The notes under the pieces: generated by a model
Databases searched by the model: none
Told to the model about the DNA's origin: nothing
Seen by the model: the letters and a program-made list of their open reading frames with translations, nothing else
Translations under genes and position numbers: made by a program
Shown here: positions 1-64,000 of the stretch, piece after piece
Position numbering within the stretch: the stretch's first letter is position 1
Layout: each line of letters opens with the position of its first letter
DNA from: Chryseosolibacter histidinae
Lineage (GTDB): Bacteria; Bacteroidota; Bacteroidia; Cytophagales; Cyclobacteriaceae
Direction of reading: 5' to 3'
Assembly: GCF_018598225.1 (NCBI RefSeq)
Contig: NZ_JAHESF010000004.1
Coordinates: 248,001-312,000, forward strand
Length of the DNA: 64,000 nucleotides

Positions 1-31
1 GTTCTTTCAGTGCACAATATTCCACTGTTGA

Positions 32-349
32 ATGCCGCAGGGTTCTGGTTACAGTAACGTGGCCGTTATTCCCGCCTGTCTCAGCTACAGTCATACAGTG
101 GAAGTGAAGGGAAATTCGAGCCTGTTGATCATCAGCGGACTCAATGGATACTTTCCAGACGGTAAAAACATGCCTGAGTCCTTTGAAGAACGGGTAAGCT
201 GATCTGGCCACACGTTGCTACAATTCTCAATCTGCAGGAATGGATTATCGGAGGTCTTGTGACCTGGCTTATCAGTCGGCCATGATCTAATGCAATATCC
301 GACTGACATTATTAAGGCGAGATATTTGGTTGTCAACGGTTCGGTTTAA
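32..349 (+). pseudogene. Decayed RidA/YjgF-family gene remnant
   Basis: No intact gene covers this stretch, but pieces of a RidA-like (YjgF/YER057c/UK114) protein can be read in order by switching frames. The first frame, from the ATG at 32 to a stop at 200-202, includes SYSHTVEV, LLIISGLNGYFPDGK and MPESFEER, which match the usual family layout. Beyond that stop come IWPHVATILN and GLVTWLISR in one frame, SAGMDYR in another, and a last piece HDLMQYPTDIIKARYL running to the stop at 347-349. At least three frame changes are needed, so the gene is dead rather than misread. RidA proteins deaminate reactive enamines and imines. The family call rests on remembered motifs only. Confidence 0.5.
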
Positions 350-421
350 ATTTTGTAGCTTGGTTTAGAATAAAGTTTCGTCCCGGCGACACATGACGTA
401 GCAGGTCAATACTTTGGAATC

Positions 422-1600
422 ATGGTACACATAAAGCTTCGACAATACCTTTACCGCCTGTGTTTATTTGTCGTTTTCCTGAACGTGGCACAGCAGGGCA
501 GGGGTCAATCTGAAGAGACCATACTCAGAAAAGAGCACACGCTGTATTCGGAGATCCTATCCGAGAAGAGATCCTTTTTCATAACCCTTCCCGCTTCGTA
601 TGAGCACGATGAATTCTATGGAGGGAAGCGTTATCCTGTGATGGTCCTGTTGGATGCCGATACGCATTTTGAATACGCCAGCGGCATGGTCCACTTCATG
701 AGTGACGGATCAAACGAACAAATTCCGGAGATGATCGTGGTCGCCGTGCGGAATACAAACCGTACACGTGACATGACATCGGGCCTGGCGAACAAGACCG
801 ACCATTTCCTGGATTTTCTTGTGAAGGAATTATTGCCCTACATCGACCAGCATTATCGCACTGCTCCTTACCGGGTGCTGGTAGGGCACTCTCTGGCCGG
901 ATTATTTGCGCTGAACTGTTTTCTGGATCAAAATAAATTTAACGCCTGCATTGCTATTGACCCTACCTTGCGGTGGAATAATGATTTCATACTTAAAAAA
1001 GCAGATTCTGTTTTGAAAGGAAACCTCTCGTTTCGTGGCAGACTCTATCTAAGCCAGGCCAGTAACCCCTTTGAGCCCGGCCAGCATGCGGGAACAAGAG
1101 GAAAAGCTTTTGATACTTTCCGCGAAGCGTTGGCGAACAGCAGGTCGCAGCAGGTCTTCTACCGTTATGCATATTATGAAGACGAAACACATTTTTCTGT
1201 GCCTTTCGAAAGTCTTCGTGACGGCCTCTTGTCCGTGTTTGAGAACTATCAATTTCCCTTTCAGATTTTTTTTGCCAATGGAAGCAATGGCGTGATCAGG
1301 CATTATCAGAAATTATTTGATCAATGGCAGGTTGATCTATTGCCTCCGGGCAAGGTCATTCACCAGGTGGGACTTTTTTTGCTCAACAACGAGAAACAGG
1401 TGGATAAAGCGATTGACCTGTTGCAGATGGATGCCATTTATTACCCCAACTCACCCGCTATCCACTCCAGTTTAGGACAAGCCTATCAGGCAAAGGGAGA
1501 CAAGGCCATGGCGCTTGAGTCGTACAGGAAAGTGTTGCGCTTAAGAGCCTCCGACGAGCAGGCGCGGAAAGCCATTCAGGAGCTCAACGGTCAGGAGTAA
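422..1600 (+). CDS. Secreted alpha/beta-hydrolase esterase with C-terminal TPR
   Basis: A 392-residue protein with a hydrophobic N-terminal signal (about residues 8-24). It has the fold signature of the esterase D/Fes-like family: the nucleophile elbow GHSLAG puts the serine at about residue 157, and a candidate catalytic histidine lies in DETHFSVP at about residue 257. Residues about 330-390 carry a tetratricopeptide-like repeat (AIHSSLGQAYQAKGDKAMALESY covers one unit). Such proteins in Bacteroidota are usually annotated as periplasmic esterases, some acting on siderophore or glycan esters. The substrate cannot be told. It stands alone, 149 bases upstream of a MacB-type permease on the same strand. 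Confidence 0.85.
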   Translation: MVHIKLRQYLYRLCLFVVFLNVAQQGRGQSEETILRKEHTLYSEILSEKRSFFITLPASYEHDEFYGGKRYPVMVLLDADTHFEYASGMVHFMSDGSNEQIPEMIVVAVRNTNRTRDMTSGLANKTDHFLDFLVKELLPYIDQHYRTAPYRVLVGHSLAGLFALNCFLDQNKFNACIAIDPTLRWNNDFILKKADSVLKGNLSFRGRLYLSQASNPFEPGQHAGTRGKAFDTFREALANSRSQQVFYRYAYYEDETHFSVPFESLRDGLLSVFENYQFPFQIFFANGSNGVIRHYQKLFDQWQVDLLPPGKVIHQVGLFLLNNEKQVDKAIDLLQMDAIYYPNSPAIHSSLGQAYQAKGDKAMALESYRKVLRLRASDEQARKAIQELNGQE

Positions 1601-1749
1601 GGGTTCGGCAATTTCTTTCTCCTGCCCCGAAACCTTCGCCCAAAACGTGAGTACTTAAATAATGAATTGGCATATCGATGTCCTGCTGCTGTCGTGGCCT
1701 GGAATCGAGCGACCGCCAAAAAAAATCAGAAACGCAAACCAGTTAAACA

Positions 1750-4176
1750 ATGATCCTGAATCACATCAAAGTTGGGTGGCGGATGCTGCTCCGTACAAAA
1801 GGGTATTCTGCTATCAACGTAGGCGGTCTGGCGATCGGCATGGCGGTTGCGACTCTCATAGGCTTATGGGTGCACGATGAGCTGTCGTTCAACAGGTACC
1901 ATAGCAACTACAACAGCATTGTACAGTTGTGGCATGGTGAAACAAATCCTGATACGCAGGAAATCTCCGGTGGGCTGGCGATGCAGTTTGCGCCCGCGGG
2001 TGTTCTCAAAGACGACTATCAGCACTACTTCAGGCATGTTGTCAGATCGTGGTGGACCGGCGACTATACCCTGGCGACTGCTGACAAGAAATTCCGGCGA
2101 AAAGGCAAGTTCATGGAGCCAGCCGCCATCGGGGTTTTATCGCTCCGCATGCAAAAGGGATCTAACGCAAGCTTAAGCGATCCCAAAGGATTCATACTTT
2201 CAGCATCAACGGCAGCGGCTATTTTTGGTCCGGAAGATCCCATCGGCAAAACGCTCAGGATAGACAACAACATTGACGTGCATGTTACCGGTGTGTACGA
2301 TGATATTCCGGCGAATAGTACGTTCGGCGATGTGCAGTTCATCGGCACGTTTGCGCAGATCCAGCAACTCAAGCCATGGATTGGCAAAGACCCGTCGGAC
2401 TGGGAAAACACCTATCTGCAATTGTACGCACAACTTCAGCCGAATGTGACAGTGGAATCCGTCAACGCAGGGGTTAAGGACGTGTACCTGAAGTATCTTC
2501 CTGACGATCTGAGAGCTTACCGTGATAAGTATGCGCCCTTTCTCCAGGTCGTGCCCATGAGCACATGGCATCTCTATTCGGAGTTCGAAAATGGAAAACC
2601 TGCCGGAGGACGAATCGTCTTTGTCTGGCTCTTTGGCATCATCGGTGCATTTGTACTTTTACTGGCTTGCATCAACTTCACCAACCTGAGCACGGCGCGT
2701 TCGGAAAAGCGGGCACGTGAGGTTGGTGTCCGAAAAACTGTCGGCTCGATGCGCGGGCAGCTCGTGGCACAGTTCCTGAGTGAGTCCTTCGTTGTCACCG
2801 TTCTTGCCTTCGTGATAGGGCTTACGTTGGTAACTTTTTCAAAAGATCTTTTCAACACTGTCTCGGGGAAAAAGATCGCATTGCCGTTCGACAACCCGGT
2901 GTTTTGGGGTATTGGATTGGTGTTCCTGGTAGTGACAACGTTGCTGGCGGGAATATACCCGGCTTTTTACCTGTCTTCTTTCCGGCCGGCAAAAGTGGTC
3001 AAGGGAGCTGTCAATGCGGGGCGGTTCGCCTCGTGGCCGCGAAAGGTGCTGGTCGTTGTGCAGTTCGCCGTCTCGACAACGCTGATCATTGGTACACTGG
3101 TGGTTTATCAACAGGTTCAGTATGCGCGAAATCGCCCCGTTGGTTATGACCGTCAGGGCTTGATCTCCATCGACCTGAGTGACCAGGAGTATAAGGGCAA
3201 GCAGCATGTGTTGCGTAACGAACTGCTGGCTTCTGGTGTAGTGCGTGCGGTCTCATTTTCTTCCAGTCCGGTGACGGCGATCTGGAGCTCGACGGGTGGT
3301 TATGATTGGAAAGGAAGAGACCCGAACTTCGATGCAGAGTTTGCGGTTTGTCAGGTCACGCCCGAGTTTGGTAAAACACTTGGCTGGAAGGTGGTGGAGG
3401 GCCGCGACTTTTCCGCTGACCTTGCAACCGACACGATAGACGCCGTGATCCTTAACCAGGCGGCGGTGAAATATATGGGGTGGCAACATGCCGTGGGAGA
3501 GACCCTCGTCGACATCAACGCCGAGGATGGTGCCGTCAGGTGGTCAAAGACCATTATCGGCGTGGTGGAGGACATGGTGATGGAGTCGCCCTATGAACCT
3601 GTAAGCCCAACTATTTTCTACTTCAAGAGTCAGTCGGCGGCGCTGATGAATATCAGGATCGATCCTGCTGTGAGCGCGGTCGATGCACTTCCCCGGATCG
3701 AACGCGTCGTAAAGTCGATCGTGCCCGCTGCGCTTTTCACCTACAAGTTTGTCGATGACGAGTATGCTGCCAAGTTCAGCCAGGAGGAACGTGTGGGTAC
3801 ATTGGCAGGCATCTTTGCAGTGCTGGCTATTTTTATCTCATGCCTCGGCTTGTTTGGCCTCGCTTCTTATGTGGCCGAGCGTCGCACGAAGGAGATCGGC
3901 ATCCGTAAAGTGATGGGCGCAAGCGTCACCACGTTGTGGCGCATGTTGTCAATGGATTTCGTTGTGCTCGCCATTATTTCGTGCCTTGTCGCCATGCCGG
4001 TAGCGTGGCACTTCACCAAGATGTGGCTCGCCAAATTCGAGTACCGCACGGAGATCTCCTGGTGGGTGTTCGTCATCACTTGTTTGCTGGCGGTTGTGGT
4101 CACGTTGCTCACGGTGAGCTACCAGTCGATCAGGGCAGCGAAGATGAATCCGGTGAATAGTTTGAGAATGGATTAG
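1750..4176 (+). CDS. MacB/FtsX-type ABC transporter permease
   Basis: An 808-residue membrane protein with the duplicated Bacteroidota layout: TM1 at about residues 20-42, a periplasmic MacB-like domain, three TM segments with the FtsX signature (KRAREVGVRKTVGSMRGQL, about 317-335), a linking TM, a second periplasmic domain, and a last FtsX domain (RRTKEIGIRKVMGAS, about 711-725). This family normally works with a separate MacB-like ATPase and acts in efflux or envelope mechanotransmission rather than simple import. No ATPase or membrane-fusion gene lies next to it, which is common for orphan permeases in this phylum. The start at 1750 matches the usual MILNHIKVGWRML beginning. The next gene converges, 31 bases away. 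Confidence 0.9.
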   Translation: MILNHIKVGWRMLLRTKGYSAINVGGLAIGMAVATLIGLWVHDELSFNRYHSNYNSIVQLWHGETNPDTQEISGGLAMQFAPAGVLKDDYQHYFRHVVRSWWTGDYTLATADKKFRRKGKFMEPAAIGVLSLRMQKGSNASLSDPKGFILSASTAAAIFGPEDPIGKTLRIDNNIDVHVTGVYDDIPANSTFGDVQFIGTFAQIQQLKPWIGKDPSDWENTYLQLYAQLQPNVTVESVNAGVKDVYLKYLPDDLRAYRDKYAPFLQVVPMSTWHLYSEFENGKPAGGRIVFVWLFGIIGAFVLLLACINFTNLSTARSEKRAREVGVRKTVGSMRGQLVAQFLSESFVVTVLAFVIGLTLVTFSKDLFNTVSGKKIALPFDNPVFWGIGLVFLVVTTLLAGIYPAFYLSSFRPAKVVKGAVNAGRFASWPRKVLVVVQFAVSTTLIIGTLVVYQQVQYARNRPVGYDRQGLISIDLSDQEYKGKQHVLRNELLASGVVRAVSFSSSPVTAIWSSTGGYDWKGRDPNFDAEFAVCQVTPEFGKTLGWKVVEGRDFSADLATDTIDAVILNQAAVKYMGWQHAVGETLVDINAEDGAVRWSKTIIGVVEDMVMESPYEPVSPTIFYFKSQSAALMNIRIDPAVSAVDALPRIERVVKSIVPAALFTYKFVDDEYAAKFSQEERVGTLAGIFAVLAIFISCLGLFGLASYVAERRTKEIGIRKVMGASVTTLWRMLSMDFVVLAIISCLVAMPVAWHFTKMWLAKFEYRTEISWWVFVITCLLAVVVTLLTVSYQSIRAAKMNPVNSLRMD

Positions 4177-4207
4177 GGGAGTCAGATGGATTTGAGAGGC
4201 AATAAAG

Positions 4208-5518
4208 TTATTTGGCTGGGACCTGAACTTCCATATTTTTCTCCTGGGTGAGCCGGTAGATGTAAAGCGCTGTGCGTTTGGTCAGATCTTTCAGTGTACG
4301 CAGATCAATAGACTCTGTCAGGCTGTGCGCTCCGCCGCCATTGACACCGAGACCATCTATGCCACTGAGATAAGAAGCTACGTAGGATATATCGCCCGCA
4401 CCGCGCAATCCTGGATCCCATGGCTTCACTTCACCAAGTCCCATATCGACGCTGGCTTTGCTGAGCGTGGCTAATAACTTATAGTTTCCTTCTGTAGGCG
4501 GCATAGCTGGGATACCGTCTTCAAATGTAATGGTTGCATCAGTCTGCGGTAGATGCCTCGCCACGATCGCTTCCATCTTCTTTCGTGCATTGATCTTTTG
4601 CGCTTCCGAGATGAAGCGGAGATCACCTTGCACGATGGCCGTTTCTGCCACCACGTTAGATTTGCCGGAAGCCTTTCCTTCGTTAGGGCTTATCTCCGCC
4701 GTTGAGCCGCCAACAATCATTCCCGGATTAAACGTAAGATACTGCTCAGGCAACTGCGTATAAAACTCCTGAAGGATACGAGAGGCTTCATAGATTGCCC
4801 CGGCGCCGACACTGGGTGAAAAAATACCTGAAGAGTGAGCGCGTTTGCCTGTAACGGTCAACGTCCATCCACTTGAACCGCGGCGTGCAACGGTTCCGTA
4901 ATTGAAGCCTGTTGCCGTTTCAAAGGCCAGTGCATAATCACTGCGCATAGCGGCATCAATTATATCTTTTCGGCTGATCGATTTCGGATTTCCACTGCTC
5001 TCTTCATCACCATGCAGGGCTACAATGATCTGTGCGTCATCGATAGCATGCGCCTGCATCAACGCCTTCAGTGCAAAAAGCATGAGAACATTTCCCCCCT
5101 TCATGTCATTAACACCCGGACCGGAAGCTATCGAGTCCTGAAATTTCCATTCTTTGAACTGACTATCCGGTTCAAAGACAGTATCGAGGTGGCCGATCAT
5201 GAGCAATCGCTTTCCTTTCTTGCCTTTATGTTCAGCAAAAAGGTGCCCGGCTCTCTTCATCTCTTCCGGCATGTCGATCCAGCGTGTTTCGAACCCGATC
5301 CCTTTGAATGCATCATCCATGATCTTTCCCACTTCTCTCACACCCGCCAGGTTGTTGGTGCCGCTGTTGATGTTCACCGTTTGCTCAAGGAGCTTCAGGA
5401 ACTCGGTGTGGTTCTTCTCTACGAATGAGAGGATCTGCTTTTCTTTTTTGCTGATGTTCTGGGCGGTTCCGGAGAAAGTGAAAGCTAAAAAGCCAATAAG
5501 GATCAGGTATCTTTTCAT
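4208..5518 (-). CDS. Exported M20-family zinc metallopeptidase (carboxypeptidase G2-like)
   Basis: A 436-residue protein with a signal peptide (MKRYLILIGFLAFTFSGTAQ), so probably periplasmic. The M20 metal-site motifs are present: GHLDTV, GVNDMKGG, DEESSGN with the catalytic Glu pair, and a C-terminal NGGGAHS. A dimerisation insert typical of the family sits in the middle (WTLTVTGKRAHSSG). M20 enzymes remove C-terminal amino acids or hydrolyse dipeptides and folyl-type conjugates; the exact substrate is not visible. The gene converges with the upstream permease and lies 35 bases after the barrel protein on the same strand, so the two may be co-transcribed. Confidence 0.9.
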   Translation of the reverse strand: MKRYLILIGFLAFTFSGTAQNISKKEKQILSFVEKNHTEFLKLLEQTVNINSGTNNLAGVREVGKIMDDAFKGIGFETRWIDMPEEMKRAGHLFAEHKGKKGKRLLMIGHLDTVFEPDSQFKEWKFQDSIASGPGVNDMKGGNVLMLFALKALMQAHAIDDAQIIVALHGDEESSGNPKSISRKDIIDAAMRSDYALAFETATGFNYGTVARRGSSGWTLTVTGKRAHSSGIFSPSVGAGAIYEASRILQEFYTQLPEQYLTFNPGMIVGGSTAEISPNEGKASGKSNVVAETAIVQGDLRFISEAQKINARKKMEAIVARHLPQTDATITFEDGIPAMPPTEGNYKLLATLSKASVDMGLGEVKPWDPGLRGAGDISYVASYLSGIDGLGVNGGGAHSLTESIDLRTLKDLTKRTALYIYRLTQEKNMEVQVPAK

Positions 5519-5553
5519 GATAAGAATATTCCCTATCTTCAGTGTTCTATCTC

Positions 5554-6258
5554 TTATAACTTGTATCCAACAGACACCTGCATCACGCTGTTTCTATATT
5601 GTAAGCCCTGATGGTAATCTTGTGCCGCACTATTTCTCAAACCTTGTTCATATCCAACACTTAAAATACAGTTATGATACGCGAAGTCGATGTTGGTTCC
5701 GACTCCAATGTCTAATCGCTTTAATGTTGTGCCACGCAGCCAGCTTCTGTTTTCGTCAAAAACACCATTTCCAAATGTTTCCCAGTCTGTTTCTGTGGCG
5801 CCGTCACCCCAGGTACCGCTATTTAATTTTTGCCTTGTTTTTCCTCCGATACCATATCCAACGTAAGGTCCAACTCCCAATACAATGTTAAAACCGTTTG
5901 TAACGCTTACCTTGAATGCTCCATATACGGGCACAGTTAAGTATGACGCATTGAACGTGTGCGTATCATCCGGTGGTGATGGTATGTATTTGCTTCCGTT
6001 GAGAGCATGTACTTCGGCATTTTTGGTAGCGTAGTATAATCCTGATTGAATTAAGAACTTTTCTGACAATGAATATTCAAGGGTACCTCCAATACGACAC
6101 CCTAATTTTGAAGTAGTACCAGCGGCATCATTAACTATTGCATTTGACAAATTCAGACCAGCCTTTATTCCAAAACGCAGTGGCAGTTTTTGTGCTGATA
6201 AATTTAAGTTTATAAACAATGAAACTCCTGCAAGCAATAAAACCCTCAGATTATTCAT
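5554..6258 (-). CDS. Outer-membrane beta-barrel protein (PorT/OMP_b-brl-like)
   Basis: A 234-residue protein with a cleavable signal peptide ending near LNLSAQ, followed by alternating hydrophobic strands rich in Gly, Tyr and Asn, for example FGIKAGLNLS and LIQSGLYYATKNAE, and ending in the aromatic MQVSVGYKL that is typical of barrel C-termini. This is the pattern of the small porin-like family common in Bacteroidota outer membranes. Function is unknown. It lies directly upstream of the M20 peptidase on the minus strand. The 250 bases upstream are AT-rich and contain no other gene. Confidence 0.85.
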   Translation of the reverse strand: MNNLRVLLLAGVSLFINLNLSAQKLPLRFGIKAGLNLSNAIVNDAAGTTSKLGCRIGGTLEYSLSEKFLIQSGLYYATKNAEVHALNGSKYIPSPPDDTHTFNASYLTVPVYGAFKVSVTNGFNIVLGVGPYVGYGIGGKTRQKLNSGTWGDGATETDWETFGNGVFDENRSWLRGTTLKRLDIGVGTNIDFAYHNCILSVGYEQGLRNSAAQDYHQGLQYRNSVMQVSVGYKL

Positions 6259-6503
6259 TTTATTAAAATTTTATATCTCAATATATTAAATATAGTTTAA
6301 GTTGAACGCGCCTTTTTGTTGGACGGCGTTATTTCAACCTGAAACCGTTTTGTTAGGGCATATCCGATAAAGGAAATGGCTTAACAGGCTTGTATATTTA
6401 GCAACCCTGTCAATAGCGGTGAAAGTTTTAAAATTGCCTCTTTTCTCATTCATTAATGAAGGCCATGGTACATTTGTGTCGGATATCCCGACTCCGGCAG
6501 CAT

Positions 6504-7010
6504 CCCTTTGAACAATGACAACTAAACTGAAAATAGAAAGAATATTGCCCGTTGCAGGACAGGGACAATACATACTTGTGCGGCCAACTGTTTCGGGACA
6601 AGAATTCACGATATCTGAAAAGACATACCTGGGCAACGTTGAGCTTGACAAGCACCTGGACATTCCGGGAAAAATAAAGGAAAACGGTGATCCTGATGTT
6701 GACTTGTATTCAGTTAAGTTAAAAAACGATCACGAAGTTTTTAGATTAAAAGAAGATACTATTGTCGAGCTGGTTCCTGGTAATCTGCCATGTTTACCGC
6801 CCTGGCATTTCGTTGACAGCGGATTGAATAATCAACTTGAAAAAGAAATCGGCAGGGGACACGTTCTTTACGGAAGGGATGTCAAGACTATAGCGAGGCG
6901 ACAAGACAACGACGATGTTTTGTTTGCGGTTTTTGACGCTGACTTTAAGTACGCCAAAGTGCACCTGACATGGTCTCAGTCAAAGCTGGTCGACAACTGC
7001 TATCCAATGA
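6504..7010 (+). repeat. 507-bp direct duplication, copy 1
   Basis: This segment recurs at 9035-9541 in the same orientation, offset by exactly 2531 bases. I see one base difference, giving Asp versus Gly in the encoded proteins. It begins 11 bases before the ATG of the encoded gene and ends within codon 166, so the repeat carries a gene's N-terminal 165 codons but neither its promoter nor its C-terminus. The near-identity points to a recent duplication or gene conversion. Confidence 0.95.
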
Positions 7011-7129
7011 ACCGTTATCACGGACAAATGTGTGAAGATCGAGGTTGCTATATATCTGGACCTTGTATTTGCAGCGATGAATACGGAGATTGTGACGGCG
7101 AAGAAAGCGGAGGGATTGATTTAGAATAA
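6515..7129 (+). CDS. Hypothetical protein, duplicated N-terminus with Cys-rich tail
   Basis: A 204-residue protein without signal peptide or membrane segment, so cytoplasmic. Residues 1-165 are identical, apart from one Asp/Gly change, to the protein at 9046. That part has a strand-rich first half and a second half containing EIGRGHVLYGRDVKTIARR, DNDDVLFAVFD and KVHLTWSQ. I recall such strings in uncharacterised cytoplasmic proteins, some near toxin loci, but cannot name the family. Beyond residue 165 the tail is unrelated: 39 residues with five cysteines (CEDRGCYISGPCICSDEYGDC is the core) and an acidic end. The other copy has a tail that looks more like the natural end, so this one appears recombined or truncated. 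Confidence 0.7.
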   Translation: MTTKLKIERILPVAGQGQYILVRPTVSGQEFTISEKTYLGNVELDKHLDIPGKIKENGDPDVDLYSVKLKNDHEVFRLKEDTIVELVPGNLPCLPPWHFVDSGLNNQLEKEIGRGHVLYGRDVKTIARRQDNDDVLFAVFDADFKYAKVHLTWSQSKLVDNCYPMNRYHGQMCEDRGCYISGPCICSDEYGDCDGEESGGIDLE

Positions 7130-7156
7130 CTACCCTCCCCCAGCTTCCAGGTTATG

Positions 7157-8197
7157 TTAATTACAAAAGGTGTCGTAAGTAAACTTCTTATTTCTTGCAA
7201 TGTTTCCCGCAGGTAGGTTTGTATAATCTTGCGTTATGCTTCCAACAACGCAGGCCTGGAGAATTCCCTTGTCGAAGGCGAATGGCCAATCCATATCATC
7301 CGTAAATGACAGAGTATAAAATTCGTGACTGCCCGTACCTGGGTCGTTTGTTGTATACACCCGCGAGCCCCCGGTGTTGTAATTTGTAAAATAGTGTGTA
7401 TTAGGATTATTCGTATCCCCGTTGCAACCCTTGTAGTAATATACATACGCATTGCTGATTTGAAGGCTCCACGAAACTGTTCGTGCCTCAGGGGCAAGCA
7501 CCCATGACGTGTGCAGGTTTGGCCTTCCTTCCAATTTGATTTTGGTCCATAGTTTTACCGTTGTGGAGTATGGATCGCAAGAGCCTATGGCGTGCGCACC
7601 GGTTTCATACGAAACATTCCATTCGTTTACATACTTGCGTCGACTATAATCTCCGAGGAGAAATTCATACTGATCTCCGCCATAATCGAGCGTTCCGTTC
7701 AGCCAACCGGATACTTTGCGACCGGAATTTCCTGATGCGCTCTCCAGGGATTTCATTCCATAGTGACCGATGTTCTTCGAACTTGTTATCTCAGCCTTGC
7801 CAAACTCATTTACGTTTTGATAGTATTTGATGCCATCGAGAAATTTGATAACATCATCGCCAATCTGTATAATGCCTTCACTGTTAAGTAACCTGCGATA
7901 GACTTGTGGCAGTTGATCATTATATCGCTGAAGTGTAACCGGCATGTCTTTGCTACCATAAAGTGGCGAAACGGTTTGTTCAAGCGATACGTAATCAAAG
8001 CCATTTAGTTTTTGGATTACCTCTGCCGCGTTAGCAGACTGAAGCCCGTCCAATAAGTTGTTGAAACTTTCATTGTCGCGAAATACAAGGCGACCATCTA
8101 CGACACTGACATCACGATGTGCGGTGGGTGCCACCGGCTCGCTGCACGAGGCTGTCGCAGTTGCTATCACTGCGACATAAAGGATTTTCTTGATCAT
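7157..8197 (-). CDS. Hypothetical lipoprotein
   Basis: A 346-residue protein if it starts at 8197, where the sequence gives MIKKILYVAVIATATASCSE, a lipoprotein signal with the lipobox cysteine at residue 18. An upstream in-frame start at 8302 would add 35 residues and hide the signal, so I prefer 8197. The body is hydrophilic and Tyr/Asn-rich with no motif I recognise; its last third has several Cys, Trp and Tyr residues and reads like a secreted beta-rich domain. It converges with the duplicated gene upstream (27 bases). The genes around it are accessory in character, so this may be a transferred gene. No function is proposed. Confidence 0.75.
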   Translation of the reverse strand: MIKKILYVAVIATATASCSEPVAPTAHRDVSVVDGRLVFRDNESFNNLLDGLQSANAAEVIQKLNGFDYVSLEQTVSPLYGSKDMPVTLQRYNDQLPQVYRRLLNSEGIIQIGDDVIKFLDGIKYYQNVNEFGKAEITSSKNIGHYGMKSLESASGNSGRKVSGWLNGTLDYGGDQYEFLLGDYSRRKYVNEWNVSYETGAHAIGSCDPYSTTVKLWTKIKLEGRPNLHTSWVLAPEARTVSWSLQISNAYVYYYKGCNGDTNNPNTHYFTNYNTGGSRVYTTNDPGTGSHEFYTLSFTDDMDWPFAFDKGILQACVVGSITQDYTNLPAGNIARNKKFTYDTFCN

Positions 8198-8248
8198 ACA
8201 ATTTTGTTTTTTGTGTATGCACAAACGTATGTTCCTGGGGGCCTTCAG

Positions 8249-8317
8249 GCAATACTTCTTAGTAAGTATTGCGCAAGGCTGCATGGCAATAAAATACTCC
8301 AAAAGAAGTATTGCGCG
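8249..8317. promoter_or_regulatory. Three repeated AAGTATTGCGC boxes upstream of the lipoprotein
   Basis: The stretch between the start of the minus-strand lipoprotein (8197) and the next gene (8605) holds three related boxes. GCAATACTTCTT lies at 8249-8260 (inverse orientation), TAAGTATTGCGCAA at 8262-8275, and AAGAAGTATTGCGCG at 8303-8317. The first two form an inverted pair AATACTT/AAGTATT. The boxes sit 50-120 bases before the lipoprotein start, a plausible place for regulator binding. No promoter consensus is clear. The remaining bases to 8604 show nothing I can identify. Confidence 0.4.
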
Positions 8318-8604
8318 TTAGCAAAAAGGTGGTCATTCGTATCGCACCTATTTATACCTCATCTTTTAAAATGAGGACAACATACGCAGAAGAATATAGA
8401 GCATACATATGGGAACTTGCCCTTCTGTCAGACTTCCTCTTTTGATGGAGCTATATTTCACCGACTTAAATTGGCTTGTATAGAGCCATGAAAGGCTTAA
8501 AAGTTGTATCTTTTTATTTGAATAACGTAGCCAAGAAGTGGGACATTAGTATCTTGTACATCCCACGTTGTGTAGCAGCCTTTATAACAATTAATTGCAG
8601 ATTT

Positions 8605-8939
8605 ATGAGAATATCGGCTCCGTTCATACTGTTGATTTTAATTAGCTGCAACCGGACAGAAATTTCCGACAAAAAGAACACGAGAAAAGCGCCACTGACC
8701 GACTATTCTTACACGTATATTGATGCTGAATCAGGTTCACTGATTCCACTGGGCTAGACGTAATAATACAAAACAGCTTACCGAAAGGTGTAGGGTACGT
8801 TACCGGAAAAAACTTTGATAGGATATTATGGACCCGTATAATTAATCAAGCTGCTATTAATCCTAAGGAGGAGGTTCTTTTCTATATCGGAGTGCGTTTT
8901 GTCGGGTGGGCGGTGTTGTGCGGAGAGGACTCCTCTTAA
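8605..8939 (+). pseudogene. Small lipoprotein gene broken by one frameshift
   Basis: From the ATG at 8605 the sequence encodes a lipoprotein signal, MRISAPFILLILISCNRTE (Cys at about residue 15), then a short hydrophilic stretch ending at a stop at 8755-8757 after SLIPLG. In a shifted frame, reading continues without interruption from about 8750 as GLDVIIQNSLPKGVGYV through ILWTRIINQ and KEEVLFYIGVRFVG to a stop at 8937-8939. One indel near 8745-8752 would restore a protein of about 110 residues. I do not recognise the family. It could be genuine decay or a sequencing error; the neighbouring 507-bp duplication suggests an unstable patch. Confidence 0.5.
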
Positions 8940-9034
8940 GAGAACATAACTTTTTTTATAATATTAGAGGCGTACCCAAAAGCTTGACTCAACATCAATT
9001 CCGTGTGGACAGATTGTTCTTTATAGTAGAGCAG

Positions 9035-9541
9035 CCCTTTGAACAATGACAACTAAACTGAAAATAGAAAGAATATTGCCCGTTGCAGGACAGGGACAAT
9101 ACATACTTGTGCGGCCAACTGTTTCGGGACAAGAATTCACGATATCTGAAAAGACATACCTGGGCAACGTTGAGCTTGACAAGCACCTGGACATTCCGGG
9201 AAAAATAAAGGAAAACGGTGATCCTGATGTTGACTTGTATTCAGTTAAGTTAAAAAACGATCACGAAGTTTTTAGATTAAAAGAAGATACTATTGTCGAG
9301 CTGGTTCCTGGTAATCTGCCATGTTTACCGCCCTGGCATTTCGTTGACAGCGGATTGAATAATCAACTTGAAAAAGAAATCGGCAGGGGACACGTTCTTT
9401 ACGGAAGGGATGTCAAGACTATAGCGAGGCGACAAGACAACGACGATGTTTTGTTTGCGGTTTTTGACGCTGGCTTTAAGTACGCCAAAGTGCACCTGAC
9501 ATGGTCTCAGTCAAAGCTGGTCGACAACTGCTATCCAATGA
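9035..9541 (+). repeat. 507-bp direct duplication, copy 2
   Basis: Second copy of the segment at 6504-7010, same orientation, one base different. It starts 11 bases before the ATG at 9046 and ends inside codon 166 of that gene. Flanking bases on both sides differ from those of copy 1, and no target-site duplication or terminal inverted repeat is apparent, so this is not an insertion sequence. Confidence 0.95.
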
Positions 9542-9612
9542 CAAAGACGTATAGAGACTGGGCTGATGTTTATGAGAATTTATTTGTTCCTGATAATAAA
9601 GATTGGAACTAA
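9046..9612 (+). CDS. Hypothetical protein, duplicated N-terminus, probable parental copy
   Basis: A 188-residue cytoplasmic protein sharing residues 1-165 with the protein at 6515. Its last 23 residues run TKTYRDWADVYENLFVPDNK and end in DWN. The Tyr/Trp pattern follows smoothly from the conserved KVHLTWSQ and NCYP strings, as expected for the natural end of the domain. This copy is therefore more likely the parent and the one at 6515 the altered copy (inference). No signal peptide, membrane helix or catalytic motif is seen. A WG-repeat protein follows 94 bases downstream on the same strand. Confidence 0.7.
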   Translation: MTTKLKIERILPVAGQGQYILVRPTVSGQEFTISEKTYLGNVELDKHLDIPGKIKENGDPDVDLYSVKLKNDHEVFRLKEDTIVELVPGNLPCLPPWHFVDSGLNNQLEKEIGRGHVLYGRDVKTIARRQDNDDVLFAVFDAGFKYAKVHLTWSQSKLVDNCYPMTKTYRDWADVYENLFVPDNKDWN

Positions 9613-9705
9613 AGTGCCACTGTCAGCAATAGCATGGCAAACTTTGAGCTTTATTAAATCATTTTAATGCTAACTTTGGTCAGACTGTTTGAACGTAATA
9701 TTCAC

Positions 9706-11019
9706 ATGCTGAAGACTGTTCTGATCCTCGCGTTGACTCTTGCAGGTTTTATCAGCCGCGCCCAGGATTCCCTCGAGTTTGCTCAGGTTTACTACAAGAA
9801 TGCCTGGCATATCATTGACAAGCGGGGCAATTTCATTTTAAACCAGGGCTATCGAGTAGGGATGTATCAAAACTTGTGTTTTACAGACAACCTGGCTATG
9901 TCGATCGCGGACAACAAGGTTGGCTTCACAGACTTCAAAGGCAATCAGGTTATTCAAAACAAATTTGATGGCGCACATTGTTTTGTTTTCGGGTATGCAC
10001 CTGTTGCAGTTGGCGATAAGTGGGGCATTATTAACCGAAAAGGGAAGTTTATAATTGAACCAGTTTACGATTATGCTGGTGGCTTCGGTCCCGAAGGATT
10101 AGCCGGTCTACTGAAAGACAATCGCATTGGTTTTGTTGATACTACCGGCAAGCTGGTAATACCTTTTAAATACCATTGGGCAAGACTATGGAACACCACG
10201 CCTGACTATCCATTTTTCGTTAACAACCGAATTTCCGTCATCGTGGCAGACAATGAAGAAGAGATACAAAACGGAAAATCAGGATGTTTGAATACCAAGG
10301 GTGAGTTGGTGGTTCCTGCAACCTTTGATTTCATATCATATTTTGAAGATGGAATTGCCACCGCGAGAAAAGATGGTCGACTCGTCTTGATTGATACCGT
10401 GGGCAATATCGTGCAACAATTTCCAGAAGTTGTTCAATCAATTTACTTAAGCCGTAACCATGCGATTATCCACGGAAATGACGGTCGCGCTGGTTTGATG
10501 AAAAGGACTGGTGAAATTCTCTTGGAGCCTAAATACAATGGCATTGACCCTTTTTCTGAAGGGTTCGCAGCTGTACAGATCGAAAGCGATGAAGTAGGTG
10601 TAAAATCTGCCTTCATTGATACGACAGGTCGCTTTGTGTTCGACAGGATTTTCGGGTTTATCAGGCCTTTTTCGGAGGGCTATGCGGCTGTTGAGATCAA
10701 CGGCAAATGGGGCTTCATCGATCGAAAGGGAAAACAAGTCATTGAAGCGAAATATGATGATGTCAAAGATTTCTCCGATGGCTTAGCGATTGTAGGAGTG
10801 AAGAGTGGGGAGTCTTTCCGCTACGGCTACATTGATACGACCGGAAGTATTGTTATCAAACCTGCTTATGCAGATGCTGGTTATTTTGAATATGGACTAG
10901 CACCAGTCAAAATCGGTAAGAAGTATGGCTTTATTGACAGGACTGGTCAAGTCATAATCCAACCCAAATACGACAACGCATTTTCTTTTCAACGAGAAAG
11001 ACTTGGAAATTTTGATTGA
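9706..11019 (+). CDS. Exported WG-repeat protein
   Basis: A 437-residue protein when started at 9706, where a signal peptide begins (MLKTVLILALTLAGFISRAQ); the in-frame ATG at 9667 would put 13 residues in front of it. The rest is a chain of about nine WG (KWG) repeats of about 45 residues, each like KWGIINRKGKFIIEPVYD, KWGFIDRKGKQVIEAKYDD or KYGFIDRTGQVIIQPKYDN. WG repeats form beta-rich solenoids or propellers of unknown role, often in exported proteins of Bacteroidota. The protein ends soon after the last repeat. No other domain is present. Confidence 0.85.
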   Translation: MLKTVLILALTLAGFISRAQDSLEFAQVYYKNAWHIIDKRGNFILNQGYRVGMYQNLCFTDNLAMSIADNKVGFTDFKGNQVIQNKFDGAHCFVFGYAPVAVGDKWGIINRKGKFIIEPVYDYAGGFGPEGLAGLLKDNRIGFVDTTGKLVIPFKYHWARLWNTTPDYPFFVNNRISVIVADNEEEIQNGKSGCLNTKGELVVPATFDFISYFEDGIATARKDGRLVLIDTVGNIVQQFPEVVQSIYLSRNHAIIHGNDGRAGLMKRTGEILLEPKYNGIDPFSEGFAAVQIESDEVGVKSAFIDTTGRFVFDRIFGFIRPFSEGYAAVEINGKWGFIDRKGKQVIEAKYDDVKDFSDGLAIVGVKSGESFRYGYIDTTGSIVIKPAYADAGYFEYGLAPVKIGKKYGFIDRTGQVIIQPKYDNAFSFQRERLGNFD

Positions 11020-11131
11020 ATGTCTTCTTCATCGTCACCTCCACGTGGTTTAAGTTACGGTGAATGATTACTTCAAATCAAGATGTCCATTTAGTGGACA
11101 GGTTTGATTCTCATCGAGTTAGACGATATCC

Positions 11132-11165
11132 GGTGAATGAATTTTAAAAATTATTTTCATTCACC
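11132..11165. other. Inverted repeat in the 11020-11276 gap
   Basis: GGTGAATGA (11132-11140) and TCATTCACC (11157-11165) are perfect 9-base arms around a 16-base AT-rich spacer. No T-run follows, so it is not a clear terminator. A smaller hairpin TGTCCA/TGGACA lies at 11084-11100. The gap holds no gene besides the terminator of the tRNA. Confidence 0.4.
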
Positions 11166-11220
11166 TGATCGCTCACCAATGAATTGACTTTTGATGAATC
11201 TTTTGTAGGTCACAAAAACA

Positions 11221-11253
11221 AAAACCGCCCATCCTTTCAGATTAAGCGGTTTT
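11221..11253 (-). terminator. Rho-independent terminator of tRNA-Arg
   Basis: On the minus strand the arms AAAACCGC and GCGGTTTT enclose a 17-base loop and are followed by a run rich in T (TTGTTTTTG). It lies 24-56 bases past the 3' end of the tRNA, as expected for its terminator. Confidence 0.75.
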
Positions 11254-11276
11254 GATTTCTTTTGATTGCTCTGTTG

Positions 11277-11348
11277 TAGCCCCGGCAGGAATCGAACCTG
11301 CATCTTCAGAATCGGAATCTGAAATTCTATCCATTGAAATACGGAGCC
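11277..11348 (-). tRNA. tRNA-Arg(CCG)
   Basis: Read on the minus strand, the acceptor stem GGCTCCG (11348-11342) pairs, with two G-U pairs, with CGGGGCT at the 3' end, leaving discriminator A at 11277. The anticodon stem TCAGA/TCTGA encloses the loop TTCCGAT, giving anticodon CCG, which reads the arginine codon CGG. The T arm is GCAGG-TTCGATT-CCTGC. The CCA end is not encoded. About 72 nt. Confidence 0.93.
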
Positions 11349-11552
11349 GGATAAGCTGCAAAAATAGAAATAAGTGCAGGTAATGCAAAAATCATTTTCA
11401 ACCGGTCCACCATGGGCGAGACGGGCGCCTGACGTTACCCTGGTAGCCAGAATTCCTTTGATCACCGCAGGCCCTGACGCCGGTGATGGCAACGGTCCAC
11501 AAATGTTTATCCCGGTTCACCTGCCTGATGATTTCTGTTCTATATTGCCAGT

Positions 11553-13301
11553 ATGATGAGCCTGTGCAGACCGCTCCTGTTGCCCTTACTGCTGTTAGCA
11601 CAGTTTGCCGGTCAGGCCGGCGATTTTGACACCCTGAGCACCGTGGCCCCCGAAAAACGTGTCGCCCTGGCCCGGATCATCTACAAAAAAGAATTCCGGA
11701 GGGTGGACTCGGTAAGGGCCTTCCAGGCATTTGAAACCCTCTTCAAGCTTGCCCAAAAGCTCAAAGACCGGCAGCTCGAATGTTCCATCCCCGATCTGCA
11801 GGCCGACTATTTCTCCGTGAACAGGGGCTTCAACAAACTGAGCCCCGTATACCATCAGCAGGCCATAGACCTCGCCATCCGGTACGATCTTCCCATGGAA
11901 ACCGCCCTCTACACCCTCAAGAAAGGACTCTTTTACAATACCTTTAAGCATTACGTTGAGGCATACCGCTACATCCTGGAAGCGTACGACCTCTTCAAGG
12001 CGGTGGGTTTCGAGCACGTGCCCGAGATCACCACGCACCTGCATACCATGGCCAATTTCTATTATCATATAGAAGACTTCGAAAATACCCGTTTGCTGCT
12101 CTCCGAGGCCATCCAGTACAAAGCGTCGTCGCCGACCGAAGAAGCCAATATGACCAACACGCTGGCGCTCACTTACCAGAAGCTGGGCGATGACCAGGGT
12201 GCCCTTACCTATTTTAACAGGGCGCTGGCGGTGGCACGTGCCGCGGGTGACTCCGCCTGGATCGGCATCCTCTCCGGCAACATCGGGGCGATCCATTATA
12301 GGAGAGGTGAGTACGACAAAGCCATCAAAGACCTTGCGCTCGACTGTAAGCTCTCACTGAGATACGATCAGTGGCGCAGTGCTGCCGCGGCAATGCTTAC
12401 CATGATCCAATGCCATCTGTCCATGGGAAACATGGCGAAAGCCGATTCGTTGCTCAGGCTATCGGTGCCGTTGCTGGAGCGGGTGGATGAACTGGAGCTG
12501 TGGATCTCGTACTACGATACCATGGCCCTGCTCTCGGAAAAGAGAGGGCAGGTTGATGTAGCACTGACCTACAGGAAACAGTACAATGCCGCCAAAGACA
12601 GCCTTCAGGTGGTTAATGACCTGGCGGCCGTGAACCGGTTCAAGCTCAAGTGGGAAATGGACAGGCACAAGGCTGAAGTAGACAAGCTTAAAACGGAGGC
12701 GACCATGGAAGTTTACAAGCGCAATTCGCTTATCGCCATGCTGCTGTTGCTGATGGTGATCTCGGTGCTTACCTACAACCGCCAGGTACTGAAAAGGAAA
12801 AAGGAGAGAGAGCTGTTTGAAAAACAGGAAGCCCTGCTGCAATCGGAAAAGGCGAGAACGATGGAAGAGCTTCAGCACGCCACCCAAATGCTCGACCGTT
12901 ATACCGAGAACCTGCGGCAGAAAAATGCGCTCATTGAAGAATTCAAGACTGAAATTGAAAACCTGCAGCTGCAGCATGCCGGCCCTGATGAGGAGCGGAT
13001 CGGCGTGTTGCAAAAGCTCATGAGTGCAAACATCATGACCGATGAGACCTGGGATGAGTTCAAAAAATTGTTCGACAAAGTTCATGCAGGTTTCCTGGTG
13101 CGCCTGCGCGAGCGGTTTATTCAGGTAACGGAAACCGATATCAGGCTCCTGACCCTCCTGAAGCTGGGACTGAACAACCGTGAAATGTCAAACATGCTGG
13201 GCGTGACCACTGAGGCCATCAAAAAATCACGGCAACGGCTGCGCAAAAAGATCAACCTCCCGGAAGGTGAGAGTTTGGAGGAGGTTGTTGCAACGATCTA
13301 G
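11553..13301 (+). CDS. TPR membrane regulator with C-terminal LuxR-type HTH
   Basis: A 582-residue protein: a signal peptide, then about seven TPR units spanning residues 60-350, one transmembrane helix (SLIAMLLLLMVISVLTY, about 392-408), a coiled coil at about 410-475, and a cytoplasmic C-terminus with a helix-turn-helix (TETDIRLLTLLKLGLNNREM to AIKKSRQRLRKKI, about 525-570). This layout is frequent in Bacteroidota, where the exported TPR part is thought to sense an unknown signal and the HTH to act at the membrane. It is read away from the tRNA. A downstream inverted heptamer array separates it from the next gene. Confidence 0.88.
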   Translation: MMSLCRPLLLPLLLLAQFAGQAGDFDTLSTVAPEKRVALARIIYKKEFRRVDSVRAFQAFETLFKLAQKLKDRQLECSIPDLQADYFSVNRGFNKLSPVYHQQAIDLAIRYDLPMETALYTLKKGLFYNTFKHYVEAYRYILEAYDLFKAVGFEHVPEITTHLHTMANFYYHIEDFENTRLLLSEAIQYKASSPTEEANMTNTLALTYQKLGDDQGALTYFNRALAVARAAGDSAWIGILSGNIGAIHYRRGEYDKAIKDLALDCKLSLRYDQWRSAAAAMLTMIQCHLSMGNMAKADSLLRLSVPLLERVDELELWISYYDTMALLSEKRGQVDVALTYRKQYNAAKDSLQVVNDLAAVNRFKLKWEMDRHKAEVDKLKTEATMEVYKRNSLIAMLLLLMVISVLTYNRQVLKRKKERELFEKQEALLQSEKARTMEELQHATQMLDRYTENLRQKNALIEEFKTEIENLQLQHAGPDEERIGVLQKLMSANIMTDETWDEFKKLFDKVHAGFLVRLRERFIQVTETDIRLLTLLKLGLNNREMSNMLGVTTEAIKKSRQRLRKKINLPEGESLEEVVATI

Positions 13302-13306
13302 GACAG

Positions 13307-13411
13307 TTTCAAGTTTCAGATTTAAAGTTTCAAGTTGTGCTACGATCCATAGCGCTCCCTTCTTAGCCGAAGCACCCCCTCAACTTTAAACTTTAAACCT
13401 GAAACTTTAAA
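13307..13411. repeat. Heptamer array, inverted pair (TTTAAAG type)
   Basis: Left arm 13307-13334: four tandem 7-mers TTTCAAG, TTTCAGA, TTTAAAG, TTTCAAG. Right arm 13384-13411: CTTTAAA, CTTTAAA, CCTGAAA, CTTTAAA, the reverse complement of the same unit. The spacer is 49 bases. The pair could fold into a 28-bp imperfect stem after the TPR regulator gene. Confidence 0.85.
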
Positions 13412-13487
13412 CCAGCGAGCTTTGTCCCCTATTTGTCCCCCCGCGTCATGACGTGAAGACCGGTCGGCGTGGCATCTTTGGCGATCC

Positions 13488-13688
13488 ATGAAGAAGATCA
13501 TGAACCAGGGAAAACGATCGCTGCCGCAGGTTGATTATGTTACCATACTCATCATCCTGGTTTTTTTGGCGATGGCTTTGGGTGTGTTCTTCTATTACCG
13601 CAATCGCCTGAACATGATCCAGGAAGAGCTCAGGCAAACAGGTTTTCAGGTGGAGAAAAAAACAGGAAAAATGACGGCAAACCTGTGA
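13488..13688 (+). CDS. Small single-pass membrane protein
   Basis: A 66-residue protein with a basic N-terminus, one transmembrane helix (YVTILIILVFLAMALGVFFYY, about 17-37) and a charged, helical cytoplasmic or periplasmic tail (RNRLNMIQEELRQTGFQVEKK covers most of it). A clean terminator follows the stop codon, which supports it as a real transcript. I do not recognise a family. Confidence 0.6.
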   Translation: MKKIMNQGKRSLPQVDYVTILIILVFLAMALGVFFYYRNRLNMIQEELRQTGFQVEKKTGKMTANL

Positions 13689-13722
13689 TTGGAGTTTGTT
13701 ATTTTTTTCATTAGTTGGTTTG

Positions 13723-13752
13723 AAAGCCGGTAAAAATGTTGCCGGCTTTTTT
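13723..13752 (+). terminator. Rho-independent terminator
   Basis: AAAGCCGG (13723-13730) and CCGGCTTT (13742-13749) enclose an 11-base loop, and the T-run continues to 13752. It lies 35 bases after the stop of the small membrane protein gene. Confidence 0.85.
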
Positions 13753-13786
13753 ATTCCGTAATTGCATGTTCAAACGTGCTTTTTTA

Positions 13787-13826
13787 TACGAGACTCTCCG
13801 TACCTCGTACCTCGTATCTCGTACCT
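13787..13826. repeat. Heptamer array (CGTACCT type), short; remaining gap to 14140 empty
   Basis: Four tandem 7-mers CGTACCT, CGTACCT, CGTATCT, CGTACCT occupy 13799-13826; a single inverse unit TACGAGA lies at 13787-13793. From 13827 to 14140 I see no gene, no RNA structure and no clear promoter. Confidence 0.75.
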
Positions 13827-14140
13827 GCTAACACTCATATTGCCCACGAGCACTAATCTTCCTTCACGGAAAGTGTTCATGTCTCTACAATGTTGTTAGC
13901 CGGCAAATTGATCGCGCACCGTTCGAATCACCGTTGAATGGCAGCATAGATCGACTGGCAGCACGTGAGCTTTTGGGGGCCCATAGCCGGGGTGTTGTCA
14001 GGAGAAATTTATGATTTTACGCCCTGGCAGTGATAAAGACGCATAAAGATATTCAACCGCCCGTGCGGCCATTGATCGTAAATACATTGAGGAATGACCG
14101 CAGCGGCCATAGTTTCACAATCAACTAATTACCGTGTGTT

Positions 14141-14503
14141 ATGATAGCCTATACCTCAACATCGGATGTTAACCACATCGTCAATGTGCTAACAGAATGT
14201 GCGAAAGCGTGCAGAAGTCTTACCAACCCGGCGGTACGAAGTTTTTCATTTTCACGCATCCCGAAATTTGTGCAGCTGCTGAACGACTGTGCCGCAACCT
14301 GCGATCTGGCGGTGATCCTCATAGAACGCAAATCGCATATCATCTTTGACTTTCTGGAAGTATGTGAAGAGCTCTCCCTTGAATGCGCCTGGGAGTGCAG
14401 CAATTATGGCTACGAGATCTGCGAACAGTGCGCGAGCGCCTGCGAGCGGGTGGCAAAAGCGTGTTTGCCGTATATTTTGGAGAACAATACCGTTGAGGCC
14501 TGA
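14141..14503 (+). CDS. Csp-like four-helix cysteine-rich protein (DUF326)
   Basis: A 120-residue protein with regularly spaced cysteines on predicted helices: ECAKACRSL, NDCAATCDLA, VCEELSLECAWEC and CEQCASACERVAKAC. This matches the DUF326/copper storage protein (Csp) family, which forms a four-helix bundle lined by Cys that binds Cu(I). It has about 11 cysteines, slightly fewer than classical Csps, and no signal peptide, so it would be the cytosolic type. The start codon at 14141 fits the family length. No metal-transport gene adjoins it; the CDF exporter is 44 kb away. Confidence 0.8.
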   Translation: MIAYTSTSDVNHIVNVLTECAKACRSLTNPAVRSFSFSRIPKFVQLLNDCAATCDLAVILIERKSHIIFDFLEVCEELSLECAWECSNYGYEICEQCASACERVAKACLPYILENNTVEA

Positions 14504-14512
14504 ATGGTTTTG

Positions 14513-14702
14513 AGTCCGCAGTCGACGGTCCACAGTCCACAGCAGTGAGTGTATAGGACACTCGCATGCTTCGTTAGCGTGTTCAAGGAAACCGGGAATA
14601 GAGGCTGTTAGGCCGCTGGCTACTGGGGAAAAACAACAAAAAGCGCGAAATCTGCTTCCTAACATCCCACGTCCGTGGACTGTTGACCGTGGACCGTGGA
14701 CT
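14513..14702. repeat. Heptamer array, inverted pair (AGTCCAC type)
   Basis: Left arm 14513-14540: AGTCCGC, AGTCGAC, GGTCCAC, AGTCCAC. Right arm 14675-14702: GTGGACT, GTTGACC, GTGGACC, GTGGACT. The arms are reverse complements around a 134-base spacer. The array fills the gap between the Csp-like gene and the response regulator. Confidence 0.85.
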
Positions 14703-14754
14703 TTTCATTTTAAACCCCTATCTTGTTACCCTGAAATACCTGAAAGACAAGGGG

Positions 14755-15390
14755 ATGACAAAAGTTATAATCGCAGACGACCATCAGATGTTCATTGATG
14801 GCCTGAAATCGATGCTCGAAGAAATAGATGGCATCGAGGTGGTGGGAGAAGCCAGGAATGGCAAGGAGGCAGTGGAGCTCTGTGACAAGGGAGATGTGGA
14901 TATCGTGATCATGGATATCAGCATGCCTGTGATGGACGGTATTGAGGCCACCAGGGTGATCAAGAATAACCATCCCGATATCAAAGTGCTGGGCCTGTCT
15001 ATGTACAACGACAGGAATTTTATTGCCGACATTCTGAAAACAGGCGCCAACGGATACATCCTGAAGAACACAGGCAAGGAAGAGCTGGTGCATGCCCTCT
15101 CAACCCTGCAAACGGGCGGTTCTTATCTCGGCGTAGAAGTAAGCAACACCTTGCTGGGCAGCTTCCTGAAGAAGACCAATGCACCCCACGTCATCGAAAA
15201 GCTCTCCGAGCGCGAGATGGAAGTGCTCGGATGCATAGCCACAGGGTTGACGACGCAGGAAATCGCCAAAAAATTATTTATCAGCAAGAACACCGTCGAG
15301 ACCCATCGCAAAAACCTGCTCTACAAGCTGGAAGCCCGCAATACAGCCGAGCTGATCACCAACGCTTATAAGCGTAGACTTTTCCAGTAA
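14755..15390 (+). CDS. NarL/FixJ-family response regulator
   Basis: A 211-residue protein starting at MTKVIIADDHQMFIDG; the longer in-frame ORF from 14683 would read through the repeat arm and is not used. The receiver has the acidic pocket DD at 8-9, phospho-acceptor Asp at about 54 (VIMDISMP) and the Lys of GYILKNT at about 105. The C-terminus (about 150-205) is a LuxR-type HTH: LSEREMEVLGCIATGLTTQE and KLFISKNTVETHRKN. Such regulators pair with HisKA_3 kinases; the only HisKA_3 kinase in the window is at 29385. Palindromes at 15405-15447 just downstream may be its sites (inference). Confidence 0.92.
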   Translation: MTKVIIADDHQMFIDGLKSMLEEIDGIEVVGEARNGKEAVELCDKGDVDIVIMDISMPVMDGIEATRVIKNNHPDIKVLGLSMYNDRNFIADILKTGANGYILKNTGKEELVHALSTLQTGGSYLGVEVSNTLLGSFLKKTNAPHVIEKLSEREMEVLGCIATGLTTQEIAKKLFISKNTVETHRKNLLYKLEARNTAELITNAYKRRLFQ

Positions 15391-15404
15391 CACCGCCTTT
15401 TATA

Positions 15405-15447
15405 ATCCCTATTTTCAGGGATTGTGTTATACCCTATTTTCAGGGAT
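15405..15447. promoter_or_regulatory. Two tandem ATCCCTATTTTCAGGGAT palindromes
   Basis: The interrupted palindrome ATCCCTATTTTCAGGGAT lies at 15405-15422 and again, lacking the first T, at 15431-15447; the units are 25 bases apart. They sit between the response regulator and the sugar kinase gene at 15530. A third copy lies at 18012. They look like operators, though a short hairpin role at the RNA level is possible. An additional small palindrome, AGCACCGAGGTGCT, lies at about 15488-15501. Confidence 0.5.
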
Positions 15448-15529
15448 TTAATTATGATCGATTAATGACAGATTTGTAAGGTATAGGAGCACCGAGGTGC
15501 TTCTTTGTGATCTACCTTAATTTGTACCG

Positions 15530-16390
15530 ATGATACTTATCGCCGATAGCGGTTCTACCAAAACAGAATGGAATTTAATTGATGAAGCTGGAAAAATATC
15601 TGTCAGCATAACGAGCGAAGGATTGAATCCTTACTTCCTCTCCGAAGACGAGATCGCCGTTGTCATCAGCAATAAAGTTCTCCCGAAAGTATCTCAGGTT
15701 GAAACCGTTTTCTTCTACGGCGCAGGTTGTGGCATGCCCCAGAAAGCAGCGCAGGTAAAACGGGCTATCGATCGTGTCATTCCCACTGCGTCAGGTGCTG
15801 AAGTATCTGGCGATATCCTGGCCGCTGCACGAAGCCTGCTGCAGCATGAGTCGGGCGTGGCCTGCATTCTCGGTACCGGTGCCAACTCATGTGTTTACAA
15901 CGGCAGGGAGATCCAGGAAGGAGTGCCGTCGCTGGGTTATATGTTTTCCGACTGGGGAAGCGGAACAGTGATGGGAAAAGATTTTCTGTCGCTGCTGCTG
16001 CAAGGCAGATTGCCCCAGCATATCTCGAAAGATTTCGAAGATGTGTACCAGCTCAACCGCATGCAGATCATGGAAAGCGTATACAACAAGCCAATGGCCA
16101 ACCGTTTCATGGCTTCATTCACACCTTTCCTGCTCAAGTACGCCGAAGAAGATTGTGTAAAGGAGATCATCCTTTCCAACTTCAGGAACTTTTATGAGTA
16201 CTATGTGCTCCGGTACAAGGAATCACAAAAGAACAGAACGGTCAGCGTCATCGGATCCGTGGCTTATCATTTCAACACCTACCTGGTGGAAGTTGCCAAC
16301 GAGCTCGATATCAAAGTGGCAAAGATCCTGAAACATCCCATGGAAGGACTGATCGGCTACCACAAGAGTGCCCTGTCTGTGAGCCACTGA
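15530..16390 (+). CDS. BadF/BadG-type ATPase, N-acetylglucosamine (or muramic acid) kinase
   Basis: A 286-residue protein of the BadF/BadG/BcrA family, which has the actin-like ATPase fold. It begins with the phosphate-1 motif LIADSGSTKTEW, has ILGTGANSCVY as the second phosphate motif (about 113-123), and SDWGSGTVMGKDF. Members close to this size in Bacteroidota are N-acetylglucosamine kinases, and the related MurK phosphorylates both GlcNAc and MurNAc in the cytosol. Downstream are a GH10-like hydrolase, a NamZ-like muramidase and a NagZ-AmiE fusion, which fits phosphorylation of sugars released from peptidoglycan. Which of the two sugars it prefers cannot be told. Confidence 0.88.
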   Translation: MILIADSGSTKTEWNLIDEAGKISVSITSEGLNPYFLSEDEIAVVISNKVLPKVSQVETVFFYGAGCGMPQKAAQVKRAIDRVIPTASGAEVSGDILAAARSLLQHESGVACILGTGANSCVYNGREIQEGVPSLGYMFSDWGSGTVMGKDFLSLLLQGRLPQHISKDFEDVYQLNRMQIMESVYNKPMANRFMASFTPFLLKYAEEDCVKEIILSNFRNFYEYYVLRYKESQKNRTVSVIGSVAYHFNTYLVEVANELDIKVAKILKHPMEGLIGYHKSALSVSH

Positions 16391-16424
16391 TAAGCAGGCT
16401 TACGGCCTCTGTATATTTTCTGAC

Positions 16425-17981
16425 ATGCTACTGATGAACATTCGTTATATACTTTTTCTATGCCTTTTGGTGTGTGGCTTCACCGCCAGCGCCCAGTACA
16501 ATGCTAAGCGGGAGCTGCGCGCTGCCTGGATCGCTACCGTGGCCAACATCGACTGGCCCTCCCAGAAGGGACTTACCTCACAGCAGCAACAGGCTGAATT
16601 TGTTGCCATACTCGATCACCTCAAATCGATAGGCATGAATGCCGTGATCGTGCAGGTCAGGCCGGTAGCCGACGCGTTATATCCGTCGTCGTTCGAGCCG
16701 TGGTCTGAATATTTATCCGGAACACAGGGTCAGCACCCCGAACCTTATTATAATCCGCTCACCTTCATGATCGAGCAGGCCAGGCTGAGGGGACTTGAGT
16801 TCCATGCATGGTTCAATCCCTACCGCGCCAGCATGAAGGCCGATTTTGTTCATGCAGCCGGTCACCCGGTAACACTGCATCCGGAGTGGTTCCTCCGTTA
16901 TGGTGGCAAGATGTATTACGATCCCGGTCACCCGGAAGCGCGTGAATTTGTGCTGCAATCCATTATGGAGACCGTGAAGCACTACGACCTCGACGCCGTA
17001 CACTTCGATGATTACTTCTATCCCTACCGTGTAGCCAACGAAGAATTTCCCGACAGCTGCTCTTACGCAGACTATGGCAAGAGCAGGTTCGAACATAAAG
17101 ACGACTGGCGAAGAGATAATGTCGACTTCTTTGTAAAAGAGCTTGCCGGTAGAATCAGGAAGGAGAAACCACACGTGAAGTTTGGCATCAGCCCATTCGG
17201 TGTGTGGCGGAACATCGAAAAAGATTCCCTTGGCTCCAACACAAGAGCGGGTGTGACCAACTATGACGACCTGTATGCCGATGTGCTGAAATGGCTGAAA
17301 GAAGGTTGGATCGATTATGTGACGCCGCAGCTCTACTGGCAGATCGGATTTGAAAAAGCAGAGTATAAAACGCTTGTGGACTGGTGGAGCAAAAATGCTT
17401 TCGGCAAACACGTTTACATCGGCCAGGGTGCTTACAGGGTAGGAGAGAAGGGTTGGGAGAATCCGGAGGAGATCAACAACCAGATCGCCTATAACCGGTC
17501 CGTTGCGGGCATTCAGGGCAGCATGTATTTCAGCACCAAAACTTTCATGCAGAACAAATCGGGCATCAACGATAAAGTAAAACGTTTGTATCCGCATCAT
17601 GCGCTGGTGCCCGTGATGTCGTGGATGAAAGGGCAGCCCGTGTATGCGCCGCAGCTCGATACCATTGCAGGTACGCCGGCAAGTGGACTGAAGCTTGCAT
17701 GGAAAGATGCGCAGAACAGCGCCACCAGCTACTACATCATCTATCGTTACAAAGGCGCAGCTCCCGGAGGCCTTGACGATCCTACGAACATCGTTGCCAT
17801 TGTTCCGCGGCAGCCGGCAGCAGTACAAACCTGGATGGATACGAAAGCAGAAAGACGCACCATTTACACGTATGTGATCACGGCGGCAGACAGGCTTCAC
17901 AATGAAAGCGAAGGCGGCAGCGCTTATACGGTGAAGACAAAAGGCAGGAAGGGAAAGATCAGAAGTGTAACAGCACGCTGA
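16425..17981 (+). CDS. Glycosyl hydrolase-like 10 family protein (DUF187)
   Basis: A 518-residue exported protein; the signal peptide ends at GFTASAQ, and starting at the second Met (16434) would leave it intact. Residues 28-400 match the GHL10/DUF187 TIM-barrel family: ELRAAWIATVANIDWPS, FHAWFNPYRA, LDAVHFDDYFYPY and ISPFGVWRNI. The C-terminal part (about 405-510) looks like a fibronectin type III domain. Relatives include proteins described as glycosidases acting on uncharacterised linkages, and DUF187 members have been linked to cell-wall glycans (DigH-like enzymes cleave denuded peptidoglycan strands). Its position among peptidoglycan-sugar genes fits that role, by inference. Confidence 0.87.
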   Translation: MLLMNIRYILFLCLLVCGFTASAQYNAKRELRAAWIATVANIDWPSQKGLTSQQQQAEFVAILDHLKSIGMNAVIVQVRPVADALYPSSFEPWSEYLSGTQGQHPEPYYNPLTFMIEQARLRGLEFHAWFNPYRASMKADFVHAAGHPVTLHPEWFLRYGGKMYYDPGHPEAREFVLQSIMETVKHYDLDAVHFDDYFYPYRVANEEFPDSCSYADYGKSRFEHKDDWRRDNVDFFVKELAGRIRKEKPHVKFGISPFGVWRNIEKDSLGSNTRAGVTNYDDLYADVLKWLKEGWIDYVTPQLYWQIGFEKAEYKTLVDWWSKNAFGKHVYIGQGAYRVGEKGWENPEEINNQIAYNRSVAGIQGSMYFSTKTFMQNKSGINDKVKRLYPHHALVPVMSWMKGQPVYAPQLDTIAGTPASGLKLAWKDAQNSATSYYIIYRYKGAAPGGLDDPTNIVAIVPRQPAAVQTWMDTKAERRTIYTYVITAADRLHNESEGGSAYTVKTKGRKGKIRSVTAR

Positions 17982-18011
17982 GAGAAATACCGCCATTTTC
18001 CACTCGTGTAA

Positions 18012-18029
18012 ATCCCTATTTTCAGGGAG
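18012..18029. promoter_or_regulatory. Third ATCCCTATTTTCAGGGA palindrome
   Basis: The same interrupted palindrome found twice at 15405-15447 recurs here, 31 bases after the GH10-like gene and 109 bases before the metallophosphoesterase start. Shared position upstream of genes of one locus suggests a common regulator. Confidence 0.5.
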
Positions 18030-18137
18030 TGGATTGATCAACTTAATACCAACATTTGCCCTGGCTTTCGGGAATTTAGTACGCTGAACGCGATAATGTT
18101 TTCGTAACATTTTCCTGACCGTAAAACAACACAGTTT

Positions 18138-19175
18138 GTGAGCAACAGGCGCAGCTTTATTAAAACATTGTCGCTGGCAGGAGCGAGCTTGGGCTTATTA
18201 AAGCCCGCAACATCTTCTGCGGCGGAATGGTCTGCAAAAAGTAAGGACGGATTTTCGTTCCTGCACCTGACAGACATGCACGTGCGCAGAAAGCGGCAGG
18301 GACATATCGGTTATCAGGCCTGTATCGACGCGGTGAATAAATTTGACCGCACTGCAGACTTTGTGCTCATGGGTGGAGATGGTGCCTTTGATGGCAACTA
18401 CACAGCCAAAGAAGAGTTCATTGACCAGATCGATCTTTTTAAAGGCGCATCCGATAAGCTGAAGATGCCGTACTATAATTCGATCGGCAATCACGATGTG
18501 CTCGGCTGGAACGCACGCAGGAAAGTATCACTCGATGATCCGGACCTGGGCAAGAAGCTGATCATGGACAAGCTGAAGATGCCGAACAGCTACTACAGCT
18601 TCGATCACAAGGGCTGGCACTTTGTGGTGATGGATTCCATTTTTCCCGTAGAGGCCGACCATGGAATAGGGTATAAAGGTGCTTTCGGCGAGCAGCAGCT
18701 GGAGTGGTTGCGTTTTGACCTGGGCAAACATTACAAGATGCCTACGGTGGTCATGACGCACATCGCGGCCTTCTGCCACATCGCACAGATGAATGGCGAC
18801 GGAAAATTCAACGCCATCGGTCACATGGTGGTGGAAGACACCGTGAAGTTCCGCCAGATCATAGAACGGCACAATGTAAAGGCGGTGTTGCAGGGACATA
18901 GTCACGTGCCCGAAGATTTTTATTACAACGGCGTCTGGTATATCACAAGCCAGTCTGTGAGCGCGGCATGGTGGGGAGGCAACTGGAAAGGATTTATGCC
19001 CGGCTATACCGTATTCCATACCGCAGGAGAAACCCTGCGCTGGGAACGCAAAACATTCGAGTGGCAGCATCATCTCGAACCAGAAGATACACTCGAGCGT
19101 CAAAAGATAGCCGAGTACGAGGCATTTGAAAAAAAGCAGGCTGAGCTTCTTGAAGAAGAGACTGCTAGGAAATAG
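18138..19175 (+). CDS. Exported calcineurin-like metallophosphoesterase
   Basis: A 345-residue protein that starts with GTG at 18138 and has a Tat-type signal (SNRRSFIKTLSLAGASLG). The metallophosphoesterase metal motifs are complete and in order: LTDMHV (DxH), MGGDGAFDG (GGD), SIGNHDVLG (GNHD), VMTHIAAF and LQGHSHVP (GHxH). It would hydrolyse phosphomono- or diesters in the periplasm; substrate unknown. It sits between the GH10-like gene and the NamZ gene on the same strand. Its stop codon lies at the first base of the heptamer array that follows. Confidence 0.9.
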   Translation: MSNRRSFIKTLSLAGASLGLLKPATSSAAEWSAKSKDGFSFLHLTDMHVRRKRQGHIGYQACIDAVNKFDRTADFVLMGGDGAFDGNYTAKEEFIDQIDLFKGASDKLKMPYYNSIGNHDVLGWNARRKVSLDDPDLGKKLIMDKLKMPNSYYSFDHKGWHFVVMDSIFPVEADHGIGYKGAFGEQQLEWLRFDLGKHYKMPTVVMTHIAAFCHIAQMNGDGKFNAIGHMVVEDTVKFRQIIERHNVKAVLQGHSHVPEDFYYNGVWYITSQSVSAAWWGGNWKGFMPGYTVFHTAGETLRWERKTFEWQHHLEPEDTLERQKIAEYEAFEKKQAELLEEETARK

Positions 19176-19251
19176 ATGCGAGACATGGGATGTGAGATAT
19201 GAGACAAATGCAAGGTGGCTCCAAGTCTCAAATCTCATCTCATATCTAGTC
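19175..19251. repeat. Heptamer array, inverted pair (GATATGA type)
   Basis: Left arm 19175-19209: GATGCGA, GACATGG, GATGTGA, GATATGA, GACAAAT. Right arm about 19224-19251: AGTCTCA, AATCTCA, TCTCATA, TCTAGTC, the inverse of the same unit in a shifted phase. The spacer is only 14 bases. It begins at the stop codon of the metallophosphoesterase. Confidence 0.75.
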
Positions 19252-19277
19252 TAAGAATTGGGTTAGGGGATTAAAAT

Positions 19278-19308
19278 GGGTGGCTGTGGAGGCCACCCCC
19301 CCTTTTTT
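19278..19308 (+). terminator. Intrinsic terminator hairpin just before namZ
   Basis: GGGTGGC (19278-19284) and GCCACCC (19292-19298) enclose a 7-base loop, followed by four more C and six T. The T-run ends 3 bases before the ATG at 19312, so it terminates the metallophosphoesterase transcript or attenuates read-through into the muramidase gene, and it leaves no room for a ribosome site other than the hairpin itself. Confidence 0.75.
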
Positions 19309-19311
19309 CAA

Positions 19312-20577
19312 ATGAAGAACATCTCCTTTTTACATCGTCCGCTGCTGCTGGCGTTCCTGCTTAGCAGCACTGCTTTTTCAGATCACAAACCTTCCGCTGA
19401 TCCGCGGGTGATCATCGGCGCAGAACGGTTATTCACACCGGAATATTTTTCCCTTATCAAAGGCAAACGTATCGGACTGGTCACCAACCACACCGGGTTG
19501 TTGCCTGACGGCCGTCACCTGGTGGACGTGCTCTTCAAAAACCCGGAAGTAAAACTGACGATGCTCTTCGGACCGGAGCACGGTATCAGGGGCGATGCCG
19601 ATGACCATGTGGCCGATGGCAAAGACCAGGTTACGGGTTTGCCGGTCGTTTCCTTGTATGGAAAAGTGCGCAAACCCACGGCAGAAATGCTGAAAGCGGT
19701 AGACGTGCTGATCTTTGATATCCAGGATATCGGCGCGCGGTTCTACACCTACATCGCCACCATGAACCATGTGCTGGAAGCTGCAGCCGAGAACAACATA
19801 CCGTACATCGTGCTCGACAGGCCCAACGCCATCGGAGGTGTCTACGTAGATGGTCCTCTTGACGATGAGAGCGCAGTTCCCGTGACAGGCGTGGGGCAGC
19901 TGCCTGTTGTTCATGGGATGAGTGTGGGCGAATTGGCCCTGATGTTCAATGGTGAGCGCAAGCTGAAACAACTTCCCCAGGCGAAGCTCACCGTAATTCC
20001 GGTAACGAATTATAAACGCAAGCAGTGGTACGACGAGACAGGACTTCCGTGGATCAAACCATCGCCCAACATGCTTACCCTGACAACGGCCGCCGTGTAT
20101 CCCGCCACATGCCTGCTGGAGGGAACAAACGTATCAGAAGCCCGCGGCACATTGCATCCCTTCGAGCACATTGCAGCGCCCTGGATCAACGGTGAAGCGC
20201 TGGCGAAACAACTGAACGGCTACAAGCTCCGTGGCGTTACATTCCAAAAGGCTACCGTGAAGCCTGACAGTGTTGTGGATGGTGTCAGGATCTATCCACC
20301 CAAGTTCGTAGGGCAGCAGTGTGAAAGTGCCCGCATGACGATCACCGACAGGAACGCCTTCGAATCGGCGCGCGCCGGCGTTTATATCCTGCATGCATTG
20401 CTTACGTTGTATCCAGATAAAGTAGAGCTTCGCGACAAACGCCTCGATAACCTTCTCGGCACCTCCAAAGTACGCGAGCAGCTGAAAGCGGGAAAGTCTC
20501 CGCAAGAGATCGTGAAGCAGTGGGATAAAGGCCTCACGAATTTCAAGAAGACAAGAAAAAAATACCTGATCTATTAA
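19312..20577 (+). CDS. namZ: Exo-beta-N-acetylmuramidase NamZ (DUF1343, GH171)
   Basis: A 421-residue exported protein; the start at 19312 leads directly into a signal peptide (MKNISFLHRPLLLAFLLSS). The DUF1343 signatures are present: GLVTNHTGLLPDG, LFGPEHGIRG, SLYGKVRKP, DIQDIGARFYTYIATM, DRPNAIGG and SPNMLTL. This family was shown in Bacillus (YbbC) to cut MurNAc from the non-reducing end of peptidoglycan fragments. Here it would act in the periplasm or outside the cell. It converges with the NagZ-AmiE fusion, the same enzyme set that lies together in Bacillus. A GTCGTC palindrome begins at the base after its stop codon. Confidence 0.9.
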   Translation: MKNISFLHRPLLLAFLLSSTAFSDHKPSADPRVIIGAERLFTPEYFSLIKGKRIGLVTNHTGLLPDGRHLVDVLFKNPEVKLTMLFGPEHGIRGDADDHVADGKDQVTGLPVVSLYGKVRKPTAEMLKAVDVLIFDIQDIGARFYTYIATMNHVLEAAAENNIPYIVLDRPNAIGGVYVDGPLDDESAVPVTGVGQLPVVHGMSVGELALMFNGERKLKQLPQAKLTVIPVTNYKRKQWYDETGLPWIKPSPNMLTLTTAAVYPATCLLEGTNVSEARGTLHPFEHIAAPWINGEALAKQLNGYKLRGVTFQKATVKPDSVVDGVRIYPPKFVGQQCESARMTITDRNAFESARAGVYILHALLTLYPDKVELRDKRLDNLLGTSKVREQLKAGKSPQEIVKQWDKGLTNFKKTRKKYLIY

Positions 20578-20628
20578 GTCGTCAGACCACTGCTGGTGCG
20601 AAAGGCTTGCGCGGAGTGGTCCGACGAC
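20578..20628. repeat. GTCGTC palindrome, copy 1
   Basis: GTCGTCAGACCACTGC (20578-20593) and its near inverse ending AGTGGTCCGACGAC (20615-20628) form a 51-bp imperfect palindrome between two convergent genes. It starts at the base after the namZ stop codon. Copies of the same arms lie at 59332 and 60781. Confidence 0.85.
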
Positions 20629-20639
20629 TATTCACTTCC

Positions 20640-23588
20640 CTACAACGGCGATTTGATCAACGCATCATACATCACCTGCTGGATCTTGGTGCGGGTGTTG
20701 AGTCTGTACAAGCGTGTGTTGTCGCGCGTTGGGTTTACACGGTTCGACAGGAAAATATATACCAGTCCGGTTTGAGGGTCCATCCATACGAACGTGCCCG
20801 TGAAACCGGTGTGCCCGAAGCTGTCAGCGCTGGCACCCTTCGCGGTGTTGTTATTCTCACCCGCGTATTCGAGGTTGGGTTTATCGAAGCCCAGCGCCCG
20901 GCGGTTGTTGAGCTCCGGAAACTGCGTGCGGCTGAACTCCTTTAATGTTTCAGCGCTGATATAACGTTTGCCACCGTACTCACCCATGTTGAGATACATC
21001 TGCATCAGCTTGGCCAGGTCGTTGGCGTTGGCAAACAAACCTGCGTGACCTGAGATGCCGCCCATCATTACAGCGCCTTCGTCGTGCACGCGGCCGTGGA
21101 TCGGCTCATGCCTGAACGCAAAGTCATGCTCTGTGGGAACGATCCTGCTCTTGGGGAACTTCTGAAAAGGGTTGTAGGTCACGGTAGTGGCTCCCAGCGG
21201 TGCGTAGAAATTCCGCTGGATGTACGGATAAAAATCTTCCTTGATCATGCTCTCCACCACCCGCGGCGCAAGAATGAAGAAGAAATCTGAATACACATAC
21301 TTCTTCTCTTTCAGCAGCGGCGATTTGCGGATAGCCTTCACGATCTTATCAGGATATTTGTGATGCAGGTACATGTTCTGCTTCAGCTTGATCGGGTAAT
21401 TTTTCGAAGAATCGCCTTTGATGGTGTGCCACCGGTAGCTGCCATTTTTCCGCAGCGTGTTCTTCCAGAAAGCGATCCAGGGCTGAAAACGCGCCTGGTG
21501 CGTGAGAATGTCTTTCAGGGGAAGGTCCGCCTTGTTCGAGCCTTTGAATTTAGGCAGGTAATCGGCCAGCGTATTATCGAGGGTGTACTTCTTTTCATCG
21601 TACAGCTTCATCAACGCCGGAAGACCGGTTGAGACCTTGGTAACGGAGGCGAGGTCGTAAAGGTCGGTGCGTTTTACTTTCACGGTATCGCTGTAGTCCT
21701 GATAACCATAAGCCTTGTACATCACCACTTTTTTGTCTTTGGCCACAAACACTTCGCAGCCAGGGATAGCCTTGGCGTTGAGCGCCTGTGCTACCAGCGA
21801 ATCGATACGCCCGAAAAGGATGTCTGAGCGCATGCCTGCATCTTCAGGAAGGGTGTACTTGAAGCGGATCCCGCCTTGCACATCAAGGCCGTAACCTGCC
21901 ATGTATTTGGTGCCAACACTCACCGGCATGCGCCCGTTTGCAGAGATGCCGCCAAAGATGAGCTGTGCGGCAAGCTCCTGTGCATTGACATTATCCTGGT
22001 AAGTAACAACAAGCCCGTCAGCGAGCTCGATGTCTTTCAGCTTGTCCAGCACATAAGGATTTTTAAATACCGCCATGATCACGTTCGGCTTCGCGGCGAG
22101 CACGCTGACAAACTCTTGCACCTGGGCAGAAAGGGTCAGTCTGTTCGTGGGCCGGATGCCATCGTCATGCACGGCGCCGATCACCAGGTTGTATTTTGCC
22201 AATTGTGTTCTCAGCTCGTCGAGTTGTGCGGTAGTGGCGTCTTTGGAAACAGTGAAATATTTTACATCTGTATACAGGCTCAGCGTTTGCTGAAAAGGTG
22301 TTGCCTTGTCAGTACCGAAAGAAACAGCAGCGATGCGAAGCGTATCCAGTGCCTGCAGCGGCATGAGGTTGCGCTCGTTGTTCAGTACTGTGAGCGATGC
22401 TTCGGTCAGCTTGCGGCTCAGCAGTTTTGCCTGGGGCGTATTCAGCTCTTCAGCGATGCGGGCGATCTGAACAGGACGATAGCGGTTCAATCCTACCCAT
22501 TGTTTCACGGCCAGCATCTTACGGCAGCGGTTGTCGATCTCCTGCTGCGTAATAAGGCCTTGTTTCACTGCCTTGCGGATCTCGGCGATGGCCAGCGGAA
22601 TATTTTCAGTGAACTCCAGCACATCGTTGCCTGCCACAAGCGCATTGCGGTCTACCACACCGGGTTCATTGCCCGCGGTAACACCTTTCATGTTCATGGC
22701 GTCGGTAACCGTAAGTCCTTCGAACTTCAGCTCTTTTTTGAGGAGGCTGGTGATGATGTTCTTCGATAACGTGGAGGGTACCCTGGAAGTGTCGAGCGCG
22801 GGAATATTTAAATGGGCTACCATGATGCCGCCGATGCCGGCGTTGATCAGCTCGCGGAAGGGATACAGCTCCAGCGTGTCGAGGCGCTCACGCGGATGGC
22901 TGATCTGTGGCAGTGCGTAATGCGAGTCGGTGCCGGTGTCGCCGTGGCCGGGAAAATGTTTAGCAGTGGTAAGCACACCGTGGTCCTGCATGCCTTTCAT
23001 GTAGGCGATGCCTTTTTGTGCTACGTTCTTTTTGTTCTCGCCGAATGAGCGATAGTTAATGACAGGATTATTGGGATTGTTGTTCACATCCACCACCGGT
23101 GCAAAGTTCACGTGAATACCTGCGCGCCGCGCCTGCCGTGCTACTTCTGTGCCCATCTCATAGAGCAGGTTGTTATCCTGGATGGCGCCCAGGGTCATCT
23201 GGTAAGGATAGCTGATGGTGCTGTCGAGGCGCATGCCGAGGCCCCACTCTGCATCCATGGCGATGATCAGGGGTACTTTTGATGCAGCCTGGTATTCGTT
23301 GGTGAGGCTTGCTTCCCGGCCAGGGCCGCCCTGGAAGAAGATCAGGCCACCTACTTTGTGTTCCTGGATAAGCTTCAGCATCTCCTGCTGGTGCTCCGGC
23401 CCACGGTTGGAGTATGCGGCCGCCACCATGAGCTGCGCGATGCGTTCATCGGGGGTGAGTGTCTTCATCACGGAATCAACCCAGGGGCTGTTCATGTAGT
23501 TGAGAAAAGGTGGTGCATGCTGGGCGCTTGCTGTGCAGCAGAAGAAAAAAAGGAGCGCCGTACTGAAATAATAAAATGATCTTTTCAT
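20640..23588 (-). CDS. GH3 N-acetylglucosaminidase fused to AmiE-like serine hydrolase (NagZ-AmiE)
   Basis: A 982-residue exported fusion; the start at 23588 gives the signal MKRSFYYFSTALLFFFC. The first half (to about residue 570) is a GH3 enzyme with the NagZ signature AKHFPGHGDTGTDSH (about 209-223), whose Asp-His pair is the acid/base, and the nucleophile Asp at about 296 (TVTDAMNMKG). The second half (about 595-980) is a beta-lactamase-fold serine hydrolase with SVTK (Ser about 648, Lys about 651), YSD (about 766) and HTG (about 926). In Bacillus the separate NagZ and AmiE release GlcNAc and strip the stem peptide from MurNAc. Here one chain joins both activities beside NamZ. Confidence 0.92.
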   Translation of the reverse strand: MKRSFYYFSTALLFFFCCTASAQHAPPFLNYMNSPWVDSVMKTLTPDERIAQLMVAAAYSNRGPEHQQEMLKLIQEHKVGGLIFFQGGPGREASLTNEYQAASKVPLIIAMDAEWGLGMRLDSTISYPYQMTLGAIQDNNLLYEMGTEVARQARRAGIHVNFAPVVDVNNNPNNPVINYRSFGENKKNVAQKGIAYMKGMQDHGVLTTAKHFPGHGDTGTDSHYALPQISHPRERLDTLELYPFRELINAGIGGIMVAHLNIPALDTSRVPSTLSKNIITSLLKKELKFEGLTVTDAMNMKGVTAGNEPGVVDRNALVAGNDVLEFTENIPLAIAEIRKAVKQGLITQQEIDNRCRKMLAVKQWVGLNRYRPVQIARIAEELNTPQAKLLSRKLTEASLTVLNNERNLMPLQALDTLRIAAVSFGTDKATPFQQTLSLYTDVKYFTVSKDATTAQLDELRTQLAKYNLVIGAVHDDGIRPTNRLTLSAQVQEFVSVLAAKPNVIMAVFKNPYVLDKLKDIELADGLVVTYQDNVNAQELAAQLIFGGISANGRMPVSVGTKYMAGYGLDVQGGIRFKYTLPEDAGMRSDILFGRIDSLVAQALNAKAIPGCEVFVAKDKKVVMYKAYGYQDYSDTVKVKRTDLYDLASVTKVSTGLPALMKLYDEKKYTLDNTLADYLPKFKGSNKADLPLKDILTHQARFQPWIAFWKNTLRKNGSYRWHTIKGDSSKNYPIKLKQNMYLHHKYPDKIVKAIRKSPLLKEKKYVYSDFFFILAPRVVESMIKEDFYPYIQRNFYAPLGATTVTYNPFQKFPKSRIVPTEHDFAFRHEPIHGRVHDEGAVMMGGISGHAGLFANANDLAKLMQMYLNMGEYGGKRYISAETLKEFSRTQFPELNNRRALGFDKPNLEYAGENNNTAKGASADSFGHTGFTGTFVWMDPQTGLVYIFLSNRVNPTRDNTRLYRLNTRTKIQQVMYDALIKSPL

Positions 23589-23662
23589 GATTAAAGTAAC
23601 GAATTCATGGTGGATGCTCTTCAACCATTAATGTAATAAGCTGAAAAGCTTTTTAAAAGAAT

Positions 23663-23696
23663 AAGGCCTTCTCCAAAAGCAATTGAAGAAGGCCTT
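23663..23696 (-). terminator. Terminator after the SusCD operon
   Basis: AAGGCCTTCT (23663-23672) and AGAAGGCCTT (23687-23696) are perfect 10-base arms with a 14-base loop. On the minus strand they are followed by ATTCTTTT. It lies 25 bases past the SusD stop codon. Confidence 0.8.
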
Positions 23697-23720
23697 ACTA
23701 TTATTTGGTTCTTAATCAAA

Positions 23721-25550
23721 TTAATTCCAGCCTGGGTTCTGAGTAAGGTGATAACCTTTCTCTTCGTACTGGTTGATCTCGTTGTTGCCCAGGGGTGCCA
23801 GATAAACCCTGTCATTGAAAGCGTCGCGGTTAGAAACGTTCTCAGGAACGTAGTAACCTACCATCTCAGCCTTATTGGTTCCGTTGAAAGTAACAACGGT
23901 TCCGTCTGCTTTTTCAACTTTGAGGATATTTACTTTGGCAGTTCCAGTCAGGAATGAAGGGAGCTCAGTATTGAAATCGACCCATGGTCCGCGCAGAAGG
24001 TCAGGGTTGGTGGCAGCGTTCATATAGTCAAGCTTCTTCCAGCGTTTCAGGTCGAGCAGGCGTGTGTGCTCATACACAAACTCCATCCTGCGTTCTCTCC
24101 TGATCTCCCAGAGGATCGGAGAAACGGTGGCATCGCGGTCCGGATCGTTAGGTACGGCAGAAAGCAGCAACGGAGCCGTCTTCTGAACACCTTTACCGAT
24201 CGCGGCCTGATCCAGCGGACGGTTGCGGATGGCATTGATCGTTACATCGATGTCTGCTTGTGTCAGCGCAGTACCGCCCATGGTTTCGAGCTCTGCTTTT
24301 GCTTCAACCAAATTCAGCGCTACTTCTGCGAGGCGCAACACCGGTGCATCGTTTGTATTGGTGCTTGAGCCGTATTGCGGAGGATAGGTGGAACCGGCAA
24401 ACGTCGGTCCTGTTCTGTCGATGAATTTATCAGCATACAACAAGGTAGCGGAGGTAGTCCTTACAGCATCCCAGAAAGTTGCTTCAAAGCGCGGGTCGCG
24501 GGTTGTCTGCAGCGTAAGCACATCTAACTTATCTGCATTCGGTACCGCCGATAACTTGTAAGGCTGACCGTCTCTGGCAATAAATGATCTGATAAGATCG
24601 AGATTCGCCGCCGGGCCCTGGCTTTCAGTAGTGTTTGAATACGAAGCGATGGCGTGTGTTACACCCAGCGCAGCATCGTACGTTCTGTACAGCAGTACCT
24701 CCTTGTTGGTGGCAAGGCTTTCTGATCCGAACAGCGAGCGGAAATCAGAGGTGAAAGACCATTTGCCTGATTTGATCACCATGTCTGCTGCCCTTACGGC
24801 CTGGTCGAGGTATTTTTTCGCCTTCTCAGTATTTCCGAAGTGATACTTCTGATAAGTGCCTTCAAACAACATAAACCTTGAAATGAAACCTGCAGCGATG
24901 TAACGGTTCAGATACTGAATGTTGCCGTCTGACTCGCGCATGTTCGTCATCACGTATTCAAAATCATCATACACATGATCCATCACCACGGTCCGGTCGT
25001 CACGGTCTTTGTACAACTGATCCAGCTCGGTCTCTATTAGTACGTGGTCATAATAAGGTACGTTTCCAAACACGCTTACCAGCCTGCTGTATTCAAAGCC
25101 CCTGAAGAACCGGGCTACAGCGCTCCAATGCTTATAGGGCTCTTCCTGCAGATAGGTGTCTTTCATTTTTTCCACCCGTTCGAGCAGGAGGTTTGATTTC
25201 CGTACCCATGCAAAATCCCAGGTAGGACCGCTATAAGTGCCAAGCCAGGCAGCTGTTTCCAAAAGAGAGTTCCTTGAAGCAGGTGCCTGCGTTTCAAATC
25301 CGCTTTGTTTTCCGGAAGAAGTGAGGTCATCGTTGAAGGTATAACCACGGAGCGGAGCGTAATCAACACCAAAGCCGCTGTTGTATCCTACAAAGTAGTT
25401 CGGATAGAAACCGTTAACGTAAAGCCTTACGTTGTTTTCATTTACCCATAAGGTCTCATCATTCATCTGTGTCAATGGTGGCCTGTCAAGAAAATCCTCG
25501 CAGCTACCAAGAGCGAAAGCGATAAACAGTATGATCGAATATTTTTTCAT
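23721..25550 (-). CDS. SusD/RagB-family nutrient-binding lipoprotein
   Basis: A 609-residue protein with a lipoprotein signal (MKKYSIILFIAFALGSCEDF, Cys 17). It shows the SusD layout: an N-terminal helical TPR-like region, RFFRGFEYSRLVSVFGNVPY in the conserved core, and a C-terminal region with RRERRMEFVYEHTRLLDLKRW. SusD lipoproteins sit on the cell surface, bind glycan or peptide ligands and act as a lid on the SusC transporter. It lies 22 bases after susC in the same operon. The ligand cannot be read from sequence, but the flanking genes suggest peptidoglycan-derived or other amino-sugar glycans. Confidence 0.93.
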   Translation of the reverse strand: MKKYSIILFIAFALGSCEDFLDRPPLTQMNDETLWVNENNVRLYVNGFYPNYFVGYNSGFGVDYAPLRGYTFNDDLTSSGKQSGFETQAPASRNSLLETAAWLGTYSGPTWDFAWVRKSNLLLERVEKMKDTYLQEEPYKHWSAVARFFRGFEYSRLVSVFGNVPYYDHVLIETELDQLYKDRDDRTVVMDHVYDDFEYVMTNMRESDGNIQYLNRYIAAGFISRFMLFEGTYQKYHFGNTEKAKKYLDQAVRAADMVIKSGKWSFTSDFRSLFGSESLATNKEVLLYRTYDAALGVTHAIASYSNTTESQGPAANLDLIRSFIARDGQPYKLSAVPNADKLDVLTLQTTRDPRFEATFWDAVRTTSATLLYADKFIDRTGPTFAGSTYPPQYGSSTNTNDAPVLRLAEVALNLVEAKAELETMGGTALTQADIDVTINAIRNRPLDQAAIGKGVQKTAPLLLSAVPNDPDRDATVSPILWEIRRERRMEFVYEHTRLLDLKRWKKLDYMNAATNPDLLRGPWVDFNTELPSFLTGTAKVNILKVEKADGTVVTFNGTNKAEMVGYYVPENVSNRDAFNDRVYLAPLGNNEINQYEEKGYHLTQNPGWN

Positions 25551-25572
25551 GATTCTTTAATGCTTAATGTTT

Positions 25573-28500
25573 TTAGAAGGTCAACTGAAGTCCCATTGAC
25601 GCGCTCTTGAAAGCGGGCACACCCACGCCGGTACGACCACCGTTGTAGCTGGTGTCATCCCTCCACATGGACACTCCGGAAATTACTTCGGGATCGATCG
25701 GAAGATCTCTCAGGTGATCGAAGGTGAAGAAGTTCTCCAGCGATCCGTAAACACGCACTTTGTTCAGGTGAACTCTTTGCGCCAGGGGCTGGGGTAAAGT
25801 GTATCCCAGGGTGATGTTCTTGATCCTCAGGTAAGCCATGTTGAGCAGGTACCGTGACTGAGGTTGCATGTTCAAAGTAGTGCTGCTGCCGGCGAGGTTA
25901 TAAGGCCTCGGATAGAAAGCGTCTGTGCGGTCTTCGCGCCAGAAGTTGCCGGCGATCGCCTGTGGCATAGCACCGTCTGCTGCGTTAAATCCGGGAATGG
26001 CCAGGAAGCCTTCGCCCCAGATCTCCCGCTTACCGATGCCCTGCAGGAAGATGCTGAAATCAACACCTTTGAAGTCTGCTCCGGCACGGAAGCTGTATTC
26101 GTAACGTGGTGTCGAGTTGCCGATCACTTTCAGGTCACCATGATCGTCAAGTGTTCTCTTGCCATCGTTGATCACACCGTCTCCGTTCAGGTCTTTGAAC
26201 TTCACGTCGCCAGGTCCGAATACGAAGTTACCCGACTGGAGCTTACCCTGCGTTGCACCGTTCTCATCGGCGAGCTGGTAAACATTAAAGCCGTCAGAAG
26301 AAACCACTGTAACGAGTTTACCGTCCGAGCCATAGATGAAGTCTTCCTTCTGGTACAGGCGGTCGGTTTCATATCCCCAGATCTCGCCATACGTTCTGCC
26401 AACATACCATGACGGGCTGGTAACGGTACCGATGCTGGTGGTGCTGCCGTATTTGGTGATGGTGGTCACCGCATCAGCAAGCGTTGCTACAAAATTCAGA
26501 CGCAGGCCGTTGTCAAACTGGTGAGTGTAGTCAAGCTGGAGCTCGATACCTTTTGTTCTCAGTGAACCGAAATTGCTCTGCGGTGCAAGGTTTCCAAAAG
26601 TTGCCGGAATACCTTCCTGAGGAACGATCATATTTTCAGTGTCGCGCCGGAACCAATCGAAGGCCAGGCCTAAAGCACCGTTCATCACACGCACATCAGC
26701 GCCGAGGTCGAGTGTTGTGATATCCTGCCAGGTAACTGACGGCGACACCGCCTGAGGCGTGCTGTATCCTGATGAAGGAGAACCGAACTGGAACAGTTTG
26801 GCACCGTTGATGATCCAGTTGTTCAGGCCACCATTGATGGTGGGCATGTACAGGTTGTTGGGCACCGACTGATCACCGATGGTACCCCACGATGCACGCA
26901 CTTTGAACTCATCGAGGAAAGAATCTGCAAAATCCATGAATGATTCTTCGTTAACACGCCAGCCCGCAGAGAACGAAGGGAATGTTCTCCAACGGAGGTC
27001 TGTCGGGAATTTCGAAGTTCCATCGTACCTGAGGTTGGCTTCCAGCAGGTATTTTTCTTTGAAGTTGTAGTTAACACGGCCAAAGAATCCCAATTGAGAA
27101 TCCCATGCTTCGCCGCCGCTGGACGTTTGTGTTCCGCCGGCCAGATCGAACTGTGGATTGGTGTAGTCTGCCAGTGCTGTAACCTGTGACCAGTTGTAGG
27201 CGGTTTTATATCCTACCCTGTTCATACCCACCATGAATTTGATGTTCTGGACCTCGTTAAGATTCAGATCGTAGGTAGAGTACAGGTTGACGGTGTTCCG
27301 CTGGCTGTTGGCCGAATAACGGTAAACGTGGTCGGGGTTCGAGCCAGCAGCAGTATAAGTAGTCTGATTCAGTTGGAAAGCAGGAACTGCATCCGGATCG
27401 GTAGAAGGTACTTCCTGACCGGCACTGTTCACATAGATCCTGTTCCCGTTTGCATCGAGCTTGGGTACCGCTGCGCTCCATGAGTCTCTGCCCGTAAAGC
27501 GGGTACCGGGCCTCTTGGTGATATATTCTTCGTTGGCGTGGTTGTAATCGAATTTGATCGTCCAGTTCTTCGTCGGTGTGAGCGTGAAGCCTCCGTTGAA
27601 GTTTCCATAATTGGTTTCCTGGAATGCGGTGTTAGCAGCTTTCATCTCGGAATAGGGGCTCCGGATCGGCTGGCCATCTTCTGTTCCAATAGGATACGTG
27701 GCGGCCCAGCGATAGAGGTACAACCAGGGATCGGCAGTGGTTGAGTTGGTGGCGTACGGATAGTTCTTGATCCGCTTTGAGTAAAGTGCTCCGTAGTTGA
27801 TCTTCAGCCACCTGTTGATCTCCGTACCCAACTGAATAGAAGCATTGTAGCGCTGGAAGTCATCCTGCTTGGCGGGTTTGATCAGACCAGTCTGGTCAGT
27901 GAGACCTAAACCGATATTATAATTGGTTTTTCCGCTCAATCCATTGATCGATAAATTGTGGATCTGAGTAGGTGCCCACTCTCTGATCATGTATTCATAT
28001 GGATCGTACATCCGCAAGCCGATCTTACGGTTATTGGCATCTACATACCAGTCGCGGCCATACAACGTAGGATCGTTGGGTTTAACAACGCTGCCCCACT
28101 GCTCCTGGTATTGTTTCGCCCTTTCATATCCTTCGCGGGTTACATAATAGAATGCACCTGCTACTGTACCGTTGATACGTTCAGTGGCAAGAAGCGTGTA
28201 TTCCATACCGTCTAGCCCGGCCATTTTCATATCCTTGGATATGTTCTGGAAAGAAAGGTTTCCCTGGTAAGAAACTGTTACGCCTTCTTTTTTAGCGCCT
28301 TTCTTTGACGTGATGAGGATCACACCGAACGCAGCTTTCGCTCCATAAATAGAAGCAGACGCCGCGTCTTTCAGCACCGAGATAGACTCGATGTCCGCAG
28401 GGTTTACCAACTGAATAGAAGGGATCTCCACGTTGTCCAGCAGGATCAAAGGTGCAGAACCTCCTTCCATGGAGCTGAACTGGCCCCTGATGCGGATACG

Positions 28501-28992
28501 GGGATCTGATCCTACTTCACCGCTGGGGATAACGATATTCAGTCCGGGCGTTGTGCCCTGAAGACCACGGCCTGCATCGGCGATCGGCCTGGACTCCAGC
28601 ACCTTTGTATCCACAGTTGCTACCGCGCCGGTAAGATTTGTTTTCTTTTGGCTTCCATATCCTACCACAACCACTTCGGCAAGGCTGGCAATGGATTCTG
28701 TGAGGGCAACATTCACAACAGAAGATTCGCCTACCTGCTGCTCGAGCGTTTCCATACCGATGAAGCTGAACACCAGCACATCGCCTGACTCTGCTTCTAT
28801 GGCGAATTTGCCATCGCCATCAGTCACGGTTCCTTTGGACTGGCCTTTGATGGCAACCGTTACGCCTGGCAGTGCCGAATTGTCACTCACCGCGGTGACA
28901 GTTCCGGTTACCGCCCGCGACTGGGCAATACCCTGAAAATGGAATAGGAGAAACCCTATCACCCACAAAGAACTTCGTAAAAAAAGTTTCAT
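25573..28992 (-). CDS. SusC/RagA-family TonB-dependent outer-membrane transporter
   Basis: A 1139-residue protein: signal peptide ending near QGIAQS, a carboxypeptidase-regulatory-like domain (about 28-110), the TonB-box region and plug domain (VVVVGYGSQKKTNLTGAVAT, about 108-127; LILLDNVEIPSIQLVNP), and a long beta-barrel ending in an aromatic residue (MGLQLTF). These transporters import oligomers bound by SusD, powered by TonB. No N-terminal secretin or anti-sigma interaction extension is seen, so regulation by a classical ECF/anti-sigma pair is not indicated. It is the first gene of the SusCD operon and is divergent from the large kinase. Confidence 0.95.
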   Translation of the reverse strand: MKLFLRSSLWVIGFLLFHFQGIAQSRAVTGTVTAVSDNSALPGVTVAIKGQSKGTVTDGDGKFAIEAESGDVLVFSFIGMETLEQQVGESSVVNVALTESIASLAEVVVVGYGSQKKTNLTGAVATVDTKVLESRPIADAGRGLQGTTPGLNIVIPSGEVGSDPRIRIRGQFSSMEGGSAPLILLDNVEIPSIQLVNPADIESISVLKDAASASIYGAKAAFGVILITSKKGAKKEGVTVSYQGNLSFQNISKDMKMAGLDGMEYTLLATERINGTVAGAFYYVTREGYERAKQYQEQWGSVVKPNDPTLYGRDWYVDANNRKIGLRMYDPYEYMIREWAPTQIHNLSINGLSGKTNYNIGLGLTDQTGLIKPAKQDDFQRYNASIQLGTEINRWLKINYGALYSKRIKNYPYATNSTTADPWLYLYRWAATYPIGTEDGQPIRSPYSEMKAANTAFQETNYGNFNGGFTLTPTKNWTIKFDYNHANEEYITKRPGTRFTGRDSWSAAVPKLDANGNRIYVNSAGQEVPSTDPDAVPAFQLNQTTYTAAGSNPDHVYRYSANSQRNTVNLYSTYDLNLNEVQNIKFMVGMNRVGYKTAYNWSQVTALADYTNPQFDLAGGTQTSSGGEAWDSQLGFFGRVNYNFKEKYLLEANLRYDGTSKFPTDLRWRTFPSFSAGWRVNEESFMDFADSFLDEFKVRASWGTIGDQSVPNNLYMPTINGGLNNWIINGAKLFQFGSPSSGYSTPQAVSPSVTWQDITTLDLGADVRVMNGALGLAFDWFRRDTENMIVPQEGIPATFGNLAPQSNFGSLRTKGIELQLDYTHQFDNGLRLNFVATLADAVTTITKYGSTTSIGTVTSPSWYVGRTYGEIWGYETDRLYQKEDFIYGSDGKLVTVVSSDGFNVYQLADENGATQGKLQSGNFVFGPGDVKFKDLNGDGVINDGKRTLDDHGDLKVIGNSTPRYEYSFRAGADFKGVDFSIFLQGIGKREIWGEGFLAIPGFNAADGAMPQAIAGNFWREDRTDAFYPRPYNLAGSSTTLNMQPQSRYLLNMAYLRIKNITLGYTLPQPLAQRVHLNKVRVYGSLENFFTFDHLRDLPIDPEVISGVSMWRDDTSYNGGRTGVGVPAFKSASMGLQLTF

Positions 28993-29384
28993 GATTAAAT
29001 GGTTTAGTTTATGAAAGGTTTGTTAAGCGTTTATAAAGTTTAGGTTAATGAGTTCCGTACGTCAGAGGAAAAGAAATCTTAGCAGGCTGGCTCACTCAAA
29101 ACCTGATTTCGCGAGGGTGCGAAAACCTGCTGCCGTGGGTCGTTCGGGCAAGGGGTAGTGCGATTCGGAGAAAACAAAATGAGTTTTGAAGTCCATTTTG
29201 CGTTAAAGCCAGTGATAAGATTATCGGTTTTAAAATTTCAGAATTAAAGACGGAGTTGCATCCCCGAAAACGGTGATTTGGCATGTCACTGTTTTTCGTC
29301 TGGCGCGAAAATCGATCGCCCGACCAGGCCTTCACAATGCGCACTGAATTCAGTAACTTATGCCCCTTTTGAGCTATTCCCCGA
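28993..29384. other. Divergent intergenic region, susC and large kinase
   Basis: 392 bases between two divergent starts. It must hold promoters for both. I find no exact TAnnTTTG box in a good position and no repeat or hairpin of note; minus-strand sequence near 29070 has weak TTG and TAAGATTT elements. No gene is supported here. Confidence 0.4.
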
Positions 29385-32300
29385 ATGCTGTCTGACAAGA
29401 TCACCGGTATTACACCCCGCCTGGCTGCCGACTTCACCAAAGATGGGCGATGGATCAGGCTGGAAAGCTTCGTAGACAAGATGCTGACCAACCATGAGCA
29501 GGATCTGTGTGGTGTTTTATTGTCAGGGTATGCCGGCATCGGCAAAACGTACTTCATCGAGAACTACCTGAAGCGGTATGAGCTCACACATCCGGTGCTC
29601 ATCGCAAGACACCGCGAGCAGAATGCCGCCATCCCTTACTTCGGTTTCAAGCTCGCCATCTCCGATTTCCTTTTTAATATCTGCAACAGGTCGTCGCGCA
29701 ACGAGATCGACAGCTTTACCGCAAGCCTCAAGGAATATTTCGGTCCCGCTTTTCCACTGCTCCTCGAATACATCCCCGAGGTCACCATTCTCACAGGCGA
29801 AGACCATCACACCGGCCAACGTTATACACTGAAGATCGAGAACCAGCTTTTCTCGCTCATGCAATCACTCTTCAGTTTCCTGGCCGACTATTTTAAAAAC
29901 CCCGTCTTCCTCTTCACAGACGATGTGCAGTGGATGGATGCGTCTGGTATCAACCTGCTCAAACATTTGCTGCTGCAGCTGCCGGCCGACCGTATCATCT
30001 GGATCGGTGCCTACCAGGAACACCACAGCAACATGAATCCGCTCTACCACATGGTGGAGGAGCTGCGGCTGGAGAAAAAGCACGTGGAGGGTATCCTCAT
30101 CAAATATTTTACACAAGATGAGGTGCGCACGGCGATGGAAGATATTCTCGGTAACACCTGTCACCACGAGCTGGTGGACGTCTGCTTCGAGGTGAGCGAC
30201 GGCAACCCCTCGCACCTGCACGCGCTGCTGGAGAGTTTGAAGACCACAGACCTCATCTGGCTCGAGCAAGCCGAATGGAAATGTAACAAGGAGGCCGTGA
30301 AGCTCCGGTACAATGTCAGGAGGACAGATAAAAATATTCTCGACAGGCTTAGCGAAGTATCGGCCATCACCCGCGAGATGCTGCTGGTGGTGTCGTGTAT
30401 GAAAGCCGTTCACATAGCGGTGCTTACAGACTGGCTGGGCGGTGATCATACAAAGCTCAACGAGTTGTTCACAGAAGCGGAACAATCGGGACTGCTGGCG
30501 GGCGAGGGTAACAGCTACCGGCTCGCTGAAGCTTTTTCGGCGGAAGTCATCTATAAGAACATCCACCCCGAACGGAAAACGGCCATCCACTACAGCATCG
30601 CCAAATTACTCTATAACCGGATCACGCAGAAACTGACTCCCGATGAGTTCATACTGATGACCCAGCAGTTCGATCTGGCGCTGGGACTGGTACGGAAGAA
30701 CAACGAGCAGCAGCTTTGTGCGGACCTGAATTACCTGGCAGGCAATTATTCCAAGCAGGTGGGGGCCCTTGCCCAGGCGCAGTACTTCTTCAAGCTGAGC
30801 GCCGATCTGCTGAAAGAATGTAAGTGGGATCAGACCGCCGAACAGATCTACCTCGTTTACATGGAGCGCGCCAAGCTCGAATATCAGCTGGGAGAGTTCG
30901 ACCTTGCGGAGATCCACCTCGATTACCTGATCGAGCACATCAAAGACATTCACAAACGCGCCAAGGCGTTCGAGCTGAAGATCATCATCAACAACCACCT
31001 GGGCCGTTACCGCAAGGCCGTGCAGATCCTGAAAGAAGGCCTTCACGAGCTTAGCCTGGACCTTCCCCTCGAAGACGACCTGCTGCACCGCGAAGTAGAG
31101 CAGCTGAAAAAATTTCTGGTCGACAACGGATCGGGCGCTGGCAACATGCTGGCCACAGAAGAGAACTCCAAAGACCAGAAGGCCATCCTCAAGCTGCTTT
31201 ATGTGGGTGGCATGAGTCTGCACCATACATCAGACGTGCTCATGACGTGGGCCGCGTTGCAGATCATACACCGGTCTGGCAAAACAGTGATCTCCGAAGA
31301 AAAGGCGATCGGTTATGTTTCCTATGGCCGCATGCAGATCATCGCAGACCAGATCGACAAAGGTTATGAGTTCGGTTTAAAGGCATTGGAGATCAACAAT
31401 ACACTGGGCGACATCTCGCTGCGCTGCAGGGTATACGGTGTTTATGCATTTTACATTCAGCCGTGGAAGAAAGCTTTTCATGCCAGCATGGAGTACATCA
31501 GGCAGGGACGTGAAGCTGGAAAAAAGGCGGGAGATTTTATCGGCAGCTACATCCTCAACACACACCAGCTGAACCTGCACATCCTGTCGGGCCTGCCGCT
31601 GCACGACATCATGAAGCTGGAGCTCGAAGAGACCCACCCCGAAGTAGAGCTTACGTATTATATCACCCACTACCAGAAAAACCTCATCAAGTTCCTCATC
31701 GGCGAAAGCACCATCTTCTCCATACCACGGCTTCAGCCCTCATGGCTCGCGGCCAAGTTCACCATACAAGAAGAAAAATTTTACCGGAACCACGTGTGGG
31801 CACGCTACTACCTGCTGTTCGGCTATTATGGACTTGCAGAGAATGCTGCGCGTGAAGCCGACGCGAACCGGAAATTGCAGGAGGGGTCGCCGATGCTTCC
31901 GGCCAACTATATGATCTGGTTCCTGGCCATCACCCAGCACTGGTTCAACTATAAGGCTGACAGGCAGAAGGCGTTGCGCCCCGTGCTCGGTGTAATACTG
32001 GCGAAGATGGACCTGTGGCGCACCCATGCTCCTGAAAATTACAGCTCCTACTGGTGGCTGCTGAACGCCGAGCTGATGCGGATCGAAAACAAGCAGGAGC
32101 AGGCCTTGCAGCATTATAACGATGCGATGAATACGGCAGGCTCGAACATCTACCAGAGCGCCATGATCGCCGAGTTCAGGTTCAAGTACCTGCTCACCAA
32201 TCCGGGCAGGCGCAAGGAAGCCCAGTCAGCGTTGCTTCAGGCGCAGGACCTCTATAGACAGTGGGGAGCAGTAGCCAAGGTGAACCAACTGGCACAACAG

Positions 32301-33542
32301 TACAGGGCGATGATGCCCAGGCAGCATACCGTTGCGCCCGACATCAGCATCGAGATGATCCAGCATGAGCTGAGCGGCGACCTCGAGATAGAGTCGCTTG
32401 TGAAAAAACTGATGGTGTTGCTGCTGCGGATCTCAGGGTCTACCGCCGTGGTGATCGAGTCGGTGGAAATGAATGGCGACTTCAAAAGACTGGGAGATTT
32501 TTCACTGCTGCCGATCGAGGGCAGGGGCAGCAACGAAGAGATCGGGTTCATCCGCCGCAACAAGCTGCTGCAGGCCTACAGGTCGCAGAAGCTTGTGGTG
32601 ATCAACAATGTGCAGGCCGATGAATCGTTCAGGAACGATCAGCTGCACCGTGGCCGGGATGTGCAGTCGTGTATCATTTTGCCCGTGACCATCCGCGACC
32701 ACCATACACTGATCATTTACCTCGAAAATGTTTTCGCCGCCAACTGGTACACCGAGGAGATCATCAAGTGGATCAGGATCACCGCCAACCAGGGCGCCGT
32801 GATCATCGAGAACGCGCGCATCCATGAAGTGACACTCAAGCTGAATGAAGAGATCCGCGAAAAAATGTCGGAGAAAGAACGCCTTGCCAGCGAGATCCAG
32901 AGTCAGCGAGACCTCCACCTCAAGGCGCTGGTGCAGACCCAGAACAACGAACGTAAGCGAATAGCAGGCGACCTCCACGACAGCCTCGGCTCCATGCTGT
33001 CTAGCGTGAAGCTCAGGTTCAATAGCTTGCAGGATGATTTTGTGAAGAACCTGCCCGACAAGGCTGTTCGGTTCAACGATACCATCAAGCTGCTTGATGA
33101 CGCCGTGCACGAGCTCAGGAGAATCACACACAATATGTTGCCCGTTTCCCTGAGCCGTTTCGGATTGAAGCCTTCCCTGCAGACGTTTGTCGACCAGGTG
33201 AACGTGGACAAGCGCCTGGTTGCCGACCTGCAGATCCTGGGCCTCGAGCAACGCCTCGACGAAGAGCTGGAGGTAAGCATTTACCGGATCTGCCAGGAGC
33301 TGGTGCAGAACGTGATCAAACACGCAGCGGCAACCACGGTACGCATTCAGATCATCGATCACGAGGATGTCATCAACCTGATCGTGGAAGACAATGGCCA
33401 GGGTATGGTCTGTGATGAGATCAACGCCGGCCTCGGCTTCACCACCATTGAATCGAAAGTAAAATTATTCAAGGGCACATTCTCCATAGAAAGCCAACCC
33501 GGCAAGGGTACCATGGTACTGGTGGATATTCCGAAGGTTTGA
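29385..33542 (+). CDS. Giant AAA-TPR-GAF sensor histidine kinase (HisKA_3 type)
   Basis: A 1385-residue cytoplasmic protein with no membrane segment. Residues about 25-330 form an AAA/STAND-type ATPase with P-loop GYAGIGKT (48-55) and Walker B-like VFLFTDDVQWMD (about 173-184). A long TPR-like helical region follows (about 430-980), then a GAF domain (about 1010-1160), then a HisKA_3 dimerisation domain with the phospho-acceptor in AGDLHDSLGS (His about 1198), and an HATPase_c domain with VEDNGQGM and GKGTMVLV. It resembles MalT-like STAND sensors joined to a NarX-type kinase. The likely partner is a NarL-type regulator such as that at 14755. Its divergence from susC suggests it controls this locus. 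Confidence 0.9.
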   Translation: MLSDKITGITPRLAADFTKDGRWIRLESFVDKMLTNHEQDLCGVLLSGYAGIGKTYFIENYLKRYELTHPVLIARHREQNAAIPYFGFKLAISDFLFNICNRSSRNEIDSFTASLKEYFGPAFPLLLEYIPEVTILTGEDHHTGQRYTLKIENQLFSLMQSLFSFLADYFKNPVFLFTDDVQWMDASGINLLKHLLLQLPADRIIWIGAYQEHHSNMNPLYHMVEELRLEKKHVEGILIKYFTQDEVRTAMEDILGNTCHHELVDVCFEVSDGNPSHLHALLESLKTTDLIWLEQAEWKCNKEAVKLRYNVRRTDKNILDRLSEVSAITREMLLVVSCMKAVHIAVLTDWLGGDHTKLNELFTEAEQSGLLAGEGNSYRLAEAFSAEVIYKNIHPERKTAIHYSIAKLLYNRITQKLTPDEFILMTQQFDLALGLVRKNNEQQLCADLNYLAGNYSKQVGALAQAQYFFKLSADLLKECKWDQTAEQIYLVYMERAKLEYQLGEFDLAEIHLDYLIEHIKDIHKRAKAFELKIIINNHLGRYRKAVQILKEGLHELSLDLPLEDDLLHREVEQLKKFLVDNGSGAGNMLATEENSKDQKAILKLLYVGGMSLHHTSDVLMTWAALQIIHRSGKTVISEEKAIGYVSYGRMQIIADQIDKGYEFGLKALEINNTLGDISLRCRVYGVYAFYIQPWKKAFHASMEYIRQGREAGKKAGDFIGSYILNTHQLNLHILSGLPLHDIMKLELEETHPEVELTYYITHYQKNLIKFLIGESTIFSIPRLQPSWLAAKFTIQEEKFYRNHVWARYYLLFGYYGLAENAAREADANRKLQEGSPMLPANYMIWFLAITQHWFNYKADRQKALRPVLGVILAKMDLWRTHAPENYSSYWWLLNAELMRIENKQEQALQHYNDAMNTAGSNIYQSAMIAEFRFKYLLTNPGRRKEAQSALLQAQDLYRQWGAVAKVNQLAQQYRAMMPRQHTVAPDISIEMIQHELSGDLEIESLVKKLMVLLLRISGSTAVVIESVEMNGDFKRLGDFSLLPIEGRGSNEEIGFIRRNKLLQAYRSQKLVVINNVQADESFRNDQLHRGRDVQSCIILPVTIRDHHTLIIYLENVFAANWYTEEIIKWIRITANQGAVIIENARIHEVTLKLNEEIREKMSEKERLASEIQSQRDLHLKALVQTQNNERKRIAGDLHDSLGSMLSSVKLRFNSLQDDFVKNLPDKAVRFNDTIKLLDDAVHELRRITHNMLPVSLSRFGLKPSLQTFVDQVNVDKRLVADLQILGLEQRLDEELEVSIYRICQELVQNVIKHAAATTVRIQIIDHEDVINLIVEDNGQGMVCDEINAGLGFTTIESKVKLFKGTFSIESQPGKGTMVLVDIPKV

Positions 33543-33543
33543 A

Positions 33544-33689
33544 GTTTCAGGTTAAAGGTTTAAAGTTTCAGGTTGAGCTGATTCGAAAAGTGTGCGAGTG
33601 TGCATTTGCACCCTGGAAACAGTAACCGTATCTTGCCTAACCTGAAACTCAAAACTTTAAACTTCGAACTTTAAATTTTAAACTTTAAA
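33544..33689. repeat. Heptamer array, inverted pair (GTTTCAG/CTTTAAA type)
   Basis: Left arm 33544-33571: GTTTCAG, GTTAAAG, GTTTAAA, GTTTCAG. Right arm 33641-33689: CCTGAAA, CTCAAAA, CTTTAAA, CTTCGAA, CTTTAAA, TTTTAAA, CTTTAAA. The right arm has seven units against four on the left, so arm lengths vary. It starts one base after the stop codon of the kinase gene and ends 14 bases before the next ATG. Confidence 0.9.
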
Positions 33690-33702
33690 CTTCCTTCGCG
33701 TT

Positions 33703-34875
33703 ATGCAAGCCCTTGCCGAAATACAAAGTCCCGGGTCTGGGTTACAGACCAAGGCAACCCGTTTTCTTTCCCTCGATGTTTTCAGGGGGATGACCGTTGC
33801 CGGGATGATCATGGTGAATACGCCCGGAAGCTGGTCGTACGTGTATGCGCCGCTCCGGCACGCGCCCTGGGACGGATGCACCCCCACGGACCTGGTGTTC
33901 CCGTTCTTTCTATTTGCAGTGGGTAATGCGCTGAGCTTCTCCATGTCGAAGTACGAGGCCCAGGGAACCGGCAAGGTGCTTCAGAAGATCTTCACCCGCA
34001 CGGCCCTGATCTTTGCCATTGGTTTGTTCCTGAACTGGTTCCCGTTTGTTCGCTTCCAGGACGACGCCTACGTTTTTAAACAGTTCGAGAGCCTTCGCAT
34101 TTTTGGTGTGCTGCAACGCATCGCGCTGGCATACATGGGTGGTGCGTTGATCGTACATTTTTTCAAACCGCTGAAAGCATTCATCGCAGCCCTCTCGTTG
34201 CTCGTGCTCTATTGTATCATTCTGGTGACGTTTGGCGACCTCACGCTGGAAGGCAATGCTGTATTGAAGCTCGACCGCTGGCTCATCGGTGAAGCCCACA
34301 TGTATCATGGATACTTCAGCAAGGTGCTGAACGAGAATATCGCCTTTGACCCCGAAGGATTGCTGAGCACTATTCCAGCCATGGCATCCGTGGTCTTCGG
34401 TTTCCTGGTAGGAAAATTCATCAAAGAGAAAGGAAGCTCTTACGAGATGATCACACACCTGCTGGTGGCTGCGATGCTCTCTCTGTTTGTGAGTCTCTGC
34501 TGGGACCTGGCGTTCCCCATCAACAAACCGATCTGGAGCAGCTCTTATGTTTTTTATACCACAGGACTGGCCATGATGGTGTTATCGTTCATCCTGTTTG
34601 TGGTTGAAATGAAAGGACGCCGTAACTGGACCAACGCTTTTGTGCTCTTCGGAAAAAATCCGCTGCTGATCTATGCACTGTCAGGCATCATCGTCAAGAT
34701 CTATGGTTTGATCCGTATTGACGACGGCGGTGCCTACGGCGCCATATACCGCTACGTATTCCAACCCATCGGCGGCGACTACTTCGGCTCCCTGCTCTTC
34801 GCCCTGGCGCATGTGGCGTTGTTCCTGCTAGTAGGATGGTTCCTGGATAAGAAGAAGATCTACGTTCGAGTTTGA
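33703..34875 (+). CDS. NagX-like membrane acyltransferase (heparan-alpha-glucosaminide N-acetyltransferase family)
   Basis: A 390-residue membrane protein with about ten transmembrane helices. It begins with RFLSLDVFRGMTVAGMIMVN and continues with PWDGCTPTDLVFPFFLFAVG, both signatures of the HGSNAT/DUF5009 family. Human HGSNAT acetylates terminal glucosamine across the membrane; bacterial NagX genes go with GlcNAc or chitin use. Here it ends the amino-sugar locus, downstream of the large kinase on the same strand, which supports a role in handling amino sugars or re-acetylating them (inference). Confidence 0.85.
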   Translation: MQALAEIQSPGSGLQTKATRFLSLDVFRGMTVAGMIMVNTPGSWSYVYAPLRHAPWDGCTPTDLVFPFFLFAVGNALSFSMSKYEAQGTGKVLQKIFTRTALIFAIGLFLNWFPFVRFQDDAYVFKQFESLRIFGVLQRIALAYMGGALIVHFFKPLKAFIAALSLLVLYCIILVTFGDLTLEGNAVLKLDRWLIGEAHMYHGYFSKVLNENIAFDPEGLLSTIPAMASVVFGFLVGKFIKEKGSSYEMITHLLVAAMLSLFVSLCWDLAFPINKPIWSSSYVFYTTGLAMMVLSFILFVVEMKGRRNWTNAFVLFGKNPLLIYALSGIIVKIYGLIRIDDGGAYGAIYRYVFQPIGGDYFGSLLFALAHVALFLLVGWFLDKKKIYVRV

Positions 34876-34878
34876 AAA

Positions 34879-34983
34879 GGAGTAAGAGCAAGTAGTAAGT
34901 AGTAAGGAGAAGAACCTTGTTAAACTCAATGCTTTGATCTTCGAAGCACTTCTCCTTACTCCTTAATTCTTACTCCTTACTCC
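34879..34983. repeat. Heptamer array, inverted pair (GGAGTAA type)
   Basis: Left arm about 34879-34913 contains GGAGTAA followed by AG-rich and GTAAGTA-like 7-mers in register. Right arm 34949-34983: CTTCTCC, TTACTCC, TTAATTC, TTACTCC, TTACTCC, its inverse. It starts 3 bases after the stop codon of the NagX-like gene. Confidence 0.85.
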
Positions 34984-35005
34984 TTTTTCTCCTCATAAAG
35001 AAATA

Positions 35006-35033
35006 AGGCCAACCTTCAACTGAAGATTGGCCT
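35006..35033 (-). terminator. Terminator hairpin after the coiled-coil gene
   Basis: AGGCCAACCTTCA (35006-35018) pairs with TGAAGATTGGCCT (35021-35033), 13-base arms with one G-U pair. On the minus strand T-rich sequence (TATTTCTTTA) follows. It lies 24 bases past the stop of the minus-strand gene; A-rich sequence after it on the plus strand gives no plus-strand T-run. Confidence 0.7.
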
Positions 35034-35056
35034 CCTGAAAAAAATGCAGGGAAGTT

Positions 35057-35923
35057 TTACCTGAGCTTCACATTCAAACTTCCTGCATACAGGTTCTCAC
35101 TTAAAATTTCAACCCTGTAAACACCTGCTTTCAGTTTTCTTTTGGGAATATAGACCACCTGCACTTTCTGTGGTTTGGCGGATGTGCCTGAGCCGTCAGT
35201 GGATGCAACATAATTCTCATCGGTATTGAGCACGTTGGATGCAATGGTCCCTTCGTCGGCATCCAGTGGCCTGCCCTGGGGATCGACCACCCGGAAGCTC
35301 AGATTTCTGAGACCGGCCGGCACTTCGAAGTTCGCGATGAGCTTTTTCGTTCGGCGCGCGCTTACCGTTAGTCTTTCATGTTTGCCTTTCACTGCCTGAA
35401 GCTGCGATTGATCGATGGCCGCAAGCATCGCTTTGTTCAGCTCGTCGTTCAGGAGCCTGTTACGTTCCTGCAGCAGCGCCACCGTGTTGTTCAGTTCCTG
35501 GTGCTGTGCCTGAAGCGTTGTGTAAGAAAGCTTCATGTCTTCCAGCTGGCGCTCGAGGTCTTTTTGCAGCGCGATGAGCTCCTCTCGCTGCTTTTTCACC
35601 TGCTGCAGCGAAAGATTCTGCCTTTTCATACGATCGTATTCCGATTCGCGGGCTTTCAGGCGGGCTTCTGTTGCCTGCACAACGTTGTTGAGTGCATCAT
35701 TTTTATCTTTTAATGCGAACAATTGGTTTTTGAATTTGTCGAGGTCTTTTTCAAGCAAGAGCTTTTCAGATAAAAGCGCTTCAGATCTCAAACGTTCGTT
35801 GTTCAACCCTCCTTCCAGGGAACGGTTTACCCGTTTTGTGTTCAATAGCCAGAAAAGGCTTGCCACCAATAGCGCGGTAGTTACCACCGCCTGTGTTTTG
35901 GAACTACTCCATGTGCTCATCAT
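35057..35923 (-). CDS. Membrane-anchored coiled-coil protein
   Basis: A 288-residue protein with one N-terminal membrane anchor (TAVVTTALLVASLFWLL-like region, about 12-28), a coiled coil at about 45-185 rich in Leu, Gln, Glu and Lys heptads, and a C-terminal beta-rich domain (about 190-288) containing LRNLSFRVVDPQGRPL and YRVEILSENLYAGSL. Topology would put the coiled coil outside the inner membrane. I know of uncharacterised Bacteroidota proteins with this layout but no function. It lies 79 bases upstream (in minus-strand reading, downstream) of the histidine kinase operon and may be read with it. Confidence 0.75.
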   Translation of the reverse strand: MMSTWSSSKTQAVVTTALLVASLFWLLNTKRVNRSLEGGLNNERLRSEALLSEKLLLEKDLDKFKNQLFALKDKNDALNNVVQATEARLKARESEYDRMKRQNLSLQQVKKQREELIALQKDLERQLEDMKLSYTTLQAQHQELNNTVALLQERNRLLNDELNKAMLAAIDQSQLQAVKGKHERLTVSARRTKKLIANFEVPAGLRNLSFRVVDPQGRPLDADEGTIASNVLNTDENYVASTDGSGTSAKPQKVQVVYIPKRKLKAGVYRVEILSENLYAGSLNVKLR

Positions 35924-36002
35924 ATCATCGTTTAATGATACAAATGAACGGGTGAGATATAAGGGCGGAATTAATCCAGCATTAAAAGGAAATTAAAAAC
36001 CC

Positions 36003-37373
36003 TCAAAGGGTGGTTGGGAATCTCACCGTAAACCGCGTTAGCTCGCCCGATCTTTCATCGAGGGTGATGCTGCCGTTGTGCAGTTTCATGATGCGTCCTG
36101 CCAGCGACAAGCCGATGCCGTGTCCTTTGATGTGCGACGTACTTTTGCTTCTGTAGAACGGTTCGAAAATGCCGGCAGCGTCTTCGGCACTCATGCCAAC
36201 ACCTTTGTTTGCAAACTCCACCAGGATGTGTGACGTGCCGTGCGAGCGCAGCGTTACCACTACTTTATTGTCAGTGGAGTATTTGCAACCGTTATCCATC
36301 AGGTTCGAAAAAACAACCTTGATCAGCTGTGCATCACCATGGATCACAAGCGATTCGTCGCTCAGCGTGATATCGAACGCAATGTGAATGTTGTATTGCG
36401 GATGTGCTTTCAACAGGTCTTCCTTCGCTTCCCAGAGTATTTCGTCGATGCGCAATGGGTTACGGCGCTGTTGCGGATTGTCCGAGCTTGCCTGTGCCAG
36501 CAGTAGCAGCTGCGTGGAAAGTTGACTCAGACTTTTGGCGTCTTCCAGCAGCGACTTGAGCACTTTGATATAATCTTCCCGTTCGCGCGGTTGCAGCAGG
36601 GTCACTTCAATTTCTCCGGCAATGGCAGTGATCGGTGTCCGCAGCTCATGCGAAGCATTGGCGATGAAGTTCTTCTGCGCCATGAACGCGGCCTCGAGCC
36701 TGTTGAGCATCAGGTTGAAGGTCTGTGCCAGCTTTGCCAGCTCGTCTTTACCATTGCCTTCCCTGAGCCGGAGGTTGAGACTCGCCGCCGAGATGTTATC
36801 AACTTCGTTCACAATGTTGGAAATGGGACTCAACACCTTTCCGGCATAGATCCATCCCGCAACAGAGATCATGATCAGGCTCACAGCGAAAACAACAATG
36901 AGGATCTGCCTGAGATTCTCCAGTTTTCTAAAACCATTGGTGTCGGTGGCAGCGGCTATCACCGTAAAGCGATCGTACTTGTACGCAAACATGAACCCAA
37001 GCACTTCGAAGTTCTTGTAAGTAAAACGTATATCATCTTCAAGACGGATCTGGTTCAGCAGTGTGCTGTCTACAGGCAGCTCGCCATTCTGATCCGAGCT
37101 GTAGAGCTCCTCGTTTTTGAAGTTGAAGATCCGGATGCGTTCGTTCGGCAGGTTGATGGGGTTATCCCTTTCGATCCTTTTCAGCAGCGCAAGGTCTACC
37201 TCGTCTACTTCAATGAGCAGCTTGGCTGTGTTCTCGGCTTTGTTCCGCAGGCGCATGTAGAAGTCGTGCTCCCGGTAATCGGCAGAGAAAAAATAGATGG
37301 CCAGCGACACCGCTGTGAGTATGACCATCACGATCATCACAAATATCAGCGTAAGCTTGGTGCGGATCTTCAT
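36003..37373 (-). CDS. Two-component sensor histidine kinase (HAMP, OmpR-family partner)
   Basis: A 456-residue kinase: TM1 at about 7-29, a periplasmic sensor domain at about 30-153, TM2 at about 155-177, HAMP at about 178-230, HisKA with His 242 (FIANASHELRTPITAIAGE) and HATPase_c with N-, G1- and G2-like motifs (VVFSNLMDNGCKYS, NKGVGMSAEDA, GHGIGLSLAGRI). It overlaps its response regulator by 4 bases (37370-37373), so the two are translated together. The input signal is unknown. The architecture is like CusS or ArlS types; the periplasmic part lacks a recognisable metal-binding motif. Confidence 0.93.
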   Translation of the reverse strand: MKIRTKLTLIFVMIVMVILTAVSLAIYFFSADYREHDFYMRLRNKAENTAKLLIEVDEVDLALLKRIERDNPINLPNERIRIFNFKNEELYSSDQNGELPVDSTLLNQIRLEDDIRFTYKNFEVLGFMFAYKYDRFTVIAAATDTNGFRKLENLRQILIVVFAVSLIMISVAGWIYAGKVLSPISNIVNEVDNISAASLNLRLREGNGKDELAKLAQTFNLMLNRLEAAFMAQKNFIANASHELRTPITAIAGEIEVTLLQPREREDYIKVLKSLLEDAKSLSQLSTQLLLLAQASSDNPQQRRNPLRIDEILWEAKEDLLKAHPQYNIHIAFDITLSDESLVIHGDAQLIKVVFSNLMDNGCKYSTDNKVVVTLRSHGTSHILVEFANKGVGMSAEDAAGIFEPFYRSKSTSHIKGHGIGLSLAGRIMKLHNGSITLDERSGELTRFTVRFPTTL

Positions 37374-38053
37374 GTTTGCTGACTCAGAATGTATCCCAGG
37401 CCGATGCGGGTATGCAACAGCTTGGGCTCGAACTCACGGTCGATCTTCTTTCGCAGGATGTTGATGTACACCTCCACCACGTTGGTGCCGGTGTCGAACG
37501 TAACGTCCCATACTTTTTCGGCAAGCTCCGCGCGCGCGATCACACGCCCCTTGTTGCGCATGAAATATTCCAGCAGCATAAATTCTTTGGCGGTGAGGTT
37601 GATCTCCTTACCCGAGCGAACGGCAATTTTTTTGTCGATGTCGAGCTGCAGGTCTGCAAGCTTTAACACCGTGGTGCCAGATGTACCTGCCGCTTTCGAT
37701 CTGCGAGACAACGCCTTGATGCGGGCCACGAGCTCGGCGAACTCGAAGGGCTTTAGTAGATAATCGTCGGCACCGGCTTCAAACCCCATGACCTTATCTT
37801 CAGTGGTGCCCAACGCGGTCAGCATCAGCACAGGCATGTCGGGCCGCTTTTGTTTGATCACCTTGCAAAGCTCAATGCCATTAACGGCCGGTATGATAAT
37901 ATCCAGCAAGATCACGTCATAAGGCCTGGACAGCGCGAGCCTTTCTCCGGTAAAGCCGTCATACGCCAGCTCAACTTCATACGACAATTCTTCCAGCCCT
38001 CTTTTGATGAAGGATGCAACCTTTTGTTCGTCTTCAATTACAAGGATCTTCAT
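37370..38053 (-). CDS. OmpR-family response regulator
   Basis: A 227-residue protein with the receiver Asp at about 51 (DVILLDIIIPAVNG), DE at 8-9, and Lys in the DDYLLKPFEFAEL segment (about 101). The C-terminal winged helix (about 130-225) is of OmpR/PhoB type (LTAKEFMLLEYFMRNKGRV, GTNVVEVYINILRKK). It is first in the operon with the kinase. A strong Shine-Dalgarno (GGAGGAA, minus strand 38068-38062) lies 8-9 bases before the ATG, which is rare in this phylum. A leader with a terminator precedes it (see 38117). Confidence 0.94.
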   Translation of the reverse strand: MKILVIEDEQKVASFIKRGLEELSYEVELAYDGFTGERLALSRPYDVILLDIIIPAVNGIELCKVIKQKRPDMPVLMLTALGTTEDKVMGFEAGADDYLLKPFEFAELVARIKALSRRSKAAGTSGTTVLKLADLQLDIDKKIAVRSGKEINLTAKEFMLLEYFMRNKGRVIARAELAEKVWDVTFDTGTNVVEVYINILRKKIDREFEPKLLHTRIGLGYILSQQT

Positions 38054-38116
38054 AAGGGTGTTCCTCCAGGTAAACGGCTTTTTTCACTTAAAAGTGCGAA
38101 TCTTAACACAGGTGAA

Positions 38117-38153
38117 AATATAAAAACCCACCGGCATGGCCGCAGGTGGGCTT
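38117..38153 (-). terminator. Leader terminator before the two-component operon
   Basis: On the minus strand, CCCACC (38150-38145) pairs with GGTGGG (38132-38127), with an inner GGC/GCC stem, and TTTTTATATTTT follows. It lies about 65-100 bases before the regulator ATG at 38053 and downstream of the candidate promoter box at 38202-38209, so it is within the operon leader. It looks like an attenuator or the end of a short RNA. No leader peptide of useful length is seen. Confidence 0.55.
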
Positions 38154-38201
38154 CTATAATGAAAAAGTAACCTGTAAAACTAATTAACCATTTTACGTGC
38201 A

Positions 38202-38209
38202 CAAAGGTA
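38202..38209 (-). promoter_or_regulatory. Candidate -7 box TACCTTTG for the two-component operon
   Basis: TACCTTTG on the minus strand matches the Bacteroidota -7 consensus TAnnTTTG exactly. No clear -33 TTG is found at the expected distance. It lies 149 bases upstream of the regulator ATG, so a transcript would include a leader with an intrinsic terminator. Confidence 0.4.
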
Positions 38210-38268
38210 GACCGGCGAGGTGAAGGTTTGTCGAAAAGCAGATTAAAACGGCATTAAAATTAAAAGAT

Positions 38269-38296
38269 CCCGGGTTCTGCTCCCGGGAATTTTTTG
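38269..38296 (+). terminator. Hairpin with T-run upstream of the antiporter
   Basis: CCCGGG (38269-38274) and CCCGGG (38282-38287) flank a 7-base loop and are followed by AATTTTTTG. It points toward the plus-strand antiporter gene, whose ATG is 120 bases further on; no plus-strand gene lies just upstream of it. It could be a leader attenuator or a remnant terminator. Confidence 0.4.
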
Positions 38297-38415
38297 ATCT
38301 TTAAGCTTTTTGCCTTTGAATACGCCAGTTGATTGGCCTTGCTCACGTCGCTGTCGTTGGGTATGCCATTTTTGCATTGTAAATTAAAGAAGGGATCTAC
38401 TCCCGTGAATTCAGG

Positions 38416-40632
38416 ATGACACATCTACCACACATTGTTGCCGATCTTGGGCTTATTCTGGCCGTGGCCGGATTAACAACCCTGGTCTTTAAAAAGATCA
38501 GGCAGCCGGTGGTGCTCGGGTATATCCTGGCAGGCCTCCTGGTAGGCCCGCATGTTACGCTTATCCCAACCGTTGTAGACAACGAAGCTGTCAGCACATG
38601 GTCCGAGATCGGTGTCATCTTTCTGCTGTTCAGCCTGGGCTTAGAGTTCAGCTTTAAAAAACTTGTGAAGGTGGGCGGCTCCGCGTCCATCACAGCGCTC
38701 GTGGAGATCATCCTCATGATCGTTGTGGGTTATGTTGTGGGCCAGTTTCTCGGATGGTCGGCGATGGACTGTATTTTCCTGGGCGCCATTCTTTCCATGT
38801 CGTCTACCACCATCATCATCAGGGCGTTCGACGAAGTAGGCGCGAAGACGAAAAAATTTGCAAGCCTCGTTTTCGGCATCCTCATTGTAGAAGACCTTGT
38901 GGCTATTTTGCTGATGGTCTTGCTCACCACCATTGCCGTGAGCCAGCAGTTTGCCGGCGGTGAGCTGGTAAGGCAGATCGTGAAGCTGGTCTTTTTCCTC
39001 ATCCTGTGGTTCCTGGCCGGCATCTTCTTCGTGCCCACCTTCCTGAAACGCACTACTAAGTTGCTCAATGACGAAACGTTGCTGATCATTTCCATCGGCA
39101 TGTGCCTGCTCATGGTAATGCTGGCTGTGGAGGTCGGGTTTTCAGCGGCGCTGGGTGCTTTCATCATGGGATCGATCCTCGCCGAAACAACACAGGCCGA
39201 ACGCATCGAGCACCTTGTAAAATCCGTCAAAGACCTTTTCGCGGCGGTCTTCTTTGTTTCAGTCGGCATGATGATCGATCCGCAGATCATTGCAGCATAC
39301 TGGTTCCCGATCCTGGTGGTGACACTGGTTACCATCTTCGGCAAGTTTGCAACGTCTGCCATCGGCGCATTGTTGTCGGGGCAATCACTGAAGCATGCTG
39401 TTCAGGCAGGTATGAGCCTGGCGCAAATAGGGGAGTTCTCGTTTATCATTGCTTCGCTGGGTGTGTCACTTAAAGTGACCAGCGATTTTCTTTACCCCAT
39501 CGCGGTAGCAGCCTCTGCGTTCACGACTTTCACCACGCCTTACCTCATCAGGTTCTCCGGCTCGTTTTACAATTTCCTGGAGAAACGCCTCCCGCAAAAA
39601 TGGGTCACAAGCCTCAATCGTTACAGCTCCAGCACGCAGCAGCTTTCCGGTTACAGCGACTGGAAGATCCTGCTCCGCGCTTACACCATCAACCTGGTGA
39701 TCCACTCCGTTATTTTGATCGCCATCATCATCCTGTCGCGTAATTTCCTGCTGCCGTTCATCCTGAGCACCTTCGGCCACGATGTCGGCGCCATGAGCAT
39801 TGCCGTTGCCATTATTCTCATGCTGATGACTCCGTTCATATGGGCGTTGGCCATCCGCAGGATCCAGCGCGAAGCCTATGCCAGCCTCTGGCTCAACCGC
39901 AAGATCAACCGAGGCCCGCTGATCATGCTCGAGATGGTGAGGATCATCGTGGCGGTGCTTCATGTGGGATTTTTGCTACACATCTTTTTTTCGGCTTCCG
40001 TGGCTTTTGTGATCGCCCTCACGGCCATGGGTCTTGCCATCGTCATCTTCCGGAACAAGCTTCAGTCTTTTTATGACCGCATCGAACGGCGGTTCCTGTA
40101 TAACCTCAATGAAAGAGAAAACCTTAAAGTTGCGAAGCCTGAGGTAACTCCGTGGGATGCACACCTCGCCGATTTTGAAGTGATACCGGAGTCGGCACTG
40201 GCCGGCAAACAGCTTCATGAGCTTGGCTTGCGTGAGTTGTACGGCATCAACATCGCGCTCATTGAAAGGGGAAAGCTCAGCATCCCCATCCCCGACCGCC
40301 ACGCACGCCTGTTCCCCGGCGACAGGATCTCCGTGATCGGCACAGATGATCAGCTTCAGCGCATCAAAGGCCTGTTCGAAGAAGCTGATGGCCTTGAAAG
40401 TGAATCACAGAAAACAGGCATCGGCCTTCACAATTTTACCGTCTCCAAATCATCGCCACTGCTTCACAAAACGATCCGCGACTCCGGCCTTCGTGCTGCA
40501 GGTTTGGTAGTAGGCCTCGAACGCAATAACGAACGTATCCTCAACCCTGACTCTTCTATGTTGCTGGAGGATGGAGACATCTTATGGGTTGCTGGGAATG
40601 AGGAAAAGCTTCGGCAGCTGGTAGATCATTAA
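38416..40632 (+). CDS. CPA2-family potassium/cation:proton antiporter with two RCK_C domains
   Basis: A 738-residue protein. Residues 1-400 form the Na+/H+ exchanger core of the KefB/KefC (CPA2) type, with VVLGYILAGLLVGP, LFSLGLEFSF, GAILSMSSTT and GAFIMGSILAET. Three further membrane helices lie at about 420-540. The C-terminus has two TrkA_C-type (RCK_C) ligand domains, at about 585-655 (FEVIPESALAGKQLHELGL) and about 670-738 (FTVSKSSPLLHKTIRDSGL). The RCK_N nucleotide-binding fold of classic KefC is missing. It would swap K+ or Na+ for H+ at the inner membrane, with gating by a small ligand. It is divergent from the two-component operon. Confidence 0.92.
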   Translation: MTHLPHIVADLGLILAVAGLTTLVFKKIRQPVVLGYILAGLLVGPHVTLIPTVVDNEAVSTWSEIGVIFLLFSLGLEFSFKKLVKVGGSASITALVEIILMIVVGYVVGQFLGWSAMDCIFLGAILSMSSTTIIIRAFDEVGAKTKKFASLVFGILIVEDLVAILLMVLLTTIAVSQQFAGGELVRQIVKLVFFLILWFLAGIFFVPTFLKRTTKLLNDETLLIISIGMCLLMVMLAVEVGFSAALGAFIMGSILAETTQAERIEHLVKSVKDLFAAVFFVSVGMMIDPQIIAAYWFPILVVTLVTIFGKFATSAIGALLSGQSLKHAVQAGMSLAQIGEFSFIIASLGVSLKVTSDFLYPIAVAASAFTTFTTPYLIRFSGSFYNFLEKRLPQKWVTSLNRYSSSTQQLSGYSDWKILLRAYTINLVIHSVILIAIIILSRNFLLPFILSTFGHDVGAMSIAVAIILMLMTPFIWALAIRRIQREAYASLWLNRKINRGPLIMLEMVRIIVAVLHVGFLLHIFFSASVAFVIALTAMGLAIVIFRNKLQSFYDRIERRFLYNLNERENLKVAKPEVTPWDAHLADFEVIPESALAGKQLHELGLRELYGINIALIERGKLSIPIPDRHARLFPGDRISVIGTDDQLQRIKGLFEEADGLESESQKTGIGLHNFTVSKSSPLLHKTIRDSGLRAAGLVVGLERNNERILNPDSSMLLEDGDILWVAGNEEKLRQLVDH

Positions 40633-40638
40633 AGAAAA

Positions 40639-40818
40639 GGAGTAAGGAGTAAGAATTAAGGAGTAAGGAGAGAAACTCCGTATCGAAGATATGATGAAAT
40701 GGAGCAGGGATGCTTATAGTGTAGCTCACTACTGCACTGATTCGGAGCATTCAGATGACATCATGAACGGTTCCCAGAACGTAGGCCTCCTTACTACTTA
40801 CTCCTTACTACTTACTTC
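40639..40818. repeat. Heptamer array, inverted pair (GGAGTAA type)
   Basis: Left arm 40639-40673: GGAGTAA, GGAGTAA, GAATTAA, GGAGTAA, GGAGAGA. Right arm 40791-40818: TTACTAC, TTACTCC, TTACTAC, TTACTTC. The 117-base spacer carries no gene. It separates two convergent genes. Confidence 0.9.
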
Positions 40819-40821
40819 TTT

Positions 40822-41961
40822 TTATTCCAGCTTCAGCGCCTGCAAACAAACCGGCGACGGTACCTTCACTTCGTTTCCGGAATAAGTAAGCTTTCCTTTT
40901 TTAGCGTCCCACTTAAAGATCACGATGTTATCGGTGTCCTGATGTGCTACGAACACGAATTGATTTTTCGGGTCGATAAGAAAATTGCGGGGCTTTTTGC
41001 CGTGGGTTTCCACTGCTTCTTTTAAACGAATGGTGCCATCGATGTTGATGGAGAACAGCGCCAGTGACTCGTGGCCGCGGTTAGACATCATCAGGAATTT
41101 TCCGGATGGGTCGGTGTGAATATCGGCGCTGGTATTGGTGCCGCTGAAATCAACGGGCAGGGAAATTACTTCATCCTGTATGATGTCCAGTGCCCCGGTG
41201 GCGCGGTTGTAGGAGAAAGCGCATACCGTTGACGTTAGTTCCTCGGCAAGATATGCGTGCAGCCCGTTCGGATGAAATGCGAAGTGACGTGGCCCGGAGC
41301 CGGATTTCACTTCAACGTACGGTTTTTCTGCCGGCTTCAACCGTTTCGCCGCAAGGTCAATGGCATAGCTGTAAACCCTGTCGGTGCCCAGGTCGCACAC
41401 AATTAAGAAGCGGTTATCAGACGACACTGTTGCGGAGTGTACATGGGGTTTCTCCTGACGGGTTTCGTGAGGGCCGCGGCCGCTGTACCGGATAGAATCA
41501 GAAGGAGCGCCAAGAGAGCCGTCATCACCCAGCGGGAATACCACCAGGTTTCCTTCGTTATAATTAGACACGAAAGCCAGCTTGCCGGTTTGGTCTACGC
41601 TGATGTGGCACGGACCGTTCCCGTACGAAGGCTGATGGTTCACCAGGGTGAGCAGGCCGGTTACAGCATCGATGGCGTAGGCGCTGACCGAGCCCGAATT
41701 TTTCTTGTCTTGCACGATGCCCCGGTTCACCGAGTAGAGGAATTTCCCCGAAGGATGGATGGCGATAAAAGAAGGACTCTCAAGCGTTTTCACAGTCTGC
41801 AGGTGCTCCAAGGTCCCTTTTTTCCGTTTGAGCTCGTAAACATAGATCCCCTCGCTGCCCCTCACAGAAAAGGTGCCCGCATACACGATCTCTCTTCCCC
41901 GCTGGGCAAATGCGGAGAACATCAGGCAGAACAGCAATAGGGTAGTGGAGATTTTTTTCAT
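40822..41961 (-). CDS. Exported lactonase-fold beta-propeller (6-phosphogluconolactonase-like)
   Basis: A 379-residue protein with a signal peptide (MKKISTTLLLFCLMFSAFAQ). The seven-bladed lactonase family (Pfam Lactonase) signature runs through it: YELKRKKGTLEHLQTV, FIAIHPSGKFLYSVNR, GNGPCHISVDQTGK, PHVHSATVSSDNRFLIVCDL and GSGPRHFAFHPNGLHAYLAEE. Family members include cytosolic 6-phosphogluconolactonase (Pgl) and carboxy-cis,cis-muconate cyclase; the signal peptide makes a periplasmic role on another lactone more likely. It lies convergent to the antiporter, and divergent from the DUF1800 gene. Confidence 0.88.
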   Translation of the reverse strand: MKKISTTLLLFCLMFSAFAQRGREIVYAGTFSVRGSEGIYVYELKRKKGTLEHLQTVKTLESPSFIAIHPSGKFLYSVNRGIVQDKKNSGSVSAYAIDAVTGLLTLVNHQPSYGNGPCHISVDQTGKLAFVSNYNEGNLVVFPLGDDGSLGAPSDSIRYSGRGPHETRQEKPHVHSATVSSDNRFLIVCDLGTDRVYSYAIDLAAKRLKPAEKPYVEVKSGSGPRHFAFHPNGLHAYLAEELTSTVCAFSYNRATGALDIIQDEVISLPVDFSGTNTSADIHTDPSGKFLMMSNRGHESLALFSINIDGTIRLKEAVETHGKKPRNFLIDPKNQFVFVAHQDTDNIVIFKWDAKKGKLTYSGNEVKVPSPVCLQALKLE

Positions 41962-42080
41962 AAACGGTATGAGATGGTGTTAAAAGGTAAAGCCACGCGG
42001 CTGCTTGTTTACATTCGAAATCTAGTGATAAAAGTATGATTTGTCATTAAACCCTGGCACACATTCGCTGTCTATGCATT

Positions 42081-43472
42081 ATGGACCAAAAGTTCCGACA
42101 TCTTTACAACAGGGCCGCGTTCGGTGTTTACCCCGGCATGTCCGTTGACGACACGGCGAAAAATTTTGCCGGCATGCTCGCGGCGGCCGCAGGGCAAAAG
42201 ACCATCAGCATCGTAAACAATTACCGCGAAGAGATGGCACTGGCAGGGGCGAAAGAAGACCCGGAGCGCAGAAAAGCGCTGAAGGACCAGGTAAAGCAAG
42301 ACCAGGTGCTGCTCAACACAACGTGGATCGGGCAGATGGAAGACCGCTCATTGGTGCTTCGTGAAAAAATGACCTTGTTCTGGCACGATCACTTTGCGTG
42401 CCGCGTCCGGAGCCCTTACCTGGCGCAGCAGCAGAACAACACCCTTCGAACGCATGCCCTCGGAAGTTTCAGTGACCTGCTCATGGCAGTTTCAAAAGAT
42501 GCGGCGATGCTGCAGTTCCTCAACAATCAGCAAAACAAAAAGGATAGCCCCAACGAGAACTTCGCGCGTGAGCTCATGGAATTGTTCACCCTCGGCCGCG
42601 CACAATATTCTGAAGATGATATCCGCAATGCTGCCCGCGCTTTCACGGGGTGGGCATTCAATCCGCAGACAGGTGAGTTTGTGTTCCGTCAGCGTGCGCA
42701 TGATGATGGTGTGAAAACTTTCAGGGGCAAAACAGGGAATTTTTCCGGTGAGGATATTATTGCCATGATCCTGGAAGACCGCAAAACGGCACACTTCATC
42801 GCATTAAGCCTGTGGCAGTTCTTCGCAGATTCAGCAGCGGCGGATGAGGAAGTGGTTAACGATCTTGCAAAAAGTTTTTACGACTCCGGTTATAACATTT
42901 CGCTGTTGCTGGGAAAAATGTTTGCCGGTACAGCCTTCAACAATGCACAATGCATGGGCAACCGTATTAAGTCGCCCGTTGAGCTGATCGTAGGGGCGAT
43001 GGTGCATACCGGGGGGAAATTCAACAATCCCGCCAACCTGCTCTTTTTGCAGCGGGCCATGGGACAGGTGTTGTTCCAACCTCCCAACGTGGGCGGATGG
43101 CCGCGCGATAAAGCCTGGATCGACAGCTCCAGCCTCGCGTTCAGAATGTCGTTGCCAGCAGTGCTGCTGCAGAATTCAGAGACGGAGTTCGAAACGAAAG
43201 ATGACGGCGATGTGAATAATGTTACAAACAGCTTTGACAACGCACGCAGGATCTCGTTCAGTGTTGACTGGCAGAAGCTGGGCAGCATTTTTATGAAAAG
43301 CAACGCTGCTGATTGCCTTGCGGCGATAGCGGAGCACCTGATGGCGAGACCAGTCTCTGCCACCAATATGAAAATAGTGCAAGAGCGTGTTGGAAAGAGC
43401 AAGGAAGACCAGGAATTTGTCAGGAATGCGTTCATTGCCTTTATGTCGTTACCCGAATATCAATTAAGCTAA
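42081..43472 (+). CDS. DUF1800 family protein
   Basis: A 463-residue protein with the DUF1800 hallmarks: HLYNRAAFG near the N-terminus, FWHDHFACR, NENFARELMELFTLG, DIRNAARAFTGW, and GQVLFQPPNVGGWP toward the end. No signal peptide is evident. DUF1800 genes are nearly always followed by DUF1501 genes; the function of the pair is unknown, though exported oxidative or polymer-linked roles have been guessed. Here the stop codon overlaps the start of the DUF1501 gene (TAATG), giving tight coupling. Confidence 0.92.
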   Translation: MDQKFRHLYNRAAFGVYPGMSVDDTAKNFAGMLAAAAGQKTISIVNNYREEMALAGAKEDPERRKALKDQVKQDQVLLNTTWIGQMEDRSLVLREKMTLFWHDHFACRVRSPYLAQQQNNTLRTHALGSFSDLLMAVSKDAAMLQFLNNQQNKKDSPNENFARELMELFTLGRAQYSEDDIRNAARAFTGWAFNPQTGEFVFRQRAHDDGVKTFRGKTGNFSGEDIIAMILEDRKTAHFIALSLWQFFADSAAADEEVVNDLAKSFYDSGYNISLLLGKMFAGTAFNNAQCMGNRIKSPVELIVGAMVHTGGKFNNPANLLFLQRAMGQVLFQPPNVGGWPRDKAWIDSSSLAFRMSLPAVLLQNSETEFETKDDGDVNNVTNSFDNARRISFSVDWQKLGSIFMKSNAADCLAAIAEHLMARPVSATNMKIVQERVGKSKEDQEFVRNAFIAFMSLPEYQLS

Positions 43473-44680
43473 TGATGACCAGTCGCAGAAATTTTTTAAA
43501 ACGATCGGCGCTGACCACGGCCGGCACCATGCTGATCCCGAATTTTTTGAAAGCTTTGGAAGCCACGGCTCCGGGGTCTTTCGCCGGTGAAAAGATCCTG
43601 GTGGTGATCCAGCTTTCGGGCGGGAACGATGGGTTGAACACCATTATTCCTTATCAGGATGACCTCTATTATTCCTATCGTCCCCAGCTTGCCATCCCGA
43701 AAGAAAAAGTGCTGAAGGCTTCAGACCTGCTGGGCTTCAACCCGGCGCTGGAGAAGCTGAACGTGTTGTACGACAAAGGTTATCTGACCGTGATCAACAA
43801 CGTGGGATATCCCAATCCGGACCGCTCTCATTTTCGCTCCATGGATATCTGGCAATCGGCGAGCGATGCTTCCGAGTATCTCTCCACAGGCTGGATCGGA
43901 CGTTACCTTGACGCAAGCTGTGCGGGGTGTAATACTGCGCACCAGGCCATCGAGGTAGACGATACCCTGGGCCTCGCATTGAAAGGTACTTCCATCAAAG
44001 GAATGGCCGTCAGGAATCCCGCGCGCCTGTATAAGGCCATGCACAATCCTTTCATCCAGCAGTTGAATGACAATAATAAGGCATCACAGATCAACGACCC
44101 ATCGCTGCACTACCTGTACAAGACCCTTGCCGAAACGGTTTCTTCCGCGGATTATATTTATGACCGTTCCAAAATTTCGCCGGTGGCTGCAACGTATCCC
44201 GCCAACGAATTTGCGGGCAGGCTCAGGACAGTTGCATCATTGATCAATGCCGGCGTGGAGACAAAGGTTTATTATGTTTCACTTTCAGGATTCGATACCC
44301 ATGTGCGGCAGAAGACGCAGCACGAGCGGCTGCTGAGCACTTACGCTGAGTCGGTGTATGCATTTATTGATGACCTGGAAAGGTCCAACCGGTTCAAAGA
44401 TGTGCTGATCATGACGTTTTCGGAGTTTGGGAGACGGGTGTCTCAAAACGCCAGTGGCGGCACCGACCACGGTACGGCTAACAACTTATTTGTGATGGGC
44501 CGCAACCTGAAGAAAAAAGGGTTCCTGAACGGCAGCCCCGACCTGCGCAAGCTCGACGACGGCGACCTTATCTACCAGACCGACTTCCGCAGCATATACG
44601 CCACGTTGCTCAACAAATGGCTGGCAGCCGACGATACCCGCATCCTCTCCCAAAAATTCCCCCTCCTCGATTTCATCTAA
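43472..44680 (+). CDS. DUF1501 family protein, Tat-exported
   Basis: A 402-residue protein when started at 43472 (or 401 at the next Met, 43475); the longer in-frame ORF from 43313 lies inside the DUF1800 gene and is not used. The N-terminus TSRRNFLKRSALTTAG is a Tat signal. Signatures of DUF1501, which has a sulfatase/phosphatase-like fold, are IQLSGGNDGLNTIIPY, SHFRSMDIWQSA and FSEFGRRVSQNASGGTDHG. It is translationally coupled to the DUF1800 gene. Function unknown. Confidence 0.92.
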   Translation: MMTSRRNFLKRSALTTAGTMLIPNFLKALEATAPGSFAGEKILVVIQLSGGNDGLNTIIPYQDDLYYSYRPQLAIPKEKVLKASDLLGFNPALEKLNVLYDKGYLTVINNVGYPNPDRSHFRSMDIWQSASDASEYLSTGWIGRYLDASCAGCNTAHQAIEVDDTLGLALKGTSIKGMAVRNPARLYKAMHNPFIQQLNDNNKASQINDPSLHYLYKTLAETVSSADYIYDRSKISPVAATYPANEFAGRLRTVASLINAGVETKVYYVSLSGFDTHVRQKTQHERLLSTYAESVYAFIDDLERSNRFKDVLIMTFSEFGRRVSQNASGGTDHGTANNLFVMGRNLKKKGFLNGSPDLRKLDDGDLIYQTDFRSIYATLLNKWLAADDTRILSQKFPLLDFI

Positions 44681-44740
44681 CCCGTCCCCTGTTGGTGTTC
44701 TTCTGTGCCGTTGTTGGTGTTCTTCACCAACAAGCCACCC

Positions 44741-44843
44741 GTTCCATTTTCCATTTTCCGTTCTCCTTACTTCTTAATTCTTACTCCTTACTCCTTTTCC
44801 CAGCCTTCCCCTCCTGACTCCTGGCTCCTGACTTCTGGCTCCT
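44741..44843. repeat. Composite single-arm heptamer array
   Basis: Several 7-base units follow one another: TTCCATT-like units at about 44742-44759, then TTACTTC, TTAATTC, TTACTCC, TTACTCC at about 44767-44794, then CTCCTGA, CTCCTGG, CTCCTGA, CTTCTGG at about 44811-44838. There is no inverse arm nearby. Just before it, TGTTGGTGTTCTTC occurs twice (about 44691-44704 and 44712-44725). The array ends close to the candidate promoter box of the next gene. Confidence 0.75.
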
Positions 44844-44850
44844 TTTTCTC

Positions 44851-44858
44851 TATCTTTG
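44851..44858 (+). promoter_or_regulatory. Candidate -7 box TATCTTTG
   Basis: TATCTTTG is an exact TAnnTTTG match, 21 bases before the preferred ATG at 44880. The region where the -33 TTG should be is heptamer repeat and has no good match, so the promoter may be partly made of repeat sequence. Confidence 0.45.
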
Positions 44859-44879
44859 ATAACACCAGTACCAGCAGCC

Positions 44880-46331
44880 ATGCCGAGATCCCTGATCATC
44901 GCACTAATCCTTCTCTCCTCGCAACTCGCGTATAGCCAGGCCACTTTTATCATCCGATCGTTGCCGGCGGGTACACCGGCTACCGATACGATTTTTATTT
45001 GCGGCACTTTTAACAACTGGGTTCCTAATGATCCCAGGTATGCCGTACAAAAACAGTCTGACGGTCATCTCGCGGTCACCCTTCCCGTTGGGTTGGGCAC
45101 CATCGAGTATAAGTTCACCCGCGGCAGCTGGACAAAAGTAGAGACCGATGCGGCCAACCGTTATACAGAGAACCGAATGTTTACTTTCGGCACCACCGAC
45201 CAGGTTTTTGTCAGCATCGATAACTGGCTCGACCTCGGTGGCGTGAAGAAGCTGAATTACATCGTCTTCTATTTTTTTGCCTGTGCGTTTCAGGGCGTCG
45301 CGCTCTGCCTTCTTGTTTTCAGGATCCATAAGAAGGACTGGAATAAGTGGACGGCTTTTTTCGTCGTTAATGCCCTGCTCACGGGGCTGCTCGTGCTGAT
45401 GGTGCTCGATGAAACTGTTAACCAGATCTGGCAAAGCTACCTGGGGTTTATTTTTCCTATGATCCTGTTCTGCTGGGGGCCAGCGCAATGGCTCTATATT
45501 CACGCCATGGCTACCGGCAGCCTGCCGCGGAGGATCCACCTGTTATTCATTCCCGCGGCAGCGGTATTGGTCTTTGTTTCGGCCAGGATGGTCAACCTGG
45601 GCAACCTGGGTTTTCTTTCGGGTTTGATGGCGGAGGGTGTTACGTGGGATAATGCCATTTTCTTTACTACAAGCTTTGTTTTTAATGTGGCGATCGTTTT
45701 TCGCACGTTCGGGCAATTTTTATTTCTTCGCACGGCGCCGGCAGTACAACGGGAAGCGAGGGAGAACCTGCTGTATTATTTTTTCTGGATCGCATTCGTT
45801 GCTTTGCTGATGGTGCCTGTCAATGCCGCGCTGATCTTCTCAGGAGTTCATGTGCCGTTTGTAGATCATTTCCATGGTGTTGTTGTGCTGCTGTCGTTGC
45901 TGGTGTTTGTGGAGACTTATTTCTTCTGGCGTTATCCGGAGATCATCCGCGAAGAAAAGCTGCCCGCCGCGCCTGCCGAAAATGCACAGCACTGGGTGGA
46001 GAAGCTCAATGCGCTGATGCGAAGCACAAAACCTTACAAGAAAGCCGACCTTTCTGTTTCCGACCTGGCAGAGATGCTGGGCACAAAACCGCACGTGCTG
46101 TCGAAGGTGATCAACGACGGCTATCACAAGAATTTCAGGGACTATGTGAACAGCTACCGCATCGAAGAGTTCATAGCCCTTGCCGGCACGAAAGAATTCA
46201 GGCATTATACCTTTCTGGCCCTCGCACAGGAAGTTGGATTCAACTCGAAATCAACGTTCAACCTGGCTTTTAAAAAACTCACCAACAAAAGCCCGAGAGA
46301 TTATTTTAAAAGCAGGCAAGCAGTGAATTGA
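44880..46331 (+). CDS. Transmembrane AraC-type regulator with exported CBM48-like domain
   Basis: A 483-residue protein; the start at 44880 gives a signal peptide (MPRSLIIALILLSSQLAYSQ), while 44856 would add eight residues. Residues about 22-115 look like a CBM48/AMPK-beta glycogen-binding fold (FICGTFNNWVPNDPRYAV, TIEYKFTRGSWTKVE). About seven membrane helices follow (about 125-350), then a cytoplasmic AraC-type HTH (about 390-480; FLALAQEVGFNSKSTFNLAF is the second helix-turn-helix). A CBM48-like domain outside the membrane joined to an AraC domain inside suggests a one-component glycan sensor. The next gene is a secreted alpha-amylase, its probable target (inference). Confidence 0.88.
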   Translation: MPRSLIIALILLSSQLAYSQATFIIRSLPAGTPATDTIFICGTFNNWVPNDPRYAVQKQSDGHLAVTLPVGLGTIEYKFTRGSWTKVETDAANRYTENRMFTFGTTDQVFVSIDNWLDLGGVKKLNYIVFYFFACAFQGVALCLLVFRIHKKDWNKWTAFFVVNALLTGLLVLMVLDETVNQIWQSYLGFIFPMILFCWGPAQWLYIHAMATGSLPRRIHLLFIPAAAVLVFVSARMVNLGNLGFLSGLMAEGVTWDNAIFFTTSFVFNVAIVFRTFGQFLFLRTAPAVQREARENLLYYFFWIAFVALLMVPVNAALIFSGVHVPFVDHFHGVVVLLSLLVFVETYFFWRYPEIIREEKLPAAPAENAQHWVEKLNALMRSTKPYKKADLSVSDLAEMLGTKPHVLSKVINDGYHKNFRDYVNSYRIEEFIALAGTKEFRHYTFLALAQEVGFNSKSTFNLAFKKLTNKSPRDYFKSRQAVN

Positions 46332-46335
46332 CCAA

Positions 46336-46430
46336 CCTTAAACCCTAAACCTGAAACTTTAAACTTTACCCAGTCTTCTAAATCAGTCCGCCCCCAACCG
46401 GCAACCGGTAACCGGTAACTGGCAACCAAT
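46336..46430. repeat. Two single-arm heptamer arrays (CTTTAAA and AACCGGT types)
   Basis: 46336-46370: CCTTAAA, CCCTAAA, CCTGAAA, CTTTAAA, CTTTACC. 46396-46430: AACCGGC, AACCGGT, AACCGGT, AACTGGC, AACCAAT. Neither has an inverse arm in this gap. The first starts 4 bases after the regulator stop codon. Confidence 0.85.
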
Positions 46431-46440
46431 AACACCTCCT

Positions 46441-46496
46441 ATTTTCTAAAATAACACCTTTTCTCCCTTCATTGCTGGTCTCACTTTTCTAAAATA
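46441..46496 (+). promoter_or_regulatory. Direct repeats TTTTCTAAAATA upstream of the amylase
   Basis: TTTTCTAAAATA occurs at 46442-46453 and 46485-46496, 43 bases apart (about four helical turns). Each is the core of a palindrome TATTTTCTAAAATA or its half. They lie 55-110 bases before the amylase ATG. AraC-type proteins often bind direct repeats, so these are candidate sites for the regulator encoded just upstream. Confidence 0.5.
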
Positions 46497-46551
46497 GGTC
46501 GTTTTGAACCACGGCGGTTTCGATTTTTGGTCACAATCAAATCAATCCTTT

Positions 46552-48882
46552 ATGACGACCAGAAATTTACTGACAACGCTGTTGTTACTTGCCGCCCTGC
46601 TGCCTGCGCGGGTATGGGCACAAAATGATGTGATGATGCAGGGTTTTTACTGGGATGTGCCGGTAGACGCTGTAGCCAAGAACGGAAGCTGGTGGACCAA
46701 CCTAAAAAACAAATCAACCGTCCTGAAAAACGCCGGTATCAAAGGTATTTGGGTGCCATCTCCCGCCAAGGGAAACTTCGGTATCTATGACATGGGCTAC
46801 GGCATCTTCGATCCCTACGATCTCGGTAATTATAACCAGAAGGGCACTGTGGAAACACGTTTCGGCTCGCGCACGGAGCTCGAGCAGATGATCAGCACCC
46901 TGCATACTGATGGCATAGACGTGTATGCCGACATCGTGCTGAACCACCTGTATACAGGCGATGCCGAAGACCAGTCGAACCCGGCAGTGAAACAGTATGT
47001 GTTCGATCAGGCGTTCCGCAATGGTCAGCAGTACTCGCCTTATCCCACCAACGAAATAAAATGGGTGATCAAAAACGCTGCGCCCGGTGATTATTACATC
47101 CAGATCCATGGCTATCACCTTGCCAGCACGGCTAAAGTGGAACGGGGATACGACCTGCAGATCGATTACGCCGGCACCGGTTTCAACTCCACCTTTTCAT
47201 GGGAAAGCGAGCCCAACAACGGAAGTGGAAATTTTAACGTGTTTCCCGCTTCGGGCAACACCGTGCGTGGCCATGTGGAGGTAAACGATTTTGACGAGTT
47301 CAAAATTACTGTGGCCAGCACACGCGATGTCATCATCAGACTGACGGCGCGCCGGGAAATAGCCAGTCCGTGGGAGTGGGCCTGGGCCGATCAGACCAAC
47401 GGTTATTACCCCAAGTTCATCTGGTCCGGAAGCACCAACATTGCGGCTACCACGCAGCTGGAAGCCCACACCAACACCAATATCAACTATGTGAACCATA
47501 CGGGCACGGGAGAAGCCAACTTCTCATGGGGTTACGGCGATTTTCACCCCGTGAATAATACAGACTGGCTGGGATACCCGGGCTCTGACGAGATCATCAC
47601 CAATACCAAGTTCTTCGGCAACGACCTCAACACCTTCAGCACCACGGTGCGGCAGCGCTACCAGGCCTGGGGCGTGTGGCTTGCCAACCAGATCGGCTTT
47701 GACGGTTTCCGCCTGGATTTTGTACGCGGCTTCCAGGAAGAATACGTTGCTGCCTGGGTGAACAACCTCCCGCTCAAGAGTGGAAGCCAGCGTTTTATTG
47801 TAGGTGAATACTGGGGTGCCGACTACCGCATCAAAAACTGGGTAAATGCCGTGGCCTCTTATGGTGCCGATGTTGATGGATTCGATTTTCCCCTCAAGTC
47901 GTCGCTCACCGGCATGTGCAACGGTAACGGTAGCGGTTTCGATATGCGATGGCTCAACCACGCCGGTATGGTACGCAATAGCGGTGGTAACGCCCTGCCC
48001 GGAACCTCGGTGGTCACCTGGCTCGATAACCACGATACGGGAAAAGAGCACGACAAGTGGATCACCAAAGACTGGAAGATGGGCTATGCCTATATCCTCA
48101 CGCACGAAGGCCGCCCCTGCGTATTTTATAACCACTATTTTGGCGATGTGATGGTAGATGCGCATAACGCAGCGCTGACGGTGACACCTGACCCGAACCT
48201 TGGCCTCGACCTTAGAAAGCTGATGTTCGCCAGGAGAACGTATCTTGGCGGAACCCTTACTGTACTGAGTGAGGTTGGCAATCCTTATCCTTCTGCCGAT
48301 GCTTACAACGTCTATGTTGCACGCCGGGCCGGCAATGGTACCAAGAGCGGTGCCATTGTTGTGATCAATAACCACGATACACAGACCAAAGGCCTTTGGG
48401 TAGATTCCTCACCTGCGGGATGGGCAAGCTGGAGCGGACAAACCCTGGTGAACGCTTTTAACACGGCACAGACCGCGGTAGTGCAGGCCGATGGTCGTGT
48501 TTATGTTTCTGCACCACCCAGAGGGTATGCGGTGTATGTGAAGCAAAGCGAGGTGGTGTCTTATACCGATCCCGGCGCACGGTTGCGTACCAACGTCAGC
48601 TCGGGGGAAGAGTTCTCGGGCGAGCCCGACGGCATGTTTGAGCCGGAATTCAAGATCTGGTCAAACCCCGTGAAGAGCAAATTGAATGTGCTCATCGCGT
48701 TGCCACGCAATGAAGCCGTGCAGCTTGAATTTCTAAACGTAAAAGGCGAACGTGTGCTTCAGCAGGCAGCCCAAACGAACCGTTCTACGGAGGTGGACCT
48801 CTCACCCTTTCCCGCAGGTGAATACATTCTCCGCGCCGCTATCGGTAGGGTTGTGAGAACACGGAAGATCATCAAAGAATAG
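46552..48882 (+). CDS. Secreted GH13 alpha-amylase with T9SS sorting domain
   Basis: A 776-residue protein with signal peptide (MTTRNLLTTLLLLAALLPAR). The GH13 motifs are complete: region I DIVLNH (127-132), region II GFRLDF with nucleophile Asp about 389, region III GEYWGAD with acid/base Glu about 419, and region IV LDNHDT with Asp about 495. Between regions I and II (about 165-300) lies an insertion with a beta-rich module (WVIKNAAPGDYYIQIHGYHL onward) that bacterial alpha-amylases usually lack. The last about 80 residues (IWSNPVKSKLNVLIALP to RKIIKE) form a type A C-terminal sorting domain, so it should leave through the type 9 system. Starch or glycogen breakdown is expected. Confidence 0.93.
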   Translation: MTTRNLLTTLLLLAALLPARVWAQNDVMMQGFYWDVPVDAVAKNGSWWTNLKNKSTVLKNAGIKGIWVPSPAKGNFGIYDMGYGIFDPYDLGNYNQKGTVETRFGSRTELEQMISTLHTDGIDVYADIVLNHLYTGDAEDQSNPAVKQYVFDQAFRNGQQYSPYPTNEIKWVIKNAAPGDYYIQIHGYHLASTAKVERGYDLQIDYAGTGFNSTFSWESEPNNGSGNFNVFPASGNTVRGHVEVNDFDEFKITVASTRDVIIRLTARREIASPWEWAWADQTNGYYPKFIWSGSTNIAATTQLEAHTNTNINYVNHTGTGEANFSWGYGDFHPVNNTDWLGYPGSDEIITNTKFFGNDLNTFSTTVRQRYQAWGVWLANQIGFDGFRLDFVRGFQEEYVAAWVNNLPLKSGSQRFIVGEYWGADYRIKNWVNAVASYGADVDGFDFPLKSSLTGMCNGNGSGFDMRWLNHAGMVRNSGGNALPGTSVVTWLDNHDTGKEHDKWITKDWKMGYAYILTHEGRPCVFYNHYFGDVMVDAHNAALTVTPDPNLGLDLRKLMFARRTYLGGTLTVLSEVGNPYPSADAYNVYVARRAGNGTKSGAIVVINNHDTQTKGLWVDSSPAGWASWSGQTLVNAFNTAQTAVVQADGRVYVSAPPRGYAVYVKQSEVVSYTDPGARLRTNVSSGEEFSGEPDGMFEPEFKIWSNPVKSKLNVLIALPRNEAVQLEFLNVKGERVLQQAAQTNRSTEVDLSPFPAGEYILRAAIGRVVRTRKIIKE

Positions 48883-49031
48883 TAGGCAGTAGGCAAAAAC
48901 GGCAGTAGGCAACGGGAGTGACGACTGACAGGTACCGGTTTCTTAATTGACATTTGAAACAGTACCCTTGAAGGCCGTGGATTACCGTTGCCTACTGCCC
49001 CGATTTATCGGGCTTTGCCTACTGCCTACTG
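48882..49031. repeat. Heptamer array, inverted pair (GTAGGCA type)
   Basis: Left arm: GTAGGCA at 48882-48888, 48889-48895 and 48905-48911. Right arm: TGCCTAC at 48989-48995, 49016-49022 and 49023-49029. The first unit starts on the last base of the amylase stop codon. The last units supply the final codons and the stop (TAG) of the minus-strand response regulator gene. A 15-base hairpin CCCCGATTTATCGGG lies inside the right arm. Confidence 0.9.
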
Positions 49032-49411
49032 GTTTCAACCAGTCTTACAAACATGTTAAGTGCTGAACAAAGGTCACTGAAATTGTTGGGCTTCTGAATA
49101 AAAGAAGAAGCGCCCAGGTTATACAACTGTTTGATCTCGGTGTTGTCAGTGGTTGTTGAATAGATCACAACAGGGATATCGCGAAGCCTTTGGTCTTTCT
49201 TAAGTGCTACGAGACATTTTTTGCCATCCATAACAGGCATGTTAACATCCAGGAAAATGTAATCGGGCAGATCGCTGCTTTCGTTGAGAATGTCGAGCAC
49301 ATTCTGACCATCGTTGGCTGTTAAACATGAAATGGACGGGTCGACCTTCTGCAATGCCTCAGACATCAGCTCGCGGTCATCATGGTCATCATCAGCATAT
49401 AGGATAGTCAT
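49019..49411 (-). CDS. Single-domain response regulator (CheY-like receiver)
   Basis: A 130-residue receiver without output domain. Acidic pocket DDD at 7-9, phospho-acceptor Asp about 55 (YIFLDVNMPVMDGKK), conserved Thr/Ser switch (YSTTT) and Lys (FIQKPNN). Such stand-alone receivers in Bacteroidota resemble Rcp1 and act in phosphorelays with hybrid or PAS kinases; the multi-PAS kinase at 60831 is one possible partner. Its last codons, Ser-Arg-Gln-stop, are part of the GTAGGCA array. Confidence 0.9.
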   Translation of the reverse strand: MTILYADDDHDDRELMSEALQKVDPSISCLTANDGQNVLDILNESSDLPDYIFLDVNMPVMDGKKCLVALKKDQRLRDIPVVIYSTTTDNTEIKQLYNLGASSFIQKPNNFSDLCSALNMFVRLVETSRQ

Positions 49412-49580
49412 AAGCGATAACTTTAGTTAACAATATATACCACACTATGCGCCGTAAGCTCGCAAAACCATGCCTCATAGCAGCGCGCTTACGGTTTTTC
49501 CGACTTATGGTAACACCTGCCTTCGTATGGTCATATTTGTCTATCAAGATAGCCGCTGCAATTTGCCGTTTCCTTCCTGC

Positions 49581-49597
49581 TGTAGAATAATTCTACA
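49581..49597. promoter_or_regulatory. TGTAGAA-TAA-TTCTACA palindrome; rest of 49412-49664 empty
   Basis: Seven-base arms around a 3-base spacer, about 170 bases upstream of the minus-strand receiver gene. It could be an operator. The remaining bases of this gap show no gene or repeat until the heptamer array at 49665. Confidence 0.35.
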
Positions 49598-49664
49598 ACC
49601 TGTAGTAACTTTTTTTCGAAGCAGAGCTATCGGCGCTTTACGGGGTGTGCACGCACACAGAAAA

Positions 49665-49752
49665 GGAGTAAGAATTAAGGAGTAAGTAGTAAGGAGGAGG
49701 ATAATTTTCGATCTGTGCGTCTCCTTACTCCTTACTTCTTACTCCTTACTAC
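49665..49752. repeat. Heptamer array, inverted pair (GGAGTAA type)
   Basis: Left arm 49665-49692: GGAGTAA, GAATTAA, GGAGTAA, GTAGTAA. Right arm 49725-49752: TTACTCC, TTACTTC, TTACTCC, TTACTAC. The right arm overlaps the 3' end of the Lrp-family gene and supplies its last codons and stop. Confidence 0.9.
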
Positions 49753-50193
49753 TACTCTAGGCTCCGGATTCCCTGACAAAATAATAGACGTCGCAGTCTC
49801 TCCGTATTTCCCGAGCTTCTCGAGAAAAAGCTCCAGCTCTTTTGTAGTGGCAACAGCAACTTTCAGCAACATGCAGCAGTCGCCGGTAACGGTGTACCAT
49901 TCTGTGATCTCTGGCATGGTGCTGATCAGCTTCACTACCTCTGCGTGTTTGAGCGCCGTTGATTTGAAGTTGATAAAGACACGCACGGTCAGGCCGATCT
50001 TATCGTAGTCGATCACCGTACGGTAGCCCTGGATCAGCCCTTCTTCTTCCATCCTGGAGATGCGCTCGGCCACAGCAGGTGCCGTGAGACCAACACGCCT
50101 GCCGATCTCAGAGGCAGAGATCCTTGCATTCTGCTGAAGCTCTTCCAGTATGCGCCAGTCGAGGTCGTCCATTGCTTTTGATCTGCGATCCAT
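49732..50193 (-). CDS. Lrp/AsnC-family transcriptional regulator
   Basis: A 153-residue protein with the family layout: an N-terminal HTH (LDWRILEELQQNARISASEI, RRVGLTAPAVAERISRME) and a C-terminal RAM ligand domain (VRVFINFKSTALKHAEVVKL, YTVTGDCCMLLKVAV). A second Met at residue 8 (50172) is an alternative start. Lrp/AsnC proteins bind amino acids and control amino-acid genes as octamers. Its C-terminus VVVRSKK comes from the repeat array, so the natural end may have been altered. It is divergent from the NIPSNAP gene. Confidence 0.9.
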   Translation of the reverse strand: MDRRSKAMDDLDWRILEELQQNARISASEIGRRVGLTAPAVAERISRMEEEGLIQGYRTVIDYDKIGLTVRVFINFKSTALKHAEVVKLISTMPEITEWYTVTGDCCMLLKVAVATTKELELFLEKLGKYGETATSIILSGNPEPRVVVRSKK

Positions 50194-50267
50194 AAAAAAA
50201 CTTATAAATGAAAGTGAAACGTTGTTAATACCTTAAAATTGAAAGCTCCCGCGCCAATCACCCATGT

Positions 50268-50275
50268 TACTTTTG
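50268..50275 (+). promoter_or_regulatory. Candidate -7 box TACTTTTG
   Basis: TACTTTTG matches TAnnTTTG exactly and lies 17 bases before the ATG at 50293. A TTG at 50239-50241 is somewhat too far upstream (26-base gap). Confidence 0.35.
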
Positions 50276-50292
50276 AAAGTAATTTCTTCGCG

Positions 50293-51099
50293 ATGCACAG
50301 CAAAGTAACAAGAAAAAAATTTCTTCACGTGAGCACTTCCTTTTTGGGATTTTCGGCGCTGAGCCCATTCGGTTTTGGTGAATCATTGCCTGTCGTAAGA
50401 TCTCATCACAGGGGATCTGAGGATACCGGACATTTGAGCACAACAGAGGATGACACCATCCGGGTGCTGGAGCTGCGCAACTACCTGCTGAAAACAGGAA
50501 TGCGCGAAAAATTCAACCGCTACTTTTCCGAGCACTTTATGACCTCGCAGCAGGTGATGGGGGGATATGTACTGGGACGATTCGCCATTACAGGTGAAGA
50601 CGACAGATTTTTCTGGATGCGCGGTTTCAATGATATGCTGACGAGAAGCAAATTCCTGCCTTCCTTCTATGGCGGAAGCCCCGCGTGGAAAAGCTTCGGC
50701 CCGGGAGCAAATGAAATGATGCTGGAAGTAGATAACGTACACCTCGTACGACCGCTCGCCGAAACCCGGCACAGCACGTTTCTCGCTTCGTCAAATTTAG
50801 TTGTCATAGATTATTATACCGCGCACGGTCATCGTCTTGAAGACCTTATCTCGGTATTTCGTTCAGCGTATCTTCCCTCACTGGTATCGCAGGGCCTGGA
50901 ATCCTCGCTGTGGGTGAGCGAAATGAACACGAACGATTTTCCACGGCTTCCTGTGATCCAGGACCCGAACCTGCTGATAGTGATCACCGGCTATCGCGAT
51001 GAAGCCGCCTATCGACACGCAACAAAAACAGATGCAGTGGGCAACGATTTGAAAGAATTGCTGAGCAACAGACGCACGCTTGTGCTGCGAAGAACGTAA
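50293..51099 (+). CDS. NIPSNAP-family protein with export signal
   Basis: A 268-residue protein when started at 50293, where a signal-like segment begins (MHSKVTRKKFLHVSTSFLGF); the ATG at 50239 adds 18 residues. Residues about 75-180 hold a NIPSNAP domain (VLELRNYLLKTGMREKFNRY, YVLGRFAI, FFWMRGFNDM), a ferredoxin-like alpha-beta barrel. The C-terminal half may be a second, weaker copy. The function of bacterial NIPSNAP proteins is unclear; they resemble monooxygenase-like barrels. Confidence 0.82.
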   Translation: MHSKVTRKKFLHVSTSFLGFSALSPFGFGESLPVVRSHHRGSEDTGHLSTTEDDTIRVLELRNYLLKTGMREKFNRYFSEHFMTSQQVMGGYVLGRFAITGEDDRFFWMRGFNDMLTRSKFLPSFYGGSPAWKSFGPGANEMMLEVDNVHLVRPLAETRHSTFLASSNLVVIDYYTAHGHRLEDLISVFRSAYLPSLVSQGLESSLWVSEMNTNDFPRLPVIQDPNLLIVITGYRDEAAYRHATKTDAVGNDLKELLSNRRTLVLRRT

Positions 51100-51101
51100 A
51101 C

Positions 51102-51231
51102 AGTCTATAGTTCATGGTCAATGGTCGTCTGGTGTTTATCCAGAGAGCGGTGTCATGTTCGAAAGAACGAAGCCGTGCCTTTGTCAGCCTTGCCGGTCCT
51201 GCCATGGACTATGGACCATTGACTATGGACT
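51102..51231. repeat. Heptamer array, inverted pair (AGTCTAT/ATGGACT type)
   Basis: Left arm 51102-51129: AGTCTAT, AGTTCAT, GGTCAAT, GGTCGTC. Right arm 51204-51231: ATGGACT, ATGGACC, ATTGACT, ATGGACT. It starts 3 bases after the NIPSNAP stop codon. The remaining gap to the TatA gene shows nothing else. Confidence 0.85.
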
Positions 51232-51380
51232 CTTCTCAACCGGCCAATTCTAAAATGGGTTCACACTCCCCCGTAACACCATCCATCCCATCATCCATTT
51301 AACGCACAAATAATACCTTTTAAAGCAGTTGCCATGCTTTTTACCCGCTGAAGTACGTTATTCAATAAATTTCTATCGCG

Positions 51381-51599
51381 ATGAAAGCAACTTTGTTATT
51401 TCTTGGAGGCGTTGGCATGCAGGAGCTTCTTGTCATCGGCCTTTTTGTGCTCATTTTCTTTGGAGCCAAAAAAATTCCTGATTTTATGAAAGGCCTCGGA
51501 AAAGGCGTCCGCGAATTCAAAAGCGGTCTTAACGACGTGAAGAGGGACTTTGAAGAAGCCGGCGAAGAACCGAAAAAGGTTGACGAGGCAAAAAAATAA
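51381..51599 (+). CDS. tatA: Twin-arginine translocase subunit TatA/TatE
   Basis: A 72-residue protein with one short N-terminal membrane helix (GMQELLVIGLFVLIFFGAKK, about 12-31), the FG-containing hinge, the amphipathic helix (IPDFMKGLGKGVREFKS, about 32-48) and a charged tail. This is the standard TatA pattern. It polymerises with TatC to move folded Tat substrates across the inner membrane. No tatC lies beside it. The next genes encode proteins with Tat-like signals (gluconate dehydrogenase subunit 3 and others). Confidence 0.9.
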   Translation: MKATLLFLGGVGMQELLVIGLFVLIFFGAKKIPDFMKGLGKGVREFKSGLNDVKRDFEEAGEEPKKVDEAKK

Positions 51600-51771
51600 C
51601 CCGCGCTAACATTCTTGTGATTTTCTGCGAACGGGCACTCATACGCGCTGAGTCTGTATTGTCATGTGCCGCCTGTTCCCCGTGTAGTGATCCTCAATTT
51701 GATTGCCGATTTTTGGTTATTGAATTGATATGACTACTTTGTCCATTCTTTAAGATTTCGCCCGGTCCAAT

Positions 51772-52344
51772 ATGTTAAGAAGAACAGCCCTTAAACAACT
51801 GATGCTTGCGGCAGGAGGTGCTGCATTGTTGCCCGCCTGCGTCAGAAACCTCACAGAGACCACCCTGGTCCTGAAAAATTTAAAGATCTCCGGCGATGAT
51901 GAATCACTGCTCGCTGAAATAACCGAGACCATCATTCCCGCTACGGAAACACCCGGGGCGAAAGACCTGAAGCTGCATCAATTTGTGCTGCGCATGGTTG
52001 ACGATTGCTATGAACCGGAGCAGCAACAGAAGTTCAGCGCCGGCCTTGCTGCGTTTTCGAAAATGGCGGAGGCAGAAACCGGAGATTCGTTTATGGCGCT
52101 CAGCAAGCAGCAAAGAGAAGACCTGCTCAGGCAACTGGAGCTGGCGAAAACGGGCGATAATAAAGACGGGAAACAGGAACCTGTCAATACCTTCTATTCC
52201 ATAACAAGAGATCTCACCATCAAGGGCTATATCACTTCTGAATATGTGCTGACCGAACAACTGTATTACAACATGATCCCCGGACGATTCGAAGGCTGTG
52301 TGGAGATCAAAGATGCTAACGACTATAAAACGATCCTGGGATGA
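51772..52344 (+). CDS. Gluconate 2-dehydrogenase subunit 3 family protein
   Basis: A 190-residue protein with an N-terminal Tat-like signal (MLRRTALKQLMLAAGGAALL) that ends in a possible lipobox (LLPAC). The body fits the gluconate_2-dh3 family, the small subunit of periplasmic GMC dehydrogenases (ITETIIPATETPGAKDL, VLTEQLYYNMIPGRFEG). It likely assists export and anchoring of the large FAD subunit, whose start codon overlaps its stop (ATGA, 52341-52344). Confidence 0.9.
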   Translation: MLRRTALKQLMLAAGGAALLPACVRNLTETTLVLKNLKISGDDESLLAEITETIIPATETPGAKDLKLHQFVLRMVDDCYEPEQQQKFSAGLAAFSKMAEAETGDSFMALSKQQREDLLRQLELAKTGDNKDGKQEPVNTFYSITRDLTIKGYITSEYVLTEQLYYNMIPGRFEGCVEIKDANDYKTILG

Positions 52345-54052
52345 GTAACCTGAATATCAAAGGAAAACAACAGCAGACCTACGATGCGATCGTCATCGGT
52401 TCGGGTATCAGCGGAGGTTGGGCTGCAAAAGAGCTGGCGGAGAAAGGCCTGAAAACATTGGTGCTGGAAAGGGGAAGGGATGTAAAACACGGAGTAGATT
52501 ACCCCACCACCAGCATGCCGCCGTGGCAGTTCGAGCACCGGGGGCAGATCCCGCTGGAGATCCAGAAGGCAAACCCTGTTGTGAGCAAGTGTTACGCCTT
52601 CCGGGAGGATGCAGCGCATTTTTTTGTGAAAGACGACGAGCATCCGTATACCCAGGAGAAACCGTTCGATTGGATCCGCGGCTACCAGGTGGGCGGAAAA
52701 TCGCTGCTGTGGGCAAGCAGACCCAACGCTGGAGTGATTTTGATTTCGAAGGACCGGCGCGTGATGGCTTTGCCGTTGACTGGCCTATCCGGTACAAAGA
52801 CATCGATCCGTGGTACAGCTACGTCGAAAAATTTGTCGGCATCTCGGGCAATAAAGATGGCCTTCCGCAGCTTCCCGATGGCGAGTTCCTTCCGCCGATG
52901 CAGATGACCTGTGTGGAGGACTTCTTCAAGGGAAAAGTAGCAAGCCTCTACAAAGATCGTCATGTGATCATCGGGCGATGTGCGCACATCACGGAAGCAC
53001 AGGAGGTGCACAAACAGCAGGGGCGGGGCACATGCCAGCACCGTAATTTGTGCCAGCGTGGTTGTCCTTTCGGAGGATATTTCAGCAGCAACGCATCAAC
53101 CATTCCCTGGGCATTGCGCACCGGCAACGTTACCCTGAAACCTGACTCTGTAGTGCATTCCATTATTTATGATGAAAATGCGCAGCGTGCTTCCGGTGTG
53201 AGGGTGATCGATGCAAAAACAAAAGAGACTACAGAATATTTCGCACGCATCATTTTTGTAAATGCGGCCGCGTTGAATACCAACCTCATTCTGCTCAACT
53301 CAACTTCGTCAAGATTCCCGAAAGGCCTGGGCAACGACAACGGCCTGCTCGGCAAGTTTGTTGCTTTCCATAATTACCGCGCAAGGATCTCGGCCGAATA
53401 CGAAGGCTTCGGGAATTTTACAAAATATGGCAACCGGCCCAACGGATGTTACATCCCGCGGTTCAGGAATGTGTTTAAGCAGGAGACCGATTTTCTGCGC
53501 GGCTATGCTGCGGGTTTCTCCGCATTCCGCCGACTCGATCACAGTGACGATGGTGTGGGCGCAGTCCTTAAGGCCAACCTGCTGAAACCTTCCCTGGGCA
53601 ACTGGGACGTGGGCTCTCACATGATGGGCGAGACTATACCGAAAGAAACGAATTACGTTGCGCTGGACGACGCGAAGAAAGATACGTGGGGCATTCCACA
53701 GCTAAAGATTTCGGTAGACTACGATGACAACGATGAGAAGATGGTGGCCGATTTCCTGCAGCAGTTCACAGAGATGTACACAAAAGCGGGGTTCACCAAC
53801 ATCCGCACCAGCGACTCCAAACAGGCGCCCGGCCTCGATATTCACGAGATGGGAGGCGTGCGCATGGGGCGTGATCCCAAGACATCACTGCTCAACAAAT
53901 GGAACCAGTTGCACGCCTGCAAGAATGTGTTTGTCACCGACGGAGCCTGCATGACCTCTACATCAACGCAGAACCCTTCGCTCACCTACATGGCCTTGAC
54001 AGCAAGAGCAGCAGACTACGCTGCAAAGCAGCTCGCTTCAGATAACCTCTGA
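52341..54052 (+). pseudogene. GMC-family FAD oxidoreductase, one-base frameshift
   Basis: The large subunit of the dehydrogenase. Frame one begins MSNLNIKGKQQQTYDAIVIG with the FAD-binding Rossmann motif GSGISGGWAAKELAEKG and runs to GYQVGGKSLLW. The protein then continues in another frame as GKQTQRWSDFDFEGPARDG, through CQHRNLCQRGCPFGGYF and DIHEMGGVRMGRDP, to TSTQNPSLTYMALTARAADY and a stop at 54052. Adding one G to the GGG run at 52711-52713 restores LLWGKQTQRW and a 570-residue protein. No other defect is seen. It could be a sequencing or assembly error in a G run or a true pseudogene. Related enzymes oxidise sugars, including 3-OH of glycosides. Confidence 0.88.
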
Positions 54053-54053
54053 G

Positions 54054-54089
54054 ATCAATTGCCCCGGGTTTAAACCCGGGGCAATTGAT
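54054..54089. terminator. Perfect 36-bp palindrome, bidirectional terminator
   Basis: The two 18-base halves 54054-54071 and 54072-54089 are exact reverse complements; the first begins ATCAATTGCCCCGGGTTT. It lies 1 base after the GMC stop and 1 base before the stop of the minus-strand gene, so it is shared by convergent genes. There is no long T-run on either side. Confidence 0.7.
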
Positions 54090-54090
54090 T

Positions 54091-54387
54091 TCAATGCCAA
54101 AGCGCTGCCTTTTCGGTCAATGTTCTTTTCTCCTGAATGACAGGAATGTTGTGAACGCTCAGCAGATCTTTCAACGTATTGTTCCAGTCGCATGCCATAA
54201 AACGGAATGAGACCGTCGCGAGATCATCGGCATCTTTTTCAATAGGTGCGTTGTCAAGCGAGTAAGTGCACAGCGTACGGTACAGGTTATGCCGGTTGTA
54301 CAGCAGGAACGCCTCCCATAATTTCACTTCGACGATGGCTTCTTTGGTCTCCTTGAAACCCGAAGGTTGATTGTTCATGCGTTGCAT
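54091..54387 (-). CDS. Hypothetical small protein
   Basis: A 98-residue protein from 54387, or 95 residues from the Met at 54378; the longer ORF to 54498 runs into a non-coding-looking extension. It is soluble, with EAIVEVKLWEAFLLYNRHNL and WNNTLKDLLSVHNIPVIQEK as notable segments. I do not recognise the family. It is convergent with the GMC gene, sharing the palindromic terminator. Confidence 0.6.
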   Translation of the reverse strand: MQRMNNQPSGFKETKEAIVEVKLWEAFLLYNRHNLYRTLCTYSLDNAPIEKDADDLATVSFRFMACDWNNTLKDLLSVHNIPVIQEKRTLTEKAALWH

Positions 54388-54443
54388 AAGTTTGATCTTT
54401 AGCCTTGAGATGGAACTGCAAAACAAACACATGCAGTACGGAG

Positions 54444-54635
54444 ATGCAATCGGTTGAAGGCACGTATAAGCTACTCGGCGCATTAATTGACTTTGCAACG
54501 ATATGGCTGGTTGTCGTTAGCGCGGCCGCTTTATATTTACGGTCTCAATTTTACAAATCTTTGGATTCCCGGGTCCTGTCCGATCATCAATCCGTCTTTT
54601 CCGATTTCAGATCTCCAGCGTCGTTCAACCGTTAA
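54444..54635 (+). CDS. Possible small membrane protein
   Basis: A 63-residue ORF from 54444 with one membrane helix (DFATIWLVVVSAAALYL) and a basic-to-polar tail. It has no recognised family and no clear ribosome site, and a longer in-frame ATG at 54405 overlaps the region upstream of the minus-strand gene. It may be chance. Confidence 0.25.
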   Translation: MQSVEGTYKLLGALIDFATIWLVVVSAAALYLRSQFYKSLDSRVLSDHQSVFSDFRSPASFNR

Positions 54636-54653
54636 TTTTTAATCGTCAATTGT

Positions 54654-54676
54654 ACATATAAGATTATCTTATATGT
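54654..54676. promoter_or_regulatory. 23-bp perfect palindrome ACATATAAGAT-T-ATCTTATATGT
   Basis: Eleven-base arms around one T, in an AT-rich region 215 bases upstream of the receiver gene at 54891. No T-run follows, so it is more like an operator for a dimeric regulator than a terminator. The rest of 54677-54890 shows no gene. Confidence 0.45.
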
Positions 54677-54890
54677 AAACCTAACCTGCAAAAAAATACG
54701 CTGGCACGGTTTTTTTATATTTCCCCAAATTTATAATATGCGGTCGTCTGCCGGTTTTCCGAAACGGGGAGACGTTGTGCCGCTTTTTTGATTATTTTTT
54801 AGTAAGAACGCATCGCTCTGATCCTAAAAACAAGTCACCGGACAACATTAGTTTTTTGGAGTTAAATACAGGCTAAACCCGAAGGGCCCT

Positions 54891-55337
54891 ATGCGAATGT
54901 CAAACGGTGATTCACCTCATGTGATGATTGCGGAAGATGATGATGACGACTACTACATTTTTTCAGTTGCCCTGGAAGAGCTGTCCATCACAGTTGTACT
55001 GACAAGAGCCCGGAACGGGGATATCCTGGTGCGTCTGCTGGAAGATAAGGTGCCGGACATCCTGTTCCTGGACCTGATGTTGCCAGGCAAAGACGGCCGC
55101 CAGTGCCTGCGGGAGATCCGCGCCAACAACAAATACGATGCGCTGCCGGTGATCATGTACAGCTCGCTCAAGAGCATCGACGAGATCGAATTCTGCTACC
55201 GCGAAGGCGCCAACCTCTATGTGATCAAACCAACCGCCTACACAGACCTCAAGGATATTTTGCAACGCATCCTCCATATCGATTGGAAAAAACTGCTCTA
55301 CTATCCGCCCCTGTCCCAGTTTGTAATCAACGGTTAA
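54891..55337 (+). CDS. Single-domain response regulator (Rcp1-like receiver)
   Basis: A 148-residue receiver without output domain. Acidic cluster EDDDDD at 15-20, phospho-acceptor Asp about 61 (DILFLDLMLPGKDGRQ), Ser/Thr of VIMYSSLKS and Lys in YVIKPTAY. The second Met (residue 3) is an alternative start. Like the receiver at 49019 it lacks any DNA-binding domain and probably works in a phosphorelay. Its stop codon TAA lies in the left arm of the AACCGGT repeat array. Confidence 0.9.
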   Translation: MRMSNGDSPHVMIAEDDDDDYYIFSVALEELSITVVLTRARNGDILVRLLEDKVPDILFLDLMLPGKDGRQCLREIRANNKYDALPVIMYSSLKSIDEIEFCYREGANLYVIKPTAYTDLKDILQRILHIDWKKLLYYPPLSQFVING

Positions 55338-55426
55338 CCGGTAACCAGTAATCGGTAATCAGTAATCAGTGTGCTATTGATAACCGACACACCGATTACC
55401 GGTAACCGATTACCCGATCACCGATT
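55336..55426. repeat. Heptamer array, inverted pair (AACCGGT/ACCGATT type)
   Basis: Left arm 55336-55370: AACCGGT, AACCAGT, AATCGGT, AATCAGT, AATCAGT. Right arm 55391-55411: ACCGATT, ACCGGTA, ACCGATT, with a further ACCGATT at 55420-55426 after an 8-base unit. It overlaps the stop codon of the receiver gene. Confidence 0.85.
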
Positions 55427-55575
55427 TTGGGAACGGTACCGGAAATGGCAATGCCGTTTTTTGTTACATGCGGTATGCGTCTTATCGATCATAATCATTA
55501 TTATTGAAGGCATTGACGTTCAGCAACGGCTGAGTCAGGCATTTGCAAAACCGATTTATCCGAACAATCTGACCT

Positions 55576-56895
55576 ATGAACCGAAAAACTTTCATTTACA
55601 ACTCCGGCCTTGCGGCAGCGTCTATGTTCCTCCCGAAAAGTGTATTTGCTTTTACGGGCTCACCGGCCAACAAGGTGGTGGTGGCGGTGATGGGCACCAA
55701 CGGAAGAGGTGAGTTCCTGGCAAACAGCTTTGCCAAACTTCCCGATGTGGAAGTAGGGTACATCTGCGATGTTGATGAAACCGTGCTGGCGAAGACCATC
55801 GAGAGTGTTGCCAAGATCACGGGTAAAAAGCCGCAGGGTGTAACGGATATCCGGAAGCTTCTTGAAAAGAAAGATTTTGATGCGCTGGTAGTGGCCGCGC
55901 CTGATCACTGGCATACGCCGGCATCCATTATGGCTTTGCAGGCAGGTAAGCACGTGTATGTTGAGAAACCTTGCAGCCACAATCCGCAGGAAGGTGAGTG
56001 GCTGGTGAAGGCGCAGCAGAAATACAACAAGCTGGTGCAGATGGGAAGTCAGCGCAGGTCGTTCAGCAACGTGCAGGATGCCGTTAAAAAGTTGCGCGAA
56101 GGTGCTATCGGCCGCGTGTATTTCGCAAGAGGATGGTACACCAACCAGCGCGCATCCATCGGTAAAGGCAAAGAGGTGGCGCCACCTGCAAACCTAAATT
56201 TCGATCTCTGGCAGGGACCCGCACCGCGCAGAAAATACCGCGACAACCTGGTACACTATAACTGGCACTGGTTCTGGCACTGGGGCACAGGCGAAGCGCT
56301 GAATAACGGTACGCATGAGCTCGACGTGATCCGCTGGGGCCTTGGCGTTGATTATCCCGTCAAGGTGGTTTCAGCCGGCGGACGTTTTCAGTTCCAGGAC
56401 GACTGGGAAACACCCGATACACAAACCATCACATACAATTTTGCGAACAACACAGGCTGCACCTGGGAAGGCAGAAGCTGCAACCGTTTTGAGTCAGAAG
56501 GCTCGGGACGTGGTGTGATCTTCTATGGCGACCAGGGTACACTGGTGTATGTCACCGGCAATAGCTATAGCATTTATGACAAGGAGAACAAGAAGGTGGT
56601 GCTGGAAGTGAAAGACGACACACCGATGGACCCCACCAACAAAGTGAGCCCGTTCGAGAAGCTTGAGTTTGTACACCTCACCAATTTTGTGGAAGCCATC
56701 CGCGGCAATGCCAAGCTGAATGCACCGATCGAAGAAGGCCATAAGTCCACGTTGCTTCCGCAGCTCGGCAACATCGCCTACCGCACAGGAAGGGTGCTGA
56801 CCTGCGACCCGTCTAACGGACATATCCTCAACGACAAGGAAGCCATGAAATTATGGGGCAGGGAGTATGAAAAAGGATGGGAGCCTAAGATCTGA
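55576..56895 (+). CDS. Exported Gfo/Idh/MocA-family oxidoreductase
   Basis: A 439-residue protein that begins NRKTFIYNSGLAAASMFL, a Tat-like export signal of the kind seen on Bacteroidota Gfo/Idh enzymes. The Rossmann NAD(P) site follows (VVVAVMGTNGRGEF), then EKPCSHNPQEGEWL and the C-terminal MocA domain (LNNGTHELDVIRWGL). Family enzymes oxidise or reduce sugar carbons with a tightly bound nucleotide. It is followed 27 bases later by a TIM-barrel isomerase-like protein. With the upstream TatA, subunit 3 and GMC genes it resembles the 3-keto-glycoside pathway (inference). Confidence 0.9.
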   Translation: MNRKTFIYNSGLAAASMFLPKSVFAFTGSPANKVVVAVMGTNGRGEFLANSFAKLPDVEVGYICDVDETVLAKTIESVAKITGKKPQGVTDIRKLLEKKDFDALVVAAPDHWHTPASIMALQAGKHVYVEKPCSHNPQEGEWLVKAQQKYNKLVQMGSQRRSFSNVQDAVKKLREGAIGRVYFARGWYTNQRASIGKGKEVAPPANLNFDLWQGPAPRRKYRDNLVHYNWHWFWHWGTGEALNNGTHELDVIRWGLGVDYPVKVVSAGGRFQFQDDWETPDTQTITYNFANNTGCTWEGRSCNRFESEGSGRGVIFYGDQGTLVYVTGNSYSIYDKENKKVVLEVKDDTPMDPTNKVSPFEKLEFVHLTNFVEAIRGNAKLNAPIEEGHKSTLLPQLGNIAYRTGRVLTCDPSNGHILNDKEAMKLWGREYEKGWEPKI

Positions 56896-56922
56896 TCGCA
56901 AAAAAACATTGTATTGAACAAC

Positions 56923-57768
56923 ATGAAAAAACTGATATTGCCAGCAATGCTCGCCTTCGTTACAACCATGACGGCAGCACAGTCTATCGGCAAGTACCTC
57001 GAAACACGTCTCGGCGTAGTCTCGTATACCCACCGGCGGTCCTTTCAAAAAGATGTAGCCGCCACGTTAGACACCATCAAGGCGTTGGGCTTCACCAACA
57101 TCGAGATCTCGAATCTGTTCGGCAAAACAGCTGCGGAGTTCAGAAAGCTGCTCGACGAGCGCGGCATCCGTTGCACCTCGTTCGGAGTGGGTTATCCCGA
57201 CCTCGTGAACAAGACCGATGAAGTGGGAAACAATGCCAAAACACTCGGGGCGTCATTTGTGCGGGTGGCGTGGATCCCGCATGAAGGTAGCTTCACCATC
57301 GAAACCGCGAAGCAGGCTGTAGCCGATTTCAACGCAGCGGGAAAAACGCTGAAAGAAAAGTACGGCCTCTCGTTCTGCTATCATAACCATGGATACGAGT
57401 TTCAGCCTTATGAAAAGGGAACATACTTCGATTTTATCGCCGCCAATACCAATCCGGCTTACGTGAATTTTGAGATCGACATCTTGTGGGCCTTCTTCCC
57501 TGGCGCAGATCCCGCCGCCCTCATCCGCAAGCACGGTAACAGAATGAAGCTCATGCACGTGAAGGATCTCAGGAAAGGTGTGAAAGGAGATTTCTCAGGC
57601 AAAACCGACGGAAATAACGATGTAGCTGTCGGCACCGGCCAGATCGATATCCCGGCGGTGATGAAAGCAGCCAAAAAAGCCGGTGTGATCTATTACTATA
57701 TCGAAGACGAAAGCGACCATGTGGGCGTTCAGGTGCCCCAAAGCCTCGCTTATCTTAAAAAGTTATAG
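56923..57768 (+). CDS. Exported sugar phosphate isomerase/epimerase-like TIM barrel
   Basis: A 281-residue protein started at the ATG at 56923 with signal peptide MKKLILPAMLAFVTTMTAAQ; a TTG at 56914 is less likely. The body is an AP endonuclease/xylose isomerase-like barrel: LGVVSYTHRRSFQ, FTNIEISNLFGK, CYHNHGYEFQPYEKG (metal ligand His/Glu region), FEIDILWAFFPGADP and MHVKDLRKG. Such enzymes isomerise, epimerise or act as lyases on keto sugars. The export signal puts it in the periplasm with the Gfo/Idh partner. Confidence 0.88.
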   Translation: MKKLILPAMLAFVTTMTAAQSIGKYLETRLGVVSYTHRRSFQKDVAATLDTIKALGFTNIEISNLFGKTAAEFRKLLDERGIRCTSFGVGYPDLVNKTDEVGNNAKTLGASFVRVAWIPHEGSFTIETAKQAVADFNAAGKTLKEKYGLSFCYHNHGYEFQPYEKGTYFDFIAANTNPAYVNFEIDILWAFFPGADPAALIRKHGNRMKLMHVKDLRKGVKGDFSGKTDGNNDVAVGTGQIDIPAVMKAAKKAGVIYYYIEDESDHVGVQVPQSLAYLKKL

Positions 57769-57777
57769 ATCCGGGCG

Positions 57778-57969
57778 CTATTTCTTTTTTCCGTCCTTGA
57801 ACTCGCCCAGGTAGTTCACGCTGTAAGCGTTCTGATACTGCCGGATGGCTGTTTGTATTTCGGGATAAGAGTCTCTTCTGATCTTGGTGCCTTTCAACGC
57901 ACCTTTGTTGCGGACTTCGATGTAAAAACCGTCTTTTAATTTGATCTCACGCGTTACTGGTCTACCCAT
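57778..57969 (-). CDS. Small conserved hypothetical protein
   Basis: A 63-residue basic protein without signal or membrane helix, with REIKLKDGFYIEVRNKGALK and IQTAIRQYQNAYSVNYLGEF. I recall similar small proteins in Cytophagales but cannot assign a function. Convergent with the isomerase-like gene. Confidence 0.55.
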   Translation of the reverse strand: MGRPVTREIKLKDGFYIEVRNKGALKGTKIRRDSYPEIQTAIRQYQNAYSVNYLGEFKDGKKK

Positions 57970-58213
57970 ACATTTTTCTGATTTGTGCTTACAAGTATAC
58001 CTGTTCTAAGGCTCTGTTTGGTTCAAAAGATTGGAAAATGGGCTCAACAGCTCAGAAAGCCGTTTTTTAGTGATTTTGAATACCTTAAAAGGCACTAAGG
58101 TACAGGTATTAGGCAAGCGTTTTAAGCTAATTTGTTGGCCAACCGGGCTTTATACCATGAGTGACCTGTTTGGTAAACCAGGGGCAGGCGAATAAAGTTC
58201 ATAAGCCTGATTT
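57970..58213. other. Gap between small protein and CDF gene
   Basis: About 240 bases with no gene. A minus-strand TATACTTG near 57990 resembles a -7 box for the small protein, but no -33 element is clear. Nothing else is seen. Confidence 0.3.
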
Positions 58214-59125
58214 TCAGCAATCTTCGAGCTGGCAATGCGCCTGCAGCTGCTCGGTCTCTATGGTGATATGGTTCAGGTGAAGGTGCTCCAGGCAATGCCG
58301 GGCCTCACCCTTGATCTTTTCAGTTTCCTGGAAAGTTACGGTATTATTCACCACCAGGTGCAGCGTCAGGATGTTATACTGCCCGTCCATGGACCAGGCG
58401 TGGATGTCGTGAACGCCTTCTACCCCCGGAATGGTCATCAGTTTCTTTTTGATGGCCACTTCGTCTACATTTTCAGGCACCCCCTGCAGGAGGATCCGCA
58501 GCAGCGACCTGATGTTTTTATACACGTTGAAAAGAATGAAGACCGATATGCCAACAGACAGGATCGGATCGAGAATAGGAACATCAAAGAACATCATCAC
58601 AATACTTCCGATGAGCACGGCGGTCCAGCCCAGCACATCTTCCATAAAGTGAAGCGACACCACCCGCTCGTTAAGACTCTTTCCCTTCTGGAGCCGGAGC
58701 ATGGCCGCACCATTCACAACAATACCCATCACCGCCAGCAGCAGCATTCCCTTCGTATCCGGCGTCTGCGGCTCCGCAAGCCTGCCGATAGCTTCGCGCA
58801 GAATGAAGATCGATCCGATCACAAGCACCAGCGAGTTGATGATAGCACCCAGCAACGAGAACCGCCGGTAACCATAAGAAAACGAAGCATCACGTTTCTG
58901 CTTCGATTTCTTTTGAAAGTACCATGACAATCCCAGCGACAGGCTGTCGCCAAAATCATGAAGCGCATCCGAAAGAATGGCAACGCTGTTGGTATAAAGA
59001 CCTCCTGCAACTTCGATGAGCGCAAACACGGTATTGAGCCAGAAAGCAGCTGATATATTTCCAGCCGAATGATCATGATGATGGTGATGATGATGCCCGT
59101 GTGAATGTGAATGATCGTGTGCCAT
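58214..59125 (-). CDS. Cation diffusion facilitator (CzcD/ZitB-type metal exporter)
   Basis: A 303-residue protein with a His-rich N-terminal metal-binding segment (HDHSHSHGHHHHHHHDHS), six transmembrane helices, and the CDF metal sites: SDALHDFGDSLSLGLSW (HDxxD) and HFMEDVLGW. A cytoplasmic C-terminal domain (PENVDEVAIKKKL to HITIETEQLQ) has the ferredoxin-like fold of the family. It exports Zn2+, Co2+ or Cd2+ by proton antiport. A candidate promoter box lies at 59175-59182. Confidence 0.93.
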   Translation of the reverse strand: MAHDHSHSHGHHHHHHHDHSAGNISAAFWLNTVFALIEVAGGLYTNSVAILSDALHDFGDSLSLGLSWYFQKKSKQKRDASFSYGYRRFSLLGAIINSLVLVIGSIFILREAIGRLAEPQTPDTKGMLLLAVMGIVVNGAAMLRLQKGKSLNERVVSLHFMEDVLGWTAVLIGSIVMMFFDVPILDPILSVGISVFILFNVYKNIRSLLRILLQGVPENVDEVAIKKKLMTIPGVEGVHDIHAWSMDGQYNILTLHLVVNNTVTFQETEKIKGEARHCLEHLHLNHITIETEQLQAHCQLEDC

Positions 59126-59174
59126 AAAAATGTGCGCTGCCCCTGGATGATCCGTGTGATGAGATCATTTTTAC

Positions 59175-59200
59175 CAAAAGTAGGCCAAAATACAGTGCAA
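59175..59200 (-). promoter_or_regulatory. Candidate promoter of the CDF gene (TTG and TACTTTTG)
   Basis: On the minus strand TACTTTTG (59182-59175) matches TAnnTTTG and a TTG lies at 59200-59198, with a 15-base gap, a little short of the usual spacing. It lies 50 bases upstream of the CDF start codon. Confidence 0.45.
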
Positions 59201-59238
59201 CAGGTTTGCAGGAAGAATTTAAGTCGATAGGAGCGCCC

Positions 59239-59309
59239 AACCCTTTGAGGGCTTTTCAGGAGGCAGTAACAGTGGATCAGCACAGGCACCTGCAAACCCT
59301 CAAAGGGTT
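59239..59309. other. Long-range inverted repeat AACCCTTTGAGGG
   Basis: AACCCTTTGAGGG (59239-59251) and CCCTCAAAGGGTT (59297-59309) are exact inverse arms around a 45-base spacer. The element lies between the divergent CDF and small-membrane-protein genes. The same sequence core, CCCTTTGAGGG, ends the histidine kinase gene near 36003. Confidence 0.5.
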
Positions 59310-59331
59310 TCTCCAAGCGTGAGTTCTTTTA

Positions 59332-59381
59332 GTCGTCGGACCACTAGCCGCGCGCATGCATTTGCGCAGTGGTCTGACGAC
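59332..59381. repeat. GTCGTC palindrome, copy 2
   Basis: GTCGTCGGACCACT (59332-59345) and AGTGGTCTGACGAC (59368-59381) form a 50-bp palindrome with a GC-rich centre containing GCATGC. This copy lies between divergent genes, unlike the other two. Confidence 0.85.
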
Positions 59382-59494
59382 TATCCAGCTCTTCTAACCA
59401 AAATCTAATCTGCCATTTCGAACAGAATAGCGGGTACAGGCGTTAATCCGGCTGATACAGCTAAGCCATGGGTGGCATAGTTGAAAAAATGATG

Positions 59495-59502
59495 TATTTT
59501 TG
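59495..59502 (+). promoter_or_regulatory. Candidate -7 box TATTTTTG
   Basis: TATTTTTG matches TAnnTTTG and lies only 6 bases before the ATG at 59509, which would give a leaderless or nearly leaderless transcript. A TTG at 59481-59483 is too close for a standard -33 box. Confidence 0.3.
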
Positions 59503-59508
59503 ACAGAT

Positions 59509-59853
59509 ATGAAATTGTTCAGGGTCAAATTTGTTCGCGATGTAATGCTTCTCATTGCAGGACTCACCTTCCTGAACATGGGCTTTTTCCTGGCAGAGGC
59601 TGCAGCGCTGAAGCTGAAAAACACAAAGCTGTTGGAAAACATCGCCAGATCGGGTTTTGAAGAAGAACGCGATGGTGGCGAGGAGGCTCCCGGCGGTGAT
59701 GCCAGCGAGGAAGAAGTCGACCTCATGAACAATCACTATTTCTTTCAGCAGTCGATTTCCTTTGAGTTCATACTGCAACGAAAGGGTGCGCATAACGAGC
59801 GGTTCTCTCCTCCGCATCATCTCGAAATTTTTTGTCCGCCTCCAGAGGCCTGA
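59509..59853 (+). CDS. Small exported or membrane protein
   Basis: A 114-residue protein from the ATG at 59509; a TTG at 59500 is less likely. It has one N-terminal hydrophobic segment (DVMLLIAGLTFLNMGFFLAE), then an acidic stretch (EEERDGGEEAPGGDASEEEV) and a C-terminus ending FCPPPEA. Small proteins of this size and ending occur next to heavy-metal efflux genes in Bacteroidota as I recall; here the CDF exporter is divergent next door. Function unknown. Confidence 0.6.
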   Translation: MKLFRVKFVRDVMLLIAGLTFLNMGFFLAEAAALKLKNTKLLENIARSGFEEERDGGEEAPGGDASEEEVDLMNNHYFFQQSISFEFILQRKGAHNERFSPPHHLEIFCPPPEA

Positions 59854-60017
59854 TCACTTCCCTGCAGCTGATCACGGTTGCACAGCCTTCTAAGGCTACC
59901 CTGCATTTTGTTATTCTTTAAATCCCCGAAGCCAGCGTTAGTGCTGGATTGCTTTGCGGCATTTTTTATGTGCTGTGCATGCTTCGGACTTGTAAAAATT
60001 ACTCAACACGAATTATT

Positions 60018-60656
60018 ATGGACGTTTATAAATCACTATTGGAAGGAAACCGTACGTGGGTCAAACAAAAAAACGAAGAAGATCCGCAGTTTTTTGAACG
60101 CCTTTCGAAAGGTCAGAGCCCGAAGGTATTGTGGGTAGGTTGTTCGGACAGTCGTGTTCCTGCGAACCAGATCACCAATACCAATCCAGGTGATATTTTT
60201 GTACACCGTAACATTGCCAACGTGGTTGTTCATTCTGATATGAACATTTTAAGCGTGCTGGATTATTCTGTCAATATTTTAAAAGTGGAGCATGTTATTG
60301 TGTGTGGCCATTACGGCTGTGGCGGTGTGGAAGCTGCCATGCAGAATAAAGCATTCGGTCTGGTAGACAACTGGCTCAGGTTCATCAAAGACGTGTACCG
60401 GATCCATCGTGATGAGCTCAATGCCATTGCCGATTACCAGGAAAGACTGGATCGTTTTGTAGAGCTCAACGTGATCGAGCAAGCCTACAGCCTCATGAAA
60501 ACCACCATCATCCAGAATGCGTGGGCCGAACGAAACGGACCCAAAGTACATGCCTGGGTCTACAGCCTGAAGACCGGCGTCATCACCGACCTGAAAGTTT
60601 CAGGCGAGAACCTGAAAGACCTGAAACCTTTGTACAGGATCGCGGAAGAGGTGTAG
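60018..60656 (+). CDS. Beta-class carbonic anhydrase
   Basis: A 212-residue enzyme from the ATG at 60018; the longer in-frame ORF starts in an untranslated-looking region. The zinc ligands are Cys 42 (GCSDSRVPANQI), His 98 and Cys 101 (VCGHYGCGG), with Asp 44 and Arg 46 forming the catalytic dyad. It has no signal peptide, so cytosolic. It converts CO2 to bicarbonate and supplies carboxylation reactions. Convergent with the PAS kinase gene across a repeat region. Confidence 0.94.
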   Translation: MDVYKSLLEGNRTWVKQKNEEDPQFFERLSKGQSPKVLWVGCSDSRVPANQITNTNPGDIFVHRNIANVVVHSDMNILSVLDYSVNILKVEHVIVCGHYGCGGVEAAMQNKAFGLVDNWLRFIKDVYRIHRDELNAIADYQERLDRFVELNVIEQAYSLMKTTIIQNAWAERNGPKVHAWVYSLKTGVITDLKVSGENLKDLKPLYRIAEEV

Positions 60657-60658
60657 AG

Positions 60659-60767
60659 AGTCCACAGTCCACGATCGACAGTCCACAGACGAATAGTGTT
60701 GCGTAGAAGTTTGCCTGCTGATTTTCAAAGCGCAATTGGGAGACATTACAATGTACGTCGGTGGACT
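60659..60767. repeat. Heptamer array (AGTCCAC type), one-sided
   Basis: 60659-60686: AGTCCAC, AGTCCAC, GATCGAC, AGTCCAC. A single inverse unit GTGGACT lies at 60761-60767. It starts 2 bases after the carbonic anhydrase stop codon. Confidence 0.85.
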
Positions 60768-60780
60768 GTAAAAAAGAGTA

Positions 60781-60830
60781 GTCGTCAGACCACTGCGCGG
60801 GTGCATGCGCGCTGCCAGTGGTCCGACGAC
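60781..60830. repeat. GTCGTC palindrome, copy 3
   Basis: GTCGTCAGACCACTG (60781-60795) and CAGTGGTCCGACGAC (60816-60830) form a 50-bp palindrome between convergent genes. It ends at the base next to the stop codon of the PAS kinase gene. Confidence 0.9.
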
Positions 60831-63800
60831 TCACTTCAACATCGGAAAGTAACATGTAAAAACAGCGCCTTCTCCGGGCCTGCTTTTTACCACGATGAAG
60901 CCGTGGTGATTGTCCACTACTTTTTTGCAAATGGCCAGCCCCATACCGGTGCCGGGAAACTCTGACCTTCCGTGCAGGCGTTGGAACATCTGGAATATTT
61001 TGGCTGTATACTTTTCTTCAAACCCGATGCCGTTATCCTTGACTTCAATTTTCAGATAACGCTGGTGCGGAACTACAAACGGGTCCTGGATATCTTCTGC
61101 CATCACGAACGCCGAGCTGATCCTGATGTGGGGAATATTGTCTGGCTTCTGAAATTTAATGGCATTGGTGATGAGGTGCTGCAACAGTTGTGAGAATTGA
61201 AGCGGGTTGCCATAGATCACAGGAAGCTCCTGGCACTCGAGCTTTACCCGTCTTTCTGAAAGAAGATCGCCGAGATCACCTTTTACTACCTCCAGGATCT
61301 GGTTCAGGTTGAACTCCAGCATCTTTGGGGTGCCGGCGCTGGCGCGTGAGAAGGTGAGGATCTCATCGATGAGGGTATTCATGCGATGGATGGAGCCGAT
61401 CATCTTGTGCAGGAATTCCTTGCCATTCTCCGAGAGGCTTCCCTGTTCACGCTGCATGAGGGCGTCGCTGAACAGCTCGATCTTTCGCAACGGCTCGCGC
61501 AGGTCGTGGCTGGCAATAAAGGCGAAGGTAGAGAGCTCTTCGTTCATCGATTTCAGCTCATGATTCTTCTGATGCAGCGCCCTGTTCAGCGCTTCGAGGT
61601 CCTGCTGCGATTTCACCTTTTCACTGACATCATGGATCACGTTGAGCACGGCATACACCTGGCCCTGCTCGTTCTTCAGGGGCAGGTAATAGATGTCGAA
61701 ATAGCCGTTCTCATAGAAGCTGGCTTCGGCTTCGAGGAATACGGATTCTCCGTCGAGTGCCTTGTGCGTGGCTTCCAGCAGCCTTTTATTTTCCTTGATA
61801 TAAGGGAACGTCTCGAACAAATGCTTCCCCAAAACTTTTTCCCTGCTGAGTTTGGTATACTGTTCGGACACTTTGTTCCATACCAGGAATTTCAGATCCT
61901 TATCAAAAACAATGATCCGGTCTACACTTGAGTCGATGAGCATTTCAATGAACCTCACCCTTTCCTCCAGCTCGCGGTGAAGCAGTACGTCTTCCGTGAC
62001 ATCGCGTACAGTGCCCACAATAGATCTTTCACCTGCCCTGTTAACGAGCTCGCTTGCCGTTCTCATGTAGCGGATGGTGCCGCCCTCGCCGATCAACCTG
62101 AACTGGTATTCCTTGAGCGGACCTTCCTCCATATGGCTCACGATATCGCTTTCTTCCCGCATGCGCTGTTGGTCATCAGGGTGGATGGCGTTGATAAAAC
62201 GTTCAACGCTGGGTTCCGTTGTGCCGGGCTCCATGCCAAGCATCCTGTAAAGATTTTCGGCCCAGGTAACGTGGCCCGTCTGCAGGTTCCATTCAAAATT
62301 GCCGATATTGGCGATCCGCGCAGCTTGCCGGTCCAACTGATGCTGAAGATTTATCAGCTCCTGCGCTTTCTTGGTATCGTGGATGTCTTGCGCAAGAGAA
62401 ATGGTTTGCGCCACTAAGCCATCAGCTTTCCTTTTGAATACTTTTGTGCGGATCCTGAACCATCGCCATGAGCCGTCTCTCATCCTGAGCCTCACTTCTA
62501 TTTCCCGCACCTCGTCATCGCCCATCAGCTCCTGGTCTGCGATGTGCTGCATCTTCTTTTTGTGGTCCAGCGGATGGTGCGCTTCGGCAAAGATCGCTTC
62601 TCCTTTTTCTTCTACATCCTGCTGATCTATGCCCATCATTTCGGTTACGCGCCTATTGACGTAGACGATCGCCTTTTTTTCGAGGTCGGTGATGTAGAGC
62701 AGATCGGGCGTGGAATCCGCCACCTGATGGATAAAGTGTCTGCTTTCCTGCAGTTCCGATTCCTCACGCTTTCTCTGTGTGATGTCCTGGAAGGTGACGA
62801 TGACGGTGTCTTCCACATTGGTGACGTAAACATGGAACCAGTTGAAATAACCTTCAGAATTGTAGAGATGTTCAAACTCGGCGGGTTTGCCGGTCCTGAT
62901 CACCTCTTTGAATATTTCGAACAGGCCGTTCGTACCCATTCCGGGAAACTCCTCCAGCAGGTATTTCCCGTTGAGGTTTCTCCCGAAAACTTCTTCCGCC
63001 TTGCGGTTGTGATATTTCCATCGCATGTCATAGATCTCATGCGATTCGTCGTAAACGCTTTCAAATACCTGGATACCGTATATGGTGGTATTAAAAGCAG
63101 CTTCTGTCAGCTCCTTGCTTTCCTTCAGCTCTTTTTCGCTGGTGAAGAGATTGTGCACTTCTGTGAAGGTGCCAACCCAGCGCTCCACTTCTCCTGTTTC
63201 GTTATGAACGGGCTTAATGTCACAGATCTGCCACCGGTATTGATGCTGATAATTGCGCACCATGATCTCGCCGTGATAGGAGAGGCCAAGCCTTACGCAG
63301 GCTTCGATGTGTGGCATTACTTCTTTGACCTGGCTCGGGTGAAAGATGTCTATATCTTTTAAGGCGTAGTTCTCGATCTGCTCAGGAGAAAGGCCTGTAT
63401 AAGCAAACCACCGGTCGTTGTAGAACTGAACCCTGCCTTCAGCATCGGTCATCCATACCATCTGCGGAATGGCGTCGAGCGTTTTCTGAAGAAGCTCTTT
63501 GGTTTCGTAAAGCCTTGCTGCCTGCGGTGCGGGGGCCGATTCTTCTATACCGGCCTGCTGGTTTTCGAGGCCCGCTTTTTCCGGCTGCATAAGACTGCCA
63601 AACCCGTGCAGTGGTCTTACTTCTCCCGCCGGCGTTACCACCCGGAAATGATAGTCGAGTGATTTGCCTTCCTTCAGCTCTTCAACCAGGTGCTTCACGT
63701 ATGGCAGGTCATCGGGGTAGATCAAATTATTAGAATCCTGTAACGTGATCAGATAATCAAAACTTATCGGCAAACCACTGATGTCTGCTTTCCCGCCGGG

Positions 63801-63923
63801 GGCTTCGGGTTGATCCTCCAGATGCCAGGGTCCCTGCAATGTGAGTGCGCGGGAGCGGATGATGAGACTAAGTTTTTGATTATTGCTGATATCGGTAGGA
63901 ACAAGCTCGGAAAGAGTTTCCAT
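60831..63923 (-). CDS. Multi-PAS sensor histidine kinase
   Basis: A 1030-residue cytoplasmic kinase from the ATG at 63923; the ORF start at 63962 adds 13 unlikely residues. It has about five PAS/PAC domains (for example IPQMVWMTDAEGRVQFYNDR, DSTPDLLYITDLEKKAIVYV, IGNFEWNLQTGHVTWAENLY, IDSSVDRIIVFDKDLKFLVW), a short coiled coil, HisKA with the phospho-acceptor at about 806 (FIASHDLREPLRKIE), and HATPase_c (GTGMGLAICKKVVDNHHG). No membrane segment is seen, so it senses an internal cue such as redox, oxygen or a small ligand. The stand-alone receivers at 49019 and 54891 are possible partners (inference). Confidence 0.92.
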   Translation of the reverse strand: METLSELVPTDISNNQKLSLIIRSRALTLQGPWHLEDQPEAPGGKADISGLPISFDYLITLQDSNNLIYPDDLPYVKHLVEELKEGKSLDYHFRVVTPAGEVRPLHGFGSLMQPEKAGLENQQAGIEESAPAPQAARLYETKELLQKTLDAIPQMVWMTDAEGRVQFYNDRWFAYTGLSPEQIENYALKDIDIFHPSQVKEVMPHIEACVRLGLSYHGEIMVRNYQHQYRWQICDIKPVHNETGEVERWVGTFTEVHNLFTSEKELKESKELTEAAFNTTIYGIQVFESVYDESHEIYDMRWKYHNRKAEEVFGRNLNGKYLLEEFPGMGTNGLFEIFKEVIRTGKPAEFEHLYNSEGYFNWFHVYVTNVEDTVIVTFQDITQRKREESELQESRHFIHQVADSTPDLLYITDLEKKAIVYVNRRVTEMMGIDQQDVEEKGEAIFAEAHHPLDHKKKMQHIADQELMGDDEVREIEVRLRMRDGSWRWFRIRTKVFKRKADGLVAQTISLAQDIHDTKKAQELINLQHQLDRQAARIANIGNFEWNLQTGHVTWAENLYRMLGMEPGTTEPSVERFINAIHPDDQQRMREESDIVSHMEEGPLKEYQFRLIGEGGTIRYMRTASELVNRAGERSIVGTVRDVTEDVLLHRELEERVRFIEMLIDSSVDRIIVFDKDLKFLVWNKVSEQYTKLSREKVLGKHLFETFPYIKENKRLLEATHKALDGESVFLEAEASFYENGYFDIYYLPLKNEQGQVYAVLNVIHDVSEKVKSQQDLEALNRALHQKNHELKSMNEELSTFAFIASHDLREPLRKIELFSDALMQREQGSLSENGKEFLHKMIGSIHRMNTLIDEILTFSRASAGTPKMLEFNLNQILEVVKGDLGDLLSERRVKLECQELPVIYGNPLQFSQLLQHLITNAIKFQKPDNIPHIRISSAFVMAEDIQDPFVVPHQRYLKIEVKDNGIGFEEKYTAKIFQMFQRLHGRSEFPGTGMGLAICKKVVDNHHGFIVVKSRPGEGAVFTCYFPMLK

Positions 63924-64000
63924 AAGTGTTGGTTTGGGTTGAACACAACAAAAAAACAGCAACTACTACAGGCGGGGAAACCGGTCAGGTTTTTTCTCTA

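Follow-up and report, generated by a model that had tools for sequence, protein, structure and literature searches.

The intergenic gaps of a 64,000-bp stretch (64 kb, the window) of the genome of the soil bacterium Chryseosolibacter histidinae contain tandem arrays of 7-bp units, many of which are arranged as two inverse arms around a spacer. The question raised by this locus is whether such arrays occur above chance level and, if so, how they and their paired arms have arisen.

Period-7 arrays in the window and the host genome

At a threshold of 20 of 24 lag-7 matches, 10 period-7 regions were found in the window, compared with none in one shuffled copy. The scan at period 7 suggested in an earlier sequence-only reading of the window was carried out over a 1.25-Mb sample of the host genome with a strict rule of 17 of 21 lag-7 matches (loose rule, 14 of 17). 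It yielded 170 strict arrays, 155 of them intergenic, compared with only 0–7 at each of the periods from 3 to 30 other than multiples of 7, which excludes a chance level. The arrays are real and far above chance, and, extrapolated from the sample, the genome would hold about 1,300 arrays spread over some 900 gaps. The same-genus genome G002 was found to reproduce the pattern with units of its own. No strong general period-7 excess is seen more widely, as 80 glmM loci (1.56 Mb, including the region of G002) gave 20 strict arrays of period 7 compared with 15 of period 8 and 10 of period 6. Genome G001 had one array in 0.105 Mb and five other genomes had 0–2 each in samples of 20–60 kb.

The arrays listed in the sequence-only reading were all located in the window with TRF and in the sequence itself, spread over 14 gaps. 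The inverted arms which it had described for most of them were present in 11 gaps. Two hairpins of the AAAGTTT family lie on the plus strand, one at 13305–13412 (arms 13305–13337 and 13381–13412) after a gene end at 13301, and one at 33534–33693 (arms 33534–33574 and 33639–33693) overlapping the stop at 33542. The AAGGAGT family is represented at 34877–34985 (plus strand; arms 34877–34912 and 34949–34985) after the stop at 34875, at 40635–40822 (arms 40635–40670 and 40787–40822) flush with the convergent stops at 40632 and 40822, and at 49659–49758 (arms 49659–49696 and 49721–49758), with no strand assigned to the latter two. Also on the plus strand are a hairpin of the RGTCSAY (AGTCCAC) family at 14513–14702 (arms 14513–14558 and 14657–14702), a weak AGTCCAC hairpin at 60659–60769 (arms 60659–60699 and 60748–60769) after the stop at 60656, and an AGTCTAT/GGTCCAT variant at 51102–51231 (arms approximately 51102–51126 and 51204–51231) after the stop at 51099. 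An AGATATG/AGATTTG hairpin at 19175–19246 (plus strand; arms 19175–19201 and approximately 19223–19246, inversion read from the sequence) begins at the stop at 19175, and one of the RGTRWTC (GGTAATC) family at 55331–55426 (plus strand; arms 55331–55373 and 55388–55426) overlaps the stop at 55337. A further hairpin with the unit GTAGGCA lies unstranded between convergent stops at 48881–49030, with arms of 17 nt (48881–48897 and 49014–49030) that are 100% complementary.

The remaining three gaps depart from the inverted arrangement. A lone, unstranded CGTACCT array (GGTACGA family), detected with TRF and in the sequence, is partnerless at 13799–13826. Two same-direction arrays without an inverted partner, CTCCTTA (44763–44796) and CTCCTGA (44811–44843), occupy 44763–44843 with no strand assigned, and 46334–46427 is taken up by a same-direction pair from different families, AACCTTA (46334–46368) and AACCGGC (46395–46427), in an unusual strand after the stop at 46331. 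RNA folds were computed for seven of the 11 hairpins, of which five had z ≤ -3.8 (-6.4 at 13305, -7.8 at 34877, -5.0 at 49659, -3.9 at 51102 and -5.1 at 55331), one had -2.4 (19175) and one had -0.9 (60659), no better than shuffles. An Rfam gathering search of the window returned a single tRNA as its sole match and no group I intron, and a plasmid search with the exchanger gene gave no match.

The typical element consists of an arm of approximately 25 nt, a spacer of 3–217 nt and a second arm. Among 205 gap arrays in the host, 134 shared their gap with an inverted partner, compared with 27 with a direct partner and 1 in the control, which bears out the inverse pairing on which the sequence-only reading had staked its case; 70 were partnerless at the ungapped threshold. 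The corresponding figures in G002 were 87 of 141 inverted and 42 direct. The 5′ arm starts a median of 4.5 nt after the stop codon (56 host tandem gaps), and in convergent gaps the two arms are no more than 20 nt from the two stops in 16 of 25 cases. Arrays are present in 34 of 107 convergent and 15 of 121 divergent host gaps (p = 0.0006), and in 25 of 93 and 10 of 142, respectively, in G002, counts based on a simple gene caller, which may have misplaced some starts or stops and missed a gene in some of the divergent gaps. Hairpins were also found within operon-like junctions.

Unit families and the origin of the arms

The pattern AAGGAGTAAGGAGTAAG, allowing at most one mismatch, has 188 matches in 8.04 Mb while its reversed pattern has none; AAGTTTAAAGTTTAAAGTTT at the same tolerance has 181 matches in the genome and three consecutive RGTTRCC units have 258. 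The impression that the unit differs by locus was not borne out, as the same units recur genome-wide as families. The host elements sort into about six main heptad families, although assignment to the nearest consensus is rough and some units will be in the wrong group. Within each main family variation is mostly limited to 2–4 of the 7 positions. A shared unit grammar was considered and rejected: RG[AT] lies on the coding strand in 94 of 101 stop-proximal host arrays (24 on the other strand), but in only 10 of 22 versus 7 in 0.5 Mb of G002, which suggests no general unit rule. Orienting the G002 arrays by host family consensus gave 12 versus 7 with 3 unassigned (0.5 Mb), the family orientation having been fixed only after inspection of the data.

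It had further been proposed that a local seed is copied as an array grows. This finds no support in the fit of same-gap arms, which was 19.9 compared with 20.9 for arms of the same unit elsewhere (n = 60). Local copying does not make the arms, and one unit pool supplies both of them at every locus. Per-position base frequencies are equal in 5′ and 3′ arms, and separate 5′ and 3′ arm lineages were not seen, the similarities being 0.821 (5′–5′) and 0.826 (5′–3′). When arms were excised as best matches, local matching was favoured (0.847 versus 0.802, p = 7e-5), as it was in the order of their units (p = 6e-6); the own partner also scored higher once units were allowed to match loosely, at a distance of ≤2 (19.9 versus 17.1, p = 3e-7; 20.3 versus 14.6 in G002). 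We take these signals to be effects of selection and of mixed units. Mirror copying of the arms was rejected in a selection-matched test (19.4 versus 18.9, p = 0.69), and the same-unit comparison also argues against it. The stop codon as a seed is weak at best, being barely in register (0.36 versus 0.29; 0.36 versus 0.30 in G002).

Same-genus genomes and known heptad repeats

Gaps with arrays exceed their array-free orthologues by a median of 94 bp in 25 one-sided gaps (p = 1.6e-5), although in 6 of them the array-bearing side is the shorter one or exceeds the other by no more than 8 nt; as a baseline, the absolute difference has a median of 21 among 165 gap pairs free of arrays. This excess shows that hairpins are gained or lost whole, as indels of roughly 100 bp, in operon-like junctions as well. 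Arrays co-occur at six orthologous gaps where 2.4 are expected (p = 0.011). Host families are missing from the same-genus species, and families differ between the species. At two orthologous junctions hairpins are present in host and G002 alike but consist of different units. One of these, between the DUF3098 and uppP genes, measures 95 nt in the host (AAAGTTT arms) and 101 nt in G002 (AGATTTT arms), with 23 nt in G001, and is array-free at -4 to 53 nt in the 17 other genomes of the family in which both genes were found. Two independent insertions fit such shared junctions as well as family replacement does. In a 282-nt gap of G002 (3 nt in the host orthologue) a near-perfect GATTTAA run extends the last bases of the gene.

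The likeness to cyanobacterial STRRs suggested by the sequence-only reading is supported: tandem 7-bp units are dispersed between genes in excess over other periods, in a genome-wide system with inverted arms. The STRRs likewise place 7-base units in both stem arms, replace the motif class while keeping the stem and form hairpins near 3′ ends (PMC4476775, PMC2670836). However, the heptad stems of Nostoc sit in P6b of the trnL group I intron (PMC4476775), whereas the host elements occupy hundreds of intergenic sites. The closest precedent is the inverted heptad pairs of Xanthomonas, where 70 and 75 GGGAATC pairs were reported in two genomes (Rehm et al., 2015; PMC4692102). These are mostly intergenic, found on the coding strand within 0–50 bp after the stop and commoner in convergent than in divergent gaps, and thus share with the host tandem heptads, inversion, position and gap preference. 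They differ in having one G-rich, quadruplex-forming unit (GGGANTN) where the host has about six main families. Two GGGAATC units in tandem had no match in the 1.25-Mb host sample, and no main-family consensus contains a GGG run, so that the arrangement needs no quadruplexes. The spread and role of bacterial heptad repeats were stated to be still open in the same report (PMC4692102).

The inverted arrangement itself is known from Xanthomonas. The belief that nothing of the kind is described for the phylum is supported, as searches of the open-access literature gave no description for Bacteroidota other than that of directly repeated TAACTGA units in five Bacteroidetes (MacGregor, 2015; PMC4679880). 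Those are also heptads; in Beggiatoaceae most of them are direct and lie immediately upstream of start codons, unlike the inverted host arrays behind stops (PMC4679880), and two tandem TAACTGA units had no match in the host and G002 samples. REP/BIME elements resemble those of the host as dispersed, many-copy hairpins mostly downstream of coding regions, but are palindromes of 20–40 bp that carry a GTAG or CGTC tag and lack tandem heptads (PMC3733652).

Explanations for the arrays

The explanation preferred here, at a probability of about one half, is that the arrays are the arms of dispersing hairpin elements whose heptads are homogenised genome-wide by copying between loci. They would be spread by ectopic gene conversion or by switching of templates on tandem units, while slippage by 7 bp may alter copy number. 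Copying between loci would keep each family uniform, let one family displace another at an old site and give every species its own set. Inserts would be best tolerated directly after a stop codon, where the transcript would bear a 3′ hairpin that possibly protects or defines the RNA end. The six exceptional one-sided gaps and the 70 partnerless arrays count against this candidate mechanism. A more tentative extension sees the hairpins as interchangeable 3′-end modules drawn from a genome-wide unit pool, a junction keeping its hairpin while both arms swap family and each species amplifying its own families.

Rather unlikely is an account in which the hairpins are functional RNA 3′ ends, kept by selection against exonucleases or for factor-dependent termination, with heptads free to drift if the arms pair. 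The location after stops, the convergent bias, the stable folding of five of seven hairpins and the co-occurrence at orthologous gaps agree with it, as does the rarity of terminator-like sites at array-bearing host convergent ends (5 of 68 versus 35 of 132, p = 0.0013). However, this depletion is not significant in the tandem gaps of the host (17 of 90 versus 55 of 246) or at convergent ends in 0.5 Mb of G002 (8 of 22 versus 14 of 44); tandem gaps in that sample gave raw counts of 2 of 19 versus 22 of 103. Identity with intrinsic terminators was rejected, the U-tract being at control level in the host (9 of 106 tails versus 141 of 1890, 7.5%) and G002 (5 of 62 versus 190 of 1985, 9.6%). G.T and A.C mismatches on the mRNA strand numbered 74 and 56 (p = 0.14), locus-specific compensation was not found in the arm-fit test, and the hairpins in operon-like junctions also argue against this account.

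Plain local slippage, by which a chance seed would expand into an array on the spot and the array acquire its inverted arm via template switching within the gap, is improbable. Two reports (PMC4679880 and PMC4692102, both after Mrazek 2007) describe period 7 as more common in bacteria than any other long simple repeat, and the GATTTAA run in G002 looks like such growth; genome-wide families, including family-identical arrays at unlinked loci, the absence of matching by locus and the poor register of the stop codon do not. Still less probable are miniature transposons moved by a Y1 transposase of the REP or IS200-like type. Indel-like gain, dispersal after genes and the 4, 4 and 5 matches to PF01797 in the three same-genus genomes would suit them, but no fixed ends were seen and no RAYT link was found, a loose-rule array being present at 0 of 5 Y1 genes with flanks examined. 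At one Y1 gene, L266, a weaker AATGACG-like stretch lies at 735–761 between the stop of the neighbour and the Y1 3′ end. Insulator-like double-stranded binding arrays for sequence-specific proteins are very unlikely, since the confinement of variation to few positions with equal frequencies in both arms is equally expected from recent spread of a heterogeneous founder, and the binding proteins would have to change between same-genus species along with the families.

Several heptad families thus coexist in one genome, with other ones in a same-genus species at some shared junctions, in an architecture independent of G-quadruplexes and of a U-tract. That whole hairpins enter and leave gaps as indels, while their arms are not copied locally, separates questions which had been tangled. 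If the hairpins are indeed interchangeable 3′-end modules drawn from a genome-wide unit pool, they would represent a homogenising system acting at the DNA level, with an architecture common to Bacteroidota, Xanthomonas and Nostoc.

Heptad arrays and their place behind genes

The host genome (8.04 Mb, 122 contigs) was analysed for arrays in a sample of 1.249 Mb including the window, and the same-genus genome G002, taken as Fulvivirgaceae bacterium JP3-4, in a sample of 1.3 Mb. In both, genes were called with a simple hexamer caller, followed by a scan for lag-7 matches (strict rule 17/21, loose rule 14/17). The strict scan of the host gave 170 arrays of period 7, 155 of them between genes, along with 98 at period 14, 32 at period 21 and 10 at period 28, while every remaining period from 3 to 30 gave 0–7. 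The loose rule placed 205 arrays in 141 of the 619 gaps measuring 30 nt or more (34/107 convergent, 92/391 tandem and 15/121 divergent; convergent vs divergent, p 0.0006). These counts are lower bounds, as the draft assembly breaks at heptad arrays on contig ends; such arrays were seen in the first 100 bases of contigs C50, C71, C91 and C93.

Of the 205 host arrays, 134 share their gap with an inverted partner and 27 with a direct one (135 and 34 in an ungapped variant of the test); a random array-free gap supplied a partner for 1/205. Of the 14 window gaps that hold arrays, the arms are inverted in 11. The sequence-only reading had described arrays in exact 7-base register, most of them as two inverse arms, and both features are borne out. 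G002 gave 115 strict period-7 arrays against a maximum of 18 (period 8) at non-multiple periods, arrays in 25/93 convergent, 52/401 tandem and 10/142 divergent gaps, and, among 141 arrays, 87 inverted and 42 direct partners. G002 further shows an excess of arrays at period 8 (18) and period 16 (11) (pieces L081-L085 and L175-L234).

Paired arms occur in 56 tandem host gaps, where the distance from the stop to the 5' arm has a median of 4.5 nt (quartiles 1.75 and 14) and that from the 3' arm to the next start a median of 62 nt; the corresponding 5' median in G002 is 5.5 nt (30 gaps). Of the convergent gaps with a pair, 16/25 in the host and 7/16 in G002 have an arm within 20 nt of each stop. 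The main host families, read away from the stop, are AAAGTTT, RGTTRCC, RGTCSAY, AAGGAGT, RRTACGA and RGTRWTC. Stop-proximal host arrays (n=101) show their family's usual strand in 96 cases, the opposite in 4 and no assignment in 1, and in tandem gaps, assigned arrays with a stop distance above 30 nt show the opposite strand in 59/73; this split is partly due to the hairpins' common polarity, as a hairpin reads identically from either side. Spacer length varies with family, the medians being 92 (GGTTGCC), 101.5 (GGTCCAC), 97.5 (AAGGAGT), 26.5 (GGTACGA), 33 (AAAGTTT) and 32 (GGTAATC).

The window holds other repeats. At 15407-15455, two tandem copies of a 25-nt unit contain CCCTATTTTCAGGG, itself a small inverted repeat, and a GTTGGTGTTCTTC/ACCAACAA repeat (~44690-44738) precedes a CTCCTTA array; a similar stretch occurs in a hairpin spacer near 62.9 kb on host contig C111. 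A non-heptad palindrome (GTCAGACCACTGCGCG...) at 60784-60827 and 59335-59378 has four genome copies at up to 3 mismatches; the copy at C67:156698, on the window's contig, occupies a convergent gap whose G002 counterpart contains a heptad hairpin in its place.

Apparent family pools and the origin of arms

The families of G002 (AGATTTT, AAGCTGC, AAGTTCC, AATGACG and others) are unlike those of the host. Three successive RGTTRCC units had 258 matches in the host and 0 in both G002 and G001, another same-genus genome (sample G+C content 41%), and AAGGAGTAAGGAGTAAG had 188 against none in same-genus genomes. AAGTTTAAAGTTTAAAGTTT had 181 host matches and 6, 3 and 1 in 3/40 other genomes of the family; its reversed control had 27 in one of these (G041), which are probably that genome's own heptads. 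Among relatives gathered by a GlmM scan, inverted heptad arrays with units other than the host's lie 3' of glmM in a Bacteroidetes MAG (L107, 11455-11602) and Adhaeribacter soli (L113, 11400-11838); the host glmM likewise has an inverted heptad array behind it.

If arms were copied locally, the best fit would be expected between the two arms of one gap. Among arms of identical consensus unit, however, own partners scored 19.9 and others 20.9 in the host (n=60, p 0.02 favouring others), with 21.1 and 21.4 in G002 (n=15), so the proposed growth of arrays from a local seed is not upheld. Arms of other families scored 6.7. When one change between units was allowed, own partners and others did not differ (host n=81, p 0.28; G002 n=36, p 0.17), while at up to two changes own partners scored higher (host p 3e-7; G002 3e-9), as expected where different units are mixed together. 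Two earlier arm tests, in which arms were cut out as best matches, had favoured local matching. Unit variation is mostly restricted to two to four positions, and 5' arms match 3' arms in base frequency at each position (for example, at position 1 of RGTTRCC, A 0.45/G 0.51 vs A 0.45/G 0.49). On the same-unit fit and these equal frequencies, the arms look like draws out of one family pool.

Gain, loss and possible exchange at orthologous gaps

Evidence for hairpins arising as indels comes from 196 conserved neighbouring gene pairs between host and G002, 25 of which carry arrays in one species only. In these, the array-bearing gap is longer than its array-free orthologue by a median of 94 bp (quartiles 41 and 179; examples 6 vs 134, 9 vs 192 and 27 vs 122 nt), whereas 165 array-free pairs differ by a median of 21 in absolute terms (p 1.6e-5); in 6/25 the array-bearing gap is no more than 8 nt longer, or even shorter. 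A junction between genes that we take to be DUF3098 and uppP measures 95 nt in the host and 101 nt in G002, both with arms; it is -4 to 53 nt, without array, in the 17 other family genomes with the upstream gene detected (29 loci), and 23 nt, without array, in G001. At C45:324366 on host contig C45, presumably acpP-fabF, the junction is 3 nt; the G002 orthologue is 282 nt, with ~190 nt of GATTTAA heptads running on from the upstream gene's end.

Of 75 orthologous gaps that reach 60 nt or more in host and G002 alike, 15 carried arrays in the host and 12 did so in G002, with an overlap of 6 where 2.4 would be expected (p 0.011). At C45:240833 and C45:320766 two inverted arms stand flush against the stop in both species. 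The host arms consist of AAAGTTT units, the G002 arms of AGATTTT; the site was either struck twice or had one family swapped for the other in its two arms. The other four of the six are less clear and include single or direct arrays. At C45:311342, scored array-free in the host under the array rule, an RGTC unit follows the stop in both (RGTCCAC in the host, RGTCAYT in G002).

Two Y1 transposase genes were noted, one between CGCCCTTTCAGGGC-type palindromes (L265, ~700-1500), a motif with 0 matches in the 1.25 Mb sample, and one in G002 adjoining a weak AATGACG-like heptad stretch directly behind a gene's stop (L266, 735-761).

Possible function and precedents

Dispersal of tolerated hairpins is the most likely reading. 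A putative 3' role, protective or factor-dependent, is possible, and is consistent with the position behind stops, fold z of -3.8 or lower in 5/7 window hairpins tested, and rarer terminator-like sites at host array-bearing convergent ends (5/68 vs 35/132, p 0.0013). However, such depletion was not significant beyond host convergent ends, the stems lack a U-tract behind them (9/106 tails vs 7.5% in the control), wobble preference is not clear (74 vs 56, p 0.14), compensation specific to a locus was not found, and hairpins also lie within operon-like junctions. The arrangement has precedents. In Xanthomonas, one G-rich heptad forms inverted pairs behind stop codons, its function left open (Rehm et al., 2015; PMC4692102); the arrangement is that of the host, whereas the host families have no G-run in their consensus. 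In Nostoc, heptad stems of the trnL intron show repeated class replacement (PMC4476775) and an STRR hairpin lies close to a 3' end (PMC2670836); satellites derived from heptamers are noted elsewhere (PMC6749651). The sequence-only reading knew of no description in the phylum, which holds for the open-access literature covered, where nothing comparable was found for Bacteroidota, except that TAACTGA direct repeats are known (PMC4679880). New here are the coexistence of several families whose consensus has no G-run, unlike units at one junction in two species, and evidence that a genome-wide pool supplies the arms and that hairpins arise through indels.
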